From: Streptomyces puniciscabiei
GTDB taxonomy: Bacteria > Actinomycetota > Actinomycetes > Streptomycetales > Streptomycetaceae
Assembly: GCF_006715785.1 (NCBI RefSeq)
Contig: NZ_VFNX01000001.1
Span: 434,001 to 498,000 of the forward strand
Length of the DNA: 64,000 nucleotides
Direction: 5' to 3'
Positions 1 through 64,000 of the stretch are shown here, one piece after another; positions within the stretch are counted from its first letter, which is position 1; each line of letters starts with the position of its first letter. A program made the position numbers and the translations under genes. The notes beneath the pieces are model-generated. The model was given only the letters and a program-made list of their open reading frames with translations, was not told the origin of the DNA and did not search any database.

Positions 1-417
1 GCCTACCACGTGCGCCCCGACGACAGCGGCGCCGTCTGGGTGCGGGCCGTACGCCCCCAGGGCGGGATGCTCGTCGGCGCCTTTCCCCAGGCGCCCTTCG
101 CCCAGACCACGTTCCCCCTGACGGCCGGGGAAAGCCTGTTCCTCTACACCGACGGGCTGATCGAAGCCCGCACCACCGAGGGCGCCATGCTCGGTGACGA
201 CGGCCTGACCGGCTTCCTCCACCAGCGCACCGGGCCCGTCACCGCCACCACCCTGGTCGAGGACAGCATCACCCTGCTGGCCTCGCTGCCCGACGGAGCC
301 GGCGACGACGTGGCCCTGCTGGCCCTGTCCGTCCCCCACCCTCACACCATGCCCGACGGCAGTGTCGCAGCCACCGCCCACACCGCCGCCGCGCCCGAAC
401 ACTTCGGCCAGGAGTGA
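1..417 (+). CDS. PP2C/SpoIIE phosphatase, C-terminal part (cut by window edge)
   Basis: The reading frame is open from base 1, so the N-terminus lies outside the window. The visible 138 residues are the end of a SpoIIE/RsbU-type PP2C domain: the LFLYTDGLIEAR motif followed by GDDVALLAL, the usual last metal-binding aspartates. Such phosphatases dephosphorylate STAS anti-anti-sigma factors. The stop codon overlaps the start of a STAS gene, so the two are probably translationally coupled as enzyme and substrate. The upstream sensor domains cannot be seen. Confidence 0.9.
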   Translation, partial: AYHVRPDDSGAVWVRAVRPQGGMLVGAFPQAPFAQTTFPLTAGESLFLYTDGLIEARTTEGAMLGDDGLTGFLHQRTGPVTATTLVEDSITLLASLPDGAGDDVALLALSVPHPHTMPDGSVAATAHTAAAPEHFGQE

Positions 418-821
418 TGACCGACGTGACCGACACGCTGTACCTGACCGTCCAGCACCCCCGCCCCGGCCTCGCGATCGCCACGGTCGCCGGGGACGTG
501 GACATGCGCACCGCGGAAACCCTGCGCCGCGACGCCTCGATGATCATCGAGCGAGGGCGCCCGCACCTGGTTCTGGACCTGTCACAGGTCGGTTTTTGCG
601 ACTCCGCCGGTCTGAGCGCGCTCATCGGTCTCTGGCACGCCGCCCAGGCGGTGGGCGGTGCGCTCGGGCTCGCCAACGTCCCCGACCGCCTGATGCGGAT
701 GCTCGTCCTCACCGGTGTCGACACGATCCTGCCGGTTCATGCCACCACGAGCGAAGCAGTCACCACCATGATCGCCGATGAGCCCACCAGCGCAGGGCCG
801 CAGGGCTCCGCGACCGTGTGA
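417..821 (+). CDS. STAS-domain anti-sigma factor antagonist
   Basis: A 134-residue SpoIIAA/RsbV-like protein. The family signature is FCDSAGLSALIGL, where the serine is the expected phosphorylation site. In partner switching the unphosphorylated form binds the HATPase anti-sigma factor and frees sigma. ATG at 417 overlaps the TGA of the PP2C gene; a GTG at 414 is an alternative start. The likely circuit also includes the sigma factor at 1879 and the ATPases at 3349 and 3861. Confidence 0.92.
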   Translation: MTDVTDTLYLTVQHPRPGLAIATVAGDVDMRTAETLRRDASMIIERGRPHLVLDLSQVGFCDSAGLSALIGLWHAAQAVGGALGLANVPDRLMRMLVLTGVDTILPVHATTSEAVTTMIADEPTSAGPQGSATV

Positions 822-1061
822 GCACCGCCGGCGGGGCTGGTGCGCCGGCCGAAGGGAACCACACGGCCTGCGACAGCGCTCGTAACCCGTCCGCGAACCT
901 GAGCTGAACGCGCGGACGCGCCACGACGGGGCGTCTGTACCAGCGATCGAGCCTGGCGCTCCTACAGCAGTACTCCCTCGCTGGCTGTCCCGTTTCCCGT
1001 GTGCCGCGGCGGCCCGAGAGCGATAGGCAGCATCGGCGCCTTGGAGACGCAACCGGCGTTC

Positions 1062-1160
1062 ACCCCGCGTACCGAGGTGGCTCAGCTGATCGGCGTAACG
1101 GTCTCCCTCGGACAACGCCGATGCGAAGATCGTGGGATTCGTGGCGACCCCGACGACGTG
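1062..1160 (-). pseudogene. tal: Transaldolase fragment
   Basis: On the minus strand about 33 residues read HVVGVATNPTIFASALSEGD and continue like the N-terminal part of bacterial transaldolase (consensus VVGVTTNPTIFQKAL.GD.Y). Nothing before or after it in the same frame matches the enzyme. It is a short decayed remnant, not a working pentose-phosphate gene. Confidence 0.6.
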
Positions 1161-1257
1161 CTCGGCGCGGAGGCCGCGCGCACCGCTCAGCCCAGGGCCA
1201 GGTGCATGCGCACGATGAGATCCGCCCGCACCTCCGCCAAGCCGCTGGCGCATGAGA

Positions 1258-1737
1258 ACGTGCTACCCGCTCACGCATACGGGCCGAACACTCGCACGCC
1301 CGCGCCCTACGTGGCGCCATCCGGGCCATGCGCACCGAGTCCGCACCGCGCGACGGTGCCGTGGTGGCGATGCTTCAGGACGCGACCATCGTCGCGGTCA
1401 TCGCGGCCCGGCGGTGGCACCAGTTCCGCCAGCACGATCAGCAGGTCATCGCCGGCCGGCGAGCCATCGTCCACCTATAGTCCGCCTGCGACCATGCAGC
1501 CGTAGTACCGCTGGCCCTCCCTCTCACGGCAAGCCCCGCCACCCACGGTCCAACGGATTCAGCGCCTTGGTGTGTGCAGCCGTACCCACGTACGCCCGGC
1601 AGATCCTCGGCGGCCCTGCCTGGGCGGCCCGGGCCGCCACCCTTGCCGACGCGGAAGCGGCCGGCCATCAACCAGCCACGCTGCCGAGCTGGGCCGCTCA
1701 GCAGCGGACGCTGGACGATTGTCGGCGCGCACCCTGA
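1258..1737 (+). pseudogene. Possible relaxase/mobilisation protein C-terminal remnant
   Basis: Two stretches look protein-like in otherwise non-coding DNA. One, in the second frame and ending at TAG 1478-1480, contains VVAMLQDATIVAVIAARRWHQ. The other, from about 1552 to the TGA at 1737, contains PAWAARAATLADAEAAGHQP. Both resemble C-terminal segments of Streptomyces conjugative relaxase or mobilisation proteins, from memory of the family. The frames do not join and there is no start. The rest of 822-1878 shows nothing I can support apart from the transaldolase scrap. Confidence 0.35.
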
Positions 1738-1878
1738 CTTGGCGCGTCCAACGACTCAGCCAGCGCCCCGGACTCGGCTGAGGGAGCAGGCATGGGTGCA
1801 GGATGGCGGGGTAGGCGCGCGTCGTCGGGCCGTTTCGGCAGGCAGCAGCGGTGAGATCGATCGTGGGAGGGTATCAGC

Positions 1879-2721
1879 ATGGCGCCCAGCACGCTGGCTA
1901 CGCAGACGCGGACGGCGGAGTTGCCGGAGGTCGTCGATGCTTCCCAAGTGGCGCCCAAGGACGCTCGTGAGCTGTCCAAGCTGTTCTTCCAGCAGTTGGC
2001 GGTGCTGGAGGAGGGCACGGCGGAGTACAGCTATGCCCGTAACACGCTGATCGAGATGAACATGTCCCTGGTCCGCTACGCGGCGGGCCGGTTCCGCAGC
2101 CGGGGGCCGGAGGAGATGGAGGACATCGTCCAGGTCGGCATGATCGGTCTGATCAAGGCGATCGACCGGTTCGAGCTGTCGAGGGAGGCGGAGTTCACCT
2201 CCTTCGCCATCCCCTACATCGTCGGTGAGATCAAGCGCTTCTTCCGCGACACGACCTGGGCCGTGCATGTGCCGCGTCGGCTCCAGGAAGCCCGCGTCCA
2301 GCTCGCCAAGGCGACGGAGGAGCTGCGCAGCCGTCTCGACCGTGATCCGACGGTCAAGGAGCTGTCGGAGCTGATGAGCCTGTCCGAGGACGAGGTGCGT
2401 GAGGCCCGGTTGGCCTCCAACGGTTACAACTCCTCCTCCCTGGATGCCACGCTCAACGGGAGCGAGGACGGCGAGGCTGCGCTGCAGGACTTCATCGGGA
2501 CCGAGGACACGGCTCTGGAGCTGGTGGAGGACTTCCATGCCCTCGCACCCATGATCGCCGAGCTCGACGAGCGAGACCGGCAGCTCATTCACATGCGGTT
2601 CGTGGAGGAGCTCACCCAGGCCCAGATCGGCGAACGTCTGGGTGTCTCACAGATGCATGTCTCGCGACTGCTGTCCCGGTGCCTGGCCCGGCTGCGCGAA
2701 GGCATGCTCACGACCGGCTGA
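1879..2721 (+). CDS. RNA polymerase sigma factor, SigB/F/G family
   Basis: 280 residues, a normal length for this family. Region 2 lies at about 50-125 (DIVQVGMIGLIKAIDRF, then FTSFAIPYIVGEIKRFFRD), region 3 at about 130-190, and region 4 at about 225-275 with the helix-turn-helix LTQAQIGERLGVSQMHVSRLL. It directs stress or developmental transcription and is normally held by a HATPase anti-sigma factor. ATG 1879 is preceded by GGGAGG at 1865-1870. It lies between a PP2C-STAS pair and a STAS/ATPase group, so those are its probable regulators. Streptomyces carry several paralogues, so no symbol is given. Confidence 0.95.
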   Translation: MAPSTLATQTRTAELPEVVDASQVAPKDARELSKLFFQQLAVLEEGTAEYSYARNTLIEMNMSLVRYAAGRFRSRGPEEMEDIVQVGMIGLIKAIDRFELSREAEFTSFAIPYIVGEIKRFFRDTTWAVHVPRRLQEARVQLAKATEELRSRLDRDPTVKELSELMSLSEDEVREARLASNGYNSSSLDATLNGSEDGEAALQDFIGTEDTALELVEDFHALAPMIAELDERDRQLIHMRFVEELTQAQIGERLGVSQMHVSRLLSRCLARLREGMLTTG

Positions 2722-2742
2722 GTGCATCCGCGGTACCCCTCA

Positions 2743-2772
2743 TGATGCCCGCCATGGCTGCGGCGGGCATCA
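2743..2772 (+). terminator. Hairpin terminator after the sigma gene
   Basis: A perfect 11-bp inverted repeat (TGATGCCCGCC / GGCGGGCATCA) with an 8-base loop begins 21 bases after the sigma stop codon. There is no U-tract, as is common in Streptomyces. Confidence 0.6.
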
Positions 2773-2801
2773 GCCATGCTCAGCTCATCCGGCTGACGGG
2801 G

Positions 2802-3161
2802 TCAGACGGCAAGCGCGTCGCGCAGAGTCGGGTGGCAGGGGATGACCTCGGTGAGGCCGACGATCCCGAGGGTCTCGGAGACGGCGGGGCTCGGCGCAGC
2901 GAGTCGCAGCCGGCCGCCATGGCGCTGCGCGGCGTGATGCGCGGCGATGAGAGCATTGATGCCGCTGGAATCCATGAAGGTGACGCCGCTGAGATCCACC
3001 ACCGTCACCTGAGCGGCAGCGTCATCGGCGGTCAGGGCATCCAGCAACTGCGGAGCGCTGTCAAGATCGATCTCGCCGCACGCCGTAACCACCCGGACGC
3101 CACTGGTATGACTCATGTTGATCGACAGACGCGCATTTCCTGCAGAACGGTTGTCCGCCAC
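2802..3161 (-). CDS. STAS-domain anti-sigma factor antagonist
   Basis: 119 residues with the STAS core: ARLSINMSHTSGVRVVTACG, GEIDLDSAPQLLDAL, and FMDSSGINALIAAHHAA, which holds the phosphorylatable serine. GTG 3161 keeps the first beta strand; ATG at 3116 would remove part of it. It is divergent from the ATPase at 3349 and convergent with the sigma gene. By family it would compete with sigma for an anti-sigma ATPase. Confidence 0.88.
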   Translation of the reverse strand: MADNRSAGNARLSINMSHTSGVRVVTACGEIDLDSAPQLLDALTADDAAAQVTVVDLSGVTFMDSSGINALIAAHHAAQRHGGRLRLAAPSPAVSETLGIVGLTEVIPCHPTLRDALAV

Positions 3162-3348
3162 AGTCCCTCAGCACCTCAGCAAGCGTCGGTGACGCCGTAC
3201 CCAGCACTTCCTCGATGTGGATCTGCTCGCGCATGGTACTGGTACTGCACCCGGTTGGCCCTGCCACCCACAGGTACAGGTTGCGCGTGCGCGGTACCCG
3301 CCCGGCGGGAGGACGGCGTACGCGAGCAGGGCGGGAGTGACAGGACAG

Positions 3349-3807
3349 ATGGGCGCGGACCCAGAACGTGAGTGTTGCCACGGACCGAACTCCACGGCGG
3401 TCGAGGAAACCATCGCGCTGTCAGGAGACGGCTCCTGCATCGCCGAAGCCCGTCACCGAACCGCCACCTTCTTCACCGGGGACGCAGCCGACAACCGTCC
3501 AACGAGGGTGACGGGGCGCATCGTGAGCTTGGCTCAGCTGGTGGTCAGCGAGTTGGTCACCAACGCCTGCAAACACGCACCCGGCCCCATCCGGTTGCGC
3601 CTGCGGCTGGCGGACGAGGCGGTGGAGGTGGAAGTGTGGGACAGCCATCCCGAGATTCCGACGGCTCGGCAGGCGGACCCTTACAGGGTGGGCCAGCACG
3701 GTCTGGAGCTCGTGAAGGCCGTTGCGGCCGACCTCACCGTCCTGCCCGAGGAGGCCGGGAAACGGGTCACCGCCCGCCTCCTCCTTGATCCCCGCCCCTC
3801 GGCCTGA
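3349..3807 (+). CDS. HATPase anti-sigma (RsbW-like) protein
   Basis: About 152 residues with a GHKL ATPase fold: N box LVVSELVTNACKHAPGPIRLRL, then EVEVWDS and QHGLELVKAVAADL. In Rsb systems such proteins bind sigma and phosphorylate the STAS partner. The frame is open back to 3217, but the N-terminal extension is not family-like. ATG 3349 is chosen with weak support (a GGAG about 13 bases upstream), and GTG 3336 is possible. The G1 box is degenerate, WDSHPEIP rather than DxGxG, which is common in Streptomyces members. Confidence 0.82.
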   Translation: MGADPERECCHGPNSTAVEETIALSGDGSCIAEARHRTATFFTGDAADNRPTRVTGRIVSLAQLVVSELVTNACKHAPGPIRLRLRLADEAVEVEVWDSHPEIPTARQADPYRVGQHGLELVKAVAADLTVLPEEAGKRVTARLLLDPRPSA

Positions 3808-3860
3808 CGCCGGCCCGGCGGGAGATGTCAGCCGCTCTCGGTGCGCAACTCTCGCGAGGG

Positions 3861-4310
3861 TCAGCCGGTAGGTTGCTGCAAGGGCAGGTGTGCGACGACT
3901 CGTTTGCCCGTGCCCAGGGCGATGGTGCGTACCTGGTCGCAGAGCCGGGTGACCAGGTGCAGGCCGTGTCCGCCGATGCGGCCGGCGTCGGGCACCTGGA
4001 GACGGGGCGGGAGCGGGGAGCTGTCACGGACGCTGATCCGCAACTGGGCGGCGTCCGGCGAGACTTCGAGCAGGAGTTCACCCGGGCCGGGTGCGTGACG
4101 GACGGCGTTGGTGACCAGTTCACTGACGACAAGCTGGGCGTCCTGGCTGGAACGCTCGCGCGGATGGTGTCCTGCCCGTGCCAGCAGTGAACGCACGGCG
4201 TGGCGCGCCTCGGTGATGTGCGCACCCCTGGTGCCCCAAGCTGCGCCGTAGCGCCAGGGCGCCCTCGGCCGCTGCTCTTCCGGTGTCTGCTTACTGAGCG
4301 TGGTAGTCAT
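3861..4310 (-). CDS. HATPase anti-sigma (RsbW-like) protein
   Basis: 149 residues. The N box is LVVSELVTNAVRHAPGP, followed by LRISVRDSSPLPP and GGHGLHLVTRLCDQVRT. It is a single-domain Rsb-type kinase, convergent with the ATPase at 3349. A dead PP2C fragment lies just upstream on the same strand. ATG 4310 starts MTTTLSKQTPEE. It probably acts on one of the STAS proteins nearby. Confidence 0.9.
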   Translation of the reverse strand: MTTTLSKQTPEEQRPRAPWRYGAAWGTRGAHITEARHAVRSLLARAGHHPRERSSQDAQLVVSELVTNAVRHAPGPGELLLEVSPDAAQLRISVRDSSPLPPRLQVPDAGRIGGHGLHLVTRLCDQVRTIALGTGKRVVAHLPLQQPTG

Positions 4311-4404
4311 GGAGGATCCCTTGTCGGTTTCCTTGGCATTTCTTCACGTGCAATAGGACTTGGCGGTATTCGCCTACCCGCTGTGACGCCATTACGCCTC
4401 TGGC

Positions 4405-4640
4405 GGCCTACTGGGCGACTGAGGTGTGGCTGTCAGGACGAGAGCGGCTTGGTCGTCGTCCGTGCCCGTGGTACCGGTACGCGCACGACTTGGGTGACAG
4501 TGTGATCGCTGCGATGGTGTGGCTCTGAGTGGCCAGCACGTGCGTGAGGCGGTCTTCACCGAACTGCTCCCCATGGTGGTCGGGGCTTCGGTGAGGCCCT
4601 CGGTGTAGAGCAGCAGACTCTCGGTTGGCTGGAGGTGAAG
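4405..4640 (-). pseudogene. PP2C/SpoIIE phosphatase C-terminal remnant
   Basis: Three different minus-strand frames together rebuild the end of a SpoIIE domain: ESLLLYTEGLTEAPT at about 4580-4625, then GEQFGEDRLTHVLATQSHT, then TGTDDDQAALVLTA near 4415-4450. At least two frameshifts separate them, and the N-terminal part is absent, replaced by IS5 debris. It is a dead phosphatase beside the ATPase it may once have served. Confidence 0.75.
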
Positions 4641-4839
4641 CCGGTGCCTGAATCAGTGCTCATCCTCAGGCAGGCGGAAGTCAAAAGTCCCTGATCGCCA
4701 GGGACCGCGCTCGGTCAACTCCGAGTCCAGCCGCCGCAAGACGGCCGGGACGCTCTCGCAGCCGCGGTCGGCAGGGTTCGCCTGCGGGAAATGGCGCACG
4801 ATCCAATGCGTCTGCAGGTGAGTCGTCCCTCGCACGGGT

Positions 4840-5113
4840 GATTCGCCGATGCAGGCGCGTGCCGACAAGCGGGCTGCGGCAAATACCACGAAGGCTCCGG
4901 CCCGCTGCCAGCGGTCCAGGCGCCGCCAGCAGGTCTGCCCGGATCCGAATCCCACCTCCAGCGGCAGGAGTTGCCAGGCGATGTCCTGGTGCAGGACGTA
5001 CAGGACGTCCTGCAGACAGAGCCGATCATCCACTGGCGTCGGCCTCGGCGACCGCGTCGGCCAGGGCGGCCGCGTGGTTCGATCAGCGCCCACATGTCAT
5101 TGTCCACGACCAC
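4840..5113 (-). mobile_element. IS5-family transposase N-terminal fragment
   Basis: Frame one starts at 5113 with MVVDNDMWALIEP. A second frame continues DDRLCLQDVLYVLHQDIAWQ and FGSGQTCWRRLDRWQRAGAF, the N-terminal domain of IS5-type transposases. It is frameshifted, and the catalytic DDE part is missing. In the same frame down to 4653 follows a protein-like tail (SVPAVLRRLDSELTERGPWR) that I do not recognise. No terminal repeats were identified, and 5114-5280 shows nothing else I can name. Confidence 0.7.
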
Positions 5114-5280
5114 GGCCGAGTCGTCATACCCGCCGAGCGATCAGATCGTCACAACAGTCACGCTCGACCGGGACACCTCAGCAAGATCTCCTTGCGTGCT
5201 TAAACAGCCGTGCGTCGTGGTCCGATCTCGCCACCCGGTCAGCTGGCCCACCGTGAGGTTACGGGCGTGAGACGCGTGTG

Positions 5281-6429
5281 TCAGGCGTCCGCCGCGTACC
5301 GCCAGAACTTCCTGATCACCGGTGCGGGCACGGGACCCATCGCTGCCACCTGCGTCAGCAGGATGGTAACCACACCCGTGGCCGGGATGACGTGCGCCGC
5401 TGTGCCCGTGCCACCGACCCAGCCGTAACGGCCGGGCGCATTCCACGGGTTGGTCCGGTCGATGTCAACCGAGCCGCCGAAGCCCCAGCCCTGGCCCTCC
5501 AGGAACAGTCGGCCGATGTCGCGCTGCACCGGATTCGTATGGTCGGTGGTCATCATGCGCACGGAGTCGGCCGACAGCACCCGCCGGCCGTCGGCCGCCA
5601 CCCCGCCGGCCAGCAGCATCCGGCAGAAGGCCAGCCAGTCGTCGGCGGTCGAGACCAGCCCGCCATTGCCGAGAGGCAGCGCGGGCAGGCTGCTCCACTC
5701 GCCGTCCGGGCCGTCGGCGAGCTCCAGGCTGCCGTCGTCGCCTGGCCTGTAGAAGCTGGTGAACCGGTTCCGCTTGGCGGCCGGCACCTCGAAGCCGGTG
5801 TCCACCATGCCCAGCGGCCCGAAGACCCGCTCCGTCAGGAACTCCGGCAGCGGCTGTCCGGTGACCCGCGAAATCAGTACCCCCTGCAGGACGGAGCAGG
5901 TGTCGTACAGCCAGGCAGCGCCCGGTTGGTACAGCAGGGGGATGCGGCCGAGCGCCGCCATCCACTCGTCGGCCGGCGGGAAGTTGCTCGGCACCCGGCC
6001 GTCCTTTTGCACCGTGAACAACTCCTGCACCGCCGGCAGTGTGAAGTCGGAGGGGAATCCGTACCCGGCCTGGGAGGCCAGCACGTCGAATACGGTGATG
6101 GGCCGGTCGGCCGGCACCACGTCGTCCACCGGGCTCGCCGGCGTGCGTACGACCACCGGCTTCCCCAGCTCCGGCAGCCACGTCCCGATCAGGTCGTCCA
6201 GTGCGAGCGTGCCCTCCTCCACGAGGATCAGCAGTGCGGCGGCGGTGACGGACTTGGTGATCGAGGCGACTCGGAAGATGGAGTCCCTCGCCATCGGTGC
6301 GCCGTCGCCGGCGTCCTGCGCGCCGACGGCCGCCACCTCGACCTGGTCACCGCGGGCCACGAGGCCAACCGCTCCCGGCAGCGTACCGACACCGACGTGG
6401 GCGTCGAGCAAGTCGTGCAGGGTCGTCAT
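5281..6429 (-). CDS. Serine hydrolase, beta-lactamase/class C-esterase family
   Basis: 382 residues starting MTTLHDLLDAHVG. The nucleophile motif SxxK is SITK at residues 56-59, the YxN position reads WLYDTCS, and the KTG-like box is probably WVGGTGTAAH near the C-terminus. Members hydrolyse esters, peptides or beta-lactams; the substrate is unknown. There is no signal peptide, so it is likely cytoplasmic. ATG 6429 is chosen because the open frame upstream runs into IS630 sequence. It is flanked by IS fragments on both sides and may have been imported. Confidence 0.9.
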   Translation of the reverse strand: MTTLHDLLDAHVGVGTLPGAVGLVARGDQVEVAAVGAQDAGDGAPMARDSIFRVASITKSVTAAALLILVEEGTLALDDLIGTWLPELGKPVVVRTPASPVDDVVPADRPITVFDVLASQAGYGFPSDFTLPAVQELFTVQKDGRVPSNFPPADEWMAALGRIPLLYQPGAAWLYDTCSVLQGVLISRVTGQPLPEFLTERVFGPLGMVDTGFEVPAAKRNRFTSFYRPGDDGSLELADGPDGEWSSLPALPLGNGGLVSTADDWLAFCRMLLAGGVAADGRRVLSADSVRMMTTDHTNPVQRDIGRLFLEGQGWGFGGSVDIDRTNPWNAPGRYGWVGGTGTAAHVIPATGVVTILLTQVAAMGPVPAPVIRKFWRYAADA

Positions 6430-6485
6430 GAGGCCGCCTTCCAGAAGATTGCTGTCGAAAGACAGACTCCCGCACAGGCCGGGAA

Positions 6486-6862
6486 TCATCGGCCTCGGCA
6501 GGTCTGGTGGCCGGAGCTTCGTCAGGTGGAGGAGGAGGTGGTGCGCACTCTCGAAGAGGTGCCCGAGCGTGCCACGCACTGGTCGAGACGGGAGCTGGCC
6601 AAGCAGGTGGGGATCTCGCCCACGAGCGTGCTGCGGATGTGGCGGGCGTTCGGGCTGCAGCCATGGCGCTCGGGGGACTTCAAGATCTCTCCGGACCTGC
6701 TGCTGATCGACAAAATCCGGGACGTGGTCGGGCTGTATCCCGCCCCGCGGACGAACGCGGTGGTCGTCGCGATGGACGAGAAGTCGCAGATCCAGGCGCT
6801 TGAGCCCACCACTCCGGTGCTGCCGATGGTGCCCGGCACCCCTGAGCGTCGCAGCTTCGAGA
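6486..6862 (+). mobile_element. IS630-family transposase internal fragment
   Basis: About 110 residues match IS630-type transposases: EEEVVRTLEEVPERATHWSRRELAKQVGISPTSVLRMWRAFGL (shown in part), then LYPAPRTNAVVVAMDEKSQI, where the D in MDEKSQ is the first catalytic aspartate, and PVLPMVPGTPERRS. The sequence diverges abruptly after that and the remaining DDE residues are missing. It is a dead fragment just upstream of the serine hydrolase. No coding signal is seen from 6863 to 7352. Confidence 0.8.
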
Positions 6863-7352
6863 CCGCATCTGCCGCTCCTGCTACAGGATCTGCGGACCGG
6901 GACACCAGCTTGCACCGCATCGGCCTGTCGTTCCGGCTCGGGGCAGGCGATGACCAGTGCGTCTCCACTCGTGCCCCGCCACTGGCGGCAGTTGATGAGC
7001 GGGCCCCGAGCACCGGGCGGTGAATCGGGGCACAGTCGGCCGACGGCTCTCGCCCGCGAACAGTGCGTAGGCGAGAGTCCGCTGCAGCAGAGGCGCCGGC
7101 CGGGATTGCAACCCGGTGCCGACAAGGCCACGCGTCGCCGCAGCAGCGGGTCATGGTTCAGCGGCCCTCCCGGCGTTCCCCCACCCCGAGGATCATGGCC
7201 ACTGCCCCATAGCACCTCTGCACGCCAGGCCCTCACCCGATCGGCCTACACGGCTCCCGCGCCGATGTGCGGCGTACCCCGTTCGGCCGCATGGTGAGGG
7301 TGACCAGGTTGCCGCCGAGCAGCAGCTGTGATCGCTGCAGCAGGGAGGCGTC

Positions 7353-7487
7353 GTGACCGTGATAGCTCTGCTCGTCCCGGTGGTGCTCATCCTCATTCTG
7401 TTCGGGACGTCCGCTCTGGAAGACCTTCTGTTCCCGCCGCCTCGAGCACCCTCACCGGAAGGGCTGACGGCGAGGCCGAATGGTTGA
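7353..7487 (+). CDS. Small membrane protein (44 aa)
   Basis: GTG 7353 follows GGGAGG at 7343-7348. The product is VTVIALLVPVVLILILFGTS then ALEDLLFPPPRAPSPEG: one transmembrane helix at about 3-20 and a short proline-rich cytoplasmic tail. Similar short single-helix proteins are common in Streptomyces with no known function. The good RBS, hydrophobic helix and amphipathic ALEDLLFPPP motif support it as real. Confidence 0.6.
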   Translation: MTVIALLVPVVLILILFGTSALEDLLFPPPRAPSPEGLTARPNG

Positions 7488-7650
7488 CGCTTTCAGCCCT
7501 GGAAGACATGCAAGAAAATAGGAGCGCAATTCGCAAAGCGTGTGCCCATCTTCGGCGCGCGGACGCGGCAGTGGGGCCGGACAGGTCGATCCCGGCCCCA
7601 TTCAAGTCCGGCTGCGCCACGATCGGCTGCAGACGCGCCCCAGCTCGCCG

Positions 7651-8103
7651 TCAACTGACCTGAACGGTGAGCGGCGACGAGTGGAACGTGCCGGACTTGG
7701 TCGCCACCCGCACTTGCTCGGTGCCCTTTTTGGTGAACGTCCGCTTGATCGTGTAGGTGCCGTTCTTGTTGACGACGGCTGTGGTCTTCAGCGTGGTCCA
7801 CTTGCCGTTGTGCCTGTGCTGGAGCACCAGCGTGGAACCGGCCTTGATGCCTTTGACACGGCCGGTGAACACGACGGTGTTGCCCACCTTGACGGCCTTG
7901 CGGTTGGCCGAGACGCTGATCGAGCCCATCGCGGTCGGCGTCCGCGACGGCTTCATGCTCGGCATGCCGGTGCGGGTCATGGTGGGCTTGGGGGCCGGTG
8001 TCCCGGTCGCTGCGACGGCTCCCGCCGTACCGGTCGACAGCAGGGCGGCGGACAGGGCACCGGCGGCGAGCGCACGGGTGTGATGGCTTCGGGTGACGCT
8101 CAT
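7651..8103 (-). CDS. Secreted Ig-fold-like protein
   Basis: 150 residues. There is a Sec signal peptide at about 1-32 (HHTRALAAGALSAALL, cleavage near AVA-ATG), then a Pro/Thr/Met-rich linker (APKPTMTRTGMPSMKPSRTP), then a beta-rich domain from about 58 (VGNTVVFTGRVKGIKAGSTL, NGTYTIKRTFTKKGTEQ). The domain resembles bacterial Ig-like modules that bind cell wall or mediate contact, but the function is unknown. The end overlaps no other gene. The stretch 8104-8592 upstream shows no coding signal. Confidence 0.8.
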   Translation of the reverse strand: MSVTRSHHTRALAAGALSAALLSTGTAGAVAATGTPAPKPTMTRTGMPSMKPSRTPTAMGSISVSANRKAVKVGNTVVFTGRVKGIKAGSTLVLQHRHNGKWTTLKTTAVVNKNGTYTIKRTFTKKGTEQVRVATKSGTFHSSPLTVQVS

Positions 8104-8592
8104 GTGGGTCTCCTGGACTGATCGGAGTTTTCCCTGGGAGCGAGTCGGCCATTCGGGACGGCTCGCGCATCCAGGCTGGCCCGAGCACGGCGGACCGGCA
8201 TGTCCAAGCGAGCACCAAAGACGTTGAAAAATCCATCACTTCCGACGAAACCGCAGCTGGGGCCGGCAATTCCCCACCGCCCACCGCTAGCTCGCTTTCA
8301 CCGTGCATCACTGGAATGGACGAGCGTGGATACGTAGAGCGAGCATTGAGGATCGCGGGGCTGGTCGGAATCGCCTGTGCACCCCGCACCATGTTCCACG
8401 GTGCGCGCCGCTCCGCACCCGGCAGGCCACCCGTTCGGAAGTTTGCCGAGCGCGGGTCTACCGGGTCAGGTTTGTCTGGGTTGATGTCCGACGGACGGAC
8501 GAAGACCGGGCCGGCCATAGACGAGGAGAAGTCGTGTTCCAGCACAGCATCAGGGGTGAGCGTTGGACCGCTCGGGGGCACCGGGGTAGCCC

Positions 8593-8847
8593 GATGAGCA
8601 GTATGGGGGCTGCCTCAGTTTCTTCGACGTGCGCGACGTCGTCCCTCGTCCGCTGAGAACCACGGTGGAGGCCACCACCCTGTCCGGCGAGACCACGACC
8701 ACGGTGTACGAGCGCGGCCTCGCTCGCCTCATTCACCATGAGCTCGACCACCTCGACGGGCTGCTGTACACCACGCGGATGCACGACGAAGTCACCCCGA
8801 TCCCGGTCGAGGAGCGGCAGACGGCCCGCGCCTTGACCTACGAGTAG
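8593..8847 (+). pseudogene. def: Peptide deformylase, C-terminal half only
   Basis: 85 codons read DEQYGGCLSFFDVRDVVPRP, then RGLARLIHHELDHLDGLLY. GCLS matches metal-ligand motif 2 (EGCLS, with the E replaced by G), and HELDHLDG is motif 3 (HExxH). The N-terminal motif GxGxAAxQ is absent and the frame is closed by TAG at 8587, so it cannot make an active deformylase. The stop at 8847 looks native. Confidence 0.8.
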
Positions 8848-9009
8848 GCCACCTCCCCGAGACCGGTCGCCGAAGGGAGCACCGCGGCCGAGTCGGCCCC
8901 CGATACACGGGCCGAAGCGTTCACGCCCCCTTGCCAAGCAGGTCCGGTGCCGCTTGCAGTCGGGCGTCTCCGCTCGTCATGGCTCTCACGACGGTGCAGT
9001 CTGGACTAC

Positions 9010-10142
9010 ATGAACGTCCGGCGGCGCGAGGCCGGGGTGCGCAGGCCCTGACAGTCGAAGCAGGCGCTGCTGGCGGTCCCGATCGTGCTCATCGTCGTGA
9101 TCAAGGCGGTGGACCAGCTCGTACCGGAAGACGTTCACCTCAGCCCGCTGCTGGTGGTCGCTCCAGCGATCACCATCGCCTTCGCGGGTCCGTGGCTGAC
9201 CGCCCTGGTCGGTTTTCTGACCGTGGTGGCGCAGGCATACATCGGCTGGCACTTCAGCGTGCTCATGACCCGCAACGTACTAGTGCAGATCCTCGCTCTT
9301 GCGGTGATGTCGGCCTTGGCGGTCCTCTTCTGCGTGGTGCGTGAGCGTCACCGCCGTCAGCTGGCGCGGGTGCGGACGGTCGCGGAGGCCACGCAGCACG
9401 TGTTGCTGTGGCCGCTGCCCGACCAGCTCGGCAGCGTGCAGGTCGCCGTGCTGTATCTGGCGGCTGAGGACGAGGCCCAGATCGGCGGTGACCTGTATGC
9501 CGCCACCTCCACCGAGGACGGTGTCAGGATCATGATAAGTGACGTGCGCGGCAAGGGACTCCCAGCCATCGGCGAGGCCGCCCTGCTCATCGGGGCTTTC
9601 CGGGAGGCCGCTCATGAGCACGCCGGATTGCCGCAACTGGCCGCCGCACTGGAACGCAGCGTCACCCGGAACCTGGCGAGCCTGGCTCCGGTGGAGGAGA
9701 ACGAGGAGCGGTTCGCCACCGCGTTGCTGGTCGAGATCCCTGAGGAGGGCGGCATCGCGCGCATCATCAGCTGCGGACACCCCCCACCGCTGTTGATCAG
9801 CGCGGACGGCGTCACCCTGGTTCCGGTGAACCCCGCTCCCCCTTGGGAACCGGCTCGCTTGGGCCTGTGACCTACACGGTTGAAATGTTCTCCTTCCAAC
9901 CCGGTGACACCCTGCTGCTCTACACCGATGGCATCATCGAGGCACGGGGCACCGACGGTGGCTTCCATCCCTTCGTCGAGCGGGCTGCGCAGTGGACCGG
10001 CTACAGCCCCGAGAAGCTGGTGCACTTCCTTCGCTGTGATCTCCTCGCCCACGCGAGCGGCTGCCTCGACGACGATGCGGCGGTGATCGCACGGTGCCGC
10101 TCTCGTAGCACCCACGGCCAGCACCTGGAGATGCGGAGGTGA
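9010..10142 (+). pseudogene. Membrane-anchored SpoIIE/PP2C phosphatase, disrupted
   Basis: From ATG 9010 the frame reads MNVRRREAGVRRP and meets TGA at 9049. It then continues with three hydrophobic helices (LLVVAPAITIAFAGPW and following) and a SpoIIE domain (IGGDLYAATSTEDG, ISDVRGKGLPAIGEAALLIG, ISCGHPPPLL). At about 9840, in a CCCCC run, the frame shifts and the C-terminus continues with DTLLLYTDGIIEARGTDGGF and DDDAAVIARC. Translation from GTG 9085 would avoid the first lesion but not the second. The RsbP-like gene lies opposite the broken rsbQ. Confidence 0.85.
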
Positions 10143-10456
10143 AAGAAGGGCAGGAGGCTCGCCGGCCAGCGCCAGGACCGCTGCGGGCACGCAGCACGCG
10201 ATGCCCGCAGCCGACCTGGCTTCGCCTTCGGAGAGCAGGCGAAGTACGGCCCATCGAGCCGTCATCGGTGACATGCCTTCCGATCAATCCCACACTCGAA
10301 ACGCTCGCCCACCGTGTCGTGACCGGTTCGCTTGAGGCGGTTCCGACTCCAATAGACCGGACCTATCCGCGCTGGGCGCGCTTACAGCTGGTCGGGGACG
10401 TCCTCCAGTAGCGAGGTCGGTGCCCTGCCGCTCCAGCTGCCGGCCGGGGCGGTACA

Positions 10457-11311
10457 TCAGCGCAGATCTGCCAGGAAACCCGTGAGCGCATCATTGGTCG
10501 CCTCGGGAGCGGACAGATGCGGGCAATGCCTGGTCGCCTCCAGGGTGACCAGCGTCGAGCCGGGGTCTCCTGGTGGACGAAGGCGCCGACCTCCCGGGGA
10601 GCGATGACATCCTGGGTGCATTCCAGCACCAGCGTAGGCACCCGCACGCTCTTCAGATCGCGCCGGGAGTCCGACAGGAAATTGGTCCGGGCGAAGATCC
10701 GCGCCATGTCCGGATCGGTGGCGCAGAAGCTGTTCTTCAGTTCCTCACCCAGCTCGGGCTGCTCCGGATTCCCCATGATCACCAGAGCCATCGCAGCCGA
10801 CCAGCCCAGGAAGTTCGCCTCCAACGATGTCAGCAGCTCCTCGATGTCGTCGGCACTGAAACCACCCCGGTAGCCGTCGTCGTCGATGTAGCGCGGGGAC
10901 GGTGCCACCATCGCCAGTGCGGCGATCCGCTCAGGAGCCATGCCGACGGCCAGCATGCCGATCATCGCGCTGACGGAGTGTCCCACGAACACCGCATCGC
11001 GCAGGTCGAGCGCTTCGCACACGTCCACCGCGTCCTGCGCGTATCCGGCCAGGGAGGCGTACCGGTCCTCCGAGAGCGCGGAGGGGATCGGCGCGGCCGG
11101 AACCCACGTAGTCGAACAGCACGACCCGGTAGTCGCCGGTCGGGGCAGGGACCGTCAACCGCCACATGGTCTGGTCGCAGCCGAAGCCGTGAGCCAGTAC
11201 CACCGTTCGCCCCTGCGCATTGCCGGTGACGGAGACGTTGTTCCTGCGGAGGATGTCCGTGGCCGTCACTCTTTCCGACCACGTCCCGTCTGGCGTGGCT
11301 GTGTGCACCAC
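10457..11311 (-). pseudogene. rsbQ: RsbQ-like alpha/beta hydrolase, frameshifted twice
   Basis: Joined across two one-base shifts, the product is a complete RsbQ-type hydrolase. It has DILRRNNVSVTGNAQGRTVV, then LAHGFGCDQTMW, nucleophile elbow FVGHSVSAMIG, aspartate region LVLECTQDVIAPREV and catalytic histidine GSTLVTLEATRHCPHLSAP. The first shift lies near 11090 and the second near 10560 in a short C run. RsbQ works with RsbP phosphatases in energy-stress activation of sigma-B, and a broken PP2C gene lies next door. A single-base correction at each site would restore about 270 residues. Confidence 0.85.
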
Positions 11312-11450
11312 CTCCCGCGCCGCCCACGACCTTCACAAGTCTGTGTGTGGATGCCTTCTACGCCTCCTACGCTTCCATGGCGCCTGCAGCCTCGATCGCG
11401 ATACCAAGGTCCACCGGATCGAGGTAGAAATTGGGCTTCCGCCCAGGCCA

Positions 11451-11476
11451 GTTATGAGTCTTGGACGACCGGGTAT
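11451..11476 (+). promoter_or_regulatory. Possible sigma-B-type promoter
   Basis: GTTATG (11451-11456), 14 bases, then GGGTAT (11471-11476). This fits the Gram-positive general-stress promoter pattern GTTT...GGGTAT. It lies about 115 bases upstream of the small membrane protein at 11591. The -35 half matches only loosely. Confidence 0.4.
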
Positions 11477-11590
11477 CACCCTTTTGGGCCATATTGCCCT
11501 AATTGGACATTGAAGCCCGCACAGCCCTGCGCCACCACCGGTCATTCTTCGGCCGCCTGCTCAGCGCCTCACCAAACGAAGGAGGCCACC

Positions 11591-11746
11591 ATGATCGCCC
11601 TCGGCATCATCCTGCTCATCGTCGGATTCCTCCTGCATATCGGCATCCTGTGGACGATCGGGATCATCCTGCTCGTCATCGGGCTCATCCTGTTCCTTCT
11701 CGGCTCCGTGGGACACGCCGTCGGCGGTCGACGTCACTACTGGTAG
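11591..11746 (+). CDS. DUF6131-type small membrane protein
   Basis: 51 residues: MIALGIILLIVGFLLHIGIL and then a second hydrophobic stretch, ending GRRHYW. It is two closely packed helices with no loops of note, typical of the small DUF6131 proteins widespread in Streptomyces. AAGGAGG lies 7 bases before ATG 11591. A stress-type promoter candidate and a downstream hairpin bracket it as a single-gene unit. Function unknown. Confidence 0.85.
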   Translation: MIALGIILLIVGFLLHIGILWTIGIILLVIGLILFLLGSVGHAVGGRRHYW

Positions 11747-11760
11747 GCGCGTGAGGGCAT

Positions 11761-11794
11761 CCCAGTAGACGACGCTGGTGCACCGGCTACTGGG
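11761..11794 (+). terminator. Hairpin terminator
   Basis: CCCAGTAG and CTACTGGG form an 8-bp stem with an 18-base loop, 14 bases after the stop of the 51-residue membrane protein. Confidence 0.45.
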
Positions 11795-11818
11795 TGGCCG
11801 GGACGATCCGGCCGCTCA

Positions 11819-12226
11819 GTGTCAGGCAGCCGAACGGCGTGGCCCATTGCCTGCACGACGGGTCAGGCCCACGTTGGTCGGACGAATTCCTTGCCGGAGA
11901 TCGTCCTGAAAGCCTGCGCCGGTGGCCTGTTCGTCGTGGCGTTCGCCCTGGTGGCCGAGGCCGTCCAGCCCAAACGGCTGGCCGGCATCTTCGCCGCGGC
12001 GCCCTCAGTGGCCCTGGCCAGTCTGATCCTGACCGTCGTGTTCAAAGGCAGCCATGACGCGTCACTGGCAGCCCGCGGCATGATCGGCGGAGCGGTCGCG
12101 TTTACCGCCTACACCCTCGCCGATGTGCCCGCCTTGGGCAGGCTCGGGGCACTGCGCGGCTCGGCGACAGCGCTCGTGATGTGGCTCGCGCTGGCGGCCG
12201 CCGTCACCTTTGCGGTGGCACCATGA
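11819..12226 (+). CDS. DUF3147-like membrane protein
   Basis: Up to 135 residues. From about residue 25 the sequence is LPEIVLKACAGGLFVVAFAL, then QPKRLAGIFAAAPSVALASL, then helices around GMIGGAVAFTAYTLADVPAL and ALVMWLALAAAVTFAVAP. Four membrane helices and the PKRLAGIFAAAP loop fit the DUF3147 family. The first 24 residues are not family-like, so the true start may be TTG at 11891. Function unknown. Confidence 0.75.
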   Translation: MSGSRTAWPIACTTGQAHVGRTNSLPEIVLKACAGGLFVVAFALVAEAVQPKRLAGIFAAAPSVALASLILTVVFKGSHDASLAARGMIGGAVAFTAYTLADVPALGRLGALRGSATALVMWLALAAAVTFAVAP

Positions 12227-12319
12227 ACGCCTCGCAACCCGCCCAGAACGCGCAGAACACCGACCGGGTACGGCTGACGCCGGGCGCCGCGCTGCAGATG
12301 TCGCGCAGGGACCTGCGCA

Positions 12320-12367
12320 TCCGAGGAGCGGCATCTCGACACCGTTGTTCAAGGTCACGTACTGCAT
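12320..12367 (-). pseudogene. Aldo/keto reductase N-terminal scrap
   Basis: MQYVTLNNGVEMPLLG is the canonical first strand and loop of aldo/keto reductases. The sequence after it does not match. It lies just upstream of the dehydrogenase operon and is a dead 16-residue remnant. Confidence 0.6.
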
Positions 12368-12405
12368 GAGGGGGATGTCCTTCGCTGTGCGGGCGTGAGC
12401 AGGGG

Positions 12406-13434
12406 TCAGGGGCGGATGAGGGCCTTGAGGACCTGGCGGTCGGCCATGGCCCGGTAGGCGTCCGGCGCCTGGTCGAGGGTGAAGGTCTGGTCGAAGACGC
12501 GGCCGGGGGCCATGGTGCCGTCCAGGACGTCGGGCAGCAGCTGCTCGATGTAGGCGCGGGCGGGGCTCGCGCCGCCGGTCAGGGTGACGTTGCGCATGAA
12601 CTCGGCCGGACCGATCGGCCCCTGCTCGTACTGCGGGACGCCCAGGCGACTGATGGTGCCGCCGTCCAGGACCGCGCCCAGAGCGGTGTCGAGGGCCTGG
12701 CGGGTGCCGACGGCCTCGATCACCTTCTCCACGCCACCGGTCACCTCGCGGATGCGGGCGATGCCCTCCTCGCCGCGCTCGGCGACCACGTCGGTGGCAC
12801 CGAACTCACGTCCCAGGTTGGTGCGCGCCTCGTGACGGCCGGCGAGCACGATCCGCTCGGCGCCCAGCCGCTTCGTGGCGATCACCGCGCATAGACCGAC
12901 CGCGCCGTCGCCGACCACGAGCACCGCGTCGCCGCGTGCGACGCCGGCGGTGACGGCGCCGTGGTGGCCGGTGGTCATCACGTCCGACAGCGCCAGCAGC
13001 GACGGCAGCAGCGCGGAGTCGGCGGACACCGGCAGCTTGACCAGGGTGCCGTCCGCGTACGGGACGCGGACGGCTCCGCCCTGCCCGCCATCGACGCCGT
13101 CGAAGCCGTACCGGCCGCCGTTGCGGCACGAGATGGGCAGGCCCTTGGCGCAGTAGTCGCACGTGTTGTCGCTGTACGTGAAGGGCGCGACGACCAGGTC
13201 GCCCGGCTTGAGCCCGGTCACGTCCGCGCCGGTCTCCTCGACGACGCCGAGGAACTCGTGCCCCATGGGGCGGCCGGCGTCGGTGGCGGGCATCGACCGG
13301 TAGGGCCACAGGTCGCTGCCGCACACGCACGCGGCCAGCGTGCGCACCACGGCGTCGGTCGGCTGGACGATCTTCGGGTCGGGCCGGTTCTCGACGCGGA
13401 CGTCGCCGGCTCCGTACATCACTGCTGCACGCAT
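12406..13434 (-). CDS. Zinc-dependent alcohol dehydrogenase, MDR family
   Basis: 342 residues. Catalytic zinc ligands are C38 and H59-E60 (ACVCGSDLW, GHEFLGVVEE). The structural zinc lobe is reduced to three cysteines (DNTCDYCAKGLPISC). The NAD(P)-binding motif is VLVVGDGAVGLCAV. The family oxidises alcohols or reduces aldehydes; the substrate is unknown. It lies 64 bases downstream of an aldo/keto reductase on the same strand, so they probably form an operon. The divergent XRE-type regulator at 14673 is the likely controller. Confidence 0.93.
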   Translation of the reverse strand: MRAAVMYGAGDVRVENRPDPKIVQPTDAVVRTLAACVCGSDLWPYRSMPATDAGRPMGHEFLGVVEETGADVTGLKPGDLVVAPFTYSDNTCDYCAKGLPISCRNGGRYGFDGVDGGQGGAVRVPYADGTLVKLPVSADSALLPSLLALSDVMTTGHHGAVTAGVARGDAVLVVGDGAVGLCAVIATKRLGAERIVLAGRHEARTNLGREFGATDVVAERGEEGIARIREVTGGVEKVIEAVGTRQALDTALGAVLDGGTISRLGVPQYEQGPIGPAEFMRNVTLTGGASPARAYIEQLLPDVLDGTMAPGRVFDQTFTLDQAPDAYRAMADRQVLKALIRP

Positions 13435-13498
13435 GAAAGGTGTTACTCCGAACGAGGGCGGGAGGGTGCCACGAGAAGGGCGACATGGCGGGGCAGGG

Positions 13499-14560
<1,062 letters not shown>

Positions 14561-14672
14561 TCATTCACCCTCGCCCGGATCGCGTCGGTGTGGCAGGGCG
14601 GGCTCTTCCGGGGTAATGACAGGACCCCCCTCACCCCCGTGCGGCAGGCACTCGGCGGGTGAGACTGGAGAC

Positions 14673-15808
14673 ATGCCATCCGAGAGCGCGAACAGCGAGG
14701 GAGCCGAGCTGGGCCGCTACCTGCGCGCCCGCCGCACCCAGACCAGCCCCGAACACGTCGGCCTCACCGTCGGCGCCGGCATACGCCGCACCCCCGGCCT
14801 GCGCCGCGAGGAGCTGGCCACCCTCGCCGGCATCAGCATCGACTACTACGTACGCCTCGAGCGCGGCAAGGAGACCCGCCCCAGCCCCGCCGTCCTCGAC
14901 TCCCTCGCCCGCGCCCTGCACATGGACGACCAGGAGCACCAGCACCTGCGTGAGCTCGTGGCCCGAGCCGCCCGCTACGCCCCCGAACCGGCGCCCGCCC
15001 CGAGCCGGACCGTGCGCCCCACCTGAAGCTGCTGCTCGAATCACTCCGCCCCAACCCGGCGTACGTCATCAGCCGCAGCATGGACCTGCTGGCCTGGAAC
15101 CCCGGCGGCCTCGCCCTCTACACGGGCCTGGACGACTGGCCCGCCAGACAGCGCAACCTCGCCCGCTACCTGTTCCTCCACCCCGCGGCCCGCGGCCTCT
15201 TCACCGACTGGGACCGGCAGATCACCGCATGCGTCGCCCGCCTGCGCGCCGTCGCCGGCACCGCACCCGACCTGACCAACCTCGTCGGCGAACTCCTCCT
15301 CAAGAGCCCCGATTTCGCCGGGCTCTGGGAACGCTACGAAGTCACCGGACGCAGACCCGCCCACAAGACCTTCCACCACCCCCAGGTCGGCACGGTCACC
15401 CTCACCTCGCAGTCCCTGCACGTGGAAGGCACACCTGGCCAGCGCATCGGCCTCTACATCGCCGAACCCGGCACCCCGGACCACGACGCCCTTCTCCTGC
15501 TCGACATGACCGCGCCGCGGCCGCCGCAACGGTCCGCGCACACCCCGAGGGCCACCGGTCAACAGCCGCAAACCGCCGTACCCGTCCCAGACCTTGCACC
15601 GCGTGGCGCGCAGGGCCGCGCCGGAAGAAGCCTCGCCCGCAGCCGGCCGGCGTCCACCCACGAACCGAGCGCATCCTCGCCGGATGTGCCTGCCTGTGCC
15701 GCCGGACGGGCCGGACCCACGCACTCAGCTCGCGAAGTGACCCTGCTCCGGCGTCAGTCCCATTGCGGACACGAGCGATTCCGCGGCATGCTCGGTGGCC
15801 TCCGGTGA
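14673..15808 (+). pseudogene. XRE-family regulator with MmyB-like ligand domain, frameshifted
   Basis: Part one (14673-15026) is a helix-turn-helix protein: GRYLRARRTQTSPEHVGL, RTPGLRREELATLAGISIDY, YVRLERGKETRPSPAVLDSL. At about 15019, in a CCCC run, one C appears to be missing. One added base gives HLKLLLESLRPNPAYVISRS, then MDLLAWNPGGLALY, the MmyB-like ligand-binding domain. Family members usually end near LLLLDMTA (about 15515); the remaining frame to 15808 is low-complexity and overlaps the convergent DUF5994 gene. It is divergent from the reductase operon and probably its regulator if intact. Confidence 0.8.
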
Positions 15809-16141
15809 CACGACCAGCAGATCCCGGCGCCCATGGGCGGGGGCCATCAGCACGATGGTGCTGGGCGTACGCGCCGTGGCGGTCCTGCGCAGCCGGACGA
15901 CCTGGTTGCAGACGAGCATGCGGCCCGGGACCCCGGCCCACCCTGTGCCGTTCACCAGGACACTGCCGATCTGGCCCCAGGCGCGGGGCAGGCCGGAGAG
16001 CAGTGACGGGAGTTCCGCCAGGAGGTCGAAGGTTCGCGGCCACCAGGCCCCGTCGATACGGCGTGGCACGGTGCTCTCGGGCGCGAGGTACAGGCGAAGG
16101 AGGGGCGGGGCCGGTGGCGGGCGCCGCAGCTGGTCGCTCAT
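15725..16141 (-). CDS. DUF5994 family protein
   Basis: 138 residues: LYLAPESTVPRRIDGAWWPR, TFDLLAELPSLLSGLPRAWG, GRMLVCNQVVRLRRTATART and TIVLMAPAHGRRDLLVVSPE. The DGAWWPR signature marks the DUF5994 family, of unknown function and often found beside Streptomyces stress regulators. ATG 16141 overlaps the stop of the STAS gene by four bases. A second copy of the family lies two genes upstream at 16665. Confidence 0.85.
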   Translation of the reverse strand: MSDQLRRPPPAPPLLRLYLAPESTVPRRIDGAWWPRTFDLLAELPSLLSGLPRAWGQIGSVLVNGTGWAGVPGRMLVCNQVVRLRRTATARTPSTIVLMAPAHGRRDLLVVSPEATEHAAESLVSAMGLTPEQGHFAS

Positions 16142-16584
16142 GAGGTCTCCTGTCGGGTGGTTCGGCGCGGCATGTGGTCCCCGGCCGGGCGGTGCGTCCC
16201 GGCGGCCGGAAGTGCGCTCGCGGGGAGGCGGAGTGCGGCGCCGGCCGTTCGTCCCTCCCAGGCGTCCTGTGCGCTCGCGTAGGCGGGGAAAAGGTCGAGC
16301 AGGCCGGTGTGGCGGAAGACCAGGTCGGTCATGTGGTTGTCGTACACGATGCGTACCCAGCCGCGCCGGGCGCGGCAGTCGGACCACGCCTCGCACAGCG
16401 CAGACAGGATGCTGGAGTCGGAGAAGGTCACCTCGCTCAGGTCCACGATCAGGAAGAGCCGTCCGGGCCGGGCCGCTCGGGCCTCGGCCAGGGCGCGGAC
16501 CAGTGGGGCCGCGGATTGCGTGTCCAGTTCGCCGTGCGTGCGGACGATGCGGCACTCCTCGAAGAGCGCAGAAGTGTCATTCAC
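16138..16584 (-). CDS. STAS-domain protein
   Basis: 148 residues from GTG 16584 (VNDTSALFEECRIVRTHGEL). The STAS core is LIVDLSEVTFSDSSILSALC with the phosphorylatable serine in FSDSS, followed by WVRIVYDNHMTDLVFRHTGL. The C-terminal 40 residues are a Pro/Arg-rich extension. It overlaps the downstream DUF5994 gene and follows the other DUF5994 gene by 80 bases, forming an operon. Confidence 0.85.
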   Translation of the reverse strand: MNDTSALFEECRIVRTHGELDTQSAAPLVRALAEARAARPGRLFLIVDLSEVTFSDSSILSALCEAWSDCRARRGWVRIVYDNHMTDLVFRHTGLLDLFPAYASAQDAWEGRTAGAALRLPASALPAAGTHRPAGDHMPRRTTRQETS

Positions 16585-16664
16585 AGTGGGCAACGCCTCA
16601 CGCGAGGATGGTGGTTGAGGCCGGCCGGTCGTCCCTGCCGCGGGCTCCCAAGGGGCCCCGTGCC

Positions 16665-17159
16665 TCATTCCGCCTCCCCGGCCGCGCCCACCGGGCGACC
16701 CGCATCGGCGAGCGCCAGCATGCTCGGGGCGGTCAGTGGGTTCTCCGGGTCGGCAGCGGCGGCCAGCAGCCGGACGGCTGTTCCGGCGGGCTCCTCGGGC
16801 GGGACGACCAGGAGCACCCAGCGTCCCACGGTGCCGCAGTCCAGGGTGATGACGTGCGCGTCGCTTCCGGGTCCGGTCGGTTCCACGGCGATCACCCGGC
16901 CTGGGGCCATGACCGTGTGCGGGGCGCCGGGCCACCCGGCGGGGTCCACGGTGACCCGTATCAGGGCCCCCGGCTCCGGCTCCAACAAGTCGACGAGCGA
17001 GGGAAGTTCGAGCTCCAGCGCGTTGCAGCGCGGCCACCAGGCACCGTCCAGCGGGCCGTGGCTGACGTCCGGGGTGAGGGTCAGGCGGGGCAGGGGCATG
17101 CGGTACGTGTGCGCGTCGGCACCGGAGACGCCTCCGGCCGGCGTACTGCTGGGTTCCAT
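16665..17159 (-). CDS. DUF5994 family protein
   Basis: 164 residues with the same core as the gene at 15725: LTLTPDVSHGPLDGAWWPRC, LELELPSLVDLLEPEPGALI, WPGAPHTVMAPGRVIAVEPT, VITLDCGTVGRWVLLVVPPE. The C-terminus is longer by an alanine-rich helix. ATG 17159 is preceded by GGGACGGGACC. It is probably first in an operon with the STAS protein and the second DUF5994 protein. Function unknown. Confidence 0.85.
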   Translation of the reverse strand: MEPSSTPAGGVSGADAHTYRMPLPRLTLTPDVSHGPLDGAWWPRCNALELELPSLVDLLEPEPGALIRVTVDPAGWPGAPHTVMAPGRVIAVEPTGPGSDAHVITLDCGTVGRWVLLVVPPEEPAGTAVRLLAAAADPENPLTAPSMLALADAGRPVGAAGEAE

Positions 17160-17326
17160 GGTCCGGTCCCGTCCCGGGAGCCGTAGGACGACTGCCCGTT
17201 TCGTCCCTCGCCGGGAACGGCACCGCCGGAAGCGCTGCGCGAAAAGCTCTCGGTACGGTCAGGCTACACCTGTGCCGAGGAGAAGCGGGCGGGTCAGCCG
17301 TCCGGCTCCGTCTTCTCTGCCCTGCC

Positions 17327-17599
17327 CTATTCCCCTTGTTCTTCCTCCAGCTCCTCCATCAGGCAGATGCCCTCATGTGTCAGCGAGACGGCCGCAGGGG
17401 TCCGGTGCGAGGTCCAGTCCACGCTGATCAGCCCCTCGTCGGCCAGATAGGCGCAGGCGGCGGAGAGGTCCTCGTCGGGCAGGCCCAGCTCGGCGCGGAG
17501 TACCGATCCGCTGACCTCGGGGCGATTGCGTTCGACGGCCCCGTAGAGGGATCGCAGGACCGCCTCCCGGTTGTTCTTGCGTTCGCGGAGTCTTGTCAT
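17327..17599 (-). CDS. Small winged-helix-like hypothetical protein
   Basis: 90 residues: MTRLRERKNNREAVLRSLYG, VSGSVLRAELGLPDEDLSAA, CAYLADEGLISVDWTSHRTP, SLTHEGICLMEELEEEQGE. The helix pattern and the ADEGLISVDW wing resemble a small winged-helix DNA-binding or adaptor domain. The C-terminus is acidic. It lies about 170 bases upstream of the DUF5994 operon in the same direction. Confidence 0.7.
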   Translation of the reverse strand: MTRLRERKNNREAVLRSLYGAVERNRPEVSGSVLRAELGLPDEDLSAACAYLADEGLISVDWTSHRTPAAVSLTHEGICLMEELEEEQGE

Positions 17600-18238
17600 G
17601 GCTGTGGTTCTCCGGGGTCACGGCCGCGGGGGACGGACAGGCCGGCGGATCCTCGTGGCCTCGCGGATCCGGGTCGTACCTCGTCGGCGTGAGCGTGCGC
17701 GTGCTCTGTCGGTTTGCTGGTCGCGAGCCGGAGCGTGCGGGTCCCACGGCGTGCGCGGTGTCGAGGGGAGATGGAGCCGGGTTCCTCCTTCGCGACCGGC
17801 GGGGTAGCTGCTCCATACGGAGCTCCGGACGGGAGACGAGTACGAAACCTAGGGACCACGATTCGGGTCACTGCCCGGCGCAAGCGGGCGACGGTGCGGG
17901 GGCCTGCGTCGCGTTTCCACGGCAGCCTCCTCTGCAGGGTATGCCGGGTACGGGTGGCCGTGCGTCCGATGACCGGCCGGGCGGCCGGCCGCCTGACATT
18001 CGCCCGGCCGAGCCCGGTGACCACGCGAGCCGGCCTGTGCCGGAGGACAGCGACCGCACGCGGACGGTCGGCGCCGTTCCCGGTGCCGCGACGACCGCCG
18101 GGCCGCCGGGGCGGGCCCGGCCGGGAGTACGGTGGACATACCGAGGGCACGCCGCGCACCGCCTCAGGCACCGGTGCCGTTCTCGGCGATCGACGACGCC
18201 GGGGCGGCCTTCGTCCGCGCCCGGGGGCAGGGTTGGCC
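17600..18238 (+). other. Gene-free interval
   Basis: 639 bases without a gene I can support. The frame of the downstream gene stays open back to 17714, but the extension is Arg/Gly-rich without family character. Confidence 0.5.
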
Positions 18239-18919
18239 ATGACCACGCAGGTGCTCCCCCCGACGACCTTGGCCCTCCCCGCTCTCCGGCCCGCACGGGG
18301 CAGGCCGCGTACCCGCGCACAGGGCACGCCGCAGAGGGGGCGCACGTCCTCGCCGCAGGTCGCAGATCGGATCCATCGGCTGACGCGTGGTCAGGTCGCG
18401 GACCGTCTGCAGGAGCTGGGCGACCTGTACGCGGAAACCTCCGGTGGTGACCCGTGGGCGTGGAACCAGGCACGTGGCCCCTTCCTGGGCCATCTCACGG
18501 CCGACGCACGACGGCCGGGGTTCTCGCTGCTGATCGCGGAGACCACCGCCCTGACCGGTTACGCCTATGGCTTCCCCGCGGGCGGCTCGGGTCCATGGTG
18601 GGCGGGCTTCGACGGGCACGTCCGGGGAGGTCTGCTCCGCCGCGCCGCCTCCGGGCGGCTCTTCGTCGTCTCTGGGATCGTCGTCCCGTCTCGCGTGCGC
18701 CGGGAGTACCGGGACCATGTCTGGAACCTCGCCCGGCGCCTGCAGCGGCGACTGCTCGCCGACCACGGCGCCGCGCTCGGCGTCGCACTGGTGGACGTCC
18801 GGGACGGCAGGACCGTCGAGACGATGCGGTCCTGGGGCTGGCGGTACGCCGGAGACGACGGCCTTCAGTCCGTGTCACCCGGTCCGTTCCGCATTCTGGC
18901 GCTTGCTCCGGGGACGTGA
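18239..18919 (+). CDS. GNAT-like acyltransferase-family protein
   Basis: About 226 residues. The N-terminal 35 are Pro/Arg-rich and probably disordered. The rest reads RLTRGQVADRLQELGDLYAE, FSLLIAETTALTGYAYGFPA, GRLFVVSGIVVPSRVRREYR, ALGVALVDVRDGRTVETMRS, WGWRYAGDD. Strand VVSGIVVP, helix, then WGWRYAG is the typical order of a GNAT fold, but the acetyl-CoA R/QxxGxG/A loop is poor, so activity is uncertain. ATG 18239 is chosen. It is convergent with the phosphatase at 18951. Confidence 0.65.
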   Translation: MTTQVLPPTTLALPALRPARGRPRTRAQGTPQRGRTSSPQVADRIHRLTRGQVADRLQELGDLYAETSGGDPWAWNQARGPFLGHLTADARRPGFSLLIAETTALTGYAYGFPAGGSGPWWAGFDGHVRGGLLRRAASGRLFVVSGIVVPSRVRREYRDHVWNLARRLQRRLLADHGAALGVALVDVRDGRTVETMRSWGWRYAGDDGLQSVSPGPFRILALAPGT

Positions 18920-18950
18920 GCAGCCGCGCCCCATCACCGCCTCGGCCCGG

Positions 18951-20726
18951 TCAGGGCACGGGCAGGCGCAGGGCGAGAAGGGCGACGTCGTCCGTGCTGC
19001 CCGGGGGCGTCCGGGCCGCCAGCTGGTCGCACAAAATGTCCAGAGGTTCGTGGGCGAGGGCGAGAGCGTGGCGACGCAGTCGGCTGAGCCCTCTGGTCAA
19101 GTCGCTGCCGGGGACTTCGATCAGGCCGTCGGTGTAGAGCAGGAGCGTGGACCGCGGCGGCAGCGCGTGAGCGGCGCTCGGGCGAGGATCGCCGGCACAC
19201 GGGTCGGTTCCAAGGATCAGTCCCTGCCCGGCTTCGAGGTACTGCGCGTTCCCGTCGGGGGTCAGCAGCAGGGGCGGCGGGTGCCCCGCGCTGGTCCAGT
19301 GCAGCGTCCAGGGGCCGGTGTCCGGACCTTCCACCCGGGCGAGGACGAGGGTGGCCATCCGCACGATGGTGATGGCGTGCATGGCGTCGTCGAGGCGGTC
19401 CACGACGGCTCCGGTCGGCTCGGCATGGTCCCAGGCGAGGGAGCGCAGGATGCCGTGCAGCTGCGCCATGCCGGCCGCGGCGGTCAGATCGTGCCCGACG
19501 ACGTCGCCGATGACGAGGGCGAGCGTGCCGTCCCTCAGCGCGAAGGCGTCGTACCAGTCACCACCGACCTGGGAGCCGGGCGGAGCGGGCTGGTACCGGG
19601 CGGCCAGCTGGAACCGGCCGTGCGCGGGCAGCGGGGGAAGAAGGTTGCGCTGCATGGCTTCGGCGACCGCACGCTGCCGGCCGAACCGGCGCGCGTTGTC
19701 GATGACCAGACCGACCCGGCGGCCGATGTCGCCGGCCACGTCGAGATCGCCGGTGTCGAAGGGCCGTGCCGGGTCGGTGCGCACCAGCGTCAGCGCACCG
19801 GTGACCTGCCGTCTACTGCCGAGCGGCACCGTGATGGCGGATGCCGCGCCGATCGCTCCGAGGAAGGCGTCGTGCACGCTGGCCAGCGGTGAGTCGGGCG
19901 GTGCGTCCAGGTCCACCCGCTTCTGAAGGACGGGAGCGCCTTCGTTCAGTACCTGGACCAGGGGCGAGTGGGTCGCCTCCCCGACCGGGGGCAGATGGCC
20001 GCGCCAGTCCTCCTGCCCGGCTGCACGGCCCTCCGGACCGGTCACGGCCACTCGGTGCACCTGACGGGAGCCGACCCGCAGGTCCACCGCGGCCCAGTCG
20101 GCGAGGCGGGGGACGAGGACGCGGCTCAACCGGGCGAGGGCCTCGTCCACCTCCAGGGTCTGACCGAGCACGTCGGTGATCTCCGCGACGAGTGTCAGCC
20201 GCTCGGCGAGACTCTCCAGAGCGCTCGTACGAGCGGTTCGTTCCGCCTGTTCCACCCGTTCCGACTGCTCGGCGCGTTCCGCTCGTTCCCTGCCGGCACG
20301 GCGGTCCGCCGCGGTCTCGACGATCAGCACGACCATGCCCTGGCAGACGCCGGAGACGTCGTCCGCCAGGGGGGTGGCCGACCAGGAGATCGGGACCAGC
20401 CGTCCGTCACCACGCAGGCACCTGTCGTCGTCCCCGCGTGCCGCACGCCTCTCGGCCAGTGCCCGCAGCAGCGGGCAGCGCTCCCGCGGGACGAGGCCAC
20501 CTCCCGGGTCGCGATGGCACAGGTCGTGCAGATCCCGCCCGTACACGGACCCTGCTGCGCGCTGCAGAAGCCGCTCGGCGGCCGGGTTGACAGCGACGAT
20601 CCGCCCGGCCGGGTCGATCACAGCGAGGGCCGTGCCCAGCTGCTCGACCACCTGCTGCCACAGAGCCGGCTCCCCCGCGGACAGCCGGCGCTCGTGCTCT
20701 CCGCCGGACTTCAGGCCCTCCGCCAC
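18951..20726 (-). CDS. PAS-GAF-PP2C sensor phosphatase
   Basis: 591 residues from GTG 20726, with AGGA about 10 bases upstream. PAS domain at about 15-130 (ALAVIDPAGRIVAVNPAAER); a charged coiled coil at about 140-170 rich in ERAEQSE repeats; GAF at about 185-350 (ASAITVPLGSRRQVTGALTL); SpoIIE/PP2C at about 370-590 (QVGGDWYDAFALRDGTLALV, IGDVVGHDLTAAAGMAQLHG, TLLLYTDGLIEVPGS, STDDVALLALRLP). It dephosphorylates STAS proteins in response to PAS/GAF signals. The frame continues upstream to 21083, but that part lacks family features. Confidence 0.93.
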   Translation of the reverse strand: MAEGLKSGGEHERRLSAGEPALWQQVVEQLGTALAVIDPAGRIVAVNPAAERLLQRAAGSVYGRDLHDLCHRDPGGGLVPRERCPLLRALAERRAARGDDDRCLRGDGRLVPISWSATPLADDVSGVCQGMVVLIVETAADRRAGRERAERAEQSERVEQAERTARTSALESLAERLTLVAEITDVLGQTLEVDEALARLSRVLVPRLADWAAVDLRVGSRQVHRVAVTGPEGRAAGQEDWRGHLPPVGEATHSPLVQVLNEGAPVLQKRVDLDAPPDSPLASVHDAFLGAIGAASAITVPLGSRRQVTGALTLVRTDPARPFDTGDLDVAGDIGRRVGLVIDNARRFGRQRAVAEAMQRNLLPPLPAHGRFQLAARYQPAPPGSQVGGDWYDAFALRDGTLALVIGDVVGHDLTAAAGMAQLHGILRSLAWDHAEPTGAVVDRLDDAMHAITIVRMATLVLARVEGPDTGPWTLHWTSAGHPPPLLLTPDGNAQYLEAGQGLILGTDPCAGDPRPSAAHALPPRSTLLLYTDGLIEVPGSDLTRGLSRLRRHALALAHEPLDILCDQLAARTPPGSTDDVALLALRLPVP

Positions 20727-21412
20727 GTCGCCGCCGTCCTTTCCGCACGGACCCACCGCGGTGGGCGGCCCCCGGGCCGGCGGGTCACAGCGACGTCGGC
20801 ACCCCGGTGGGTTCCTCTTCGAGTACCCGCACCCGGGAGTAGGTCGCCGCCCTCGCCCGACCGGCTTCGTCAGCCCGTGGAACGCGAAGCGCTCGACCGC
20901 AACCGCGCACGGATGCCCGCCATCGGCAAGGCCATGGGCGTCATCGTCGGTCGCCACCACTGCGATCCTGTCAGCGGCTCCCCCGGCTCGTTGGCTGAAC
21001 CGGAGGAGCCTGAGTCGAGCCAGCTCCATGGATACGCTGCTGAACGCGGCCCGCCTCCGGGTCCCCCCACCCGAGTCCGCCACACCCGGATGCCCTGCCG
21101 CGATGTGCGACAGGCGCTCGATCGTATGGTCGTGAGCCGTGATCCGCTCCCGCAGGATCCCTGCAGTGCATCAGGCACCCGCGACCATCAACGGAGCATC
21201 CGCGATCCGAGCGGTACCGATCGTCCGAAGGGCAGGTGCACCACCGCCCTGGCCGAGTTGAACCCTGAGTGAGGTCCACGCCACCGGCCGCTGCGCGCCG
21301 TGGAACGGGATGCACGAAGACAGCAACCCGGGGTAACAGTCGAATTGTCGTCCTCGCAATTCCGTACGGCATCGGCGACCCGGGCGGGAGACCCGCGGTC
21401 TGGGCTGTGATC

Positions 21413-21790
21413 ATGATGGAGAACTCTCGAAACGGCAGCCTCACGCGACTCAAGGAGCACTCGGTTCCGGTACGGACACCGCTCCTGAACAAGATCAGCG
21501 AGTTGCAGACGGAAATCAGCCAGCTGCAGGAAGCCGTCGTCTCCCACACCGTCGTAGACCAAGCGATCGGCGTGGTCATCACCCTCGGTGGCCTGCATCC
21601 CGAGCAGGGATTCCAAGTGCTGCGAGAGGTCTCACAGCACACCAACACGAAACTGCCGCAGGTATCCGAACTGATCGTGGACTGGGTGCACGGCGAACAG
21701 CTGCCGGACGAAATCCGCACCGCTCTGATCAAGGCACTGCCCAGGGCACGGTCATCTGAACGCAGCACAGCTCTGCCGCCCGCGTTCTGA
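21413..21790 (+). CDS. ANTAR-domain protein
   Basis: About 125 residues. A short leucine/glutamate coiled coil (LLNKISELQTEISQLQEAVV) precedes an ANTAR-like helical bundle (DQAIGVVITLGGLHPEQGFQ, VLREVSQHTNTKLPQVSELI). ANTAR domains bind paired hexaloop RNA hairpins to prevent termination, and in Streptomyces are often single proteins near Rsb genes. ATG 21413 begins IMMENSRN; GTG 21407 is an alternative. It is convergent with the phosphatase at 21942. Confidence 0.8.
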   Translation: MMENSRNGSLTRLKEHSVPVRTPLLNKISELQTEISQLQEAVVSHTVVDQAIGVVITLGGLHPEQGFQVLREVSQHTNTKLPQVSELIVDWVHGEQLPDEIRTALIKALPRARSSERSTALPPAF

Positions 21791-21941
21791 GCTGGACGGC
21801 AGGGCGGGCGGACGAATGGAATGCCAGCTCACTTCCGAACCCGCACGCGACACGACCTCCGCCCGACGTGTCCCCGAACCCACCTGGCCAAAACGTCCCA
21901 CCCCAGACTTACATCGCGTACGGCGGGCATTCGACGTGGCC

Positions 21942-23255
21942 TCAGGGCGAGACGCCCTCGTCCGACTGTGGCAGTCGCAGGGCGAGCAGGGCGATGTCGT
22001 CGTGGGCCCCTGCCACGAGTGCGTTCATCAGCTCGTCGCTCAGCTCGTCGATGTCCTGGTCGACCAGGGCGGCAGCGTGCTGCCGGAGCCGGGTCATGCC
22101 GTGATCCATGGATTCGCCGCGCCGTTCGATCAGACCGTCCGTGTACAACAGCAGGGTGCTGCCCTCGGGCAGGGGCAGGCAGGCACTGGGCCGTTCGGCG
22201 TGCGGGTCGACGCCCAGCAGCAGGCCGTGTGCTTCCCAGAGGTAGGTGGTGTCGCCGTCCGCAGTGACCAGCAGGGGTGGTGGATGTCCGGCACTCGCCC
22301 ACTCCAGCTGGTACGGCCCTCCTTCCTGGCCCTTGAGCAGTGCGTACACGCAGGTGGCGGTGCGGTGGCTGTAGAGGGCGTCGACTGCGAGGTCCAAGCG
22401 GCGCAGGATCATGCCGGGGGGCTCCCGGCGGTCGCAGGCGATGCCACGCAGCATGTTCCGGATCTGGCTCATGGTCACGGCGGCATGCAGATCGTGGCCG
22501 GTGACGTCGCCGATGATCAGAGTGGTGTCACCGCTTTCCGGCAGGACGAAGCTGTCGTACCAGTCACCGCCGATCTGCGCGGTGGCGAGCGCCGGGGAGT
22601 AGCGGGCGGTGACGCGAAGACCCGGTACGACGGGCAGGTCCGGCAGCAGAGAGCGCTGGAGGCGCTCGGCGACGGCCTGGGTCTCGGCGTAGAGCCTGGC
22701 GTTGTCGAGAGCCAGCGCGATGCGGTGGGTGAGGTCCTCGACCAGCGCCAGGTCCGCCTCGCCCCATGGCGGGTGTCCCTCGCCCCTGACCAGGGTCAGC
22801 GCACCCAGCACTCGCCGGCGTGCCCGCAGGGGTGCCACGATCACGGAGTCTCCCCCGAGTCGGGCGAACGGTTGCATGGTTGCCGTGTGCAGCGGATCGG
22901 ACGCCTCCTGCGCGGTCGGCAGCCGCCCGGCCGACAACAGCAGGGGGCCACCGCCGCGAAGCACCCGGGACAGCGGCCCTCCTGGCGTCTCCGGCGCCGG
23001 CGGCAACGGTCCCGTCAGGCCGGTCAGGGCGGTGTTGGGGTCACGGTGTGAGACACAGACCCGCTCGACGGCGCCGTCCTCGTCCATCAGATCGGCCGCG
23101 GCCCAGTCGGCCAGCCCCGGCACCAGCACGCGGCACACCCGCCTGAGCCCCTCGACCGCGTCCAGCGTGCTCGACAGCGCCGCCGCGCTCCGGGTGGCGA
23201 ACGCCAGCTGGTCGAGCGCCGCTCGCAGCGCCGCGGCCGCGTCATCCTCGTCCAT
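21942..23255 (-). CDS. GAF-PP2C phosphatase
   Basis: 437 residues from ATG 23255 (MDEDDAAAALRAALDQ). GAF domain at about 10-185 (GDSVIVAPLRARRRVLGALT) and SpoIIE/PP2C at about 200-430 (QIGGDWYDSFVLPESGDTTL, IIGDVTGHDLHAAVTMSQIR, ASAGHPPPLLVTADGD, STLLLYTDGLIERRGES, AHDDIALLALRLPQ). All expected metal-binding acidic residues are present. It shares architecture with the 18951 enzyme minus the PAS domain. Probably cytoplasmic and acts on a STAS partner. Confidence 0.93.
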   Translation of the reverse strand: MDEDDAAAALRAALDQLAFATRSAAALSSTLDAVEGLRRVCRVLVPGLADWAAADLMDEDGAVERVCVSHRDPNTALTGLTGPLPPAPETPGGPLSRVLRGGGPLLLSAGRLPTAQEASDPLHTATMQPFARLGGDSVIVAPLRARRRVLGALTLVRGEGHPPWGEADLALVEDLTHRIALALDNARLYAETQAVAERLQRSLLPDLPVVPGLRVTARYSPALATAQIGGDWYDSFVLPESGDTTLIIGDVTGHDLHAAVTMSQIRNMLRGIACDRREPPGMILRRLDLAVDALYSHRTATCVYALLKGQEGGPYQLEWASAGHPPPLLVTADGDTTYLWEAHGLLLGVDPHAERPSACLPLPEGSTLLLYTDGLIERRGESMDHGMTRLRQHAAALVDQDIDELSDELMNALVAGAHDDIALLALRLPQSDEGVSP

Positions 23256-23434
23256 GGCGACCACCTACCCGCCTGAGGGCTCTACGGCCGCTTCCGTCCT
23301 GGGAAACCACTCCTCGGGTATGCACTGAAGCCGTGCACGGCACGAGGGCCCAGGCAGGTACTTGCCTGGGTCCTACCGGGCCTCGTGGCTTGTCTGTCGG
23401 GCACCCTCTGGACGCCTCCCAGCCCCGTTGCAGT

Positions 23435-23973
23435 TCAGGTCTCGGGCCTGACCGACGTCCAGTCGGCACGGCCACCCGCCCCGAGGACTTCGACATCGGC
23501 ACCGAGCTCGTCGGTCGATCCCTCCCGTAGTCCGCGCCGGGTGATGCGGCCGACCACGAACGCGAATTGAGGAAGGAAGGCCCTGGCGGTGTTCGCCGCC
23601 CCGACCAGGTTGACGTCGACGACGCGTCGCCACAGCTCGGCATCGGTGCGGCTGAAAGGCCCGCCTACAGCGCTGCCGGCGTCGGCCACCACGACACCGG
23701 CCGCTCCGAGCCGCTCCTCGACCTGCCGCGCGGCACGGTCGAGCGCGGTCTGATCGGTCACGTCCGCCTCGATGCAGACGGTCATGGTGGCCAGCGACGC
23801 CGCCACCTGGGACAGCGTCTCCTTCTCACGACCGAGCAGGGCGATCCGCATGCCCTCCGCGGCCAGGCGCCGCACTCGCCCACGCCGCGCGCCGCCCCCG
23901 CGACCACAGCGACCCGGCCCCGCAGTGGGCTGCCTCGCAGGGCGGTAGGCGGGCGGCTGCCGACAGTACGCAT
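23435..23973 (-). pseudogene. Short-chain dehydrogenase, broken
   Basis: ATG 23973 follows GAGAGGTGAGG and reads GRVAVVAGAARGVGE, the TGxxxGxG cofactor motif. The frame then shifts to one reading RRLAAEGMRIALLGREKETL, ADVTDQTALDRAARQVEERL, ADAGSAVGGPFSRTDAELWR, VVDVNLVGAANTARAFLPQ. After that the sequence no longer matches an SDR; the catalytic S-Y-K region is absent. It is frameshifted near the N-terminus and truncated, with an IS110 element immediately upstream. Confidence 0.8.
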
Positions 23974-24038
23974 GCGAACCTCACCTCTCCCGCTGCCGCG
24001 GTCGGCCGCCTCCGCGTACCCGAGACTCACAGACGCCC

Positions 24039-25131
24039 CTATAACGCAGGGGTGCGGGCAACCGGTCTGACCAGGTTGAAGACCTCGCGGGCCGCGTAGC
24101 GCTTGAGGCATCGGATGATCTCGCGTCGGGTCTTGCCCTCCTGTGTGCGGCGTTCGTAGTACTCCTGGGTGCGCGGGTCGTGGCGCAGGCGGGTGAAGAC
24201 GATGCGGTGCAGGGCGGCATTGGCCTGCCGGTCGCCGCCGTAGTTGAGCCGACGCGTGCGCCGCCGACCGGAGGAGTACTCGATGGGGCTGACTCCGCAA
24301 AGGGCAGCAAAGGACGCCTCAGTGTTCAGCCGCTCGGGGTTGTCCCGCATGGTGATCAGGAGAGTGACGGCGCTGTCCGGACCGATCCCCACCGGCACGA
24401 ACAGCTGTGGGGCGTGGCGTTCGACGAGCCGGGTCAGGCGTTGGTTCAGCTCGTCGATCTGCCCGGTGAGCTGCTCAATGCGCTCGGCGAGCATGCGCAG
24501 GGTCAGGTGGGTGGCCTGGGCCACCGCGTCCTCGCCGTCGTCTGGCCCGAGGCGTGCGCAGGTGCGGAACAGCTCGCGGTTGCCCAGGCTGGACAGCTGT
24601 TCCCGAAGGGCGGGATCGGCGATGACCAGGGCGGCCTTGAGCTGGTTGATCGCCTGGGTACGGGCCTTGACCGCGGAGTCCTTGGCGAGCTTGAACATCC
24701 GGGCGCTGTGCACCGGACCGTCGCCGGACTTGGCCCGGACCCGGGCGCGACCGCTGAGCACGGCCTGCGCGGCGGCCTGAGCGTCGGGCGGATCCGACTT
24801 CCCCAGCAGGCGGCGGGCCGAGCGGTCGGGGCGGTTCACTTCGTATACCTCGACCTGCTGCGCCAGCAGGTAGCGGGCCAGGCCCGCGCCGAAGGTGCCG
24901 GTGCCCTCCACACCGGCACGGCGCACCGTCCCCCGCTTGCGGGCCCACACGAGAAGCTGCCGATAGCCGGCCGCCGTGGCCGGAAAGGACGCGGTGCCCA
25001 GGACCTACCTTCCCCAGCGGGGAGATCACGGCGGCGACATGCACCTCGCCGTGCGTGTCCACGCCCAGTACGACCTCTTTCCGCACGGGAGGGTCTGTGC
25101 TCGAGGAGGTGCTGAGCTGTCTGATCGTCAT
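24039..25131 (-). mobile_element. IS110-family transposase, 2-nt frameshift
   Basis: ATG 25131 begins MTIRQLSTSSSTDPPVRKEV and reads VLGVDTHGEVHVAAVISPLG, the DEDD domain's first aspartate. A two-base insertion near 25005 then shifts the frame, which continues VWARKRGTVRRAGVEGTGTF, FGAGLARYLLAQQVEVYEVN and the C-terminal Transposase_20 domain (LCGVSPIEYSSGRRRTRRLN, YGGDRQANAALHRIVFTRLR). It is nearly full length (about 360 residues). IS110 elements lack inverted ends, so boundaries cannot be fixed. A shorter related copy lies at 52987-53500. Confidence 0.88.
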
Positions 25132-25439
25132 GGTGGTTCGCCTCTCGCATGGTGACGTGCTGGCTGGATGGCACCGGCCTGCTCGGGCGGTCTGAACCGT
25201 GATGGCGCCTGAACTCGGCAAGGCCCCTATTGGGACAGTACGTGTCGATAGTTGCGCGAGCTATGGCTGATCGCGGGTTCTGCACGCTGCCGGAGTTCTC
25301 GACTTCCGACCGTGCGCCGACAGCAGCACGGAACGGGAAACGTCGACGGGCATCTTCAGCCAGGCAGAAGTCGGCGGCGGCGTCGGCACCTCCGGAAAAT
25401 GTACGAACGACTGAAGTGGTTGCCACGCAACGGTGAACG

Positions 25440-25550
25440 CGGTCCATTCGCCGTTCTGCTCGGCCGGGACGGCGCCGAAAACCTCACCAGGGCGACGCGG
25501 TCGGAAAAGATCCCGGCCACGTCGGTACTGCGGCGGATCTCCGTGTGCAG
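25440..25550 (-). mobile_element. IS256-family transposase C-terminal remnant
   Basis: LHTEIRRSTDVAGIFSDRVA in one frame and FGAVPAEQNGEWTAF in another together resemble the C-terminus of mutator-type (IS256) transposases (R..T.VVGIFPDR..L.RL.GAVL.EQ..EW). Two frames are needed and nothing upstream remains. The rest of 25132-25577 shows no gene. Confidence 0.6.
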
Positions 25551-25577
25551 CCGCCGCACCGATGAGGTCGGCACGCC

Positions 25578-26000
25578 CTACCCCGGCGTCTTCTCCGTCC
25601 GGGTTGCCCATGCGGCAGGCATGTCAGGCGTGGTCCATTCCTCGGGTGTCCCGGGGATGTTGCCTGCGGCAGGAGGCTGGAGGGCGGCGTTCACTGTGGG
25701 GAAGACGGGGAACACTTCCTCGAGCCCGAGCATGCGCCACACCTGCTCGTAGTGGGCGCTGAGAGCGGCCACGCGCAGGGTGCCGGCGCGGCGGTTGAGG
25801 GTGCGCGACAGCGTGATGAGCATGCTGATGCCGGAGGAGTCCATGTACTGCACCTGGGATGCGTCCAGCACCAGGGTGGTGCAGCCGCGGTTGACCAAGT
25901 CCTCGCACTGGGCGCCGACAAGGGGCGCGTTGTCGTAGTCGACCGTCTCCGGGAGCTGTGCGATCGTCGCGTCCTCGTGCTGCATCCGGACAGTGAGCAT
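25578..26000 (-). CDS. STAS-domain anti-sigma factor antagonist
   Basis: 140 residues from ATG 26000: MLTVRMQHEDATIAQLPETV, GCTTLVLDASQVQYMDSSGI, SMLITLSRTLNRRAGTLRVA, EQVWRMLGLEEVFPVFPTVN. MDSSG carries the expected phospho-serine. The last 35 residues are a Pro/Thr-rich tail, and the coding sequence ends beside IS256 debris. It is downstream of the MEDS-ATPase gene on the same strand after a 243-base gap and may be its substrate. The gap holds nothing recognisable. Confidence 0.9.
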   Translation of the reverse strand: MLTVRMQHEDATIAQLPETVDYDNAPLVGAQCEDLVNRGCTTLVLDASQVQYMDSSGISMLITLSRTLNRRAGTLRVAALSAHYEQVWRMLGLEEVFPVFPTVNAALQPPAAGNIPGTPEEWTTPDMPAAWATRTEKTPG

Positions 26001-26243
26001 GAAGAAGGGACTCCGTTCCAGATCGTTCTCGTCGGGCCGGGTCACAGGTGCGCTGCGGGCCTTGCCTCTGTTCCACCGTCTGCCCCATTTGTCTTGGGGC
26101 AGACCTATGCATATGCGGGTGCGATGCCCGCCGCGGGTGGCGGTCTGCCGCATGCAACGCCATCCGCCGTCCCGCCCGGGAGGGTGCCTGGCTTCAGGCC
26201 ACCGTCCGGGCCGGGTGAGATCGGTGCGGTTTATGCCGTGGGT

Positions 26244-27194
26244 CTACTCCGGGAGCTCGGTGTGGAGCCTGACCCTGGTCCCCTCATCCGGTGCGGAGCG
26301 GATCTCCACGAGGTCGCAGAGCTGATGGACCAGCCAGAGGCCGCGACCACCGACCTGCGTGGCGTCCGGCCTTCTCCGTCCGATCAGGGGGTCCTCGATG
26401 TAGCCCGCGTCGCGGAACTCGCACACGAGTCGGCGCTCCTCGCTCCAGGTGCGCAGCACACCGTGTCCGCCGCCGTGACGAATGCTGTTGGTGGCCACCT
26501 CCGTGGCGGCCAGGTGCAGTTCTCTCAGGCGTCGGCCGGTCAGGCCGTGCCGTTCGGCGCACGCGGTGATCTTCTCGCGCAGGGCGGGCAGGTCACCGCT
26601 GCTGTAGGCGAATTCCTCGTACGGGTCGCACGGGTCGGTGAGCGGTGTGAAGCGGTACGGTGCCTGCGGGTCGTAGTCCGCACACGGCATCGTGCGGCCG
26701 TCCTGGCGCAGCTCGGGGTGGCACCGGGCCATTTCCGCCAGTGATGCCTTGTCGTGAGCGATGTCGTAGGGGCACAGCAGCCACCAGGCCGGGCCCCGGG
26801 CGAAGGCTTTGTTGAGGAGCCATTCGTGATAGCGCAGCTCCTCGGCTTCGGCCGGGCTGCGGACCTTGTCCCAGGGTGATTCGCCGATCCCGCGCACAGG
26901 CCGCCCTTGCGAGGCGTACTCCTGGAGCCATTCCTGCCAGGCTCCGATGAGCCGACCGGGATGGTGCGCGACCCCTGCGGTGTCGACGTAGCGGACGGCA
27001 TCCTCGTCGCGGATCTCGGCGCGCAGCAGGGACGCCTTGTCCTGCGGGACAGCCACGACGACGGCCTCACCACCCGCGAGGGCGTCCTGGATGAAACTGA
27101 GGGCGCCCTCGACGAACGCGTCCCTGCCGGAGTACGGATACAGCTCGTGCCGGTATCCGGTGCCCGGAGCGTCGGAGGGAGTAGAGGAGGTCAC
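26244..27194 (-). CDS. MEDS-domain anti-sigma HATPase
   Basis: 316 residues. The N-terminal MEDS (DcmR-type sensory) domain at about 10-175 reads YPYSGRDAFVEGALSFIQDA, VPQDKASLLRAEIRDEDAVR, WWLLCPYDIAHDKASLAEM. The C-terminal HATPase at about 195-315 reads LHLAATEVATNSIRHGGGHG, CEFRDAGYIEDPLIGRRRPD, GGRGLWLVHQLCDLVEIRSA. It is an Rsb-type kinase with its own sensor. ATG 27194 overlaps the stop of the upstream MEDS-STAS gene, so they are translationally coupled. Confidence 0.92.
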   Translation of the reverse strand: MTSSTPSDAPGTGYRHELYPYSGRDAFVEGALSFIQDALAGGEAVVVAVPQDKASLLRAEIRDEDAVRYVDTAGVAHHPGRLIGAWQEWLQEYASQGRPVRGIGESPWDKVRSPAEAEELRYHEWLLNKAFARGPAWWLLCPYDIAHDKASLAEMARCHPELRQDGRTMPCADYDPQAPYRFTPLTDPCDPYEEFAYSSGDLPALREKITACAERHGLTGRRLRELHLAATEVATNSIRHGGGHGVLRTWSEERRLVCEFRDAGYIEDPLIGRRRPDATQVGGRGLWLVHQLCDLVEIRSAPDEGTRVRLHTELPE

Positions 27195-27973
27195 GGCGCC
27201 ATCACCACCGGAATCTCGGGGATCGCGAAGCCGGACAGCTGCCAGGTGAGCCGGACGGTGTCGTTGGTCCCCTCCAAAACGACCTTGCGGTCCGGAAGGT
27301 GCCTGGCCGCATCAGCCAGGGCGCTCATGCCGGCGGCGTCGAAGAACTCAAGTGCGTGGCAGAGCAGGCGCACCGTGGCCTTCTGGGCGAGGAGGGCGCA
27401 CAGGATGGAGCCGAAGGCCACCGCGCCCTCGCTGTCGACGATCCCGTTCACCGTCCAGCCTTCCTTCCCCGTGCGGTACACCTGGAACGCCGGTGCCGTC
27501 GGACGGCTGCCCAGACTGTGGGGGTGCACGCACCTGATCTGCTCCAGGAGGGAGGGATCCCGGTCCGCACCGCTGTAGGCGCAGACCACCAGGGCTCCGG
27601 TGTCGGCGGCGAACTCCTCGAGATCGAGTTCACTGCGCAACAGTTCCTTCGTCCGCTCCGGACGGCAGTCGGGCCCGACGTGGTGCAGCACCCGGAGCGA
27701 GCGGAACCCCTCGCGGTCGGCGTTGGCCGCCTCCCGGCGCACCGCGGCCAGCAGAGAGCCGTCCAGCCGAGCCGGGTCGAGCACGAGCTGCGCGAACTCA
27801 CTCCCCGCTTCGAGAGGCGGCCCGACGATCACCACCTTGTCCCCGTACAGGGCCCCGTCCGCGACGAAGGACCGGCTGCGATCGATGACGTGGTCGCTCC
27901 GGTCCAACACCTGGCAGACGTGATCACCGGTGTCGACCTCGTCCAGAGTGGCCAGAGTGCGCGGCGCTCTCAC
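27191..27973 (-). CDS. MEDS-STAS sensor protein
   Basis: 260 residues. MEDS domain at about 10-165 (VDTGDHVCQVLDRSDHVIDR, GDKVVIVGPPLEAGSEFAQL, LVVCAYSGADRDPSLLEQIR), then a STAS-like domain at about 170-258 (VYRTGKEGWTVNGIVDSEGA, LLCHALEFFDAAGMSALADA). The usual phospho-serine position reads FFDAAGMSAL, so the acceptor is alanine and phospho-control may be lost. First gene of a two-gene operon with the MEDS-ATPase. Confidence 0.9.
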   Translation of the reverse strand: MRAPRTLATLDEVDTGDHVCQVLDRSDHVIDRSRSFVADGALYGDKVVIVGPPLEAGSEFAQLVLDPARLDGSLLAAVRREAANADREGFRSLRVLHHVGPDCRPERTKELLRSELDLEEFAADTGALVVCAYSGADRDPSLLEQIRCVHPHSLGSRPTAPAFQVYRTGKEGWTVNGIVDSEGAVAFGSILCALLAQKATVRLLCHALEFFDAAGMSALADAARHLPDRKVVLEGTNDTVRLTWQLSGFAIPEIPVVMAP

Positions 27974-28056
27974 TGCTCCTCCATCCTCACGCGTCTCACT
28001 CTACTGACAGGGTGCCGACACGTGCCCGGCCTCGGAGGTGGCCTCTCGGAGCGGCA

Positions 28057-28280
28057 CTACCTGCCCTCCTGCATGTGCACGACAGGTGAAGCGTTCCCGT
28101 TCTGCCGGGATACCCCACGGCGGTAGAGCAGGGCGGTGACAACCAGGCCGGCGACGAAGACGGCCGCCGACCACCAGTAGGCCGTGGAGCAGCCCGCGAG
28201 GCCGGCCTGGGCCAGGACCCCGGGGTCCTTGGGATCGCGCCCGGAGAGGTAGCCGGTGACGGCGTCGGATGCCGTTGGCG
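28057..28280 (-). pseudogene. MFS transporter C-terminal fragment
   Basis: About 75 residues (ASDAVTGYLSGRDPKDPGVL, STAYWWSAAVFVAGLVVTAL, LYRRGVSRQNGNASPVVHMQ) look like the last helix and tail of a 14-helix EmrB/QacA-type drug exporter. The rest of the transporter is missing. It is the left edge of a stretch of truncated genes that ends at 29620. Confidence 0.6.
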
Positions 28281-28463
28281 CTCCCCTGCTCGGGGTGACC
28301 CCATACCTGCTCAGTGGTTCTCGCCACCCGTATGGCACCTCATCTGCGAACGGACGTCACCGTCGCAGTCCGGCCGGCCGGGGAAGCTGCCTCGCATGCC
28401 ATGCCCCGCGGGCACGTGGCATCTCCGGCTGTTTCGATGGTGGAAGGGTGAAGGGAGACGCCG

Positions 28464-28906
28464 GTGTCTGTGGCCCGGGCGTTGTCGCCAGAGAGTCTGA
28501 CCGAGCTGACCCGGGCGCTGGACCTGAGCGGAGTGGTCGCCAACGGCACGCTCGGTGGGGTGCTGGCCCGGGCCAGTCGTCTGGACCTGTTCGGCTTCCT
28601 GGTCATCGGCATCGTCTTGGGCCTGGGCGGCGGAATCCTCCGCGACACCCTGTTGCAGCACGGCACCCCCGTGGCCCTGACCGACTACACCTAACTCACG
28701 GTCGCCATCGCCGGCACCCTGCTGGCCTTCCTGGCCGACCTGAGCCGCCACACCTCCGGTTGGGCCTTCACCCTCCTGGATGCCTCGGCGCTCAGTGTAT
28801 GGGCGGTCGCCGGCGCGCAGAAGACACTCGCTGTCGGCCTGGGCTGGCTGCCGGCCGTGCTGCTGGGCACCATCACAGCGGTCGGCGGCGGGGGCCATCC
28901 GGGACC
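28464..28906 (+). pseudogene. TRIC/UPF0126 membrane protein, nonsense-mutated and truncated
   Basis: GTG 28464 reads ALDLSGVVANGTLGGVLARA, FGFLVIGIVLGLGGGILRDT, LLQHGTPVALTDYT and hits TAA at 28692-28694, where homologues have Tyr. The same frame continues LTVAIAGTLLAFLADLSRHT and LSVWAVAGAQKTLAVGLGWL up to VGGGG near 28893. There a one-base shift leads to GAIRDLQ and the homology stops. A dead glycine-rich channel-like membrane protein. Confidence 0.8.
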
Positions 28907-28984
28907 TGCAACCGATCCATTCCGGGTGCCCTCAAAAACGCCGTCGACTGGGCCATCCGCCCCTGGGGAAGCAACTCATTCGCG
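28907..28984 (+). pseudogene. NADPH-dependent FMN reductase fragment
   Basis: CNRSIPGALKNAVDWAIRPW then GSNSFA matches the core of NADPH-dependent FMN reductases (YN.SIPG.LKNAIDW). Only 26 residues remain, fused on the left to the TRIC-like gene and on the right to an acyl-CoA-dehydrogenase-like gene. Confidence 0.65.
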
Positions 28985-29620
28985 CAAGTCGTCGGCCTCG
29001 CCAGCACCGGCAGCAAGGACGTCGTCAAGGACGCCTTCGTCCCTGACCAGCGCACCCTGGATGCCCGTGAGGTCAGCGAAGGCATCCTCGCCGAGCGCAA
29101 CCGGCCCGGGAACCCGCTGTACGCGATGCCGTTCGGCGTCCTGTTCTCCAGCGCGATCAGCGCCGCCGCCCTCGGCATCGCCGAGGGCGCGCACTTGCCG
29201 CATTCCTGACCTACACCCGTCAGCGCATCACCATCGCCGACAGCCGCGCCGCTGAGGACCCGCACCAGCCCACCGGTCTGGGCGAGGCCGCAGCCGACCT
29301 GGACGCCAGCCGTAGCCACCTGTTGTCCACCATGGACCGGATGTACGAGGACGTCCTCGCAGGCCGGACCAACGGCATCTAGGCCCGGGCCGCGGCCCGC
29401 CGCAACCAGGTCCGCGCATCCCGCCGCGCAACCGACGCCGTCGACGAACTCTTCCGCCGCGCCGGCGGCGGCTCCCTCCGCCTCGACCAGTCCCTGCAGC
29501 GCCACTGGCGCGACGTCCACGCCACGATGAACCACCTACGTAACGTCGCCGACAGCATCTACGAAGGCTGGTCCCGCGACCAGTTCGGACTGCCGGCCGG
29601 CATACGCGTCCTGGTCTGAC
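28985..29620 (+). pseudogene. Acyl-CoA dehydrogenase-fold flavin monooxygenase, C-terminal remnant
   Basis: It begins VVGLASTGSKDVVKDAFVPD (the conserved GTGS...VFVP region), then AERNRPGNPLYAMPFGVLFS, AISAAALGIAEGA. At about 29205 the frame shifts and continues LTYTRQRITIADSRAAEDPH, STMDRMYEDVLAGRTNGI, a TAG near 29380, then RNQVRASRRATDAVDELFRR, AGGGSLRLDQSLQRHWRDVH. This is the C-terminal half of a DszC/HsaA-like enzyme. It is N-terminally truncated with a frameshift and a stop. Confidence 0.8.
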
Positions 29621-29632
29621 CCTCCCCTGAAC

Positions 29633-29671
29633 ACTCCTGCCGCGACCTACCGCACCGGTGGCGGCAGGAGT
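29633..29671 (+). terminator. Strong hairpin
   Basis: ACTCCTGCCGC (29633-29643) and GCGGCAGGAGT (29661-29671) form a perfect 11-bp stem, 13 bases after the stop of the dead flavin enzyme. The bases from here to 29887 contain nothing else I can identify. Confidence 0.6.
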
Positions 29672-29887
29672 CCTGACACGACGCCGGCCGCACCCCTGGC
29701 CAGGGTCGACCGCAGCCCGGACTAGTGCCGTTGCCACCACTGCACGAGCTGTCGGAAGCGAGCGGCGAGTGGCCGGCGCCTGTCCTCGGATTGTCCTTGG
29801 CCGGACTGGCCGGTGCCGGCGTGTGCCGCTTCGATCTGTCTCGGCGTCCATCGTTCGAGGCGTGTCGGTCGCATAGGCGCGAGGGGG

Positions 29888-30415
29888 TCATTGGGGACGG
29901 CGTCTGAAGACGACCATCCGCAGGACCGTGAAGCGCACCACGGTCACCAGGGCGAAGCTCGGCGCAAGTACCAGGGTCTCCGCTGCCGGTGAGGCGGTGG
30001 GCCGGTAGTGACGGAAGAGCAGGACAGCGCCTGAGGTGACCAGGTACGCCAGGACGAACAGGCCGCCTGCGGTCAGATGCGCCTGGAGGACGCGGACCCG
30101 GGACTCGCGAAAGGTCAGTCGGCGGTTGGCCTCCGTGTTGAGGACGGTGACGACAAGCAGGGAGGTGAAATTGGCCAGGATGGGCTGCGACCACTGGCGC
30201 AGAACCCAGTACAGCATGGCCTGGGCCACAGTGGAGGCGACGCCGATCACGACGAACCAGAACACTTCCCGGGTCAGCGAGGTGCGGCTGAGCCAGGTGG
30301 TGGCGCTGCGCCGTGCGCTGAGGCGTCGCACCCCACCATCATGAGGCCGCCGTGCGGCCCGTCGAGTCGTGCGCAGCGCCGGTTGAACCGTTCGCCTGAC
30401 GACGGACACGCGCAT
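29888..30415 (-). CDS. GtrA-like membrane protein
   Basis: 175 residues. An Arg-rich N-terminus (about 1-45) is followed by four predicted helices: VFWFVVIGVASTVAQAMLYW, ILANFTSLLVVTVLNTEANR, LFVLAYLVTSGAVLLF, FALVTVVRFTVLRMVVF. The NTEANRRLTF motif between helices two and three is typical of GtrA-like flippases, which move polyprenyl-linked sugars across the membrane. Divergent from the molybdo-cytochrome operon. The GT2-family enzyme at 44961 is a plausible but distant functional partner. Confidence 0.85.
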   Translation of the reverse strand: MRVSVVRRTVQPALRTTRRAARRPHDGGVRRLSARRSATTWLSRTSLTREVFWFVVIGVASTVAQAMLYWVLRQWSQPILANFTSLLVVTVLNTEANRRLTFRESRVRVLQAHLTAGGLFVLAYLVTSGAVLLFRHYRPTASPAAETLVLAPSFALVTVVRFTVLRMVVFRRRPQ

Positions 30416-30542
30416 GCACGACAGGCGCGGAGAGCCGACCCGATCTGTGCCGGTTTGTAGCTGACGATGTGACAGGAACTGACGGAGCTGCGGGGTTCGA
30501 TCCCCAGGTTGAGAGACGGCCCGAGGACAGGGGAGGCAGTCG

Positions 30543-31976
30543 TTGGACAGTGGCGGACGGCCACCGGCTGCGGGCTCCGGCGGGCCGCAGCGGCGGGGAT
30601 CGGACGAGGGTCACGCGCAGGGGCGCCTCGATCGCGTTCGCGCTGCCGCGGCGGCGCGGGCCACCAAGGGGGCCGCTCATACCAGGGCCCTCGTGCGCCG
30701 GGTCGAGCGGACTCCTCCGCCCCCGGGTCCGTTCCGCCCTGGATTCTGGCGCAGTCCGATCCGCGGGCCTTGGCTGACATCGGTGTTCGGACTGGTCCTC
30801 CTGATCGGCATTCCGCTGCTGTTCGTCACCGGACTGCTCTCCTACGCCGCCTACAACCCCGGGCTGAGCCCCTTCAACGACGAGACCCCCGACAAGGGTG
30901 TCCTGGGCTTCTACCTCTTCAGCTGGCCCACGCACCCGTACTGGCTGTACCGGCTGCTTCAGGGCGTGCACGTGACGCTGGGCGTGGTGCTGGTGCCGGT
31001 GCTGCTGGCCAAGTTGTGGTCGGTGATCCCAAAGCTGTTCGAATGGCTTCCGGTACGCTCCATCGCCCACGGCCTGGAGAGACTGTCCCTGCTGATGCTG
31101 GTCGGCGGCGTCATCTTCGAATTCGTCACCGGCATCTTCAACATCCAGCTCTACTACGTCTTCCCGGGCTCGTTCTACCGCCTGCACTTCTACGGCGCCT
31201 GGGTGTTCATCGCCGCCTTCGTCGTCCACGTGTGCCTGAGACTCGGCCGGATGACACGGGCACTGCGCTCACGCAACCTGGGCACCGAACTGCGCACCGA
31301 CCTCGCCCACACCGTGCCCGAACCACCCGATCCCGACGGCCTGGTGGCAACCGCGCCCGCACCGCCCACGATGACCCGCCGCGGCGCGGTGGGCATGGTG
31401 GGAGCGGGATCGCTGCTCCTCCTCGTCGTGACCGCCGGACAGAGCATCGGCGGCCGGCTGCGCGGCACAGCGCTGCTCGCGCCGCACAACCGCAACCCCG
31501 GCAGCGGGCCGCACAGCTTCCAGATCAACAAGACGGCGGCGAAAGTGGGCATCACCCCCGCGCTCGTCGGCCCCACCTGGCGGCTGGAGGTCCACGGACA
31601 CGGAGCGCCACGGGTCTTCACCCGCGAGCAGCTCCTGGCGATGCCCCAGCACGCCGCCGCACTGCCGATCGCCTGTGTGGAGGGATGGTCCACCGAGGAC
31701 CAGCACTGGAGCGGCCTGCGGCTGGCCGACCTCGCCGCTCTGGCCGGACTGCCCGACGCCGCAAGCGTCCTGGTCCAGTCCATTCAACCCCCCGGCCCCT
31801 TCACCCGGGTGGTGCTGCGCGGCAACCAGATCCACGACCCGCGAGCGCTGCTCGCCCTCCGCGTCAACGGCGCGGACCTCTCACTCGACCACGGCTACCC
31901 GGCCCGCATCATCGTCCCGGCCAACCCCGGCGTGAACAACACCAAGTGGGTCCACCGGCTCACCTTCAGGGCGTGA
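30543..31976 (+). CDS. Membrane cytochrome b fused to molybdopterin oxidoreductase
   Basis: 477 residues. Four helices at about 77-245 (WLTSVFGLVLLIGIPLLFVT, VHVTLGVVLVPVLLAKLWSV, LMLVGGVIFEFVTGIFNIQL, FYGAWVFIAAFVVHVCL) carry histidines able to bind b-type haem. A fifth helix preceded by TMTRRGAVGMVGAG resembles a Tat signal. A sulfite-oxidase-fold domain at about 325-477 has ALPIACVEGWS, where the cysteine should bind molybdenum. The layout is like MsrQ plus MsrP in one chain. The start is uncertain: TTG 30543 opens the frame, and the first 60 residues are disordered. Confidence 0.88.
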   Translation: MDSGGRPPAAGSGGPQRRGSDEGHAQGRLDRVRAAAAARATKGAAHTRALVRRVERTPPPPGPFRPGFWRSPIRGPWLTSVFGLVLLIGIPLLFVTGLLSYAAYNPGLSPFNDETPDKGVLGFYLFSWPTHPYWLYRLLQGVHVTLGVVLVPVLLAKLWSVIPKLFEWLPVRSIAHGLERLSLLMLVGGVIFEFVTGIFNIQLYYVFPGSFYRLHFYGAWVFIAAFVVHVCLRLGRMTRALRSRNLGTELRTDLAHTVPEPPDPDGLVATAPAPPTMTRRGAVGMVGAGSLLLLVVTAGQSIGGRLRGTALLAPHNRNPGSGPHSFQINKTAAKVGITPALVGPTWRLEVHGHGAPRVFTREQLLAMPQHAAALPIACVEGWSTEDQHWSGLRLADLAALAGLPDAASVLVQSIQPPGPFTRVVLRGNQIHDPRALLALRVNGADLSLDHGYPARIIVPANPGVNNTKWVHRLTFRA

Positions 31977-31978
31977 CG

Positions 31979-32482
31979 ATGACACGATTCGCACGCTGGT
32001 ACGGCTCCGGGCCCCTGCATCTGCTCGTCCTGATCGCCTCGTTCGCCCTGACCGGCTACGCCATGGTGCGCCTGTTCGCCGTCCAGCCCTGGGAGGTGGC
32101 GATCTGGTTCGTCGGTGCGGCGATCCTCCACGACCTCATCCTGCTGCCCCTGTACTCGCTGGCCGACCTGTCGGCCTTCTCAGTGCTGCGGCACCGAGCC
32201 GTCGACAGGCCGACGGTGCCGTGGATCAACTACCTGCGCGTCCCCGTCTTCCTGTCAGGTCTGCTCCTGCTGGTCTGGTTCCCCCTCGTCCTCCGTCTGG
32301 CGGGCCCCTACCCCGGCGACACCGGGCTGTCCGACGGCGTCTACCTCGGCCGATGGCTGGCGATCACCGGCGCACTCTTCGCCGCCTCCGCCGTGGCCTT
32401 CGCGATGAGACTGCGCCGCCTGAGGCGGGCCGGCCGCGGCGACAAGAACCGACCCGCCGCAGGGCACGGCGCAGCACCGTGA
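31979..32482 (+). CDS. Four-helix membrane protein of the molybdo-cytochrome operon
   Basis: 167 residues from ATG 31979, two bases after the oxidoreductase stop. Helices: LHLLVLIASFALTGYAMVRL, VAIWFVGAAILHDLILLPLY, LRVPVFLSGLLLLVWFPLVL, WLAITGALFAASAVAFAMRL. AAILHDLILLPLYSLAD recurs in the shorter protein at 49511 as GAVVLHDALVAPLVLL, so both operons carry the family. Its stop overlaps the methyltransferase start (GTGA). Function unknown; possibly a subunit or electron-entry partner. Confidence 0.85.
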   Translation: MTRFARWYGSGPLHLLVLIASFALTGYAMVRLFAVQPWEVAIWFVGAAILHDLILLPLYSLADLSAFSVLRHRAVDRPTVPWINYLRVPVFLSGLLLLVWFPLVLRLAGPYPGDTGLSDGVYLGRWLAITGALFAASAVAFAMRLRRLRRAGRGDKNRPAAGHGAAP

Positions 32483-33216
32483 CAACGGACGAGGGCGAAC
32501 TGTACGACGCCGACGAGGACCCCTACGCGCTCGCCCTGCGCCCCGGCCGAGAACCGGTGTACCTACGGCTGGCCGACGGGCGCCGGATCCGGATGCCGGT
32601 ACACCGCTGGCACGAGCAGCCCACGGCAGCCGACAAGACCGTACTGGAACGCTGCATCGGCCCCGTCCTCGACGTCGGGTGCGGCCCGGGCCGCATGTGC
32701 AGAGCACTCCTGAGCCGGGGGGTCTTCGCCCTCGGGGTCGACATCGCGCCTCGCGCGGTCGCACTGACCACCACCATAGGCGGGCTCGCACTGTGCCGAT
32801 CGGTCTTCGACCGACTGCCCGCAGAGAGAGGCTGGCAGACGGTGCTGCTCATCGACGGCAACATCGGCATCGGTGGCGATCCTCGTGGCCTGCTGCGCCG
32901 CTTCGACGGCCTCGTCGCCCCCACCGGGCGCCTCGTCGTCGAGGTCGACCCCGACGACGTCGAGGAACAGTGCACCGCCCGGTTCGAGGACCTCCACGGC
33001 CGGACCGGTCCGTTCTTTCCCTGGGCACGGCTCGGGCGACGAGCCCTCCGCAGGATCGCCGCCAACCTTGCTCTCAGCGTCACCGATCAGTGGACGAGCG
33101 GGCACCGCTGCTTTGCCACTCTCACTCACCAGGGAACATCCTGTGACCGCCCCGACACGGGCCCCGCAGTGACGGACGCCGGCCGGACCGAGTCGGACGG
33201 CCGGGCCGCTCGATGA
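32479..33216 (+). CDS. Class I SAM-dependent methyltransferase
   Basis: 245 residues from GTG 32479, overlapping the preceding stop. The N-terminal LYDADEDPYALALRPGREPV precedes SAM motif I, GPVLDVGCGPGRMCRALLSR, and the unusual post-motif LLIDGNIGIGGDPRGLLRRF. It has the same family signature as the methyltransferase at 43457. The C-terminal 30 residues are disordered. Third gene of the operon; the substrate is unknown and probably envelope-related. Confidence 0.9.
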   Translation: MTTDEGELYDADEDPYALALRPGREPVYLRLADGRRIRMPVHRWHEQPTAADKTVLERCIGPVLDVGCGPGRMCRALLSRGVFALGVDIAPRAVALTTTIGGLALCRSVFDRLPAERGWQTVLLIDGNIGIGGDPRGLLRRFDGLVAPTGRLVVEVDPDDVEEQCTARFEDLHGRTGPFFPWARLGRRALRRIAANLALSVTDQWTSGHRCFATLTHQGTSCDRPDTGPAVTDAGRTESDGRAAR

Positions 33217-33317
33217 TGACGCCGCGATGCTGCTGCACTGCTACCACAGTCATGCGGAAGGAAAGTCTGTTCGCATCGAGTGAGAAGGCAGTGGCATCGG
33301 CAAGGTAGAAAGGACAC

Positions 33318-33854
33318 ATGCCGGAGCGCGAGCCCCCTGTGGGAAGCATGGACGACGTTGATGCGGTCACCCGGGCGGTCCTGACCGCGTCCCGGCTGCT
33401 GGTAGCGGTCTCCGCCCGTTCCCTCGCCGAGGTCGAGGAGCGTGTGACCCTCCCGCAGTTCCGGATGCTGGTCGTTCTGGCCACCCGAGGGGAGACCAAG
33501 CTGGTCGCGCTCGCCGAGCTGCTCCAGGTTGCGCCCTCCACCGCCATGCGCATGGTCGACCGGCTCATCGCCGCCGGACTCGCCGACCGCAAGGCCAATC
33601 CCTCCAACCGCCGCGAGACTCTGCTGTGGCTGACCGAGGAAGGCCGGCGCACCGTCGAGGAAGTCACCGCCCGGCGTCGCGCCGAGATCGCCGACATCGT
33701 CGAAAGGCTCCGCCCGACCGAGCGCCTCGCGCTCGTCGAGGCCCTCAACGCCTTCAACGAAGCGGGAGGCGAGCCCTTGGCCCCGGCGGCGGACGACCCC
33801 GAGCCGCACCCGCTCGGCTGGATCGTGGACGGAGCGATGGCGCACGACGCCTGA
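33318..33854 (+). CDS. MarR-family transcriptional regulator
   Basis: 178 residues. Winged helix at about 45-125: VTLPQFRMLVVLATRGETKL, VALAELLQVAPSTAMRMVDR, LIAAGLADRKANPSNRRETL, LWLTEEGRRTVEEV. MarR proteins bind palindromic operators and respond to small ligands. Three copies of a TTTGCA-N3-TGCAAA palindrome lie in front of the next genes (SPW protein, ClC channel, FAD monooxygenase), making it their likely regulator, although none is seen before its own gene. ATG 33318 has GAAAGGA upstream. Confidence 0.92.
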   Translation: MPEREPPVGSMDDVDAVTRAVLTASRLLVAVSARSLAEVEERVTLPQFRMLVVLATRGETKLVALAELLQVAPSTAMRMVDRLIAAGLADRKANPSNRRETLLWLTEEGRRTVEEVTARRRAEIADIVERLRPTERLALVEALNAFNEAGGEPLAPAADDPEPHPLGWIVDGAMAHDA

Positions 33855-33867
33855 CACGGCACGGCAG

Positions 33868-33886
33868 CCGGTCACGGTATGACCGG
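33868..33886. terminator. Bidirectional hairpin
   Basis: CCGGTCA and TGACCGG form a 7-bp stem with a 5-base loop between the convergent MarR and SPW-protein genes. Confidence 0.5.
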
Positions 33887-33898
33887 GGTCCGTGGCGT

Positions 33899-34294
33899 CT
33901 ACCCCGATGAGTCGGGAGCCCGATTCGCGGCGATCACACCAAGCAGGCACACGGCGCCGCCCGTACACGTGTTGCTCCACACGATCCCGGCCGACACGCC
34001 ATGGGATGCCGTCACGACCGCCGGGGAGAGGATCAGCCAGAAGCCGAGCGGCACCAGGGTCCATGCGAATCGGTGCATCCGCTGGGGCGCGAGGGGGGTT
34101 CCGAGAGCGAGCAGGGCGACGCCGAGCCCCATGATCAGGTTGTTCGCCGTGAGATACGGGTTCGTCCTGTAGAAGTGAATCACCCAGGGCGAGACCGCCG
34201 TATAGATGCCGGCCAGCAGCATGAGCCCCTCGACGACGATTGCCGGGCTGCTTGTGGTCGCCACCTCGCGGCCAGCCCGGCGTGGATACGACAT
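33899..34294 (-). CDS. SPW-repeat membrane protein
   Basis: 131 residues with four helices. The first half carries GLMLLAGIYTAVSPWVIHFY, the SPW signature; the second has FWLILSPAVVTASHGVSAGI in the equivalent place. SPW proteins are small membrane proteins of unknown function. ATG 34294 has GGGGTGG upstream; GTG 34303 is an alternative. A TTTCCA-GTA-TGCAAA operator-like site sits 29-43 bases upstream. Confidence 0.8.
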   Translation of the reverse strand: MSYPRRAGREVATTSSPAIVVEGLMLLAGIYTAVSPWVIHFYRTNPYLTANNLIMGLGVALLALGTPLAPQRMHRFAWTLVPLGFWLILSPAVVTASHGVSAGIVWSNTCTGGAVCLLGVIAANRAPDSSG

Positions 34295-34322
34295 GGCAGC
34301 CACCCCGTCTCACATGGCGACG

Positions 34323-34337
34323 TTTCCAGTATGCAAA
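34323..34337. promoter_or_regulatory. Operator-like palindrome (degenerate copy)
   Basis: TTTCCA-GTA-TGCAAA matches the perfect sites at 36249 and 36504 except for one base in the left arm. It lies just upstream of the SPW membrane protein gene. Confidence 0.5.
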
Positions 34338-34441
34338 GAAAGTCCGTATTGGTCTGTCCGCAGCTGTCGTATCCGCTCCTTCCAGCCGGATCAGACCAGC
34401 CGGCCATTGACCGCCAGGCCGTGAAGAGCCCCGGTGGGTGC

Positions 34442-36232
34442 TCAGGCGGGCGCGTGCACCGCGCGCAACGCGCTCTGGTGGCTGAGCCAGCCCACCGGCT
34501 TGCCCTGCTCGGCGTCGAGCACGGGTATCCCGGTTCCGGCGGCCGACAGCAGGGTGTGCAGTGCCTGTGCGAGGGGCTGGTCGACGGTGACCGGTGCGGG
34601 CGGCGCGGCGAGCTGTCCGACCAGTGCCGGGGTGCCTCCCGGCTGTTCCGCGAGAGCCTCGGCCACCGCCTGCGCCGTGACGATGCCGGCGTACTGGCCG
34701 GTGTCGTCCACGACCGGGAGGGCACCGTGGCCCGAGAGGCTGAGCAGGTCGGCAGCGTCGGCCAGGGACATGGTCGCGGGCAGGGCGGAGGGGAGCGGTT
34801 CCATGACGGTGCCGACGTGCTGGCCGCCGATCGCCGCCCCGGGGGCGGGGCCTTCGAGGTCGATGCCGCGGCGGCGCAGCTTGAGGGTGTAGATGGTGTC
34901 GCGGGAGAGCAGGCGGCTGGTGGCGGTGGCCAGCACGATGGCCAGCATCAGGGGCAGGATGATCGAGTACTCGCCGGTCAGCTCGAACAGGATGACCACG
35001 GCGGTGATCGGCGCCCGGGCCGCGCCGGCGAATGTCGCGCCCATGCCGATCAGGGCGTACGCGCCCACCGCGCCGGCCGTGCCGGGTATCAGGTCATGGA
35101 CGCCGACGCCGTACGCCGAGCCGAGCATCGCGCCGATGAACAGGCTGGGCGCGAAGACACCGCCCGAGCCGCCGATGCCGATGGTCAGGCTGGTCGCCAG
35201 CATCTTGCCGACCAGGAGCAGGAGTAGGAAGCCGACCGCGTAGCCGCCCTTGGTCGCCTCCTCCAGGACCGGGTAGCCGACGCCGTACATCTCCGGCAAG
35301 GTCAACAGCATCAGGCCGAGCGCCAGTCCGCCGACCGCCGGACGCAGCCACTCCGGGCCGCGCCACAGCCAGTCGCAGGCGTCCTCGACCAGGTACAGGA
35401 AGCGCGCGAAGCCCATCCCGACCACAGCGGCAACCACGCCGAGCAGGGCGAACAGCCCGTACTGGGCAAGGTGGTCGACGTGGAACGCGGGCAGGTTCAG
35501 GAAGGCGACATCGCCGAAGGACGCGCGTCCGATGATGCTCGCGGTGACGCTGGCCAGCACGGTCGCGCCGAAGGCTTCCGCACTGAAGGTACCGAGGATC
35601 AGTTCCATGGCGAAGAAGACACCGGCCAGGGGAGCGTTGAAGGTGGCCGCGATGCCGCCCGCCGCGCCGCAGGCGACCAGGAGCTTCGTGCGGCCCTCCG
35701 TCGCCCTCGTCACACGACCGAGGGTGGAGCCGAGCGCCGAGCCGATCTGCACGATCGGGCCCTCGCGGCCCACCGAGCCGCCGGAACCGATGGTCAGCGC
35801 GGAGGCGAGTGTCTTGACGACGGCGACCTTCGGGCTGATCCGGCCGCCGCGCTGGGCCACGGCCAGCATCACCTCCGGCACACCGTGCCCACGGGCCTCC
35901 TTGGCGAACCGGTTCACGAGCGGGCCGTAGAGCAGGCCGCCAATCACCGGGGTGAGCAGCACGAAGTACGGGCCCAGCCACGGCACGTGCGGATTGCTCG
36001 CGCCGGGGGACGCGGAGTAGTCGGAGTGACCGGACAGCAGACCGGTGAAGGTCTTGATGCACCAGCGGAAGACGACCGAACCTGCGCCGGCTCCGGCGCC
36101 GACCGCCACGGCAAGCGCCATCACACCCCAAGGGGCGTTCCGCGGGCTCGCGATCGTCGGCGCCGGTGTAAGGCTCTTTGCCGTCGTGTCGGCTCCTTGC
36201 TCTCTGTCCGCTGCTGCCCGTATGCCGCTCAT
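34442..36232 (-). CDS. ClC-family chloride channel/antiporter with CBS domains
   Basis: 596 residues. The ClC core at about 35-445 has the anion-binding motifs: GHGVPEV (in place of GSGIP), GSGGSVGREGPIVQIG with the gating glutamate of GREGP, and GGSGGVFAPSLFIGAMLGSA (GxFxP). Two C-terminal CBS domains follow at about 465-595 (GHGALPVVDDTGQYAGIVTA, AAGTGIPVLDAEQGKPVGWL). The gating glutamate suggests proton/chloride exchange. AAGGAAGG precedes ATG 36232, and a perfect palindrome lies right behind the RBS. Confidence 0.95.
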   Translation of the reverse strand: MSGIRAAADREQGADTTAKSLTPAPTIASPRNAPWGVMALAVAVGAGAGAGSVVFRWCIKTFTGLLSGHSDYSASPGASNPHVPWLGPYFVLLTPVIGGLLYGPLVNRFAKEARGHGVPEVMLAVAQRGGRISPKVAVVKTLASALTIGSGGSVGREGPIVQIGSALGSTLGRVTRATEGRTKLLVACGAAGGIAATFNAPLAGVFFAMELILGTFSAEAFGATVLASVTASIIGRASFGDVAFLNLPAFHVDHLAQYGLFALLGVVAAVVGMGFARFLYLVEDACDWLWRGPEWLRPAVGGLALGLMLLTLPEMYGVGYPVLEEATKGGYAVGFLLLLLVGKMLATSLTIGIGGSGGVFAPSLFIGAMLGSAYGVGVHDLIPGTAGAVGAYALIGMGATFAGAARAPITAVVILFELTGEYSIILPLMLAIVLATATSRLLSRDTIYTLKLRRRGIDLEGPAPGAAIGGQHVGTVMEPLPSALPATMSLADAADLLSLSGHGALPVVDDTGQYAGIVTAQAVAEALAEQPGGTPALVGQLAAPPAPVTVDQPLAQALHTLLSAAGTGIPVLDAEQGKPVGWLSHQSALRAVHAPA

Positions 36233-36248
36233 CGATTCACCTTCCTTA

Positions 36249-36267
36249 CTTTTGCATTATGCAAAAG
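36249..36267. promoter_or_regulatory. Perfect 19-bp palindromic operator before ClC gene
   Basis: CTTTTGCATTATGCAAAAG is a perfect 9-1-9 palindrome centred at 36258, 26 bases upstream of the ClC start. Same core as the sites at 36504 and 34323. Confidence 0.7.
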
Positions 36268-36503
36268 ATGTCAAGGGTGCGCATCACCTGCCCGCCCCTT
36301 GGGACCGAACGGCCCTCGAGACCCGCTCCCGTCCGCGCCGACAGCGCTTTCGCCGGCATTCCCTCGGTTCGGTCGGCCAATGCCGGGTGCGGCATGCCGC
36401 CTGCCTGGTCCTCGCATCCGTGGCGACGGCAGGCGACTTTCATCCGGTCGTCAGTCCGCTCCGGTGCGCGCTCGCTGTCCGCGGGCATTCTTGACGCCCG
36501 AGC

Positions 36504-36518
36504 TTTGCATGGTGCAAA
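36504..36518. promoter_or_regulatory. Palindromic operator before FAD monooxygenase
   Basis: TTTGCA-TGG-TGCAAA, centred about 41 bases before ATG 36552. It shares the TTTGCA-N3-TGCAAA core with the ClC site. The 280 bases between the divergent genes contain nothing else recognised. Confidence 0.65.
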
Positions 36519-36551
36519 ACTTAGGTGACGGAGAGAGGTGGTGCACACCGG

Positions 36552-37799
36552 ATGAGGGTCGTCATCTGTGGGGCCGGGATCGCGGGACTCGCGCTGGCCG
36601 GCCGGCTGCACAACGTGCTCGGCTGGGATGTCGTCGTCCTGGAGAAGGAGCCGCGGCCACGCACCGACGGTTACATGATCGACTTCTTCGGGACCGGATA
36701 CGACGCGGCCGAGGCCATGGGCATGCTGCCCTCCCTGGAGGAACTGAGCTATCAGGTTTCCGAGGCGGCCCTCGTGGACGAGAACGGCGAGTGCCGGGTC
36801 GGGCTCCGCTACGACCGCTTCGCCCGCTTCCTGAACGGGCGCCTGCTGAGCATCATGCGGCCCGACCTCGAACTCGCCCTGCGGGAGCGGCTGTCCCTCG
36901 CGGTGCGTCTGCGCTTCGGCGTGGGGCCCGCCCACGTCGATGTCCGGCCGGACGGAGTGCGCGTCACCCTCACCGACGGCGACAGCATCGACGCCGACCT
37001 GCTCGTCGGCGCCGACGGCATCCACTCCACCGTGCGCGCACTGGTCTTCGGCGAGGAGGCGCGGTACGTCCACCATCTCGGCTACCACACCGCCGCGTTC
37101 ACGTTCAACGACCCCGAGACGCACGCGGAAGTCGGCGACCGGTTCTGCCTCACCGACACTGTCGGCCGGCAGATGGGGCTGTACGCGCTGCGCGACGGCA
37201 CGGTCGCCGTGTTCGCCGTGCACCGCGCCACGGACGCCCCTCGCCCCAGGGACGCGCAGGCGGCGTTGCGCCACGAGTACGGCACGCTCGGCTGGCTCGT
37301 ACCTCGCGTCCTGGCGAACTGCCCGCCGTCTTCCCGGATTTACTACGCCCATGTCGCACAGACGACCCTCCCGGCCTGGAGCCGCGGCCGGGTCGTCCTG
37401 GTCGGAGATGCCTGCCAGGCAGTCTCCCTCCTCGCCGCACAAGGCGCCTCCCTGGCGATCGGCGCCGCATACGTCCTGGCCGACCAACTCGCCCGCACCT
37501 CCCACATCGAGGACGCACTGCACGGCTACGAACGGCTCTGGCGGCCCGTCATCACGCACAAGCAGCGCGCCGCCCGGCGAGTCGCCCGCTGGTTCGTACC
37601 CGAATCACCACGACACCTGCGGATCCGCCGCGCCGCCCTGCGGCTCTCCAACCTGTCCGGCGCGCAACGCCTCGCCGGCATCTCACTCACGGGGAGGCAG
37701 GGGCCGCCCCTGCGTCGACTCGCCTCGATTCCGTCGTGGGTGACCGAGAACCGTGGCTCCGGCGCCGTCCGGGAGGGAGCAAGACCCCGCAGACCGTGA
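36552..37799 (+). CDS. FAD-dependent monooxygenase
   Basis: 415 residues from ATG 36552. FAD Rossmann motif MRVVICGAGIAGLALAGRL at the N-terminus, middle motif LLVGADGIHSTVRALVFGEE, and second FAD motif RVVLVGDACQAVSLLAAQGA. These define the PHBH-type aromatic or tetracycline-type hydroxylases, which use NAD(P)H and oxygen. The substrate is unknown. Divergent from the ClC gene, with a shared operator type; probably induced by a small toxic compound through the MarR protein. Confidence 0.93.
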   Translation: MRVVICGAGIAGLALAGRLHNVLGWDVVVLEKEPRPRTDGYMIDFFGTGYDAAEAMGMLPSLEELSYQVSEAALVDENGECRVGLRYDRFARFLNGRLLSIMRPDLELALRERLSLAVRLRFGVGPAHVDVRPDGVRVTLTDGDSIDADLLVGADGIHSTVRALVFGEEARYVHHLGYHTAAFTFNDPETHAEVGDRFCLTDTVGRQMGLYALRDGTVAVFAVHRATDAPRPRDAQAALRHEYGTLGWLVPRVLANCPPSSRIYYAHVAQTTLPAWSRGRVVLVGDACQAVSLLAAQGASLAIGAAYVLADQLARTSHIEDALHGYERLWRPVITHKQRAARRVARWFVPESPRHLRIRRAALRLSNLSGAQRLAGISLTGRQGPPLRRLASIPSWVTENRGSGAVREGARPRRP

Positions 37800-37843
37800 A
37801 CACGTTCGGGGTGTCGCCGGCCACGCGCCCCGGAAAGGTCCCG

Positions 37844-37972
37844 ATGTCCACCAGCCCGAGCACCATGACCGCCCGCCTACGCAGAGCCGTCGAAGCCGCC
37901 CACTGGCGGTCACTGGCCGGACTGCTGCATCCGGACGTGGCCGCGTTCGTCTTGTCGGTCGGCGCTGAGTAA
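37844..37972 (+). pseudogene. Fragment of a small NTF2/polyketide-cyclase-like protein
   Basis: 42 codons: MSTSPSTMTARLRRAVEAAH, WRSLAGLLHPDVAAFVLSVG. The first 33 residues resemble the N-terminus of NTF2-like proteins from Streptomyces (RLRRAVEAA.WRSLAGLLHPDV); the last ten do not. It runs into the remains of an MFS gene. Confidence 0.45.
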
Positions 37973-37986
37973 TTCCGTGCAGGCCC

Positions 37987-38890
37987 CTGCTCACCGTGGC
38001 CTCGCTGGAATTCCTCAACGGCGTGCTCGCCGCCTTCACCACCCCGGCGCTGCGCGGCGTGGTGCCTCAGCTGGTCGGCCGGGACCAGCTGAGGCAGGCG
38101 TACGCCACGGTGGGCTCGGTCCGCAACGCGACGAAGATCCTCGGGCCGAACCTCGCAGGCGTCATCGTCGTCACCACGGGCAGCGGCATAGCCCTCGCCT
38201 TCGACGCCCTGACCTATCTCCTCGCGGCGGTATGCCCGGCCCGCCTCCCCCTCACCGGCACACCGCCCAAGCCGCGCTCGGTCACTCTGTGGTCCGACAT
38301 CCGCGACGGCTGGAGCGAGTTCCGGCGCATTCGATGGGTGTGGATCGGCACCGCGTCCTTCTGCGTGATCAACCTCGTCCAGACCGGAACCTGGCAGATC
38401 CTGGGCCCCACCCTCACCAAACAGCTCAGCGGCGAGACGACATGGGGATTCATGCTCAGCGCCCGCGGTATCGGACTGCTGGCGGCCAGCGCGCTGCTCT
38501 ACCGCCTTACGATCACCCACCTGTTGCGCCTCGGGCAGCTGGCCAGCGCGCTCACCGCGCTGCCTCTGCTCGCCCTCGGCACCCGGATGGACACCCCCTG
38601 GCTGATCATCAGCCGCCCTGATCTCCGGTCTCGGCATGTCCATCACCGGCATCGCCTGGGAGACGTCCCTCCATGAACACGTCCCCCAACACGTGCTCTC
38701 CCGCGTCGCGTCCTACAACGACCTGCTCTCCTGCCTCACCATCCCCATGGGCCAAGTCAGCGTCGCACCCCTCACCCACGCCGTGGGTGGCTACCACCTC
38801 GCCGCCATCACAGCCGTGACCCCGCTGGCCTCCACCACCGTGCGCCGACTACGCGCGCACGGACATACACAGACCAACACGACGTCCCAG
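37987..38890 (+). pseudogene. MFS transporter lacking its N-terminus, frameshifted
   Basis: The sequence starts inside a membrane domain (LLTVASLEFLNGVLAAFTTP) and continues LVGRDQLRQAYATVGSVRNA, LGPNLAGVIVVTTGSGIALA, TWQILGPTLTKQLSGETTWG, the second half of an enterobactin-exporter-type MFS protein. Near 38622 a base appears lost, and the rest (MSITGIAWETSLHEHVPQHV, LSRVASYNDLLSCLTIPMGQ) is in another frame. The first four or five helices are missing, so it is non-functional. Confidence 0.85.
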
Positions 38891-39014
38891 CCTGCTCGGG
38901 ATCTTCGAATCGGAAAGCGGAGTGCGGGCCTCCGTAGGCCCGGCCCTGGCAACCACCTCACGCGCGGCACACACATGGCTTCGAGAGCGCGACGAGCGTG
39001 TTCAGGATCTCCGC

Positions 39015-39101
39015 GTGAACGACGAGCTGAACACCCTCGTCACCGGTCTGTACGTGAAGATCGACGGCCAGATGAGCCCCAGGGCACCCGCCGCAATTTA
39101 A
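39015..39101 (+). mobile_element. Transposase N-terminal scrap
   Basis: 28 codons from GTG 39015, VNDELNTLVTGLYVKIDGQM, resemble the start of a DDE transposase family common in Streptomyces (MNDELDTLLTALYVKIDD). Nothing further remains. Low confidence. Confidence 0.4.
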
Positions 39102-39163
39102 GGAAGGGTGACCGATAGGGGTGAACCGCACGAGGGCGCGTTCCTGCCGGAGCTATGTGATCT

Positions 39164-39370
39164 GTGCGGGGAGGAGATCTCAGAGCTGTGGCAGGCAAGA
39201 TCGGCCGTGCGATCGAGACTCACCGTGGAAGGATCAGCCCGGAGGAGCTGGCCGAGGAGACCAGGCTCACCCAGGCGCAGATCGAGCTTGGGATGTGGTG
39301 GCAGGAGCTGGACGCCCAGCGCTGGCACCAGCGGTTCGGGAAGTATGACGGCCCGGAGTCCGCTGGGTGA
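39164..39370 (+). CDS. Small hypothetical protein
   Basis: 68 residues: VAGKIGRAIETHRGRISPEE, LAEETRLTQAQIELGMWWQE, LDAQRWHQRFGKYDGPESAG. The central helices could form a small helix-turn-helix (PEELAEETRLTQAQIELGMW). It may be a remnant of a larger protein, as it sits among scraps. From 39371 to 39823 I see no supported gene. Confidence 0.4.
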   Translation: MRGGDLRAVAGKIGRAIETHRGRISPEELAEETRLTQAQIELGMWWQELDAQRWHQRFGKYDGPESAG

Positions 39371-39823
39371 TCACCAAGAGACTTCACCAGCCGCGACACC
39401 ACCTTCATGACCTGGAATGTGCTGCCTTCGGTCCGGGTACTGAAGGATCTTGGTGGCATCCCCGGCTAGGGGAACCAGCGCACCGCCCGGGACGCCGGTC
39501 GCCGGCGCGACCACGAGAACCCCGAACACGGATAGGAGCTCAGCGGCAGGGGCAGCCGCTCGCAGCGCGGCGGCGGGGAGACCCGACGTACACCGACCGG
39601 ACGCCGAGCGCGGCACCAGCTCGTGCCACTCGGTCGGAGCAACCGTCGGCAACCGGCACGTGCGATCCACCGGTCGTGCTGATTGGCTGGAGGGGAATCC
39701 GCTGTTCAGGGAGGCTGGGATCCATGTCACCCGTCAGGCACCTGGAGAGACCTGCGGCGCGGGCGACTGCTCACGTCGTCCCGGCCGGGCGGCGCTCGGC
39801 CCGAGGTGGACGGGCTGCGACGC

Positions 39824-41647
39824 ATGAGTGCGCGACCGATCGGTGACCACGCCCTGCTGTCCGACTGCCGCACGGCCGCGCTGGTGACCTCCGACGGCTC
39901 GGTGGACTGGCTGTGCGTGCCCCGGTTCGACAGCCCGGCGATCTTCGCCCGGCTCCTCGACGAGGACGCCGGCCACTGGTCCATCCGCCCTGTCACCGGC
40001 CCGGTCGACATCAGCCGCCGTTACGTGGAGGACACCCTCGTTCTGGAGACGGTCTTCCGCACGACCGGGGGCACGGCGGTCCTGCGGGATGCCCTTGCCC
40101 TGGGACGGCGCGAACGCGGGCACGCGCTCGGCACCGCTTCCCCCGGAATGCTGCTGCGGCAGATCACCTGCACCGAAGGGCGGGTGGACATCGAGATCGC
40201 CTACGCGCCGCGCCCGGAGTTCGGACTCGTCCACCCACTCCTCTCAGCCGTGCCGGGTGGGCTCGCGGCGTACGGGGGCGCCCATTTTCTGCTGCTGTCG
40301 AGCCCCGTCGACCTGCGGCTGAGCGGCTCCACGGCCCACGGCCGAATCCCGCTCAGGGCGGGGCACCGCCTCGGATTCGCCCTGCACGTCGGGACGGCGT
40401 GGGAGAGGGAGTCGGCGGCCTGGCGGACGGGACGGATCCGGCGTCGCATGTCCGACACCGTCGAAGGCTGGCGCTCGTGGTCGACGCTCCACCGCGGCTA
40501 CGTCGGCCCCTGGCAGGACGAAGTGAGCCACAGCGGACGCGTGCTGCGAGCCCTGACCTTCGCACCCACCGGGGCCATCGTCGCCGCGGCCACCACCTCT
40601 CTGCCCGAGAAGACGGGCGGAAGGCGCAACTGGGACAACCGCTACACATGGGTTCGCGACGCCAGCTTTACCATTCAGGCACTTGCCACGGCCGCCTGCG
40701 AGAAGGAGAAGAACCGGTTCTTCGGCTTCCTCGCCCGGGCCGCGGCAAGCCAACTCGACCGCGGCGCCGACCTGCAGATCATGTACGGCATCGGCGGAGA
40801 ACGTGATCTGAGCGAGCGGCCCCTGCCTCACCTGACCGGCTGGCGCAACAGCAAGCCCGTTCGGATCGGCAACGACGCCTGGCGCCAACGCCAACTCGAC
40901 GTCTACGGCGAACTCCTCGACGCCGCAGCCCAGACCCTTCCACCCGATGAGCCTCTCGACCCAGCCACCCGCACCTTCCTGCTCCAGGCAGCCGAGACAG
41001 CCGCCCAGCGGTGGACCCAACCGGATCAAGGAATCTGGGAAAGACGCGGACCCAGCAGACACTTCCTCCACTCGAAACTGATGTGCTGGGTCGCCCTGGA
41101 CCGCGCCATCAGCATGGCCCCTGCCCTCCAGGCCGACGAACGCCTGCCCCACTGGCAGCACGAGCGCGACCAGATCCGCCAAGCCATCGAACAACGCGGC
41201 TGGAACCCCTACCTGGGCGCCTTCACCCAGGCATTCGACACTGACGACCTCGACGCCTCCGCACTGATGCTCCCCATCGTCGGCTTCCTGCCACCACACG
41301 ACCCCCGCATCCAGTCCACCGTGCAGGCCGTCGCCACCCAACTGACCGACCACAACGGCCTGGTCCGCCGCTACCTCACCGACGAACTACAGGAAGCGGA
41401 AGGCACCTTCCTGCTGTGCACCTTCTGGCTTGCCCAAGCCCTCGCCCTCACCGGCCACACCACCCGTGCACGACACGCCTTCCAAACCGCCCTCGCACAC
41501 GCCAACGACCTCGGCCTGCTGGCCGAGGAGACCGACTCCACCACAGCAGAGGCCCTCGGCAACTTCCCCCAAGCGTTCAGCCACATCGGACTCATCAACG
41601 CCGCTCGCGCCATCCGCGATGCCGAGCGACAAGACACCCACGCCTAG
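39824..41647 (+). CDS. Glycoside hydrolase family 15 (trehalase/glucoamylase type)
   Basis: 607 residues from ATG 39824 (MSARPIGDHALLSDCRTAAL). The N-terminal beta-sandwich has VTSDGSVDWLCVPRFDSPAI. The (alpha/alpha)6 catalytic domain from about 255 has RRNWDNRYTWVRDASFTIQA; a likely acid glutamate is in DQGIWERRGPSRHFLHSKLM, and the second in TTAEALGNFPQAFSHIGLIN. Actinobacterial members are often trehalases or alpha-glucosidases; substrate unproven. No signal peptide, so cytoplasmic. The TAG stop lies inside the target duplication of a MITE. Confidence 0.92.
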   Translation: MSARPIGDHALLSDCRTAALVTSDGSVDWLCVPRFDSPAIFARLLDEDAGHWSIRPVTGPVDISRRYVEDTLVLETVFRTTGGTAVLRDALALGRRERGHALGTASPGMLLRQITCTEGRVDIEIAYAPRPEFGLVHPLLSAVPGGLAAYGGAHFLLLSSPVDLRLSGSTAHGRIPLRAGHRLGFALHVGTAWERESAAWRTGRIRRRMSDTVEGWRSWSTLHRGYVGPWQDEVSHSGRVLRALTFAPTGAIVAAATTSLPEKTGGRRNWDNRYTWVRDASFTIQALATAACEKEKNRFFGFLARAAASQLDRGADLQIMYGIGGERDLSERPLPHLTGWRNSKPVRIGNDAWRQRQLDVYGELLDAAAQTLPPDEPLDPATRTFLLQAAETAAQRWTQPDQGIWERRGPSRHFLHSKLMCWVALDRAISMAPALQADERLPHWQHERDQIRQAIEQRGWNPYLGAFTQAFDTDDLDASALMLPIVGFLPPHDPRIQSTVQAVATQLTDHNGLVRRYLTDELQEAEGTFLLCTFWLAQALALTGHTTRARHAFQTALAHANDLGLLAEETDSTTAEALGNFPQAFSHIGLINAARAIRDAERQDTHA

Positions 41648-41818
41648 GTCCTGTCGTCAAACTCCCGTCGTCGCCCGGAGGGCGGCCCTGCGGCGTCAGG
41701 TGCGTGCTCTCGGCGTGCCGGGTGCTGACCCTCGTACTGGATGTACTTGGGTCTGCGCCCGGTGCGGCGAGAGTGCGTGCATGGCGTCGCGGGGCAGACG
41801 GGAGTTTGACGACAGGGC
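41648..41818. mobile_element. MITE with 22-bp terminal inverted repeats
   Basis: The 22-base ends 41648-41669 and 41797-41818 are inverted copies with one mismatch; the shared core is CCTGTCGTCAAACTCCCGTC. The 171-bp element has no ORF and is flanked by a CTAG direct duplication (41644-41647, 41819-41822), consistent with the YTAR target of IS5-type elements. An IS5-type transposase fragment lies just beyond at 41890. Confidence 0.8.
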
Positions 41819-41889
41819 CTAGGAGCTGTTGTCGACAGGGCGGCCCGTGGCCAGTGATCGCTCGAAGTCGCGTCAGCCACATGCTGAGG

Positions 41890-41985
41890 TGGCCAGGTGG
41901 CTTTGCCGGCCCGGCAGAGGATGCCCGCGTGGGTCAAGGCGCCGATGATGCCGTGGGTTCGGGCGGCCTTGATGTCGTGAACTGC
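41890..41985 (-). mobile_element. IS5-family transposase C-terminal fragment
   Basis: VHDIKAARTHGIIGALTHAG then ILCRAGKATW resembles the IS5 transposase segment around the last catalytic region (H..K.ARTHGIIDALT.AG). It is truncated at both ends. The end of the neighbouring glycosyltransferase gene runs into it in a different frame. Confidence 0.65.
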
Positions 41986-43460
41986 GCCGGGCCGGGCAGC
42001 TGAGGCCCGGCGCAACTCAGCGGGGGCTGCGTCGGCTTCATGCCTCTCAGGCAGGCACCCAGTGCGACAGTGAGAGCGGCAGCGCCATAGGCCCATGCCT
42101 GCAGGGGGAAGCCGGGCCACAGTCGCCCTGCGAGGTAGAGGACTGTGCCGGCCACGGTGACGGCGAGCCACTCCCAGCGGCCGTCCAGAGCTGCGAGGGC
42201 GATGACGAGCATGGAGTACCAGGGGTAGTTGGGCGAGAACAGCAGCAGGGCCGTGCCGGTCAGCAGTAGGGCACCGCTCCAGGGGCGTGTCGGGTCGCCG
42301 CGCCACCATACGAACAGGGCCGTCAGGGCGAGCAGGACAACAGCGGCGATTCCGGCGGCCGAGTCCGGCAGGATCAGCCGTAGCAAGGCGAAGCGGCGTA
42401 CGTCGCCGGGTTCGTAGCCCTCTTCGTTCAGGTAGCCGGGGAGATAGCCGAGGACGCTGGTGCCGGAGGCCAGGACGTAGGGCAGGTAGGCGATCGCGAC
42501 CGCGCCGACGGCACCCGCCGTCACGCTCCCGATGCGTCGTGCGCTGCGCTGTCCGGACAGGGCGCCGGGCAGCGCCAGTACGGGCAGCAGTTTGACCGCG
42601 ATGGCCGCGCCGAGCAGGGCGCCGCGACGCGCCCCGGCGGTGGCGGTGCCGAGTGCCAGCACGGTGAGCAGGACGCCGAGGGCGTCGACGTGGGCGTTGT
42701 TGACGGCTTCGAAGGGGACGGCTGGGCACCAACCCCACAGTGCGGCGCGGGCAGGGGCCCGTTGCGGGTCGCCGCGTCGCCGCAGGACGGCGAGCAGGGT
42801 GACGGTGGTGCCGAATGCCAGTGCTGCTCCCCCCACTTGGAGCGGTTTGTGACGAGTACCCGGTGGCGAAAGGGCGTGAACGGCGAGGAACCAGCCCTCC
42901 GCGACGGGCGGGTAGATCGTCGGCACGGTGGGCCGGTTGATGCGGACGCACGCGCCGCTGTCGGTGCGCCTCAGTCCCCAGCCGTCGCAGGCTCCGCTGG
43001 TGGGAAAGAGCCACTCGTCCCGCAGACGAGCGAGTTGGGGGGCGGCCGGCGGGTGGGCGTAGGGGGAGATACCGGCCGCCTGCACGCGGCCGTCCCAGGC
43101 GTAGCGGTACATGTCGTCGCTGGTGCGGGGCGGTGCCGCCAGGCCGGACAGTGCGACGGCGGCGGAGCCCGCGAGCACCAGGAAGGTCGCGGCGCGAGCG
43201 GGGAGTTTACGCACGGTCCAGACCCCGGCGGCGAACAGTGCCCAGGAGATGGCGTATCCCACGAGCAGGCGGCCCGGGTCGCTCTGGTTGTCGCCGGCGT
43301 GGAGGGTGCCGATGACAACGGCGCTGAGTGCGACGAGCACCGCCACGACCAGGGTGGTACGCGTACGACCGGCGTGGCGGATCACCGGCTCTGTGGGGTG
43401 GTCGGGCAACGGCTCGGCGGGCCGGGGCACCGACCGACGCGTGGGGGCGCTGCCTGTCAT
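41934..43460 (-). CDS. Polytopic mannosyltransferase-like (GT87/DUF2029-type) protein
   Basis: 508 residues from ATG 43460, with about ten membrane helices. The luminal loop DDMYRYAWDGRVQAAGISPY has the DD..RY.WDG signature of polyprenyl-phosphate-dependent GT-C enzymes, followed by RPTVPTIYPPVAEGWFLAVH and FSPNYPWYSMLVIALAAL. It probably moves a sugar from a lipid donor to an envelope acceptor. ATG 43460 overlaps the methyltransferase stop. The last 15 or so residues are read from IS5 debris, so the native C-terminus is lost. Confidence 0.88.
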   Translation of the reverse strand: MTGSAPTRRSVPRPAEPLPDHPTEPVIRHAGRTRTTLVVAVLVALSAVVIGTLHAGDNQSDPGRLLVGYAISWALFAAGVWTVRKLPARAATFLVLAGSAAVALSGLAAPPRTSDDMYRYAWDGRVQAAGISPYAHPPAAPQLARLRDEWLFPTSGACDGWGLRRTDSGACVRINRPTVPTIYPPVAEGWFLAVHALSPPGTRHKPLQVGGAALAFGTTVTLLAVLRRRGDPQRAPARAALWGWCPAVPFEAVNNAHVDALGVLLTVLALGTATAGARRGALLGAAIAVKLLPVLALPGALSGQRSARRIGSVTAGAVGAVAIAYLPYVLASGTSVLGYLPGYLNEEGYEPGDVRRFALLRLILPDSAAGIAAVVLLALTALFVWWRGDPTRPWSGALLLTGTALLLFSPNYPWYSMLVIALAALDGRWEWLAVTVAGTVLYLAGRLWPGFPLQAWAYGAAALTVALGACLRGMKPTQPPLSCAGPQLPGPAQFTTSRPPEPTASSAP

Positions 43461-44326
43461 GAGTGGTGGGGCCTTTCGGTCATCGAGGGCTGCGTGTCGG
43501 GGTGACTCGCGCGTCGGCGGCGTAGTTCCACGAACGGGCGTCCCACGGCCGTCCACCTACCGGTCAGGATCCAGCCGGCGGAGTCTGCGGCGTTCAGGAG
43601 CGCGGTGGTGCCGAGCCTGGCCCAGGGGAAGGCCCTGCCGTGGTGACCGTGGGCGTCCTCGACGCGCACGGTGAGGCGCTGGTCCACGTCCTGCGGGGCG
43701 GCTTCGGCCAGCAGGAGCCCGCCGGGGGCGATGAGTTCGCGCATGCGGCGGAGCAGGGCGACGGGATCGCCGCCGATGCCGATGTTGCCGTCCATCAGCA
43801 GCACGGTGCCCCAGCGACCTTCGCCCGGGAGGCGGTCGAAGGCCGAGCGCTGGATGGCGGCGCCACCACTGCGCCGGGTGCGCTTCACGGCGTCCCGGCT
43901 GAGGTCCACGCCCAGCGCCGGTACGCCGCGGGCGGCCAGTGCGGCCACCATGCGTCCCGGCCCGCATCCCACGTCCAGGACGGAGCCCGTACATCGGCGC
44001 AGCACGCTCGTGTCCGCCGCGTCGGGAGGTGCACACCAGCGCTCCACGTCCAGCGGCAGCACGTGCTCCTCGCCGAAGCCGTCGGGGTGATCAGGGTGTG
44101 ACAGACGGCGCAGGAACAGCGGGCCGCGTCCGGTGCGCAGGGCGTGGGCATAGGGATCGTCGATCCACGGGGTGCCCGGTTCCACGGGCACGGCGGGGCG
44201 GACGGGGAGCGTCGGCATGCGCTTCCTGGCCCTGACCACCGTCGGGTTCTCCGCCCGGGGCTCCGCCACGGCCGGTTCCGGCCGCTCGGCCACGGCGGAG
44301 TCGATGCCGACCGCCGTCCCGCTCAT
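43457..44326 (-). CDS. Class I SAM-dependent methyltransferase
   Basis: 289 residues. A disordered N-terminus (1-50) precedes WIDDPYAHALRTGRGPLFLR, motif I SVLDVGCGPGRMVAALAARG and LLMDGNIGIGGDPVALLRRM, shared almost word for word with the protein at 32479. It overlaps genes on both sides by four bases (DUF2064 upstream, GT-C downstream), so it is part of one translational unit. The acceptor may be a small glycoconjugate. Confidence 0.9.
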   Translation of the reverse strand: MSGTAVGIDSAVAERPEPAVAEPRAENPTVVRARKRMPTLPVRPAVPVEPGTPWIDDPYAHALRTGRGPLFLRRLSHPDHPDGFGEEHVLPLDVERWCAPPDAADTSVLRRCTGSVLDVGCGPGRMVAALAARGVPALGVDLSRDAVKRTRRSGGAAIQRSAFDRLPGEGRWGTVLLMDGNIGIGGDPVALLRRMRELIAPGGLLLAEAAPQDVDQRLTVRVEDAHGHHGRAFPWARLGTTALLNAADSAGWILTGRWTAVGRPFVELRRRRASHPDTQPSMTERPHHS

Positions 44327-44964
44327 CGGACCACCTCTGCCATTGAGTTGAGGACGGCGGCGAAGCGGGAGCCGCGTGCACAGAAGGCGGCAACCGCGGC
44401 AGCGTCGGCTGCGGTGTCCACGTCACGCAGTACCGGCAGGTCGTTCACGGCCAGTCCTGCCTCGGCCAGGCGGATGCGCTGGATCGCGCCCGTACAGTCC
44501 GTGGACATGGGCACCCCACAGACCAGGGCACCGGCCCGGGCAGGATCGGCGAGGCCGAGCGCCCAGAACCCGCCGTCCGCGGCCGGACCGAACCAGGCGT
44601 CGTGGCCGTCGTGGCCGGCGTCGGCGATCATGTCGGCGGTCAGTTGCGGGGTGTCCATGCCGACCAGCAGCGTCGGGCCGTCACAGTGGGCGAAAGCAGC
44701 GACGATCCGCTGGTCCAGGCCGCCGGGGCTCTGGGGTACGACTTCGTAGCCGGGCGGCAGCCAGGGACCAGGGGTGCCGTCGAGAGCGAGCACGCGACGG
44801 CGTGCGGGGGCCTGCAGCAGGGTGTGGAGCGTGTCGGTGAGGGCGGCCTCGGCCAGGGTGGCTGCTTCCTGAGGTGTGTACGGCGGGGTGAGCCGGGTCT
44901 TGACGCGGCCGGGCACGGGTTCCTTGGCGATCACCAGCAGGGTCACCGGGGGCAGGGCGTTCAT
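44323..44964 (-). CDS. DUF2064/TIGR04282 glycosyltransferase-like protein
   Basis: 213 residues from ATG 44964. It begins LLVIAKEPVPGRVKTRLTPP, then LLVGMDTPQLTADMIADAGH and FGPAADGGFWALGLADPARA, all typical of the family, which has a nucleotidyltransferase-like GT-A fold. Members occur beside GT2 enzymes in predicted arsenosugar-like or unknown glycoside pathways. Overlaps both neighbours by four bases. Confidence 0.9.
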   Translation of the reverse strand: MNALPPVTLLVIAKEPVPGRVKTRLTPPYTPQEAATLAEAALTDTLHTLLQAPARRRVLALDGTPGPWLPPGYEVVPQSPGGLDQRIVAAFAHCDGPTLLVGMDTPQLTADMIADAGHDGHDAWFGPAADGGFWALGLADPARAGALVCGVPMSTDCTGAIQRIRLAEAGLAVNDLPVLRDVDTAADAAAVAAFCARGSRFAAVLNSMAEVVR

Positions 44965-45686
44965 CGTCCGACTCCCCGCACGCCGGTGACGGCGGTCGTG
45001 GTGGCGGGTGTCTCGGCGAGCACGGCGCGCATGTCGTGTACCGCCTGCCAGGTGCCTCGCCAGGTGCCGGTGACCTTGGAGCGGCCGGTGCGCGGGTGGT
45101 AGGGCACCTCCGTCTCGCGCACCCGCCAGCCGGCGTCGGCGCCGCGCACCACCATCTGCAGCGGGTAGCCGGAGCGCCGATCGGTCAGGTCGAGGGCCAG
45201 CAGGGCTTCGCGGCGGACGGCGCGCATCGGGCCGAGGTCGTGCAGGCGCACCCCGGTGCGCCTGCGGATGAGCCGGGCCAGCTCCAGGTTGGCCAGGCGC
45301 GCGTGCACGGGCCACGCCTTGGGGGACGTGGGGCGCCGCCGGCCCAGCACCAGATCGGCGGTGCCGCCCAGCACGGGTGCGGCGATGTCCGGCAGTAGGG
45401 CGGGGTCGAGGGAGGCGTCGCAGTCGCAGAAGCAGACGACGTCGGCGGTGGCGGCCATCAGGCCGGCGTGGCAGGCGGCGCCGAATCCGCGTACCGGCTC
45501 GGTCACCACGTGGGCGCCGAATGCGCGGGCGATGTCCGCCGAGCCGTCGGTGGAGCCGTTGTCGACCACGATGGCGCGCCATCCGGGCGGGATCCGGTCG
45601 AGCACCCACGGCAGGGCCTGGGCCTCGTCCAGACAGGGCAGCACCACATCGACCCGGGCAGGAGAAGAGGGGGAAGTCGAGATCAC
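44961..45686 (-). CDS. Family 2 glycosyltransferase
   Basis: 241 residues from GTG 45686. The GT-A fold begins VDVVLPCLDEAQALPWVLDR, then AIVVDNGSTDGSADIARAFG. The metal site reads CFCDCDASLDP, a DxD variant; the acceptor region has RTGVRLHDLGPMRAVRREAL. It resembles polyprenyl-phosphate sugar synthases without the membrane tail. First gene of the four-gene operon, divergent from the two-component system, with a pair of direct repeats in between. Confidence 0.9.
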   Translation of the reverse strand: MISTSPSSPARVDVVLPCLDEAQALPWVLDRIPPGWRAIVVDNGSTDGSADIARAFGAHVVTEPVRGFGAACHAGLMAATADVVCFCDCDASLDPALLPDIAAPVLGGTADLVLGRRRPTSPKAWPVHARLANLELARLIRRRTGVRLHDLGPMRAVRREALLALDLTDRRSGYPLQMVVRGADAGWRVRETEVPYHPRTGRSKVTGTWRGTWQAVHDMRAVLAETPATTTAVTGVRGVGR

Positions 45687-45730
45687 CCCACTCACCCTAC
45701 GAACGCAAAAGGGACGTAAGGGACTTGGCG

Positions 45731-45780
45731 TCCTTACAGATCTCTGACGTCGGCGGCAGTCCTTACGGATCTCTGACGTC
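45731..45780. promoter_or_regulatory. Tandem 21-bp direct repeats between divergent operons
   Basis: 45731-45751 and 45760-45780 share TCCTTAC-A/G-GATCTCTGACGTC with one mismatch, 29 bases apart. An inverted GTAAGG lies upstream at about 45715. Tandem direct repeats are the usual target of OmpR-type regulators, one of which starts at 45814. Confidence 0.65.
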
Positions 45781-45813
45781 CGCCACCACTCCCCCTGACA
45801 GCCGCGGGGCGGT

Positions 45814-46557
45814 GTGAGACTCGATACCGTGAAACGCGTACTCGTCGTGGACGACGACCCGACCGTCTCCGAGGTCGTCGCCGGATACCTGACCCGGGCG
45901 GGCTTCGACGTCGATGTGGCCGCCGACGGTCCCTCCGCCGTGGCCAGGGCCACCGCGCAGCCGCCGGAACTGGTGGTGCTGGACCTGATGCTGCCCGGCA
46001 TGGACGGGCTGGAGGTCTGCCGCCGAATCCGCGAGACCGGCCCGCTGCCCGTGATCATGCTGACGGCGCGGGGTGACGAGGAGGACCGCATCCTCGGCCT
46101 GGAGGTCGGGGCCGACGACTATGTCACCAAGCCTTTCAGCCCGAGGGAGCTGGTCCTGCGGGTGCAGTCGGTGCTGCGCCGTGCGGGAGCGCTGGCGGCG
46201 GTGCGGAGCGCACCGTCCGTACCGCGCCTGACCGGACTACGGGCCGGACCGCTCGCTCTGGACGCCACGGCTCGCCGAGCCACCCGCAGTGGTCGGGAAC
46301 TTGCTCTGACCATCAGGGAGTTCGATCTGCTGGAGTTCTTCCTGCGCAATCCCGGGCGGGCCACCAGCCGGGAGGAACTGATGCGTCGCGTGTGGGGCTG
46401 GGAGTTCGGTGACCTGTCCACCGTCACCGTCCATGTACGGCGGCTGCGCGAGAAGATCGAGGACGACCCGGCCCGCCCGCGGCTGATCAACACCGTGTGG
46501 GGCGTCGGCTACCGCTTCGATGTACCTGAGGCGAACGGGGCGGACGATGCTGCGTGA
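45814..46557 (+). CDS. OmpR-family response regulator
   Basis: 247 residues. Receiver at about 6-120: acidic pocket VVDDDPTVSE, phosphorylation site LVVLDLMLPGMDGLEV, lysine in DDYVTKPFSPREL. Winged helix at about 145-240: LTIREFDLLEFFLRNPGRAT, VTVHVRRLREKIEDDPARPR, LINTVWGVGYRF. GTG 45814 or GTG 45829 (VKRVLVVDDD) may start it. The kinase gene overlaps its end by 11 bases. Confidence 0.94.
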   Translation: MRLDTVKRVLVVDDDPTVSEVVAGYLTRAGFDVDVAADGPSAVARATAQPPELVVLDLMLPGMDGLEVCRRIRETGPLPVIMLTARGDEEDRILGLEVGADDYVTKPFSPRELVLRVQSVLRRAGALAAVRSAPSVPRLTGLRAGPLALDATARRATRSGRELALTIREFDLLEFFLRNPGRATSREELMRRVWGWEFGDLSTVTVHVRRLREKIEDDPARPRLINTVWGVGYRFDVPEANGADDAA

Positions 46558-47659
46558 CACCTTCCTGATCGCCCTGTACGCGGCGATCGGCGCGGGCGCC
46601 GCCGGACTGCTCGGTGTGGCCGCCCTGAGGCTGCTGCGCAACCGCTCGGTCGCGCTGTCGCTGGCCGTGGTCACCGCCGTCGCCGTGGCGGCGATGCTCG
46701 CCGGGACAATGCTCGTGTCGTGGGCGATGCTGCTGTCGGATCACGACCTGTGGGTCGTCACCATGGTGTGCTCCATAGCGGCGATCGTCTCCCTCGCGGT
46801 GGCGCTCGTCCTCGGCCACAGCGTCGTCAAGGGCAGCCAGGCCCTCACCGAGGCCACCCGCGTCCTGGGTGACGAGGGCCGCTTCACCCCGCCAAGCATC
46901 GCTCCCACGGCTGAACTGGCCCAACTGGTCCGGCAGTTGGACGCGACCAGTGCGAAGCTGGCCGCCTCGAGGGAGCGCGAGCGGGCCCTGGAGGAGTCCC
47001 GGCGGGAGCTTGTCGCCTGGATCTCCCACGACCTGCGCACCCCGCTCGCCGGGCTGCAGGCGATGACCGAGGCGCTTGAGGACGGCATGGTCGCCGATCC
47101 CAGCGTCTACCACGCCCGGATCCGCACGGAGGTCGAGCGGCTCAGCGAGATGGTCGGCGACCTGTTCGAACTCTCCCGCATCCAGGCCGGCGTGCTCGCC
47201 CTGAACACGGCCCGCATGTCGGTCTACGACCTCGTCGGCGACGCGATCGCGGGCGCCGACGCCCTCGCCAGGGAACACGGCGTGCGGATCATCGGCGACG
47301 GAGTCGAACCGGTGCCGATCGAGGTCGACGGCCGCGAGATGTCCCGCGTCCTGGCCAACCTCCTCGTCAACGCCATCCACCGCACGCCCACCGACGGAAC
47401 GGTCGCCGTCTCCGCCCGGGAGGAGGGCGGCAGCGTCGTCGTCTCGGTGACCGACGGCTGCGGCGGCATCCCGTCCGAGGACCTGCCCCGCGTCTTCGAC
47501 CCCGGCTGGCGCGGCACCGACGCCCGCACCCCGCCCGCCGGTGCGGGCCTGGGACTGGCCATCGTGCGGGGCATCGTCGAGGCCCACAGCGGCCGGGCCG
47601 CCGTCCACAACGTGCCCGGCGGCTGCCGCTTCGAGGTCCGCCTGCCGACAGCCGCCTGA
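46547..47659 (+). CDS. Sensor histidine kinase
   Basis: 370 residues from ATG 46547. Helices LIALYAAIGAGAAGLLGVAA, SVALSLAVVTAVAVAAMLAG and MVCSIAAIVSLAVALVLGHS anchor it; a HAMP-like linker follows. The phospho-acceptor is in VAWISHDLRTPLAGLQAMTE; N box NLLVNAIHRTPTDG; G1 DGCGGIPSEDLP; G2 GAGLGLAIVRGIVEAHSG. It has almost no extracellular sensor loop, so it may sense the membrane itself. Pairs with the upstream regulator. Confidence 0.94.
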   Translation: MLRDTFLIALYAAIGAGAAGLLGVAALRLLRNRSVALSLAVVTAVAVAAMLAGTMLVSWAMLLSDHDLWVVTMVCSIAAIVSLAVALVLGHSVVKGSQALTEATRVLGDEGRFTPPSIAPTAELAQLVRQLDATSAKLAASRERERALEESRRELVAWISHDLRTPLAGLQAMTEALEDGMVADPSVYHARIRTEVERLSEMVGDLFELSRIQAGVLALNTARMSVYDLVGDAIAGADALAREHGVRIIGDGVEPVPIEVDGREMSRVLANLLVNAIHRTPTDGTVAVSAREEGGSVVVSVTDGCGGIPSEDLPRVFDPGWRGTDARTPPAGAGLGLAIVRGIVEAHSGRAAVHNVPGGCRFEVRLPTAA

Positions 47660-47685
47660 GTGCATTTCCCGGTCCGGAGAAGGGC

Positions 47686-47708
47686 CGTCCCTGTGGAGTA
47701 CAGGGACG
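47686..47708. terminator. Hairpin between convergent genes
   Basis: CGTCCCTGT (47686-47694), loop GGAGT, ACAGGGACG (47700-47708): a perfect 9-bp stem, 26 bases after the kinase stop and before the end of the epimerase. Confidence 0.65.
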
Positions 47709-47735
47709 CCCCCCCGAGTTGTCACCGGGGAAGGC

Positions 47736-48788
47736 TCAGCCTGACCGCAGCGCAGCCTTCGCGAACTCCGCCATTCCCTCGGCGAAGTCCACCACCGGTT
47801 TCCAGCCCAGCTCGTCGCAGAGCCTGCGCGAGGAAGCGGTGATGTGACGGACGTCGCCGAGCCGGTACTCCCCGGTGACGACGGGTGCGTCGCCGCCGTG
47901 TGCCGCGGCCAGCGCGGCGGCCATCTCCCCCACCGTGTGCGGCTCGCCGCTGCCGACGTTGTACGCCCGCAAGCCGCCCTCCGGCAGAGCGGGCAGCCCG
48001 TCCATGGCCGTGAGGTTGGCCCCCGCGACGTCCCGCACGTGCACGAAGTCCCGCCGCTGACCGCCGTCCTCGAACACACGTGGCACCTCACCGCGCGCGA
48101 GCGCGGACCGGAACAAAGAGGCGACTCCCGCGTACGGGGTGTCCCGCGGCATACCCGGCCCGTACACGTTGTGGTACCGGAGCGCCGCCACCCGTCCACC
48201 GGTGGCCCGCGCCCACGACGCGGCCAGGTGCTCCTGCGCGAGCTTGGTGGCCGCGTAGACGTTGCGCGGATCGGTCGGCGCCTCCTCCCCCACCAGCCCG
48301 GCGGACAAGGGCTCATCACAGTGTGGGCACGGTGGTTCGAAACGGCCCGCGTCCAGCTCGGCGATCCGTCGCGGCCCCGGCCGTACGACGCCGTGCTGGG
48401 CACACTCGTAGCGGCCCTCGCCGTACACCACCATGGAACTCGCCAGCACGAGTCGGCGCACCCCGGCCGCAGCCATGCCTGCCAGCAGTACGGCCGTGCC
48501 GAGGTCGTTGCAGCCGACGTAGGCGGGCGCGTCCGCGAAGTCCTTGCCGAGCCCGACCATCGCCGCCTGATGGCAGACTGCGTCCACGCCCCGCAGAGCG
48601 TCCACCACCGCCCCCCTGTCGCGAACATCCGCGTGGCGCCAGTCGACACCATCGGGGACGGGCGGCGGCGTACGGTGGGCGGCGGGCAGGAGCGCGTCGA
48701 GCACACGTACCTCGTGCCCGGCACTGGTGAAAGCGCTGACGATTTGCGAACCGATGAAGCCCGCACCTCCGGTGACCAGGATCAACAT
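47736..48788 (-). CDS. NAD-dependent nucleotide-sugar epimerase/dehydratase
   Basis: 350 residues, an extended SDR. NAD motif LVTGGAGFIGSQIVSAFTSA; catalytic serine region VLASSMVVYGEGRY; YxxxK as YAATKLAQEHLAASW. Between serine and tyrosine is a cysteine-rich insert (CAQHG ... PPCPHCDEPL) that could bind zinc, as in proteins annotated dTDP-L-rhamnose 4-epimerase. It probably makes a nucleotide sugar for the nearby glycosyltransferases. Convergent with the kinase. Confidence 0.92.
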   Translation of the reverse strand: MLILVTGGAGFIGSQIVSAFTSAGHEVRVLDALLPAAHRTPPPVPDGVDWRHADVRDRGAVVDALRGVDAVCHQAAMVGLGKDFADAPAYVGCNDLGTAVLLAGMAAAGVRRLVLASSMVVYGEGRYECAQHGVVRPGPRRIAELDAGRFEPPCPHCDEPLSAGLVGEEAPTDPRNVYAATKLAQEHLAASWARATGGRVAALRYHNVYGPGMPRDTPYAGVASLFRSALARGEVPRVFEDGGQRRDFVHVRDVAGANLTAMDGLPALPEGGLRAYNVGSGEPHTVGEMAAALAAAHGGDAPVVTGEYRLGDVRHITASSRRLCDELGWKPVVDFAEGMAEFAKAALRSG

Positions 48789-48840
48789 GCTCCGACGCTA
48801 AGCCTGACCGCGCGTCTGCGGATGCCGGAACGGGGATCCG

Positions 48841-49434
48841 TCAGGGGTTCGTAAGCCTTCCGGACCGGCCGGACGCCGCCACACTCAGCAGACCGAAGCC
48901 CGCGGCGAAAGCGAGCATGGTGAACACGCCGCGGGGCCAGAAGATGTGACTGTCGAGAAACGACCAGCACGCCCCCAGCACCACCACGGCCCCGGGCAGC
49001 ACCCGGACGCCGTGGCGCCGCAGCAGTACCGCGCCGGCGGCGAGCGCGGCGACCGTCAGCCCGTACACCCCTGCCCGTCCCAACTCGTCACCGGTCGAGA
49101 ACAGCCACCCCACCGCCCCATGCACCCCATGTACCGCCACCGTCCCGGCAGAGATACCGGCCACCGCGTCCAGCCCCGAGTAGTACGCCGCGTAACCAAG
49201 ACACCCGGCCCAGGCCACCAAGGTGAGTGCGCCGTCGACGTCACGCCCCGGTCTGCCCCACAGCGGCACCAGCAGGCCGAGCGCCAGCAGCGGAAAGGCG
49301 GGCAGCAGGGCGACATGCAGCCCCGCCCAGTGAGCGGCCGTCGACGCGGTGAGATGCCGCGGGTGGACCAGGCCCGCCACAGCCAGAAACAGGGGCGGAG
49401 CCGTTACGAGGACCACCGTACGAAGAGTGCGCAT
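48841..49434 (-). CDS. Integral membrane protein
   Basis: 197 residues from ATG 49434 (MRTLRTVVLVTAPPLFLAVA). About six helices, including LPAFPLLALGLLVPLWGRPG, LVAWAGCLGYAAYYSGLDAV, GAVVVLGACWSFLDSHIFWP, FTMLAFAAGFGLLSVAAS. Histidines in HPRHL, HWAGLHVALL and SHIFWPRG might bind haem, but I do not recognise the family. It is downstream of the second molybdo-cytochrome operon, 76 bases away. Confidence 0.8.
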   Translation of the reverse strand: MRTLRTVVLVTAPPLFLAVAGLVHPRHLTASTAAHWAGLHVALLPAFPLLALGLLVPLWGRPGRDVDGALTLVAWAGCLGYAAYYSGLDAVAGISAGTVAVHGVHGAVGWLFSTGDELGRAGVYGLTVAALAAGAVLLRRHGVRVLPGAVVVLGACWSFLDSHIFWPRGVFTMLAFAAGFGLLSVAASGRSGRLTNP

Positions 49435-49510
49435 GGCGCCACCGTAGGAATGACCTACGCCAGGCGGGGCCCGTGCCGGCGATGCGTAAGACACCCGTAA
49501 GACGCCGCCG

Positions 49511-49924
49511 TCACGAAGGTGGACGCCGTCGGCTGCGTCGGACCTCCTTCGCCACCACCAGCAGAGCCGTGAACGTGGCCACGGCCACCAGGATCAGCAG
49601 CCAGTTGCGCGGATAGTCGAGCGGCAGCACCGTCGAGTTGGCCCGGGGCCCCGGTCGCAGCAGCACCGGCAACGCCACCGCGGTAAGGGCACCCCCTACG
49701 AGCAGCGCCCCGCGGATGGGCCCCCGCACCCCGCCAGGGACCAGCACCAGCCCGACGAGCAGCACCAGCGGCGCGACCAGCGCGTCGTGCAACACCACCG
49801 CCCCGCCGAGCCACTCCAGCACACCCATCAGGTCCTGCTGCCTGTCCAACAGCAAGGACGCGCCGACACCCATCAGCGCCAGCCCGGCGGCACCGGCCAG
49901 CAGTCGCAGCACTTTGACCCTCAT
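49511..49924 (-). CDS. Membrane protein of the second molybdo-cytochrome operon
   Basis: 137 residues from ATG 49924. Helices LRLLAGAAGLALMGVGASLL, LGGAVVLHDALVAPLVLLVG, ALLVGGALTAVALPVLLRPG, WLLILVAVATFTALLVVAKE. VVLHDALVAPL matches ILHDLILLPL in the protein at 31979, so both belong to one family. It overlaps the molybdo-cytochrome gene by four bases. Confidence 0.85.
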   Translation of the reverse strand: MRVKVLRLLAGAAGLALMGVGASLLLDRQQDLMGVLEWLGGAVVLHDALVAPLVLLVGLVLVPGGVRGPIRGALLVGGALTAVALPVLLRPGPRANSTVLPLDYPRNWLLILVAVATFTALLVVAKEVRRSRRRPPS

Positions 49925-51057
49925 GACAACACCTCCAGTCGGCCGACCCACTTGGTCTGCAGTACGCCCGGACGGTTCGGAGCGATCAGGCGCACCGGGT
50001 AACCGTGGTCGGGCGACAGTTCCTCACCGTTCAGCCGCAGTGCGAGCAGGGTCAGCGGGTCCCGGGCGTGCTCGTGACCCATCTCGGAGACCCGGTAACC
50101 GCCCCGGGTCTGCAACGACACCACCCGTACCCGCGCGTGGACCGGGGCTCCCACCCGCTCCAGCAGGTCCACGACGCGCACGCCTGTCCAGTGCGCCGAC
50201 TTGCTCCAGCCCTCCACGCAGGCGATCGGCAGCTCGACCTCGTGCTGGGGCAGTGCGCGCAGCTCGTCCAACGTCAGCGTGCAGGGCCGCGGTCCGGCGA
50301 TGGTCAGGCGGTAGCGCTCGGCATGGATCAGGCCGACCCCGGCCGCGGCAGCAGTCCGGTTGACCGGCAGGCCCTCGGAACCATGGTCAGGGTGGCGGGG
50401 TGCGAGGAGGGTCAGGCCCTTCAGCGGGGTGAAGGACTGCCCCACCGTGGTCACAGTGACGGCGCCGACCGCCGCTGCCACCGCGGCGAGCAGCGAGCGC
50501 CGATCCGGGGCGTCCTCGGCGGGCAGGGACAGCGTGCCCGCCGAGCGACGGCTCCAGTGTGCCGCGATCTCAGGTGCCTTGACCGCGATGTGCAGCACCA
50601 GCGCTCCTATCAGCAGCCAGGCCACGGCGTAGTGCACCTCCACGAAGGAGAAGGGCCACGGGTACCACTGCGCGGTGTTCAGCAGGCCGGTCGCCAGCTC
50701 GAAGAGGGCGGCTGCGACCAGGAAGGCCACCGACACCCGTTCCAAGGCGTGCCGCACCGAGCGCACCGGGGGCCACTCGAACAGGCGGGTATACACCGTC
50801 CACAACTTGGCGAGCAGCAAGGGAATCGCCGCGATACCGGACGCGACGTGGAGCCCCTGCGTGAACCGGTAGCCCCACACCGGACGGCTGGGCAGCTCGC
50901 CCGCGAGCCATCCCGGCGGGTGCTGCATGAAGTGACTGATCAAACCGGTGCAGAAGCACACCGCGAACGCCAGGCCGAGCCACCGCCCGATCGAGGTCGC
51001 CGTGCGGGCATCGTGCAGTCGGCCCTTGAACACGGGCGGAAAGAAGCGCGATCTCAT
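49921..51057 (-). CDS. Membrane cytochrome b fused to molybdopterin oxidoreductase
   Basis: 378 residues from ATG 51057. Four helices with haem-type histidines (GLISHFMQHPPGWLAGELPS, GLHVASGIAAIPLLLAKLWT, VAFLVAAALFELATGLLNTA, AVAWLLIGALVLHIAVKAPE), then PDRRSLLAAVAAAVGAVTVT as a Tat-like fifth helix, then the sulfite-oxidase fold with VELPIACVEGWSKSAHWTGV. Paralogue of the protein at 30543 but without the long disordered N-terminus. Likely passes quinol electrons to an outward-facing molybdenum site. Confidence 0.9.
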   Translation of the reverse strand: MRSRFFPPVFKGRLHDARTATSIGRWLGLAFAVCFCTGLISHFMQHPPGWLAGELPSRPVWGYRFTQGLHVASGIAAIPLLLAKLWTVYTRLFEWPPVRSVRHALERVSVAFLVAAALFELATGLLNTAQWYPWPFSFVEVHYAVAWLLIGALVLHIAVKAPEIAAHWSRRSAGTLSLPAEDAPDRRSLLAAVAAAVGAVTVTTVGQSFTPLKGLTLLAPRHPDHGSEGLPVNRTAAAAGVGLIHAERYRLTIAGPRPCTLTLDELRALPQHEVELPIACVEGWSKSAHWTGVRVVDLLERVGAPVHARVRVVSLQTRGGYRVSEMGHEHARDPLTLLALRLNGEELSPDHGYPVRLIAPNRPGVLQTKWVGRLEVLS

Positions 51058-51668
51058 GCCTTCCATCCCACCGGGAGGAAGGTCGCCATGGAACGTCCGA
51101 CCGCCTTACGGAACTGGGACGTCTCCCGGCCACAGGGCACGCCCAACATCCGCGACACTCCGCCCGGCGCCGTCCTGACCACCCGTGTGACAGGCACGTG
51201 GCGGAAGCTGGGAACCTGTCCGGCGTCCGCGCTTCGCAACACAGCCGACACGCCGTCCAGCACCTCGAAGCCTCCACACGGGCCTTCCAGGAACACCTCC
51301 TGCGAGGCGGTCGAGCCGGTGCACAGCCTTGCCTGAGCAGGACAGCCACAGCGTGAGGACGCACACGCGTCGCTGCCCGGCCAACGCCGGCCACGTGGCC
51401 GCGAAGTCGACCTCCGACTCCTCACCCGCAGCTTTCGACCGAGGGAGCGTGCCCTCCAGGGACCGCCGGGCCGCCGTGGCCTCCGCCCCAACGGCCGTCC
51501 CTCCCGCAGCGGTCCTGACAGCCCGGAACAGGTCAGTGCGTACCCAACTCGACGAACTGCCGACTCCAACGGCGGGCACCTGCGCTGGGCGGCCGAATTC
51601 CTTTCGAGAGCATGACGTTTCCCGATGCCGTGATCTCGAACTGTGCCGGCGCGGCTAGCGTGCTGGGC
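51058..51668. other. Gene-free interval
   Basis: About 610 bases between the start of the molybdo-cytochrome gene and the MTA phosphorylase. Open frames exist on both strands, but none has recognisable motifs or a good RBS. Confidence 0.5.
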
Positions 51669-52460
51669 ATGACGAACGCGGAGATCGGTGTCATCGGCGG
51701 GTCCGGCTTCTACTCCTTCCTCGACGAGGTGACCGAGGTCCAGGTCGACACCCCGTACGGAGCACCCAGCGACTCCCTCTTCCTCGGCGTGATCGCCGGC
51801 CGACAGGTCGCCTTCCTCCCCCGCCACGGACGCGGCCACCATCTGCCCCCGCACCGCATCAACTACCGTGCCAACCTGTGGGCGCTGCGCTCCGTCGGCG
51901 TACGTCAGGTTCTCGGCCCGTGCGCAGTGGGCGGACTGCGCCCGGAGTACGGGCCGGGCACACTGCTGATCCCCGACCAGCTGGTGGACCGCACGAAGAC
52001 CCGGGTGCAGACGTACTTCGACGGGCTGCCGCTCCCGGACGGCACCGTGCCGAACGTGGTGCACGTGTCCCTGGCCGACCCGTACTGCCCCGCCGGACGG
52101 GCGGTCGCGCTCAAGGCCGCGTGCGGACGGGACTGGATGCCGGTGGACGGCGGCGCCCTGGTCGTCGTCGAAGGGCCACGGTTCTCCACCCGCGCAGAAT
52201 CGCTGTGGCACCGGGCGCAGGGCTGGTCCGTGGTGGGCATGACCGGTCATCCCGAAGCTGCGCTCGCCCGTGAACTGGAGTTGTGCTACACGTCGTTGAC
52301 TCTGGTCACGGACCTCGACGCGGGGGCGGAGACCGGGGAGGGCGTCTCGCACGACGAGGTGCTGAAGGTCTTCGCGGCGAATGTGGACCGGTTGCGGGGC
52401 GTGCTGTTCGACGCGTGGCCGCGCTGCCCACCATCGAGGAACGGGATTGCCTGTGCGTGA
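51669..52460 (+). CDS. mtnP: S-methyl-5'-thioadenosine phosphorylase-like, altered C-terminus
   Basis: 263 residues from ATG 51669. Phosphate site IGVIGGSGFYSFLDEVTEVQ and FLPRHGRGHHLPPHRINYRA; base site VVVEGPRFSTRAESLWHRAQ, then MTGHPEAALARELELCYTSL and VTDLDAGAETGEGVSHDEVL. The family cleaves MTA (or a purine nucleoside) with phosphate. A one-base loss near 52420 turns the native end (AALPTIEERDCLCVNALGG, present in the next frame) into WPRCPPSRNGIACA. IS110 debris begins right after. It may still be active, since only the tail changes. Confidence 0.85.
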   Translation: MTNAEIGVIGGSGFYSFLDEVTEVQVDTPYGAPSDSLFLGVIAGRQVAFLPRHGRGHHLPPHRINYRANLWALRSVGVRQVLGPCAVGGLRPEYGPGTLLIPDQLVDRTKTRVQTYFDGLPLPDGTVPNVVHVSLADPYCPAGRAVALKAACGRDWMPVDGGALVVVEGPRFSTRAESLWHRAQGWSVVGMTGHPEAALARELELCYTSLTLVTDLDAGAETGEGVSHDEVLKVFAANVDRLRGVLFDAWPRCPPSRNGIACA

Positions 52461-52479
52461 ACGCGCTCGGCGGAATGAA

Positions 52480-52760
52480 CTCAGTTCGGTGTCGATCGGG
52501 CCGGTTCACCTCATGCACCTGAACGTACTGGGCGAGGAGGTAGTGGGACAGGCTCGCTCCGAAGGTGCCGGTGCCTTCCACCCCGGCACGGCGCAACCGT
52601 ATCCAGTTTGGCGGGCGCAGACGTCAGCAGCCGGCGGCCGTCGCCGGAGAGGATTCGGTGCCCATGAGCTTCCCCAGCCGGGGGGCCGGGGCGGCGACGT
52701 GAACCTCGCCGTGCGTGGTCACGCCCAGGTCGACCTCACCCCGATTGGTCAGATCCGTGC
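52480..52760 (-). mobile_element. IS110-type transposase N-terminal remnant
   Basis: On the minus strand one frame reads TTHGEVHVAAPAPRLGKLMG and another RRAGVEGTGTFGASLSHYLL, AQYVQVHEVNRPDR. These are the first 70 or so residues of an IS110 transposase related to the copy at 24039, with frameshifts. It abuts the 3' end of the phosphorylase gene. Confidence 0.75.
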
Positions 52761-52986
52761 TCCAGGAGGTGCTGCACTCTCTGACGGAAAGTGCGAGTGC
52801 AATCGCAAAGTAGGCGCACCTCGAAAACGTTACAGGGACACGGGCCGCATGAGGCGCCGACCGCATCGTGTCCGACAGCGCAGCCGATCTCATGACGAAG
52901 CCGCGCCGGAGCTCTCCGGTGCGGCCTCGTCGTCCCACGGCTCCGCGCAAGCCCCCAGGCGGGGCCCCGCCGTATCACTGACGCCC

Positions 52987-53500
52987 CTATAACGCGGGGG
53001 CGCGGGAAACCGGTCTGACCAGGTTGAAGACCTCTCTGGCGGCATACCGTTTGAGGCATCGGATGATCTCGCGTCGGGTCTTGCCCTCCTGGGTGCGGCG
53101 TACGTAGTACGCCTGGGTGCGCGGGTCGTGGCGCAGGCGGGTGAAGACGATGCTGTGCAGGGCGGCGTTGGCCTGCCGGTCGCCGCCGTGGTTGAGCCGG
53201 CGCGTGCTCCGCCGGCCGGAGGAGTACTCGATGGGGCTGACTCCGCAAAGGGCAGCAAAGGACGCCTCGGTGTTCAGTCGCTCGGGGTTGTCTCCCATGG
53301 TGATCAGGAGAGACAGGCCCGCGCCGAAGGTACCGGTGCCCTCCACACCGGCCCGGCGCACCGTCCCCCGCTTGCGGGCCCACACGAGCGGCCGACGGTA
53401 GCCAACGGCCGTCGCCGGAAGGACTCTGTGCTCAGGACCTTCCCCAGCAGGGAGACCACGGCGGCGACGTGGACCTCGCCGTGCGTGTCTACGCCCAGGA
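52987..53500 (-). mobile_element. IS110 transposase copy with internal deletion
   Basis: WARKRGTVRRAGVEGTGTFG runs directly into AGLSLLITMGDNPERLNTEA. Compared with the copy at 24039, about 180 residues between FGAGL and LLITM are missing. The C-terminal domain (LCGVSPIEYSSGRRSTRRLN, YAAREVFNLVRPVSRAPAL) is intact and nearly identical to the other copy, in the same orientation. The N-terminal part above 53385 is frameshifted. Confidence 0.85.
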
Positions 53501-53594
53501 CGATCTCAGGAGTCCGACCTCACCGTAGGACAGCACCCACATGGTGTTCTCTGTCTATCCGGCTTGCAGCCACGTCAGCCGGCTCCGGGCGTGA

Positions 53595-56048
53595 TCAGTG
53601 GGCGCGCGTTATGGGCTGTTCGGACCAGATGGTCTTGTGGTTCTGGCCGTGGCGGCAGCCCCAGCGCTCGGCGAGTTGGGCGACGAGGAACAGGCCGCGT
53701 CCGCCCTCGTCGGTGGTGCGAGCGCGGCGCAGACGGGGTTGGGCGGTGTTGGAGTCGGTGACCTCGCAGACCAGAACGTGGTGCCGGATCAGTCGCAGCT
53801 CCGCCGGCGGACGACCGTAGCGGATCGCGTTGGTGACCAGTTCACTGACGATGAGCTCCGTGGGGAAGAGGAGGTCGTCCAACCCCCATGCGGTGAGTTG
53901 GCGGGTCGCCCATTCCCGGGCGTCCGAGACGGCAGCCGGATCAGCGGGTATTCGCCAGCGAGCGGTGTGGTTGGCGGGTACGGCGCGGGTGCGTGCCAGC
54001 AGCAGGGTCGCGTCGTCACGTGGTGCTTCGTCCACCAGGTTGTCGAGGAGGGTCCTGCCGGTCTCGTCCAGGGCGCGGTCCGGGCGGCAGGAGGTGGCGA
54101 GCGCATCGGTCAGCCGCTGGAGTCCGTCGCCGGCGTCGTGCGCGCCTTGGTGGACCAGGCCGTCGGTGTAGAGCGCGAGTACGCTGCCCGGTTCGACGTC
54201 GATGGTGGTTGTCTCGTACGGCATGCCGCAGACGGCGAGGGGCGGCCCCGGGAGTATGTCGACGGCTTCGGCACTCCCGTCGGGCCGCACGAGCACGGGC
54301 GGTGGGTGCCCGGCACTGGCCATGGCGCAGAGTCGGGTGACCGGGTCGTAGACCGCGTACAGACAGGTGGCGCCCATGATGTCGTGGTCGCCAGGGGGTG
54401 CTTCCGCGGCGAGGCGCTGAACCAGGTCAGCGAGACGCGTGAGCAACTCGTCCGGCTCCAGTTCGAGGTCGGCGAGGGTCTGGATGGCAGCGCGCAGACG
54501 GCCCATGGTGGTACTGGCGGTTATGCCGCGGCCGATCACGTCTCCGGCGACGAGGGCCAGCCGGAGAGCGGGCAGGGGTATGGCGTCGTACCAGTCGCCG
54601 CTGGTGCCGCCCCCACGGTTTGTGGGCAGGTAGACGCCGGCGGTCTCGGCTGCCGGAGTGTCGGTCGTGGCCGGGGGAAGGAGTCTTTGCTGCAGGGCCA
54701 TGGCCGCTCTGTGCTCGCGTGTGTAGCGGCGGGCGTTGTCGATGGCGAGTGCTCCCCGTGAGGCGATCTGCCTCATGAGATCCACCTCGTCCTCGGTGAA
54801 CGGTTCGGACGGACCGGTGCGCCAGACCACGATCGCTCCGAGGGTGAGGCCGCGGGCGTGCAGCGGTGCCACCATCACCGCCTGGACGTCGTGCGGGAGG
54901 AACTGCTCGGCCGGATGTGGGCCGCCGATCAGGGCGATGTAGTCGTCCCGGCCGTAGACGACCGTCTCGCCGTGCTGGAAGCGGCGCAGGAGGGGGTGGT
55001 CGGACAGGGACGGGACGAGGTTGCCGCGCTGGATGCCAGACGGCCAGTCCGCGGTGGCCGGCGCCAGGGCAGCGTTGCGCAGATGCGGATCTCCGCCACC
55101 CAACCGCTCTGCGGGTTCGCCACCGTCAAAGACGGCTTCTGCGAGGTCGACTGCTGCGAGATCACCGAAGGTGGGTACGAGGGCGTCCGCGAGATCCTGG
55201 GCGGTCCGCACGGCATCCAGGGAGCCCCCCACCCGCTCGGCGACCGCGCGGGCAAGATCCAGCTGTCGGCGGGCACGCAGTTGGTCGGTGTCGTCTATGT
55301 ACAGGGCTGCGACTCCTTCGGGGCGTCCTCGCGCGTCCTCCAGCCGGAAGGCGGACAGCGACAGCGCGTGCCGCCGCACCGGATGGTGTCGCCAGCTCAC
55401 TCGCTGGTTCCTGTGGATCACCGGGACGCCCGTCTTGAGCACCTGCCACAGTACCGCCTCGATGGTCTCGGCGTCCTCGGCGCACAGCACGTCGCTCAGT
55501 CGGGCGCCGGGCTGTATGGGACGGCCGTCGGGAGTGTCCGGCATGGCGTTCGTCTGCACGGTGGTGAGATCCGTGTCGTGCAGGGCGATCGTGATCCGGT
55601 TCTGTGCGGACAGTGCGCGCAGGAGGGCTGCGCCGTGCCGGTGGTCGGTGACGTGAGGAGTGGGGGCTGCGAGTACGAGGAAGTTCGCCGAGCCGTTCAC
55701 CCGTGTGGTCCGGAATGTGACGTCGATCGTGTTGCCGCACTGGTGACGCAGTCGTACCCGGCCGGTCGCCGGCACGTGTGCGGCCCTGTGCGGGTCGTGC
55801 GGGAGGTCGGCCACGAGCTCCCGCACGGGGCGGCCGTGGACCTCGTCGGCGCAGAACCCGGTCAGGTCCTGTGCTGTGCCGGTCCACCCCACCACCGTGC
55901 CCCGATCGTCGAGCACGGCCGCGGCCAGACCGTCGAAGGCGGGCGGCCGGCCGCCGGCGCCGGCACCGGAGATGCTCGTCGCACCTCGAAAGGCGCCTGG
56001 CGGGTTGGCGTTTTCAACATCCGATGGGTCCATGTCTCTGGCTTTCAT
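53595..56048 (-). CDS. PAS-GAF-PP2C-HATPase signalling protein
   Basis: 817 residues. PAS at about 38-140 (AAAVLDDRGTVVGWTGTAQD), a second PAS at about 145-260 (ALYIDDTDQLRARRQLDLAR), GAF at about 275-440 (QAVMVAPLHARGLTLGAIVV), SpoIIE/PP2C at about 460-690 (GTSGDWYDAIPLPALRLALV, AGDVIGRGITASTTMGRLRA, PRDDATLLLARTRAVP), HATPase at about 700-817 (LIVSELVTNAIRYGRPPAEL, DEGGRGLFLVAQLAERWGCR). It combines the phosphatase and kinase sides of partner switching in one chain. Starts 54 bases upstream of the phosphatase-ATPase's end, in the same direction. Confidence 0.94.
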   Translation of the reverse strand: MKARDMDPSDVENANPPGAFRGATSISGAGAGGRPPAFDGLAAAVLDDRGTVVGWTGTAQDLTGFCADEVHGRPVRELVADLPHDPHRAAHVPATGRVRLRHQCGNTIDVTFRTTRVNGSANFLVLAAPTPHVTDHRHGAALLRALSAQNRITIALHDTDLTTVQTNAMPDTPDGRPIQPGARLSDVLCAEDAETIEAVLWQVLKTGVPVIHRNQRVSWRHHPVRRHALSLSAFRLEDARGRPEGVAALYIDDTDQLRARRQLDLARAVAERVGGSLDAVRTAQDLADALVPTFGDLAAVDLAEAVFDGGEPAERLGGGDPHLRNAALAPATADWPSGIQRGNLVPSLSDHPLLRRFQHGETVVYGRDDYIALIGGPHPAEQFLPHDVQAVMVAPLHARGLTLGAIVVWRTGPSEPFTEDEVDLMRQIASRGALAIDNARRYTREHRAAMALQQRLLPPATTDTPAAETAGVYLPTNRGGGTSGDWYDAIPLPALRLALVAGDVIGRGITASTTMGRLRAAIQTLADLELEPDELLTRLADLVQRLAAEAPPGDHDIMGATCLYAVYDPVTRLCAMASAGHPPPVLVRPDGSAEAVDILPGPPLAVCGMPYETTTIDVEPGSVLALYTDGLVHQGAHDAGDGLQRLTDALATSCRPDRALDETGRTLLDNLVDEAPRDDATLLLARTRAVPANHTARWRIPADPAAVSDAREWATRQLTAWGLDDLLFPTELIVSELVTNAIRYGRPPAELRLIRHHVLVCEVTDSNTAQPRLRRARTTDEGGRGLFLVAQLAERWGCRHGQNHKTIWSEQPITRAH

Positions 56049-56100
56049 TGCGAGGTTCCGCGGCTACGGGAGATGGGGATCCTGTGGCGGCTTTCGGCGC

Positions 56101-58563
56101 TCAGCGGGCGCCTGTCGGGGATGGCAGGTCCTGTTCGGCCCAGACGACCTTGCCGTCTGTTACGGAGCGGGAACCGCACCTGCGTGACAGCCGACCGACG
56201 AGGTAAAGGCCGCGGCCGTGCTCGTCGAGATTGCCGGGATGCCGGGGGCGTGGCCGACCGGTGTTGGTGTCGGAGACTTCGCAGGTAAGCACCCGGTGCT
56301 GGATGAGCCGTAGGCGGATCGGGCCGTCGCCGTGGCGGATCGCATTGGTGACCAGTTCACTGACGAGCGACTCCACGGCCGTCACCAGCGGCTCCAGACC
56401 CCATTCACGGAGTTGACGGGCGGCCAGACGCCGGGCCGTCGGGACGGTGACGAGTTCGTTCGGCAGATCCCAGGACGCGACCTGGGCAGGCGGCAGGGCG
56501 CGCGTCCGCGCAAGGAGCAAGGTGACGTCGTCGGCCGGTGCCTGCGCCGACAAGGTCTCCATCGCCCGCGAGCACAGGTCCTCCAGGGCGGCACCGGGCT
56601 GTGCCAGGGCGGCGCCCAGACGCCGCAGGCCGACGTCTATGTCCTCGCCGCGGGACTCCACCAGGCCGTCGGAGTAGAGGGCGAGCACGCTTCCTTCGGG
56701 CAGTTCCAGTTCCACGGACTCGAAAGGCACCAGGCCGAGACCGAGGCCGAGCGGGGCTCCGGCCGGCAGGTCGGGGACGGTGACCCCGCCCTGTGCGTCG
56801 ACGACCAGGGGCGGCGGATGCCCGGCCCGTGCCAGCGTGCAGCGTCGGGACACCGGGTCGTAGACGGCGTACAGGCAGGTGGCACCGACGACCGCGGGAA
56901 GCCGGTCGGTGTCGTCGGTGTCCTCGTCGTTCAGGCGCCGGACCGTGTCGTCGAGGTGCGCCAGCAGTTCGTCCGGGGGCAGGTCGAGGTCCGCGAGCGT
57001 GCGCACGGCGGTGCGCAGCCTGCCCATGGTCGCCGCGGCGTTGATGCCGTGTCCCACCACATCGCCGACGACCAGGGCCACCCGTGCGCCGGACAGCTCG
57101 ACCACATCGAACCAGTCGCCCCCCACGCCGTGGTCCATGTCGGCGGGCACATAGCGCGAGGCGACCTCGACGGCAGCACCGCCCTGCACCCGGTGAGGGA
57201 GCAGGTCGCGTTGCAGCGCAAGAGCGGCGGTGCGCTCGCGCGCGTACTGGAGCGCGTTTTCCAAACAGAGCGCGGCCCGGGTGACCAGCTCCTCGGCGAG
57301 GAGCAGGTCGTCCTCCTGGAACGGCGTCTGTTCCGCGGAACGGCCGAACAGCGCCAGTCCCAGCACGCAGCGCCGGGCGCGGATGGGTACGACCATCAAG
57401 GAGTGGACGCCGCTGTCGCGTACCTTCTGCGCACGCGTCGGATCGTGGTCGACCCAGGGGCCGGCGTGAGTGTCCAGCACCGGTTCCAGGTGAGATCTGC
57501 CCGTGCGCAGGACGGCGGCGAACGACGAGGTCGGGGGGACGTGCATCACCTCTTCACGCACCGCTGGCATCTCCAGGACACCCTGGTCGACGGAGGCCAC
57601 CCCGGCACGGCGCAACACAGGGCGGCGTCCGCTCGTCGTGCCGATCCGTGCGGCGGGCTCGAGTCCGAACGGAACCGACTCCACCAGGTCGACGACGGCG
57701 TGGTCGGCCAGTAGGGGCACGGTGAGCTCTGCCAGTTCCTGGGCGGTCTGCATCACGTCGAGGGTGCTGCCGATGTGCGTGCTGGCCTCGCTGAGGATGG
57801 CGAGGCGCTCGCGCGCCCGCTTGTTTCCGGTGACGTCCACGGTCATGGAGCACACGCCCAACGGGGTGCCGTCCGCGCCCTGGAGGCAGAAGAAGGAGGC
57901 GGAGAACGCGTGCTCGCGGGGTCGGTCCGCAGGCGGCCACGCACGGTACTCGTGCACCGTCGTCGTGCCGCTCTCCAGCACCTGTCGCATCACCACCTTG
58001 AGCGCTTCGGCCTCGACGGCGGGCAGCGCATCCTTCAGACCGCGCCCGAAGCGTCGGTGACGAGGCACGCCGTCGTGCCGCTCCATGGCGTCGTTCGCCC
58101 AGACACAGCGCAGCTGCGCGTCATAAACGACGATGCCGATCGGGGCTCGGGCAAGGAGCGACTCCCGCACCGGTCCGCCGGTCGCTCCCGAGGACAGGGA
58201 ACCTATGTCCGTCACGGACGCCAGCCACCGAGTGTCGTCGCCCTGCCCCCGTAGCAGCGAGACCTGCAGCGTCATCCTGAGCGTGTGGCCGTCGCGGTGG
58301 CCTATAGCGACGGTGCCGGACCAGCCGCCCCGCGCACGGCACTGCTCGGCGAACGCCAACGCCCTCCGGGCGTCCTCGGGAGGCGGCAGCACGTGTACGG
58401 CGGACCGGCCCACCACCTCCCCGGCCGCATAACCGACGAGCTGTTGGGCGGCGTGCGTCCACCCCACGACGATGCCCTCGGCATCGATCATCGCTATCGC
58501 GGCATCAGGCACCTCGGGGAGGCTCACCGGCTCGGCGAGGAGGGTGTGGTCAATGTTGGTCAT
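56101..58563 (-). CDS. PAS-PAS-GAF-PP2C-HATPase signalling protein
   Basis: 820 residues from ATG 58563 (MTNIDHTLLAEPVSLPEVPD); the frame above that is not family-like. PAS1 at about 20-125 (AIAMIDAEGIVVGWTHAAQQ), PAS2 at about 140-255 (APIGIVVYDAQLRCVWANDA), GAF at about 280-450 (HSLMVVPIRARRCVLGLALF), PP2C at about 470-690 (GVGGDWFDVVELSGARVALV, GSVLALYSDGLVESRGEDID), HATPase at about 700-815 (ESLVSELVTNAIRHGDGPIR, DEHGRGLYLVGRLSRRCGSR). Close paralogue of the next gene (53595); the pair looks like a tandem duplication. Confidence 0.94.
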   Translation of the reverse strand: MTNIDHTLLAEPVSLPEVPDAAIAMIDAEGIVVGWTHAAQQLVGYAAGEVVGRSAVHVLPPPEDARRALAFAEQCRARGGWSGTVAIGHRDGHTLRMTLQVSLLRGQGDDTRWLASVTDIGSLSSGATGGPVRESLLARAPIGIVVYDAQLRCVWANDAMERHDGVPRHRRFGRGLKDALPAVEAEALKVVMRQVLESGTTTVHEYRAWPPADRPREHAFSASFFCLQGADGTPLGVCSMTVDVTGNKRARERLAILSEASTHIGSTLDVMQTAQELAELTVPLLADHAVVDLVESVPFGLEPAARIGTTSGRRPVLRRAGVASVDQGVLEMPAVREEVMHVPPTSSFAAVLRTGRSHLEPVLDTHAGPWVDHDPTRAQKVRDSGVHSLMVVPIRARRCVLGLALFGRSAEQTPFQEDDLLLAEELVTRAALCLENALQYARERTAALALQRDLLPHRVQGGAAVEVASRYVPADMDHGVGGDWFDVVELSGARVALVVGDVVGHGINAAATMGRLRTAVRTLADLDLPPDELLAHLDDTVRRLNDEDTDDTDRLPAVVGATCLYAVYDPVSRRCTLARAGHPPPLVVDAQGGVTVPDLPAGAPLGLGLGLVPFESVELELPEGSVLALYSDGLVESRGEDIDVGLRRLGAALAQPGAALEDLCSRAMETLSAQAPADDVTLLLARTRALPPAQVASWDLPNELVTVPTARRLAARQLREWGLEPLVTAVESLVSELVTNAIRHGDGPIRLRLIQHRVLTCEVSDTNTGRPRPRHPGNLDEHGRGLYLVGRLSRRCGSRSVTDGKVVWAEQDLPSPTGAR

Positions 58564-58702
58564 TCGCGGTCCATCCCATCGGTGCGGAAGTAGGAGCGTC
58601 GGCATGTGGTCCGGCGACCCTGTGTGCAGCGGTGGTGAACAGCGATGTCCCGGTGAGCGGCACACGGTGCGGTATGTGTCATATCCGAGCAATTCGCCCC
58701 TT

Positions 58703-58720
58703 TCTGATGAAATCATCAGA
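58703..58720. promoter_or_regulatory. Perfect 18-bp palindrome upstream of a phosphatase gene
   Basis: TCTGATGA-AA-TCATCAGA is perfectly symmetrical, 140 bases upstream of ATG 58563. AT-rich relative to its surroundings. Likely an operator, since no U-run or gene end is near. Confidence 0.5.
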
Positions 58721-59073
58721 TGTAAGGGCTTGGCCGTCAAGACCCTCATAGGTGATCGAAAGGGCAGATAAGGGGGCTACAGGTCACGCTCGCAGGTGAA
58801 CGGGCGGGTAGCGGGTTCCGCCGAGCATGCGCGGTGAGCGCGAGCGGCTCCCCGAGGTTCAGACCACCCGCCGGATGGCGACCCACCCTGGCGATCGCTC
58901 GGCAGGCTGGGCGCCGGGACGATGCCGGGGAATCCATGCAGGCCGGAGTCCAGGTGCGCACGCCTGTTCCGGCAGGGTCATCCGCTTGGTGCGGATGGCA
59001 GCTCGCACTGAAAACGACATCTGTTGGCGCTCGCGTCAGCCGGTCAACGGTTACCTTCGCCACTTCGACATTT

Positions 59074-59088
59074 CCATACGGCGTATGG
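59074..59088. promoter_or_regulatory. Palindromic operator, copy 1
   Basis: CCATACG-G-CGTATGG, a 7-1-7 palindrome typical of TetR-family operators. The second copy is centred 34 bases downstream. 58750-59073 holds nothing else recognised. Confidence 0.65.
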
Positions 59089-59107
59089 TAACAATGGAGG
59101 CGCGCTT

Positions 59108-59122
59108 CCATACGACGTATGG
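59108..59122. promoter_or_regulatory. Palindromic operator, copy 2
   Basis: CCATACG-A-CGTATGG, the second copy of the palindrome, preceded by TT like the first and followed by AA. Both lie 90-135 bases upstream of the secreted protein gene at 59210. Confidence 0.65.
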
Positions 59123-59209
59123 AACTGCTCGCTCGGGCCACGCCGGGCGTCATACATCGCCTGGCAGAACCGCCGTTGGCGCAGATCACCCCCTCAGGAA
59201 GGAGAGATC

Positions 59210-59623
59210 ATGAACAAGCTCGCGAAGCGCATCGCCCTCACTGTCTCCTCCGTCGCGGTCGCCGGTGCCGCCGTCCTCGGTGCCGGTGGCACCGCTTCGG
59301 CCGTGCCCCTCGCGTCCACGCACGCCCGGCACCCGACCGACGGGGCCGTGGCCGCTGATTACAGCTGGGACCACGGTGTCGGCTACCTGCTCGAGCGGGG
59401 CTACTCCTGCGACGAGGCCCGCGGCTGGCACCAGGACCGCCACGGCAGCGATTCGACCCGGCACGACTGCGACGGGCTCCACTACCGCGATGGCCACTTC
59501 TACCGCTGGGAGGGCGAGGGACACGGCTGGACGTCCGACAGGTCCTACCGCCACGACGGGCACCGCTGCGAGCACGACGGCGGGGGCAGGCACCCCCACG
59601 ACCTGACCCGCGACGACCGGTGA
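59210..59623 (+). CDS. Secreted His/Asp-rich protein
   Basis: 137 residues from ATG 59210 with AAGGAGAG upstream. Sec signal at about 1-31 (KRIALTVSSVAVAGAAVLGA, cleavage near ASA-VP). The mature part is unusually rich in His, Asp, Arg, Trp and Tyr: WDHGVGYLLERGYSCDEARG, DSTRHDCDGLHYRDGHFYRW, EGEGHGWTSDRSYRHDGHRC. Three cysteines and many histidines might bind metal. No family recognised. Likely controlled by the paired CCATACG operators. Confidence 0.8.
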   Translation: MNKLAKRIALTVSSVAVAGAAVLGAGGTASAVPLASTHARHPTDGAVAADYSWDHGVGYLLERGYSCDEARGWHQDRHGSDSTRHDCDGLHYRDGHFYRWEGEGHGWTSDRSYRHDGHRCEHDGGGRHPHDLTRDDR

Positions 59624-59692
59624 GACGGGTATCGGCCAGGTGCACAAGCAGTTCCCCTCGGCCCCGTCCCTGCCGGCGGCGGGGATCCCGCT

Positions 59693-59722
59693 GGCGGTCG
59701 GGGGGCCGCGTCCCCGACCGCC
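59693..59722 (+). terminator. Strong hairpin terminator
   Basis: GGCGGTCGGGG and CCCCGACCGCC form an 11-bp stem with an 8-base loop, about 70 bases after the stop of the secreted protein gene. Confidence 0.65.
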
Positions 59723-59866
59723 GGCTGAGTGAGTGCAGCACCACTCCTCATGCGGTGCGCCGGTGCCGTCCGGCGCCCGCGCCCTGCTGTACCGCCTCCG
59801 CCCGCGCCGCCTCTTCGCCACAGGCGGAGTGAGGCACCGCCGAGCCATACCCAGGAGCGGAAGCCG

Positions 59867-60010
59867 ATGAAGAAGTCCTTGAAGGCCGTAGAACGGCGGG
59901 TGGTCGTGCAGCTGGTCGTCTCGCACGCCTGCTCATTGCCCCTCTGCGTACGTCTGCGCCACGAGCCCCACTGGGATGCCGAACTGGCACACCTCCTCCC
60001 CCAAGGCTGA
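59867..60010 (+). pseudogene. SsgA-like protein (SALP) N-terminal fragment
   Basis: 47 codons: MKKSLKAVERRVVVQLVVSH, ACSLPLCVRLRHEP match the SALP N-terminus (the RLRHEP position is RYEP/RYET in the family); the last 13 residues do not. Truncated copy of the family also found at 60810. A SALP would act in sporulation-specific cell division. Confidence 0.55.
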
Positions 60011-60050
60011 CCGCCGACCATCCATGCTCAGAAGTAAAGGAACCAGTCTC

Positions 60051-60380
60051 ATGTCCCAGTACCAGCTTCGCGTCTACACCCTGCGCAGCTCCGACGCGCT
60101 CTCCGCCTACGAGAAGATCTGGGCGCAGCACATTCCCGGTATGGCCAAGCACCGGATCACCACCCATGGCGTCTGGACGGTGCCCGCGGCGCCGGGAAGC
60201 GAAACTCCCCGGCTGTACGCCCTCGTTTCCTACAAGGACGCCGACGACGTGCGGGAGCGGCTGGAGGCATACCTGTCGAGTCCTGAATTCCGCGCGGACA
60301 TGGAGGGCTTCGACATCAGCCAGATCGTCGGCCTCGACGAGACCCTCCTGACGCCCACCGTGGACTCACCCTTGCGCTGA
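60051..60380 (+). CDS. NIPSNAP-family protein
   Basis: 109 residues from ATG 60051 (MSQYQLRVYTLRSSDALSAY). The ferredoxin-like fold motifs are YTLRSSDALSAYEKIWAQHI and VSYKDADDVRERLEAYLSSP, typical of small NIPSNAP or EthD-like dimeric alpha/beta-barrel proteins. Function unknown; often linked to oxidative metabolism. AAAGGAA precedes the start. It lies between two SALP remnants and is apparently intact. Confidence 0.85.
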   Translation: MSQYQLRVYTLRSSDALSAYEKIWAQHIPGMAKHRITTHGVWTVPAAPGSETPRLYALVSYKDADDVRERLEAYLSSPEFRADMEGFDISQIVGLDETLLTPTVDSPLR

Positions 60381-60409
60381 CGGTCGGCCTGCGACGAGTG
60401 ACGCGGCCA

Positions 60410-60528
60410 GAAAGGCCAGTATCCGGCGGCCCTGCGATGACGGTTCCGGTGCCGTCGATGGCGACCCACCAGTGGTGGCCCTTGCCGGCATCGATACCGA
60501 CCCATACGCAGGGCACCTGTGTGGTCAT
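60410..60528 (-). mobile_element. IS110-family transposase N-terminal remnant (second type)
   Basis: MTTQVPCVWVGIDAGKGHHW then WVAIDGTGTVIAG is the start of an IS110-type transposase (first catalytic D in GIDAGKGHHW), different from the type at 24039. Only about 35 residues remain. The bases up to 60809 show nothing else. Confidence 0.7.
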
Positions 60529-60809
60529 GTGCGTCTCCTCGGACTCGGACAGCGTGCACCGGTACAGCGTCGATCGCTGAGACCAAGGGCGCCCTTTGTC
60601 CGGCAACCTCCGTTGGCCACATCTCCGTGATGGCCCCGGCCGGCAGTGGTGGCCTCGCGACGGCACGAAGAACTGCTCCTGCGGGTGTCCTCGTGCCGGC
60701 CGCCACCGGTCCTCACAGTAACCGCTTCTCTGTGCAGCCCCTTTGAATCCGACGACAACCCTTCCGATGGCCCTCCCCGGATGACTCGAAGCACCAGGAG
60801 TAAGACCCG

Positions 60810-61234
60810 ATGAAGTCATTGAGAACTGTGATCCAGGGGCTACCTGTGAAGCTTGTCGGCGTGCATGCGACGTCCTTGTCCGTGATCATGAATCTGCGGT
60901 ACGAGCCGAGTGATCCCTACGTGGTCCATGCCGCTTTCACACCGATGTCGACAGCGACGAGCCGGTGGAATGGATCATCGGGCGCGACTTGCTGATCGAC
61001 GGCCTGGAGGGCCCCGCCGGCGAGGGAGACGTTCGCATATGGCCCACCGGCGAGGAGGGCTGCCGCGACTTGTACATCCTTCTCAACCCGCCGTCCGGTA
61101 CGGCCCTGCTCAAGGCCCCAGCGCAGGAATTCAAGGCGTTCCTGCAGGAAACGGAGGCAGTGGTGCCGCGGGGGGCCGAGCTCGGCCGCAGCGACTTCGA
61201 CCGCTCGCCGGCGCACTTCCTCGCCGAAGGGTGA
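60810..61234 (+). pseudogene. SsgA-like sporulation protein (SALP), frameshifted
   Basis: ATG 60810 with AGGAG upstream reads MNLRYEPSDPYVVHAAF. One base later the frame must shift to give HTDVDSDEPVEWIIGRDLLI, DGLEGPAGEGDVRIWPTGEE, LLNPPSGTALLKAPAQEFKA, FLQETEAVVPRGAELGRSDF. Together this is a complete SALP of about 140 residues with its usual motifs (RYEP.DPY, W.IGRDLL.DG, G.GDVR). SALPs guide septum formation in sporulation. A missing C near 60943 explains the break. Confidence 0.85.
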
Positions 61235-61244
61235 GTCCTTGCAG

Positions 61245-62440
61245 GGTGCGACCTGAGGCAGGCACTCGCCGCCAGGGCGGCGGCGGCTGTCGACAATGCC
61301 CGCCGCTACACACACGCGCGCGACTGCCCTCACCCTGCAGCGCAGCCTGCTCCCGCAGCACACCGCACAGCAGTCGGCCATGGAGACCGCTTGTCGCTAC
61401 CTGCCCGCAGGGGCCCAGGCCGGCGCCGGCGGCGACTGGTACGACGTCATCCCACTGTCCGGAGCCCGCGTCGCCCTGGTGGTGGGCGATGTGGTCGGAC
61501 ACGGCATCCACGCCGCCGCCACCATGGGGCGACTGCGGACAGCCGTCCGCACCCTGGCCGACATCGACCTGCCGCCCGACGAACTCCTCACCCACCTGGA
61601 CGACGTCGTGATCCGCCTGTCCGCAGGCCGGGGACATCGGCGCCACCTGCCTGTACGCCTTCTACGACCCCGTCTCCCGCCAGTGCGTCCTCGCCCGCGC
61701 GGGGCATGTGCTGCCCGCCGTGGTGGGCCTTGACGGAACCGCCGACCTCCTCGAGCTGCCACCCGGCCCGCCGCTCGGCCTGGGTGGACTTCCGTTCGAA
61801 GCGGCGGAGTTCGACCTTCCCGAAGGCAGCGTCCTTGCCGTCTACACCGATGGCCTGATCGACGGCCGCGACCACGACGTCGAAGCGGGTATCACCCTGC
61901 TTCGCCAAGCCCTCGCACAGCCCGCTTCCTCCCTGCAAGCAACCTGCGACACCGTGCTCGAAGCCCTGCTGCCGGCTGATCGACCACACGACGATGTCGC
62001 GCTGCTCCTGGCACGCACCCACGCCCTGGGCGCTCGCCAAGTCGCCAGCTGGGACTTGGACGCCGACCCCGTCTGCGTGTCCCGGGCCCGGTCGAACGTC
62101 GCTCGACAGCTGAGCAGCTGGGGCCTGGAGGAGGTCGGGTTCTCCACCGGGCTCATCGTCAGCGAACTGGTCACCAACGCCATCCGCTACGGCCGTCCTC
62201 CCATACGGCTGCGCCTGATCCACGACCGTGCCCTCGTGTGCGAGGTCTCCGACGCGAGTGGCACGACCCCTCACCTGCGCCGGGCCCGCACCTACGACGA
62301 GGGGGGGACGGGGTCTGCTCCTGGTCGCTCAGTTCGCCAAGCGCTGGGGAACGCGGCACGCCCGACACGGCAAGACGGTCTGGGCCGAGCTGAGCGAGAA
62401 GGAGACCGCTGGATTCCCGGCATGGGATTCCCTGTAGGCG
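61245..62440 (+). pseudogene. PP2C-HATPase signalling protein, decayed
   Basis: The end of a GAF helix (ALAARAAAAVDNARRYTHAR) begins it; a shift near 61305 leads to LTLQRSLLPQHTAQQSAMET, AGGDWYDVIPLSGARVALVV, GDVVGHGIHAAATMGRLRTA. A second shift near 61630 leads to GATCLYAFYDPVSRQCVLAR, SVLAVYTDGLIDGRDHDVEA, HATPase TGLIVSELVTNAIRYGRPPI. A third near 62306 restores GLLLVAQFAKRWGTRHARHG. It resembles the 56101 protein but lacks the N-terminal 450 residues. Confidence 0.88.
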
Positions 62441-62454
62441 CGACGACGAGCTCT

Positions 62455-62590
62455 GCGGTGAGCGGATGCGCTCTGGCTGTGGCGGCAGCCCCAGCGAGCG
62501 GTGAGGCTGGGTGCTGCTGGAGTCGGGGACCTCGCAGACCAGAAGGCTGTGGCGGCAAAGCAGCAGCTTCGCCGGCAGACGGCAGAGCCG
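62455..62590 (-). pseudogene. HATPase C-terminal scrap
   Basis: Minus-strand LLLCRHSLLVCEVPDSSSTQ and, in a neighbouring frame, RWGCRHSQSA match the end of the HATPase domain of the protein at 53595 (HHVLVCEVTDSNTAQP ... ERWGCRHGQN), with the middle deleted. A further dead copy in the opposite orientation to 61245. Confidence 0.5.
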
Positions 62591-62675
62591 CCCGAGCAAC
62601 CCAGACCGCGGTGCTGCTGTGACGACCGCGGTCGTCAGACCCACTTGCTCACGACCGTTCCTTCAGGTCGGGCGG

Positions 62676-63635
62676 TCACCGTGCATCGGTGTCGAACAAG
62701 CGGCGGGCATTGCGGGTGGTGAGGTCCCGCCAGGTGACGGTGGCGGACGGCTGCACCGCGGAGTCGATGGAGGTGACCTGAGCGAGCACCGCGTCCATGG
62801 GCGTCCAGCAGTAGTCGCTGCCATAGAGGAGACGCTCGGTGCCGAAGGCCGCGCCGAAGGCCGGGACCTGCCGCGGGAATGGGGTGCCGGCCATGTCGTA
62901 CCAGAGTCGGCCGAGCTGCTCGACGGCGCTCGGAGCGTCGACGGCGCCGCCGCCTACGTGGGTGCGGAAGAGTTCCATCCGGTCGGCGAGCAGCGGCAGC
63001 ACACCTCCGCCGTGTGTCAAGATCCAGCGGATCCGCGGACGGCGGGCGAGGACACCGCGCAGGAGCAGGTCGCTCGCAGTACGGGCAGTGTCGAAGAGGA
63101 ACTCCAGCATCGGCCGTGGCCGGCCCAGAGCAAGCTCGTCGGCGTGGGGCGCTGACGTGGGGTGAACGAAGACTACGGCGCTGCGGCGGTCGAGCTCCTC
63201 CCAGAGCGGCTCGAACCGGGGGTCACCGAGGTAGAGGCCATGGTGGTTGGTTTCCACCACCACTCCGTCCGCACCGAGGACGTCGAGCGCGTAGGCGGTC
63301 TCCGCGAGCGAGCCCTCGACGTCCGGCAGGGGCAGGGAGGCGAAGAGACCGAACCGCTGCGGGTCCTCCGTGCGGACCCGGGCGCCGAACTCATTGACCT
63401 CACGTGCGAGAGCGCGGGCCTCGCTGTCGTCCCCGAAGTGCACTCCGGGCGAGGAGATCGAGAGGTAGGACCTGTCGATCCCTGAGCGTTTCATCATGTC
63501 GAGATGCTCTTCGACGCTCCACGCGGGCCAGCCGGGCATCCCGTCGGGATGTTCGACACCTGCGGCTCGAGCCGCCGCCACATAACTGTCGGTGACGAAG
63601 TGGGCGTGCACATCGATGAATCCGGTCGCGGCCAT
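62676..63635 (-). CDS. Amidohydrolase_2-family decarboxylase/hydrolase
   Basis: 319 residues from ATG 63635 (MAATGFIDVHAHFVTDSYVA). Metal site: DVHAHF at the N-terminus, FVHPTSAPHADELALGR, ILTHGGGVLPLLADR, GSDYCWTPMDAVLAQ. This is the pattern of aminocarboxymuconate-semialdehyde-decarboxylase-type enzymes, which decarboxylate or hydrate aromatic ring-cleavage products. Substrate unknown. Divergent from the IclR regulator, a usual pairing in aromatic catabolism. Confidence 0.93.
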   Translation of the reverse strand: MAATGFIDVHAHFVTDSYVAAARAAGVEHPDGMPGWPAWSVEEHLDMMKRSGIDRSYLSISSPGVHFGDDSEARALAREVNEFGARVRTEDPQRFGLFASLPLPDVEGSLAETAYALDVLGADGVVVETNHHGLYLGDPRFEPLWEELDRRSAVVFVHPTSAPHADELALGRPRPMLEFLFDTARTASDLLLRGVLARRPRIRWILTHGGGVLPLLADRMELFRTHVGGGAVDAPSAVEQLGRLWYDMAGTPFPRQVPAFGAAFGTERLLYGSDYCWTPMDAVLAQVTSIDSAVQPSATVTWRDLTTRNARRLFDTDAR

Positions 63636-63715
63636 ACAATTCTCCCTTTCTGCGGGGTCCCTGTCAGTGCCAGCCACCGTAGGAAGCGTGCCGTACATTG
63701 GCAGCGGTGATTCCG

Positions 63716-64000
63716 ATGAATGAAATGTCGACCACCGACGGTGGTGCCCCCAGGAGACGCGGGGGCAGGCCGGCTGAGGGACAACCGGTGATCGACCGGG
63801 CTTTCGCCCTGCTCGGCAGCTTCGATGGTGACCACCGTGCGCAGACGCTTGCCGAACTCGCACAGCGAAGCGGCATCCCCCGCAGCAGTGCTCTCCGGCT
63901 CGCCCGGTCTCTGATGGAAGTGGGCGCTCTGGAACGCCTCGGCGACGGCCGCTTCGTCGTGGGTCTGCGGCTGCTGGAGACCCCTTCCCTGGCCCCGCGC
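63716..64000 (+). CDS. IclR-family regulator, N-terminal part (cut by window edge)
   Basis: 95 codons in frame to the window end, from ATG 63716 (alternative GTG 63707). After an Arg/Gly-rich lead it reads VIDRAFALLGSFDGDHRAQT, LAELAQRSGIPRSSALRLAR, SLMEVGALERLGDGRFVVGL, the IclR winged helix. It probably controls the divergent amidohydrolase. The ligand-binding domain lies outside the window. Confidence 0.85.
   Translation, partial: MNEMSTTDGGAPRRRGGRPAEGQPVIDRAFALLGSFDGDHRAQTLAELAQRSGIPRSSALRLARSLMEVGALERLGDGRFVVGLRLLETPSLAPR

What the first reader, a model, noticed from the sequence alone, without database searches (positions are those of the whole stretch)
30543..51057. Two loci with the same uncharacterised three-family redox module
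Seen: a cytochrome b-molybdopterin fusion, a small four-helix protein with a conserved LHDxxxxPL motif, and a methyltransferase with the DGNIGIGGDP motif occur together at 30543-33216. The same three families recur at 49921, 49511 and 43457, the second set beside GT2, DUF2064, GT-C and epimerase genes and a two-component system. Inference: a conserved system coupling quinol oxidation on the outer face to methylation and glycosylation of an envelope or secreted molecule. I know no described pathway with this set.
Basis: partly seen in the sequence, partly recalled or inferred. Interest (0 to 1): 0.7.

Follow-up and report, generated by a model that had tools for sequence, protein, structure and literature searches.

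The report
Methylthio-sugar pathway with molybdenum reductase
The two gene sets belong to a widespread actinobacterial pathway that seems to put a sulfur-bearing (methylthio) sugar on the cell surface, as the tuberculosis bacillus does, and that carries a membrane molybdenum-heme enzyme which may keep the sugar's sulfur reduced.

Summary
Both loci encode the same three families, and a third copy lies elsewhere in the genome. In 196 genomes of the window's class, 78 of 90 loci of the molybdenum-heme gene (MoCo) have the methyltransferase-like gene (MT) within 15 kb. In that sample MoCo occurs only with the cluster's DUF2064 gene: 81 of 81 genomes, against 0 of 101 without DUF2064.

MTAP, epimerase, DUF2064, GT2 and a GT-C enzyme form a core that, in mycobacteria, stands in the order I recall for the methylthioxylose (MTX) cap genes of lipoarabinomannan. 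A 2024 paper calls MTX addition outside that glycan unclear.

MoCo has an MsrP-like active-site motif on a b-heme membrane domain. Best reading: a 5-methylthio-pentose made from methylthioadenosine is exported on a polyprenyl carrier to an unknown surface glycan, and MoCo with its small partner uses menaquinol to reduce its sulfoxide. Gene context supports the core; every reaction, the redox step above all, is inferred. MT's substrate is unknown, and 14 cluster genomes show none of the three methylthioribose routes searched.

The parts
29888..30415 (-). GtrA/DPMS-type TM protein (possible lipid-linked sugar flippase), divergent from set 1; membership of the system uncertain
   Evidence: PF04138 E 3.7e-9
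30543..31976 (+). MoCo-1: TM b-haem domain plus molybdopterin domain (Sco3746 family); start uncertain (30543 to 30783)
   Evidence: PF00174 E 3e-24; alignment A1; A5 conservation
31979..32482 (+). small TM protein SMa, motif LHD...PL
   Evidence: SMa/SMb homology
32479..33216 (+). MT-1: methyltransferase-like, DGNIGIGGDP
41934..43556 (-). GT-C membrane glycosyltransferase, GT87 type (GTCb); start uncertain (43556 or 43385)
   Evidence: PF09594 E 9.3e-12; caller start
43457..44326 (-). MT-2: methyltransferase-like, overlaps the next gene by 4 bases
   Evidence: fold
44323..44964 (-). DUF2064 protein, predicted nucleotidyltransferase for the sugar-1-phosphate
   Evidence: PF09837 67.6 bits, over cut-off; PDB 3cgx E 3.4e-26 with profile A4
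44961..45647 (-). GT2 glycosyltransferase, likely of the polyprenyl-phosphate-sugar synthase type (start uncertain)
   Evidence: PF00535 E 1.1e-20; NF041391/TIGR04182 matches below cut-off
45814..46557 (+). response regulator (by eye; not scanned against families)
   Evidence: translation; conserved neighbour
46520..47659 (+). sensor histidine kinase
   Evidence: PF02518, PF00512
47736..48788 (-). extended SDR sugar epimerase
   Evidence: PF01370 E 1.5e-44; PDB 6wjb and GalE relatives
48841..49494 (-). multi-TM protein TM5, seen in 4 of the 43 stretches opened (this one included)
49511..49951 (-). small TM protein SMb, motif LHD...PL
49921..51066 (-). MoCo-2: five-helix b-haem domain plus molybdopterin domain
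   Evidence: PF00174 E 3.7e-28; AF2 model pLDDT 91.6
51612..52460 (+). 5'-methylthioadenosine phosphorylase (MTAP), the second of this genome
   Evidence: NF005876 427.5 bits (cut-off 306), TIGR01694 283.8 (274.85); second copy

Best explanation
Set 2 is a variant of the methylthioxylose (MTX) pathway, working outside lipoarabinomannan. MTAP turns methylthioadenosine into 5-methylthioribose-1-phosphate. DUF2064 activates the sugar as a nucleotide sugar, the epimerase adjusts a ring hydroxyl, GT2 loads it on polyprenyl phosphate and a GT-C enzyme moves it to an unknown surface glycan. MoCo, a fused MsrP+MsrQ-like membrane enzyme with its small TM partner, passes electrons from menaquinol through b-haems to molybdenum outside the cell and reduces the sulfoxide of the methylthio group back to the thioether. 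The cap is thus a renewable oxidant sink, under a neighbouring two-component system. MT works beside DUF2064, probably methylating the activated sugar. Set 1 is a detached MoCo-SM-MT module of the same system. Shown: families, gene order, co-occurrence, predicted fold, motif. Inferred: every reaction, the direction of the redox step and the acceptor glycan. The confidence given is for the core plus MoCo acting on the sugar's sulfur; I give the reductase direction itself about 0.4.
For: (1) MTAP beside set 2 passes both equivalog cut-offs and is a second copy. (2) 33 of 110 strong MTAP matches lie within 15 kb of MT or MoCo, about 0.4 expected by my rough estimate; 41 of 98 DUF2064 loci have MTAP within 15 kb. 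(3) Of 8 genomes with DUF2064 but no MT or MoCo, 6 have MTAP 0.8-2.3 kb away; five of these six were opened, and all five hold MTAP, GT2, DUF2064, GT-C and epimerase. (4) In slow-growing mycobacteria the order menA-MTAP-epimerase-x-x-GT2-DUF2064-(x)-GT-C-menE-pitA-like-menB (menA scanned in M. szulgai L127, the rest in M. persicum L116; pitA below its cut-off) is the one I recall for Rv0534c-Rv0548c. MtxS = Rv0539 and MtxT = Rv0541c are printed in PMC8780516, and PMC5911930 speaks of a five-gene MTX cluster. (5) MoCo occurs only where DUF2064 does: 81 of 81 versus 0 of 101. (6) Motif CVEGWS....W.G pairs with CVEAWSMVVPWIG of 1xdq (E. coli YedY/MsrP, name recalled); the sulfite-oxidase-type C-A/S/V-G-N is in 0 of 76. 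Twin arginines and three candidate haem-ligand histidines are in 63 of 63. (7) The sulfoxide form (MSX) occurs with MTX in M. tuberculosis LAM (PMC8531672), and a cited title names a natural carbohydrate as substrate of its MsrA. (8) Two genomes carry DUF2064-MT fusions.
Confidence: 0.52

Rival explanations
1. MoCo runs the other way: it oxidises the methylthio sugar to the methylsulfoxide on the outer face and gives the electrons to menaquinone, so the sulfoxide is the intended product.
Against: MsrP-like rather than sulfite-oxidase-type motif. From recalled potentials (menaquinone about -70 mV, thioether/sulfoxide about +160 mV) oxidation by menaquinone is uphill.
Confidence: 0.15
2. MoCo-SM is a general extracytoplasmic protein methionine-sulfoxide reductase (a fused MsrPQ) that merely sits beside a glycan cluster.
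For: Fused MsrP/MsrQ-like architecture, compared with MsrPQ by the eLife 2017 authors; adjacent two-component system in many loci.
Against: A general repair enzyme should not depend on the sugar genes: 81 of 81 MoCo genomes have DUF2064, 0 of 101 genomes without DUF2064 have MoCo.
Confidence: 0.15
3. The MT-fold protein is not a methyltransferase but makes MTA from SAM (or moves the aminocarboxypropyl group), so supplying MTAP.
For: MT is linked to DUF2064 (85 of 86 MT genomes) and often lies near MTAP; the entry 'AzeJ in complex with MTA and AZE' is among the fold matches (rank 48).
Against: MT is present in 14 of the 16 cluster genomes without strong MTAP and absent from six genomes with MTAP beside DUF2064; AzeJ is far down a list of ordinary methyltransferases headed by XhnM1.
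Confidence: 0.12
4. The pathway makes another 5-modified pentofuranose, such as an arsenosugar, as the NCBIfam names of the DUF2064 and GT2 models suggest.
For: Best NCBIfam match of DUF2064 is TIGR04282 (104 bits in the window, 117 in M. persicum).
Against: Both TIGR04282 and TIGR04283 stay below their cut-offs (134 and 182); a true MTAP is a frequent neighbour. Arsenic genes were not searched for.
Confidence: 0.06

Closest known systems
Methylthioxylose (MTX) pathway of M. tuberculosis LAM (MtxS Rv0539, MtxT Rv0541c; Angala 2017, not held, known here only through passages in PMC8780516, PMC5911930, PMC11127046)
   Same: MTAP, epimerase, GT2, DUF2064 and a GT-C in one cluster; matching order in close mycobacterial relatives (the M. 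tuberculosis order is recalled)
   Different: Found far outside mycobacteria (e.g. Micromonospora arida L173, Brevibacterium antiquum L162); adds MT, MoCo, SM and often a two-component system; the window uses a GT87-type GT-C; acceptor unknown
Sco3746 family of dual Sec-Tat membrane proteins (eLife 2017, PMC5449189)
   Same: five TM, twin arginine before TM5, haem-ligand histidines, C-terminal Mo domain
   Different: In the abstract and passages I saw, that work treats biogenesis; here the family gets a genomic context and a proposed substrate
MsrP-MsrQ (YedY-YedZ)
   Same: Mo domain with CVE-W-S type motif plus b-haem membrane part, outside the cytoplasm
   Different: One fused polypeptide, below the MsrP equivalog cut-off, tied to a sugar pathway, with an extra small TM partner

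Membership tests
MTX pathway | dedicated source of methylthioribose-1-phosphate (MTAP) | tested here: met
   51612-52460 over both equivalog cut-offs; across the class 72 of 88 cluster genomes have an MTAP, 16 do not
MTX pathway | GT2, DUF2064 and epimerase clustered with it | tested here: met
   77, 80 and 72 of 80 named loci by my own HMMs (the loci were chosen on DUF2064)
MTX pathway | a GT-C transferase in the cluster | tested here: met
   GT87 match at 41934-43556
MTX pathway | GT-C of the type at the MtxT position in mycobacteria (GTCa) | tested here: not met
   window GTCb is not detectably related to GTCa; the genome's third set has GTCa. Hence called a variant, not a member
MTX pathway | 5-methylthio-xylofuranose product on a glycan | not testable with these tools
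   needs chemistry
Sco3746 family | twin arginine before the last TM, conserved haem histidines, Mo-ligand cysteine | tested here: met
   R189, R190, H73, H145, H159, C283 in 63 of 63; five long helices before the Mo domain
MsrP equivalog (NF003767) | score over the curated cut-off | tested here: not met
   24.9 and 42.9 bits against 207
MsrP/MsrQ-type mechanism | CVE-W-S active-site motif | tested here: met
   CVEGWS in 69 of 76, C.EGW in 73 of 76 (6 of 82 dropped for length or X); pairs with 1xdq (weak by itself). Motif only; activity untested
Sulfite oxidase / SorA / SorT / SoxC | equivalog cut-off and C-A/S/V-G-N motif | tested here: not met
   SorA, SorT and SoxC models all below cut-off; motif 0 of 76
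Arsenosugar glycosyltransferases TIGR04282/TIGR04283 | score over cut-off | tested here: not met
   104 and 117 against 134; 38.6 and 43 against 182

The most novel reading that the evidence does not exclude
Actinobacteria at large coat an envelope glycan with a methylthio sugar and keep it reduced by a dedicated menaquinol-driven haem-molybdenum sulfoxide reductase: a respiratory repair system whose substrate is a surface sugar, not a protein.
Probability: 0.38. Interest if true: 0.86.

Novelty: new variant of a known kind. Interest (0 to 1): 0.72.

Why it matters
It would answer an open question stated in 2024 (PMC11127046, passage): whether MTX-type modification exists outside lipoarabinomannan. 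It gives the Sco3746 Mo-haem family, for which I saw no substrate in print, a substrate hypothesis, and offers a candidate extracytoplasmic enzyme for the MSX-to-MTX reduction, for which only MsrA appears in the titles I saw. It makes a surface-sugar redox cycle testable in harmless Streptomyces.

Tried and rejected

Counting choices: MoCo E<=1e-30, MT E<=1e-20, DUF2064 E<=1e-25; split MoCo hits merged by position, G064's two contig pieces counted as two loci; two pieces of one DUF2064 hit merged; MTAP counted from 195 bits upward, fragments of G137 counted apart. Statistics do not correct for relatedness; MoCo occurs in 25 of 81 genera.
Full report
WHAT IS THERE. Set 1 (30.5-33.2 kb) is MoCo-1, a small TM protein (SMa) and MT-1 in a row. 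Set 2 (41.9-52.5 kb) holds GT-C, MT-2, DUF2064 and GT2 (MT-2/DUF2064 and DUF2064/GT2 overlap by 4 bases), a divergent two-component system, epimerase, TM5, SMb, MoCo-2 and a divergent gene at 51612-52460. The genome has another, presumably housekeeping, MTAP at C1:3.79 Mb. A third set on contig C2 has epimerase, HK, RR, GT2, DUF2064, MT, MoCo and a GT-C, and the small protein as well; no MTAP was called in its 18-kb stretch.

IS THE ASSOCIATION REAL. In 196 genomes drawn from the window's class, MoCo was found in 81 genomes (90 loci after merging split hits) and MT in 86 (94 loci); 79 genomes have both. 78 of 90 MoCo loci have MT within 15 kb, 69 within 1.5 kb; 11 have no MT on their contig and one lies 2.7 Mb away. 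Conversely 16 of 94 MT loci have no MoCo within 15 kb, and 7 genomes have MT without MoCo. DUF2064 of this type is in 95 genomes: all 81 MoCo genomes and 85 of 86 MT genomes, while 8 genomes have it alone. So the dependence is nested: the sugar core can stand without MT or MoCo, but in this sample MoCo never stands without DUF2064. The counts are not corrected for kinship, but MoCo spans 25 of 81 genera. Among 43 stretches that I opened first (40 chosen on MoCo or MT, plus the genome's own three), 36 hold MoCo, and all 36 encode the small protein; 13 hold MTAP.

THE CORE IS THE MTX GENE SET. A scan of named genomes with DUF2064 gave 80 loci (capped and leaning to mycobacteria), of which 77 have GT2, 75 GTCa, 72 epimerase, 50 MT, 47 MTAP, 45 HK, 45 RR and 43 MoCo. 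In slow-growing mycobacteria (M. szulgai, M. persicum, M. gordonae, M. asiaticum and others) the locus is MTAP-epimerase-(two genes)-GT2-DUF2064-(in some one more gene)-GTCa, between menA and menE, with a pitA-like gene and menB beyond (menA scanned in L127, the rest in L116). I recall this as the order of Rv0534c to Rv0548c in M. tuberculosis; that sequence was not fetched. From papers: MtxT is Rv0541c and MtxS Rv0539 (PMC8780516, legend passage); a five-gene cluster is dedicated to MTX (PMC5911930, passage); [quoted passage not shown] In mycobacteria whose MTX locus lacks MT and MoCo these sit elsewhere: all 17 such genomes searched have both, adjacent in 15 of 17 (of all 24 mycobacterial genomes searched 23 have MoCo and 23 MT). 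In the six such stretches opened the order is MT-MoCo-SMa; two further stretches, from genomes whose MT stays in the MTX locus, show MoCo and SMa without MT. By gene order this looks like recalled Rv0217c-Rv0220 (flanking genes not scanned); [quoted passage not shown] Complete sets with MTAP also occur in Micromonospora arida (L173) and Brevibacterium antiquum (L162), genera not known to me as LAM makers.

MTAP ASSOCIATION AND ITS GAPS. MTAP itself is common: 106 of 196 genomes, 34 of them without MT or MoCo. But 33 of 110 strong matches lie within 15 kb of MT or MoCo, about 0.4 expected from a 30-kb target in 6 Mb; 72 of 88 cluster genomes have MTAP. In six of the eight DUF2064-only genomes MTAP lies 0.8-2.3 kb from DUF2064; five were opened and show MTAP, GT2, DUF2064, GTCa and epimerase within one stretch, and G007, also opened, shows epimerase, GT2, DUF2064 and GTCb but no MTAP on its 8.5-kb contig. 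Against the reading, 16 cluster genomes lack strong MTAP. Two of them (G107, G171) have MTR kinase, the other known route to methylthioribose-1-phosphate, which is over its cut-off in none of the other 30 genomes searched. The other 14, of which 13 are family f16, remain unexplained; nucleosidase did not help.

ORIGIN OF THE TWO SETS. In genome G134 (same genus) close relatives of set 1 (MoCo 83%, SMa 77%, MT 71%) and set 2 (MoCo 82%, HK 85%, epimerase 81%) lie side by side in about 13 kb. With the direct repeats at 24.0-25.1 and 52.5-53.5 kb in the window (transposase-like by eye), this suggests that they travelled together; not tested further.

VERDICT. Judged probabilities: core reading about 0.65; core plus MoCo acting on the sugar's sulfur 0.52; the reductase reading about 0.4.

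Noticed in passing
window 24027-25077 and 52493-53507: Direct repeats (300 nt at 93%, others at 61-90%) with transposase-like ORFs (by eye) of the same start sequence flank the region with both sets; possible mobile island.
   Followed up: partly
G000:C2:593-601 kb (L008): Third copy of the cluster in the same genome, with a GTCa-type transferase instead of the GT87 type and no MTAP called nearby.
   Followed up: yes
L087:7585-8862 and L091:9165-10514: DUF2064-MT fusion proteins in two genomes of different families.
   Followed up: partly
L071, L075, L084, L107 (family f16); named Pseudonocardiaceae loci such as L148, L172: 13 f16 genomes have the cluster but no strong MTAP and no MTR kinase or nucleosidase over cut-off, so their sugar source is unexplained. 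For the named loci only the fetched stretch was looked at.
   Followed up: partly
L172:3529-3993: A gene that looks by eye like a MoaB/Mog molybdopterin gene lies beside the cluster here and in similar loci such as L174 and L182; not scanned.
   Followed up: no
L230 (G107): MTR kinase lies in what looks by eye like a nucleoside-uptake and methionine-salvage operon, about 255 kb from the cluster.
   Followed up: no
window 29888-30415: GtrA/DPMS-type TM protein divergent from set 1, a possible flippase for lipid-linked sugar.
   Followed up: partly
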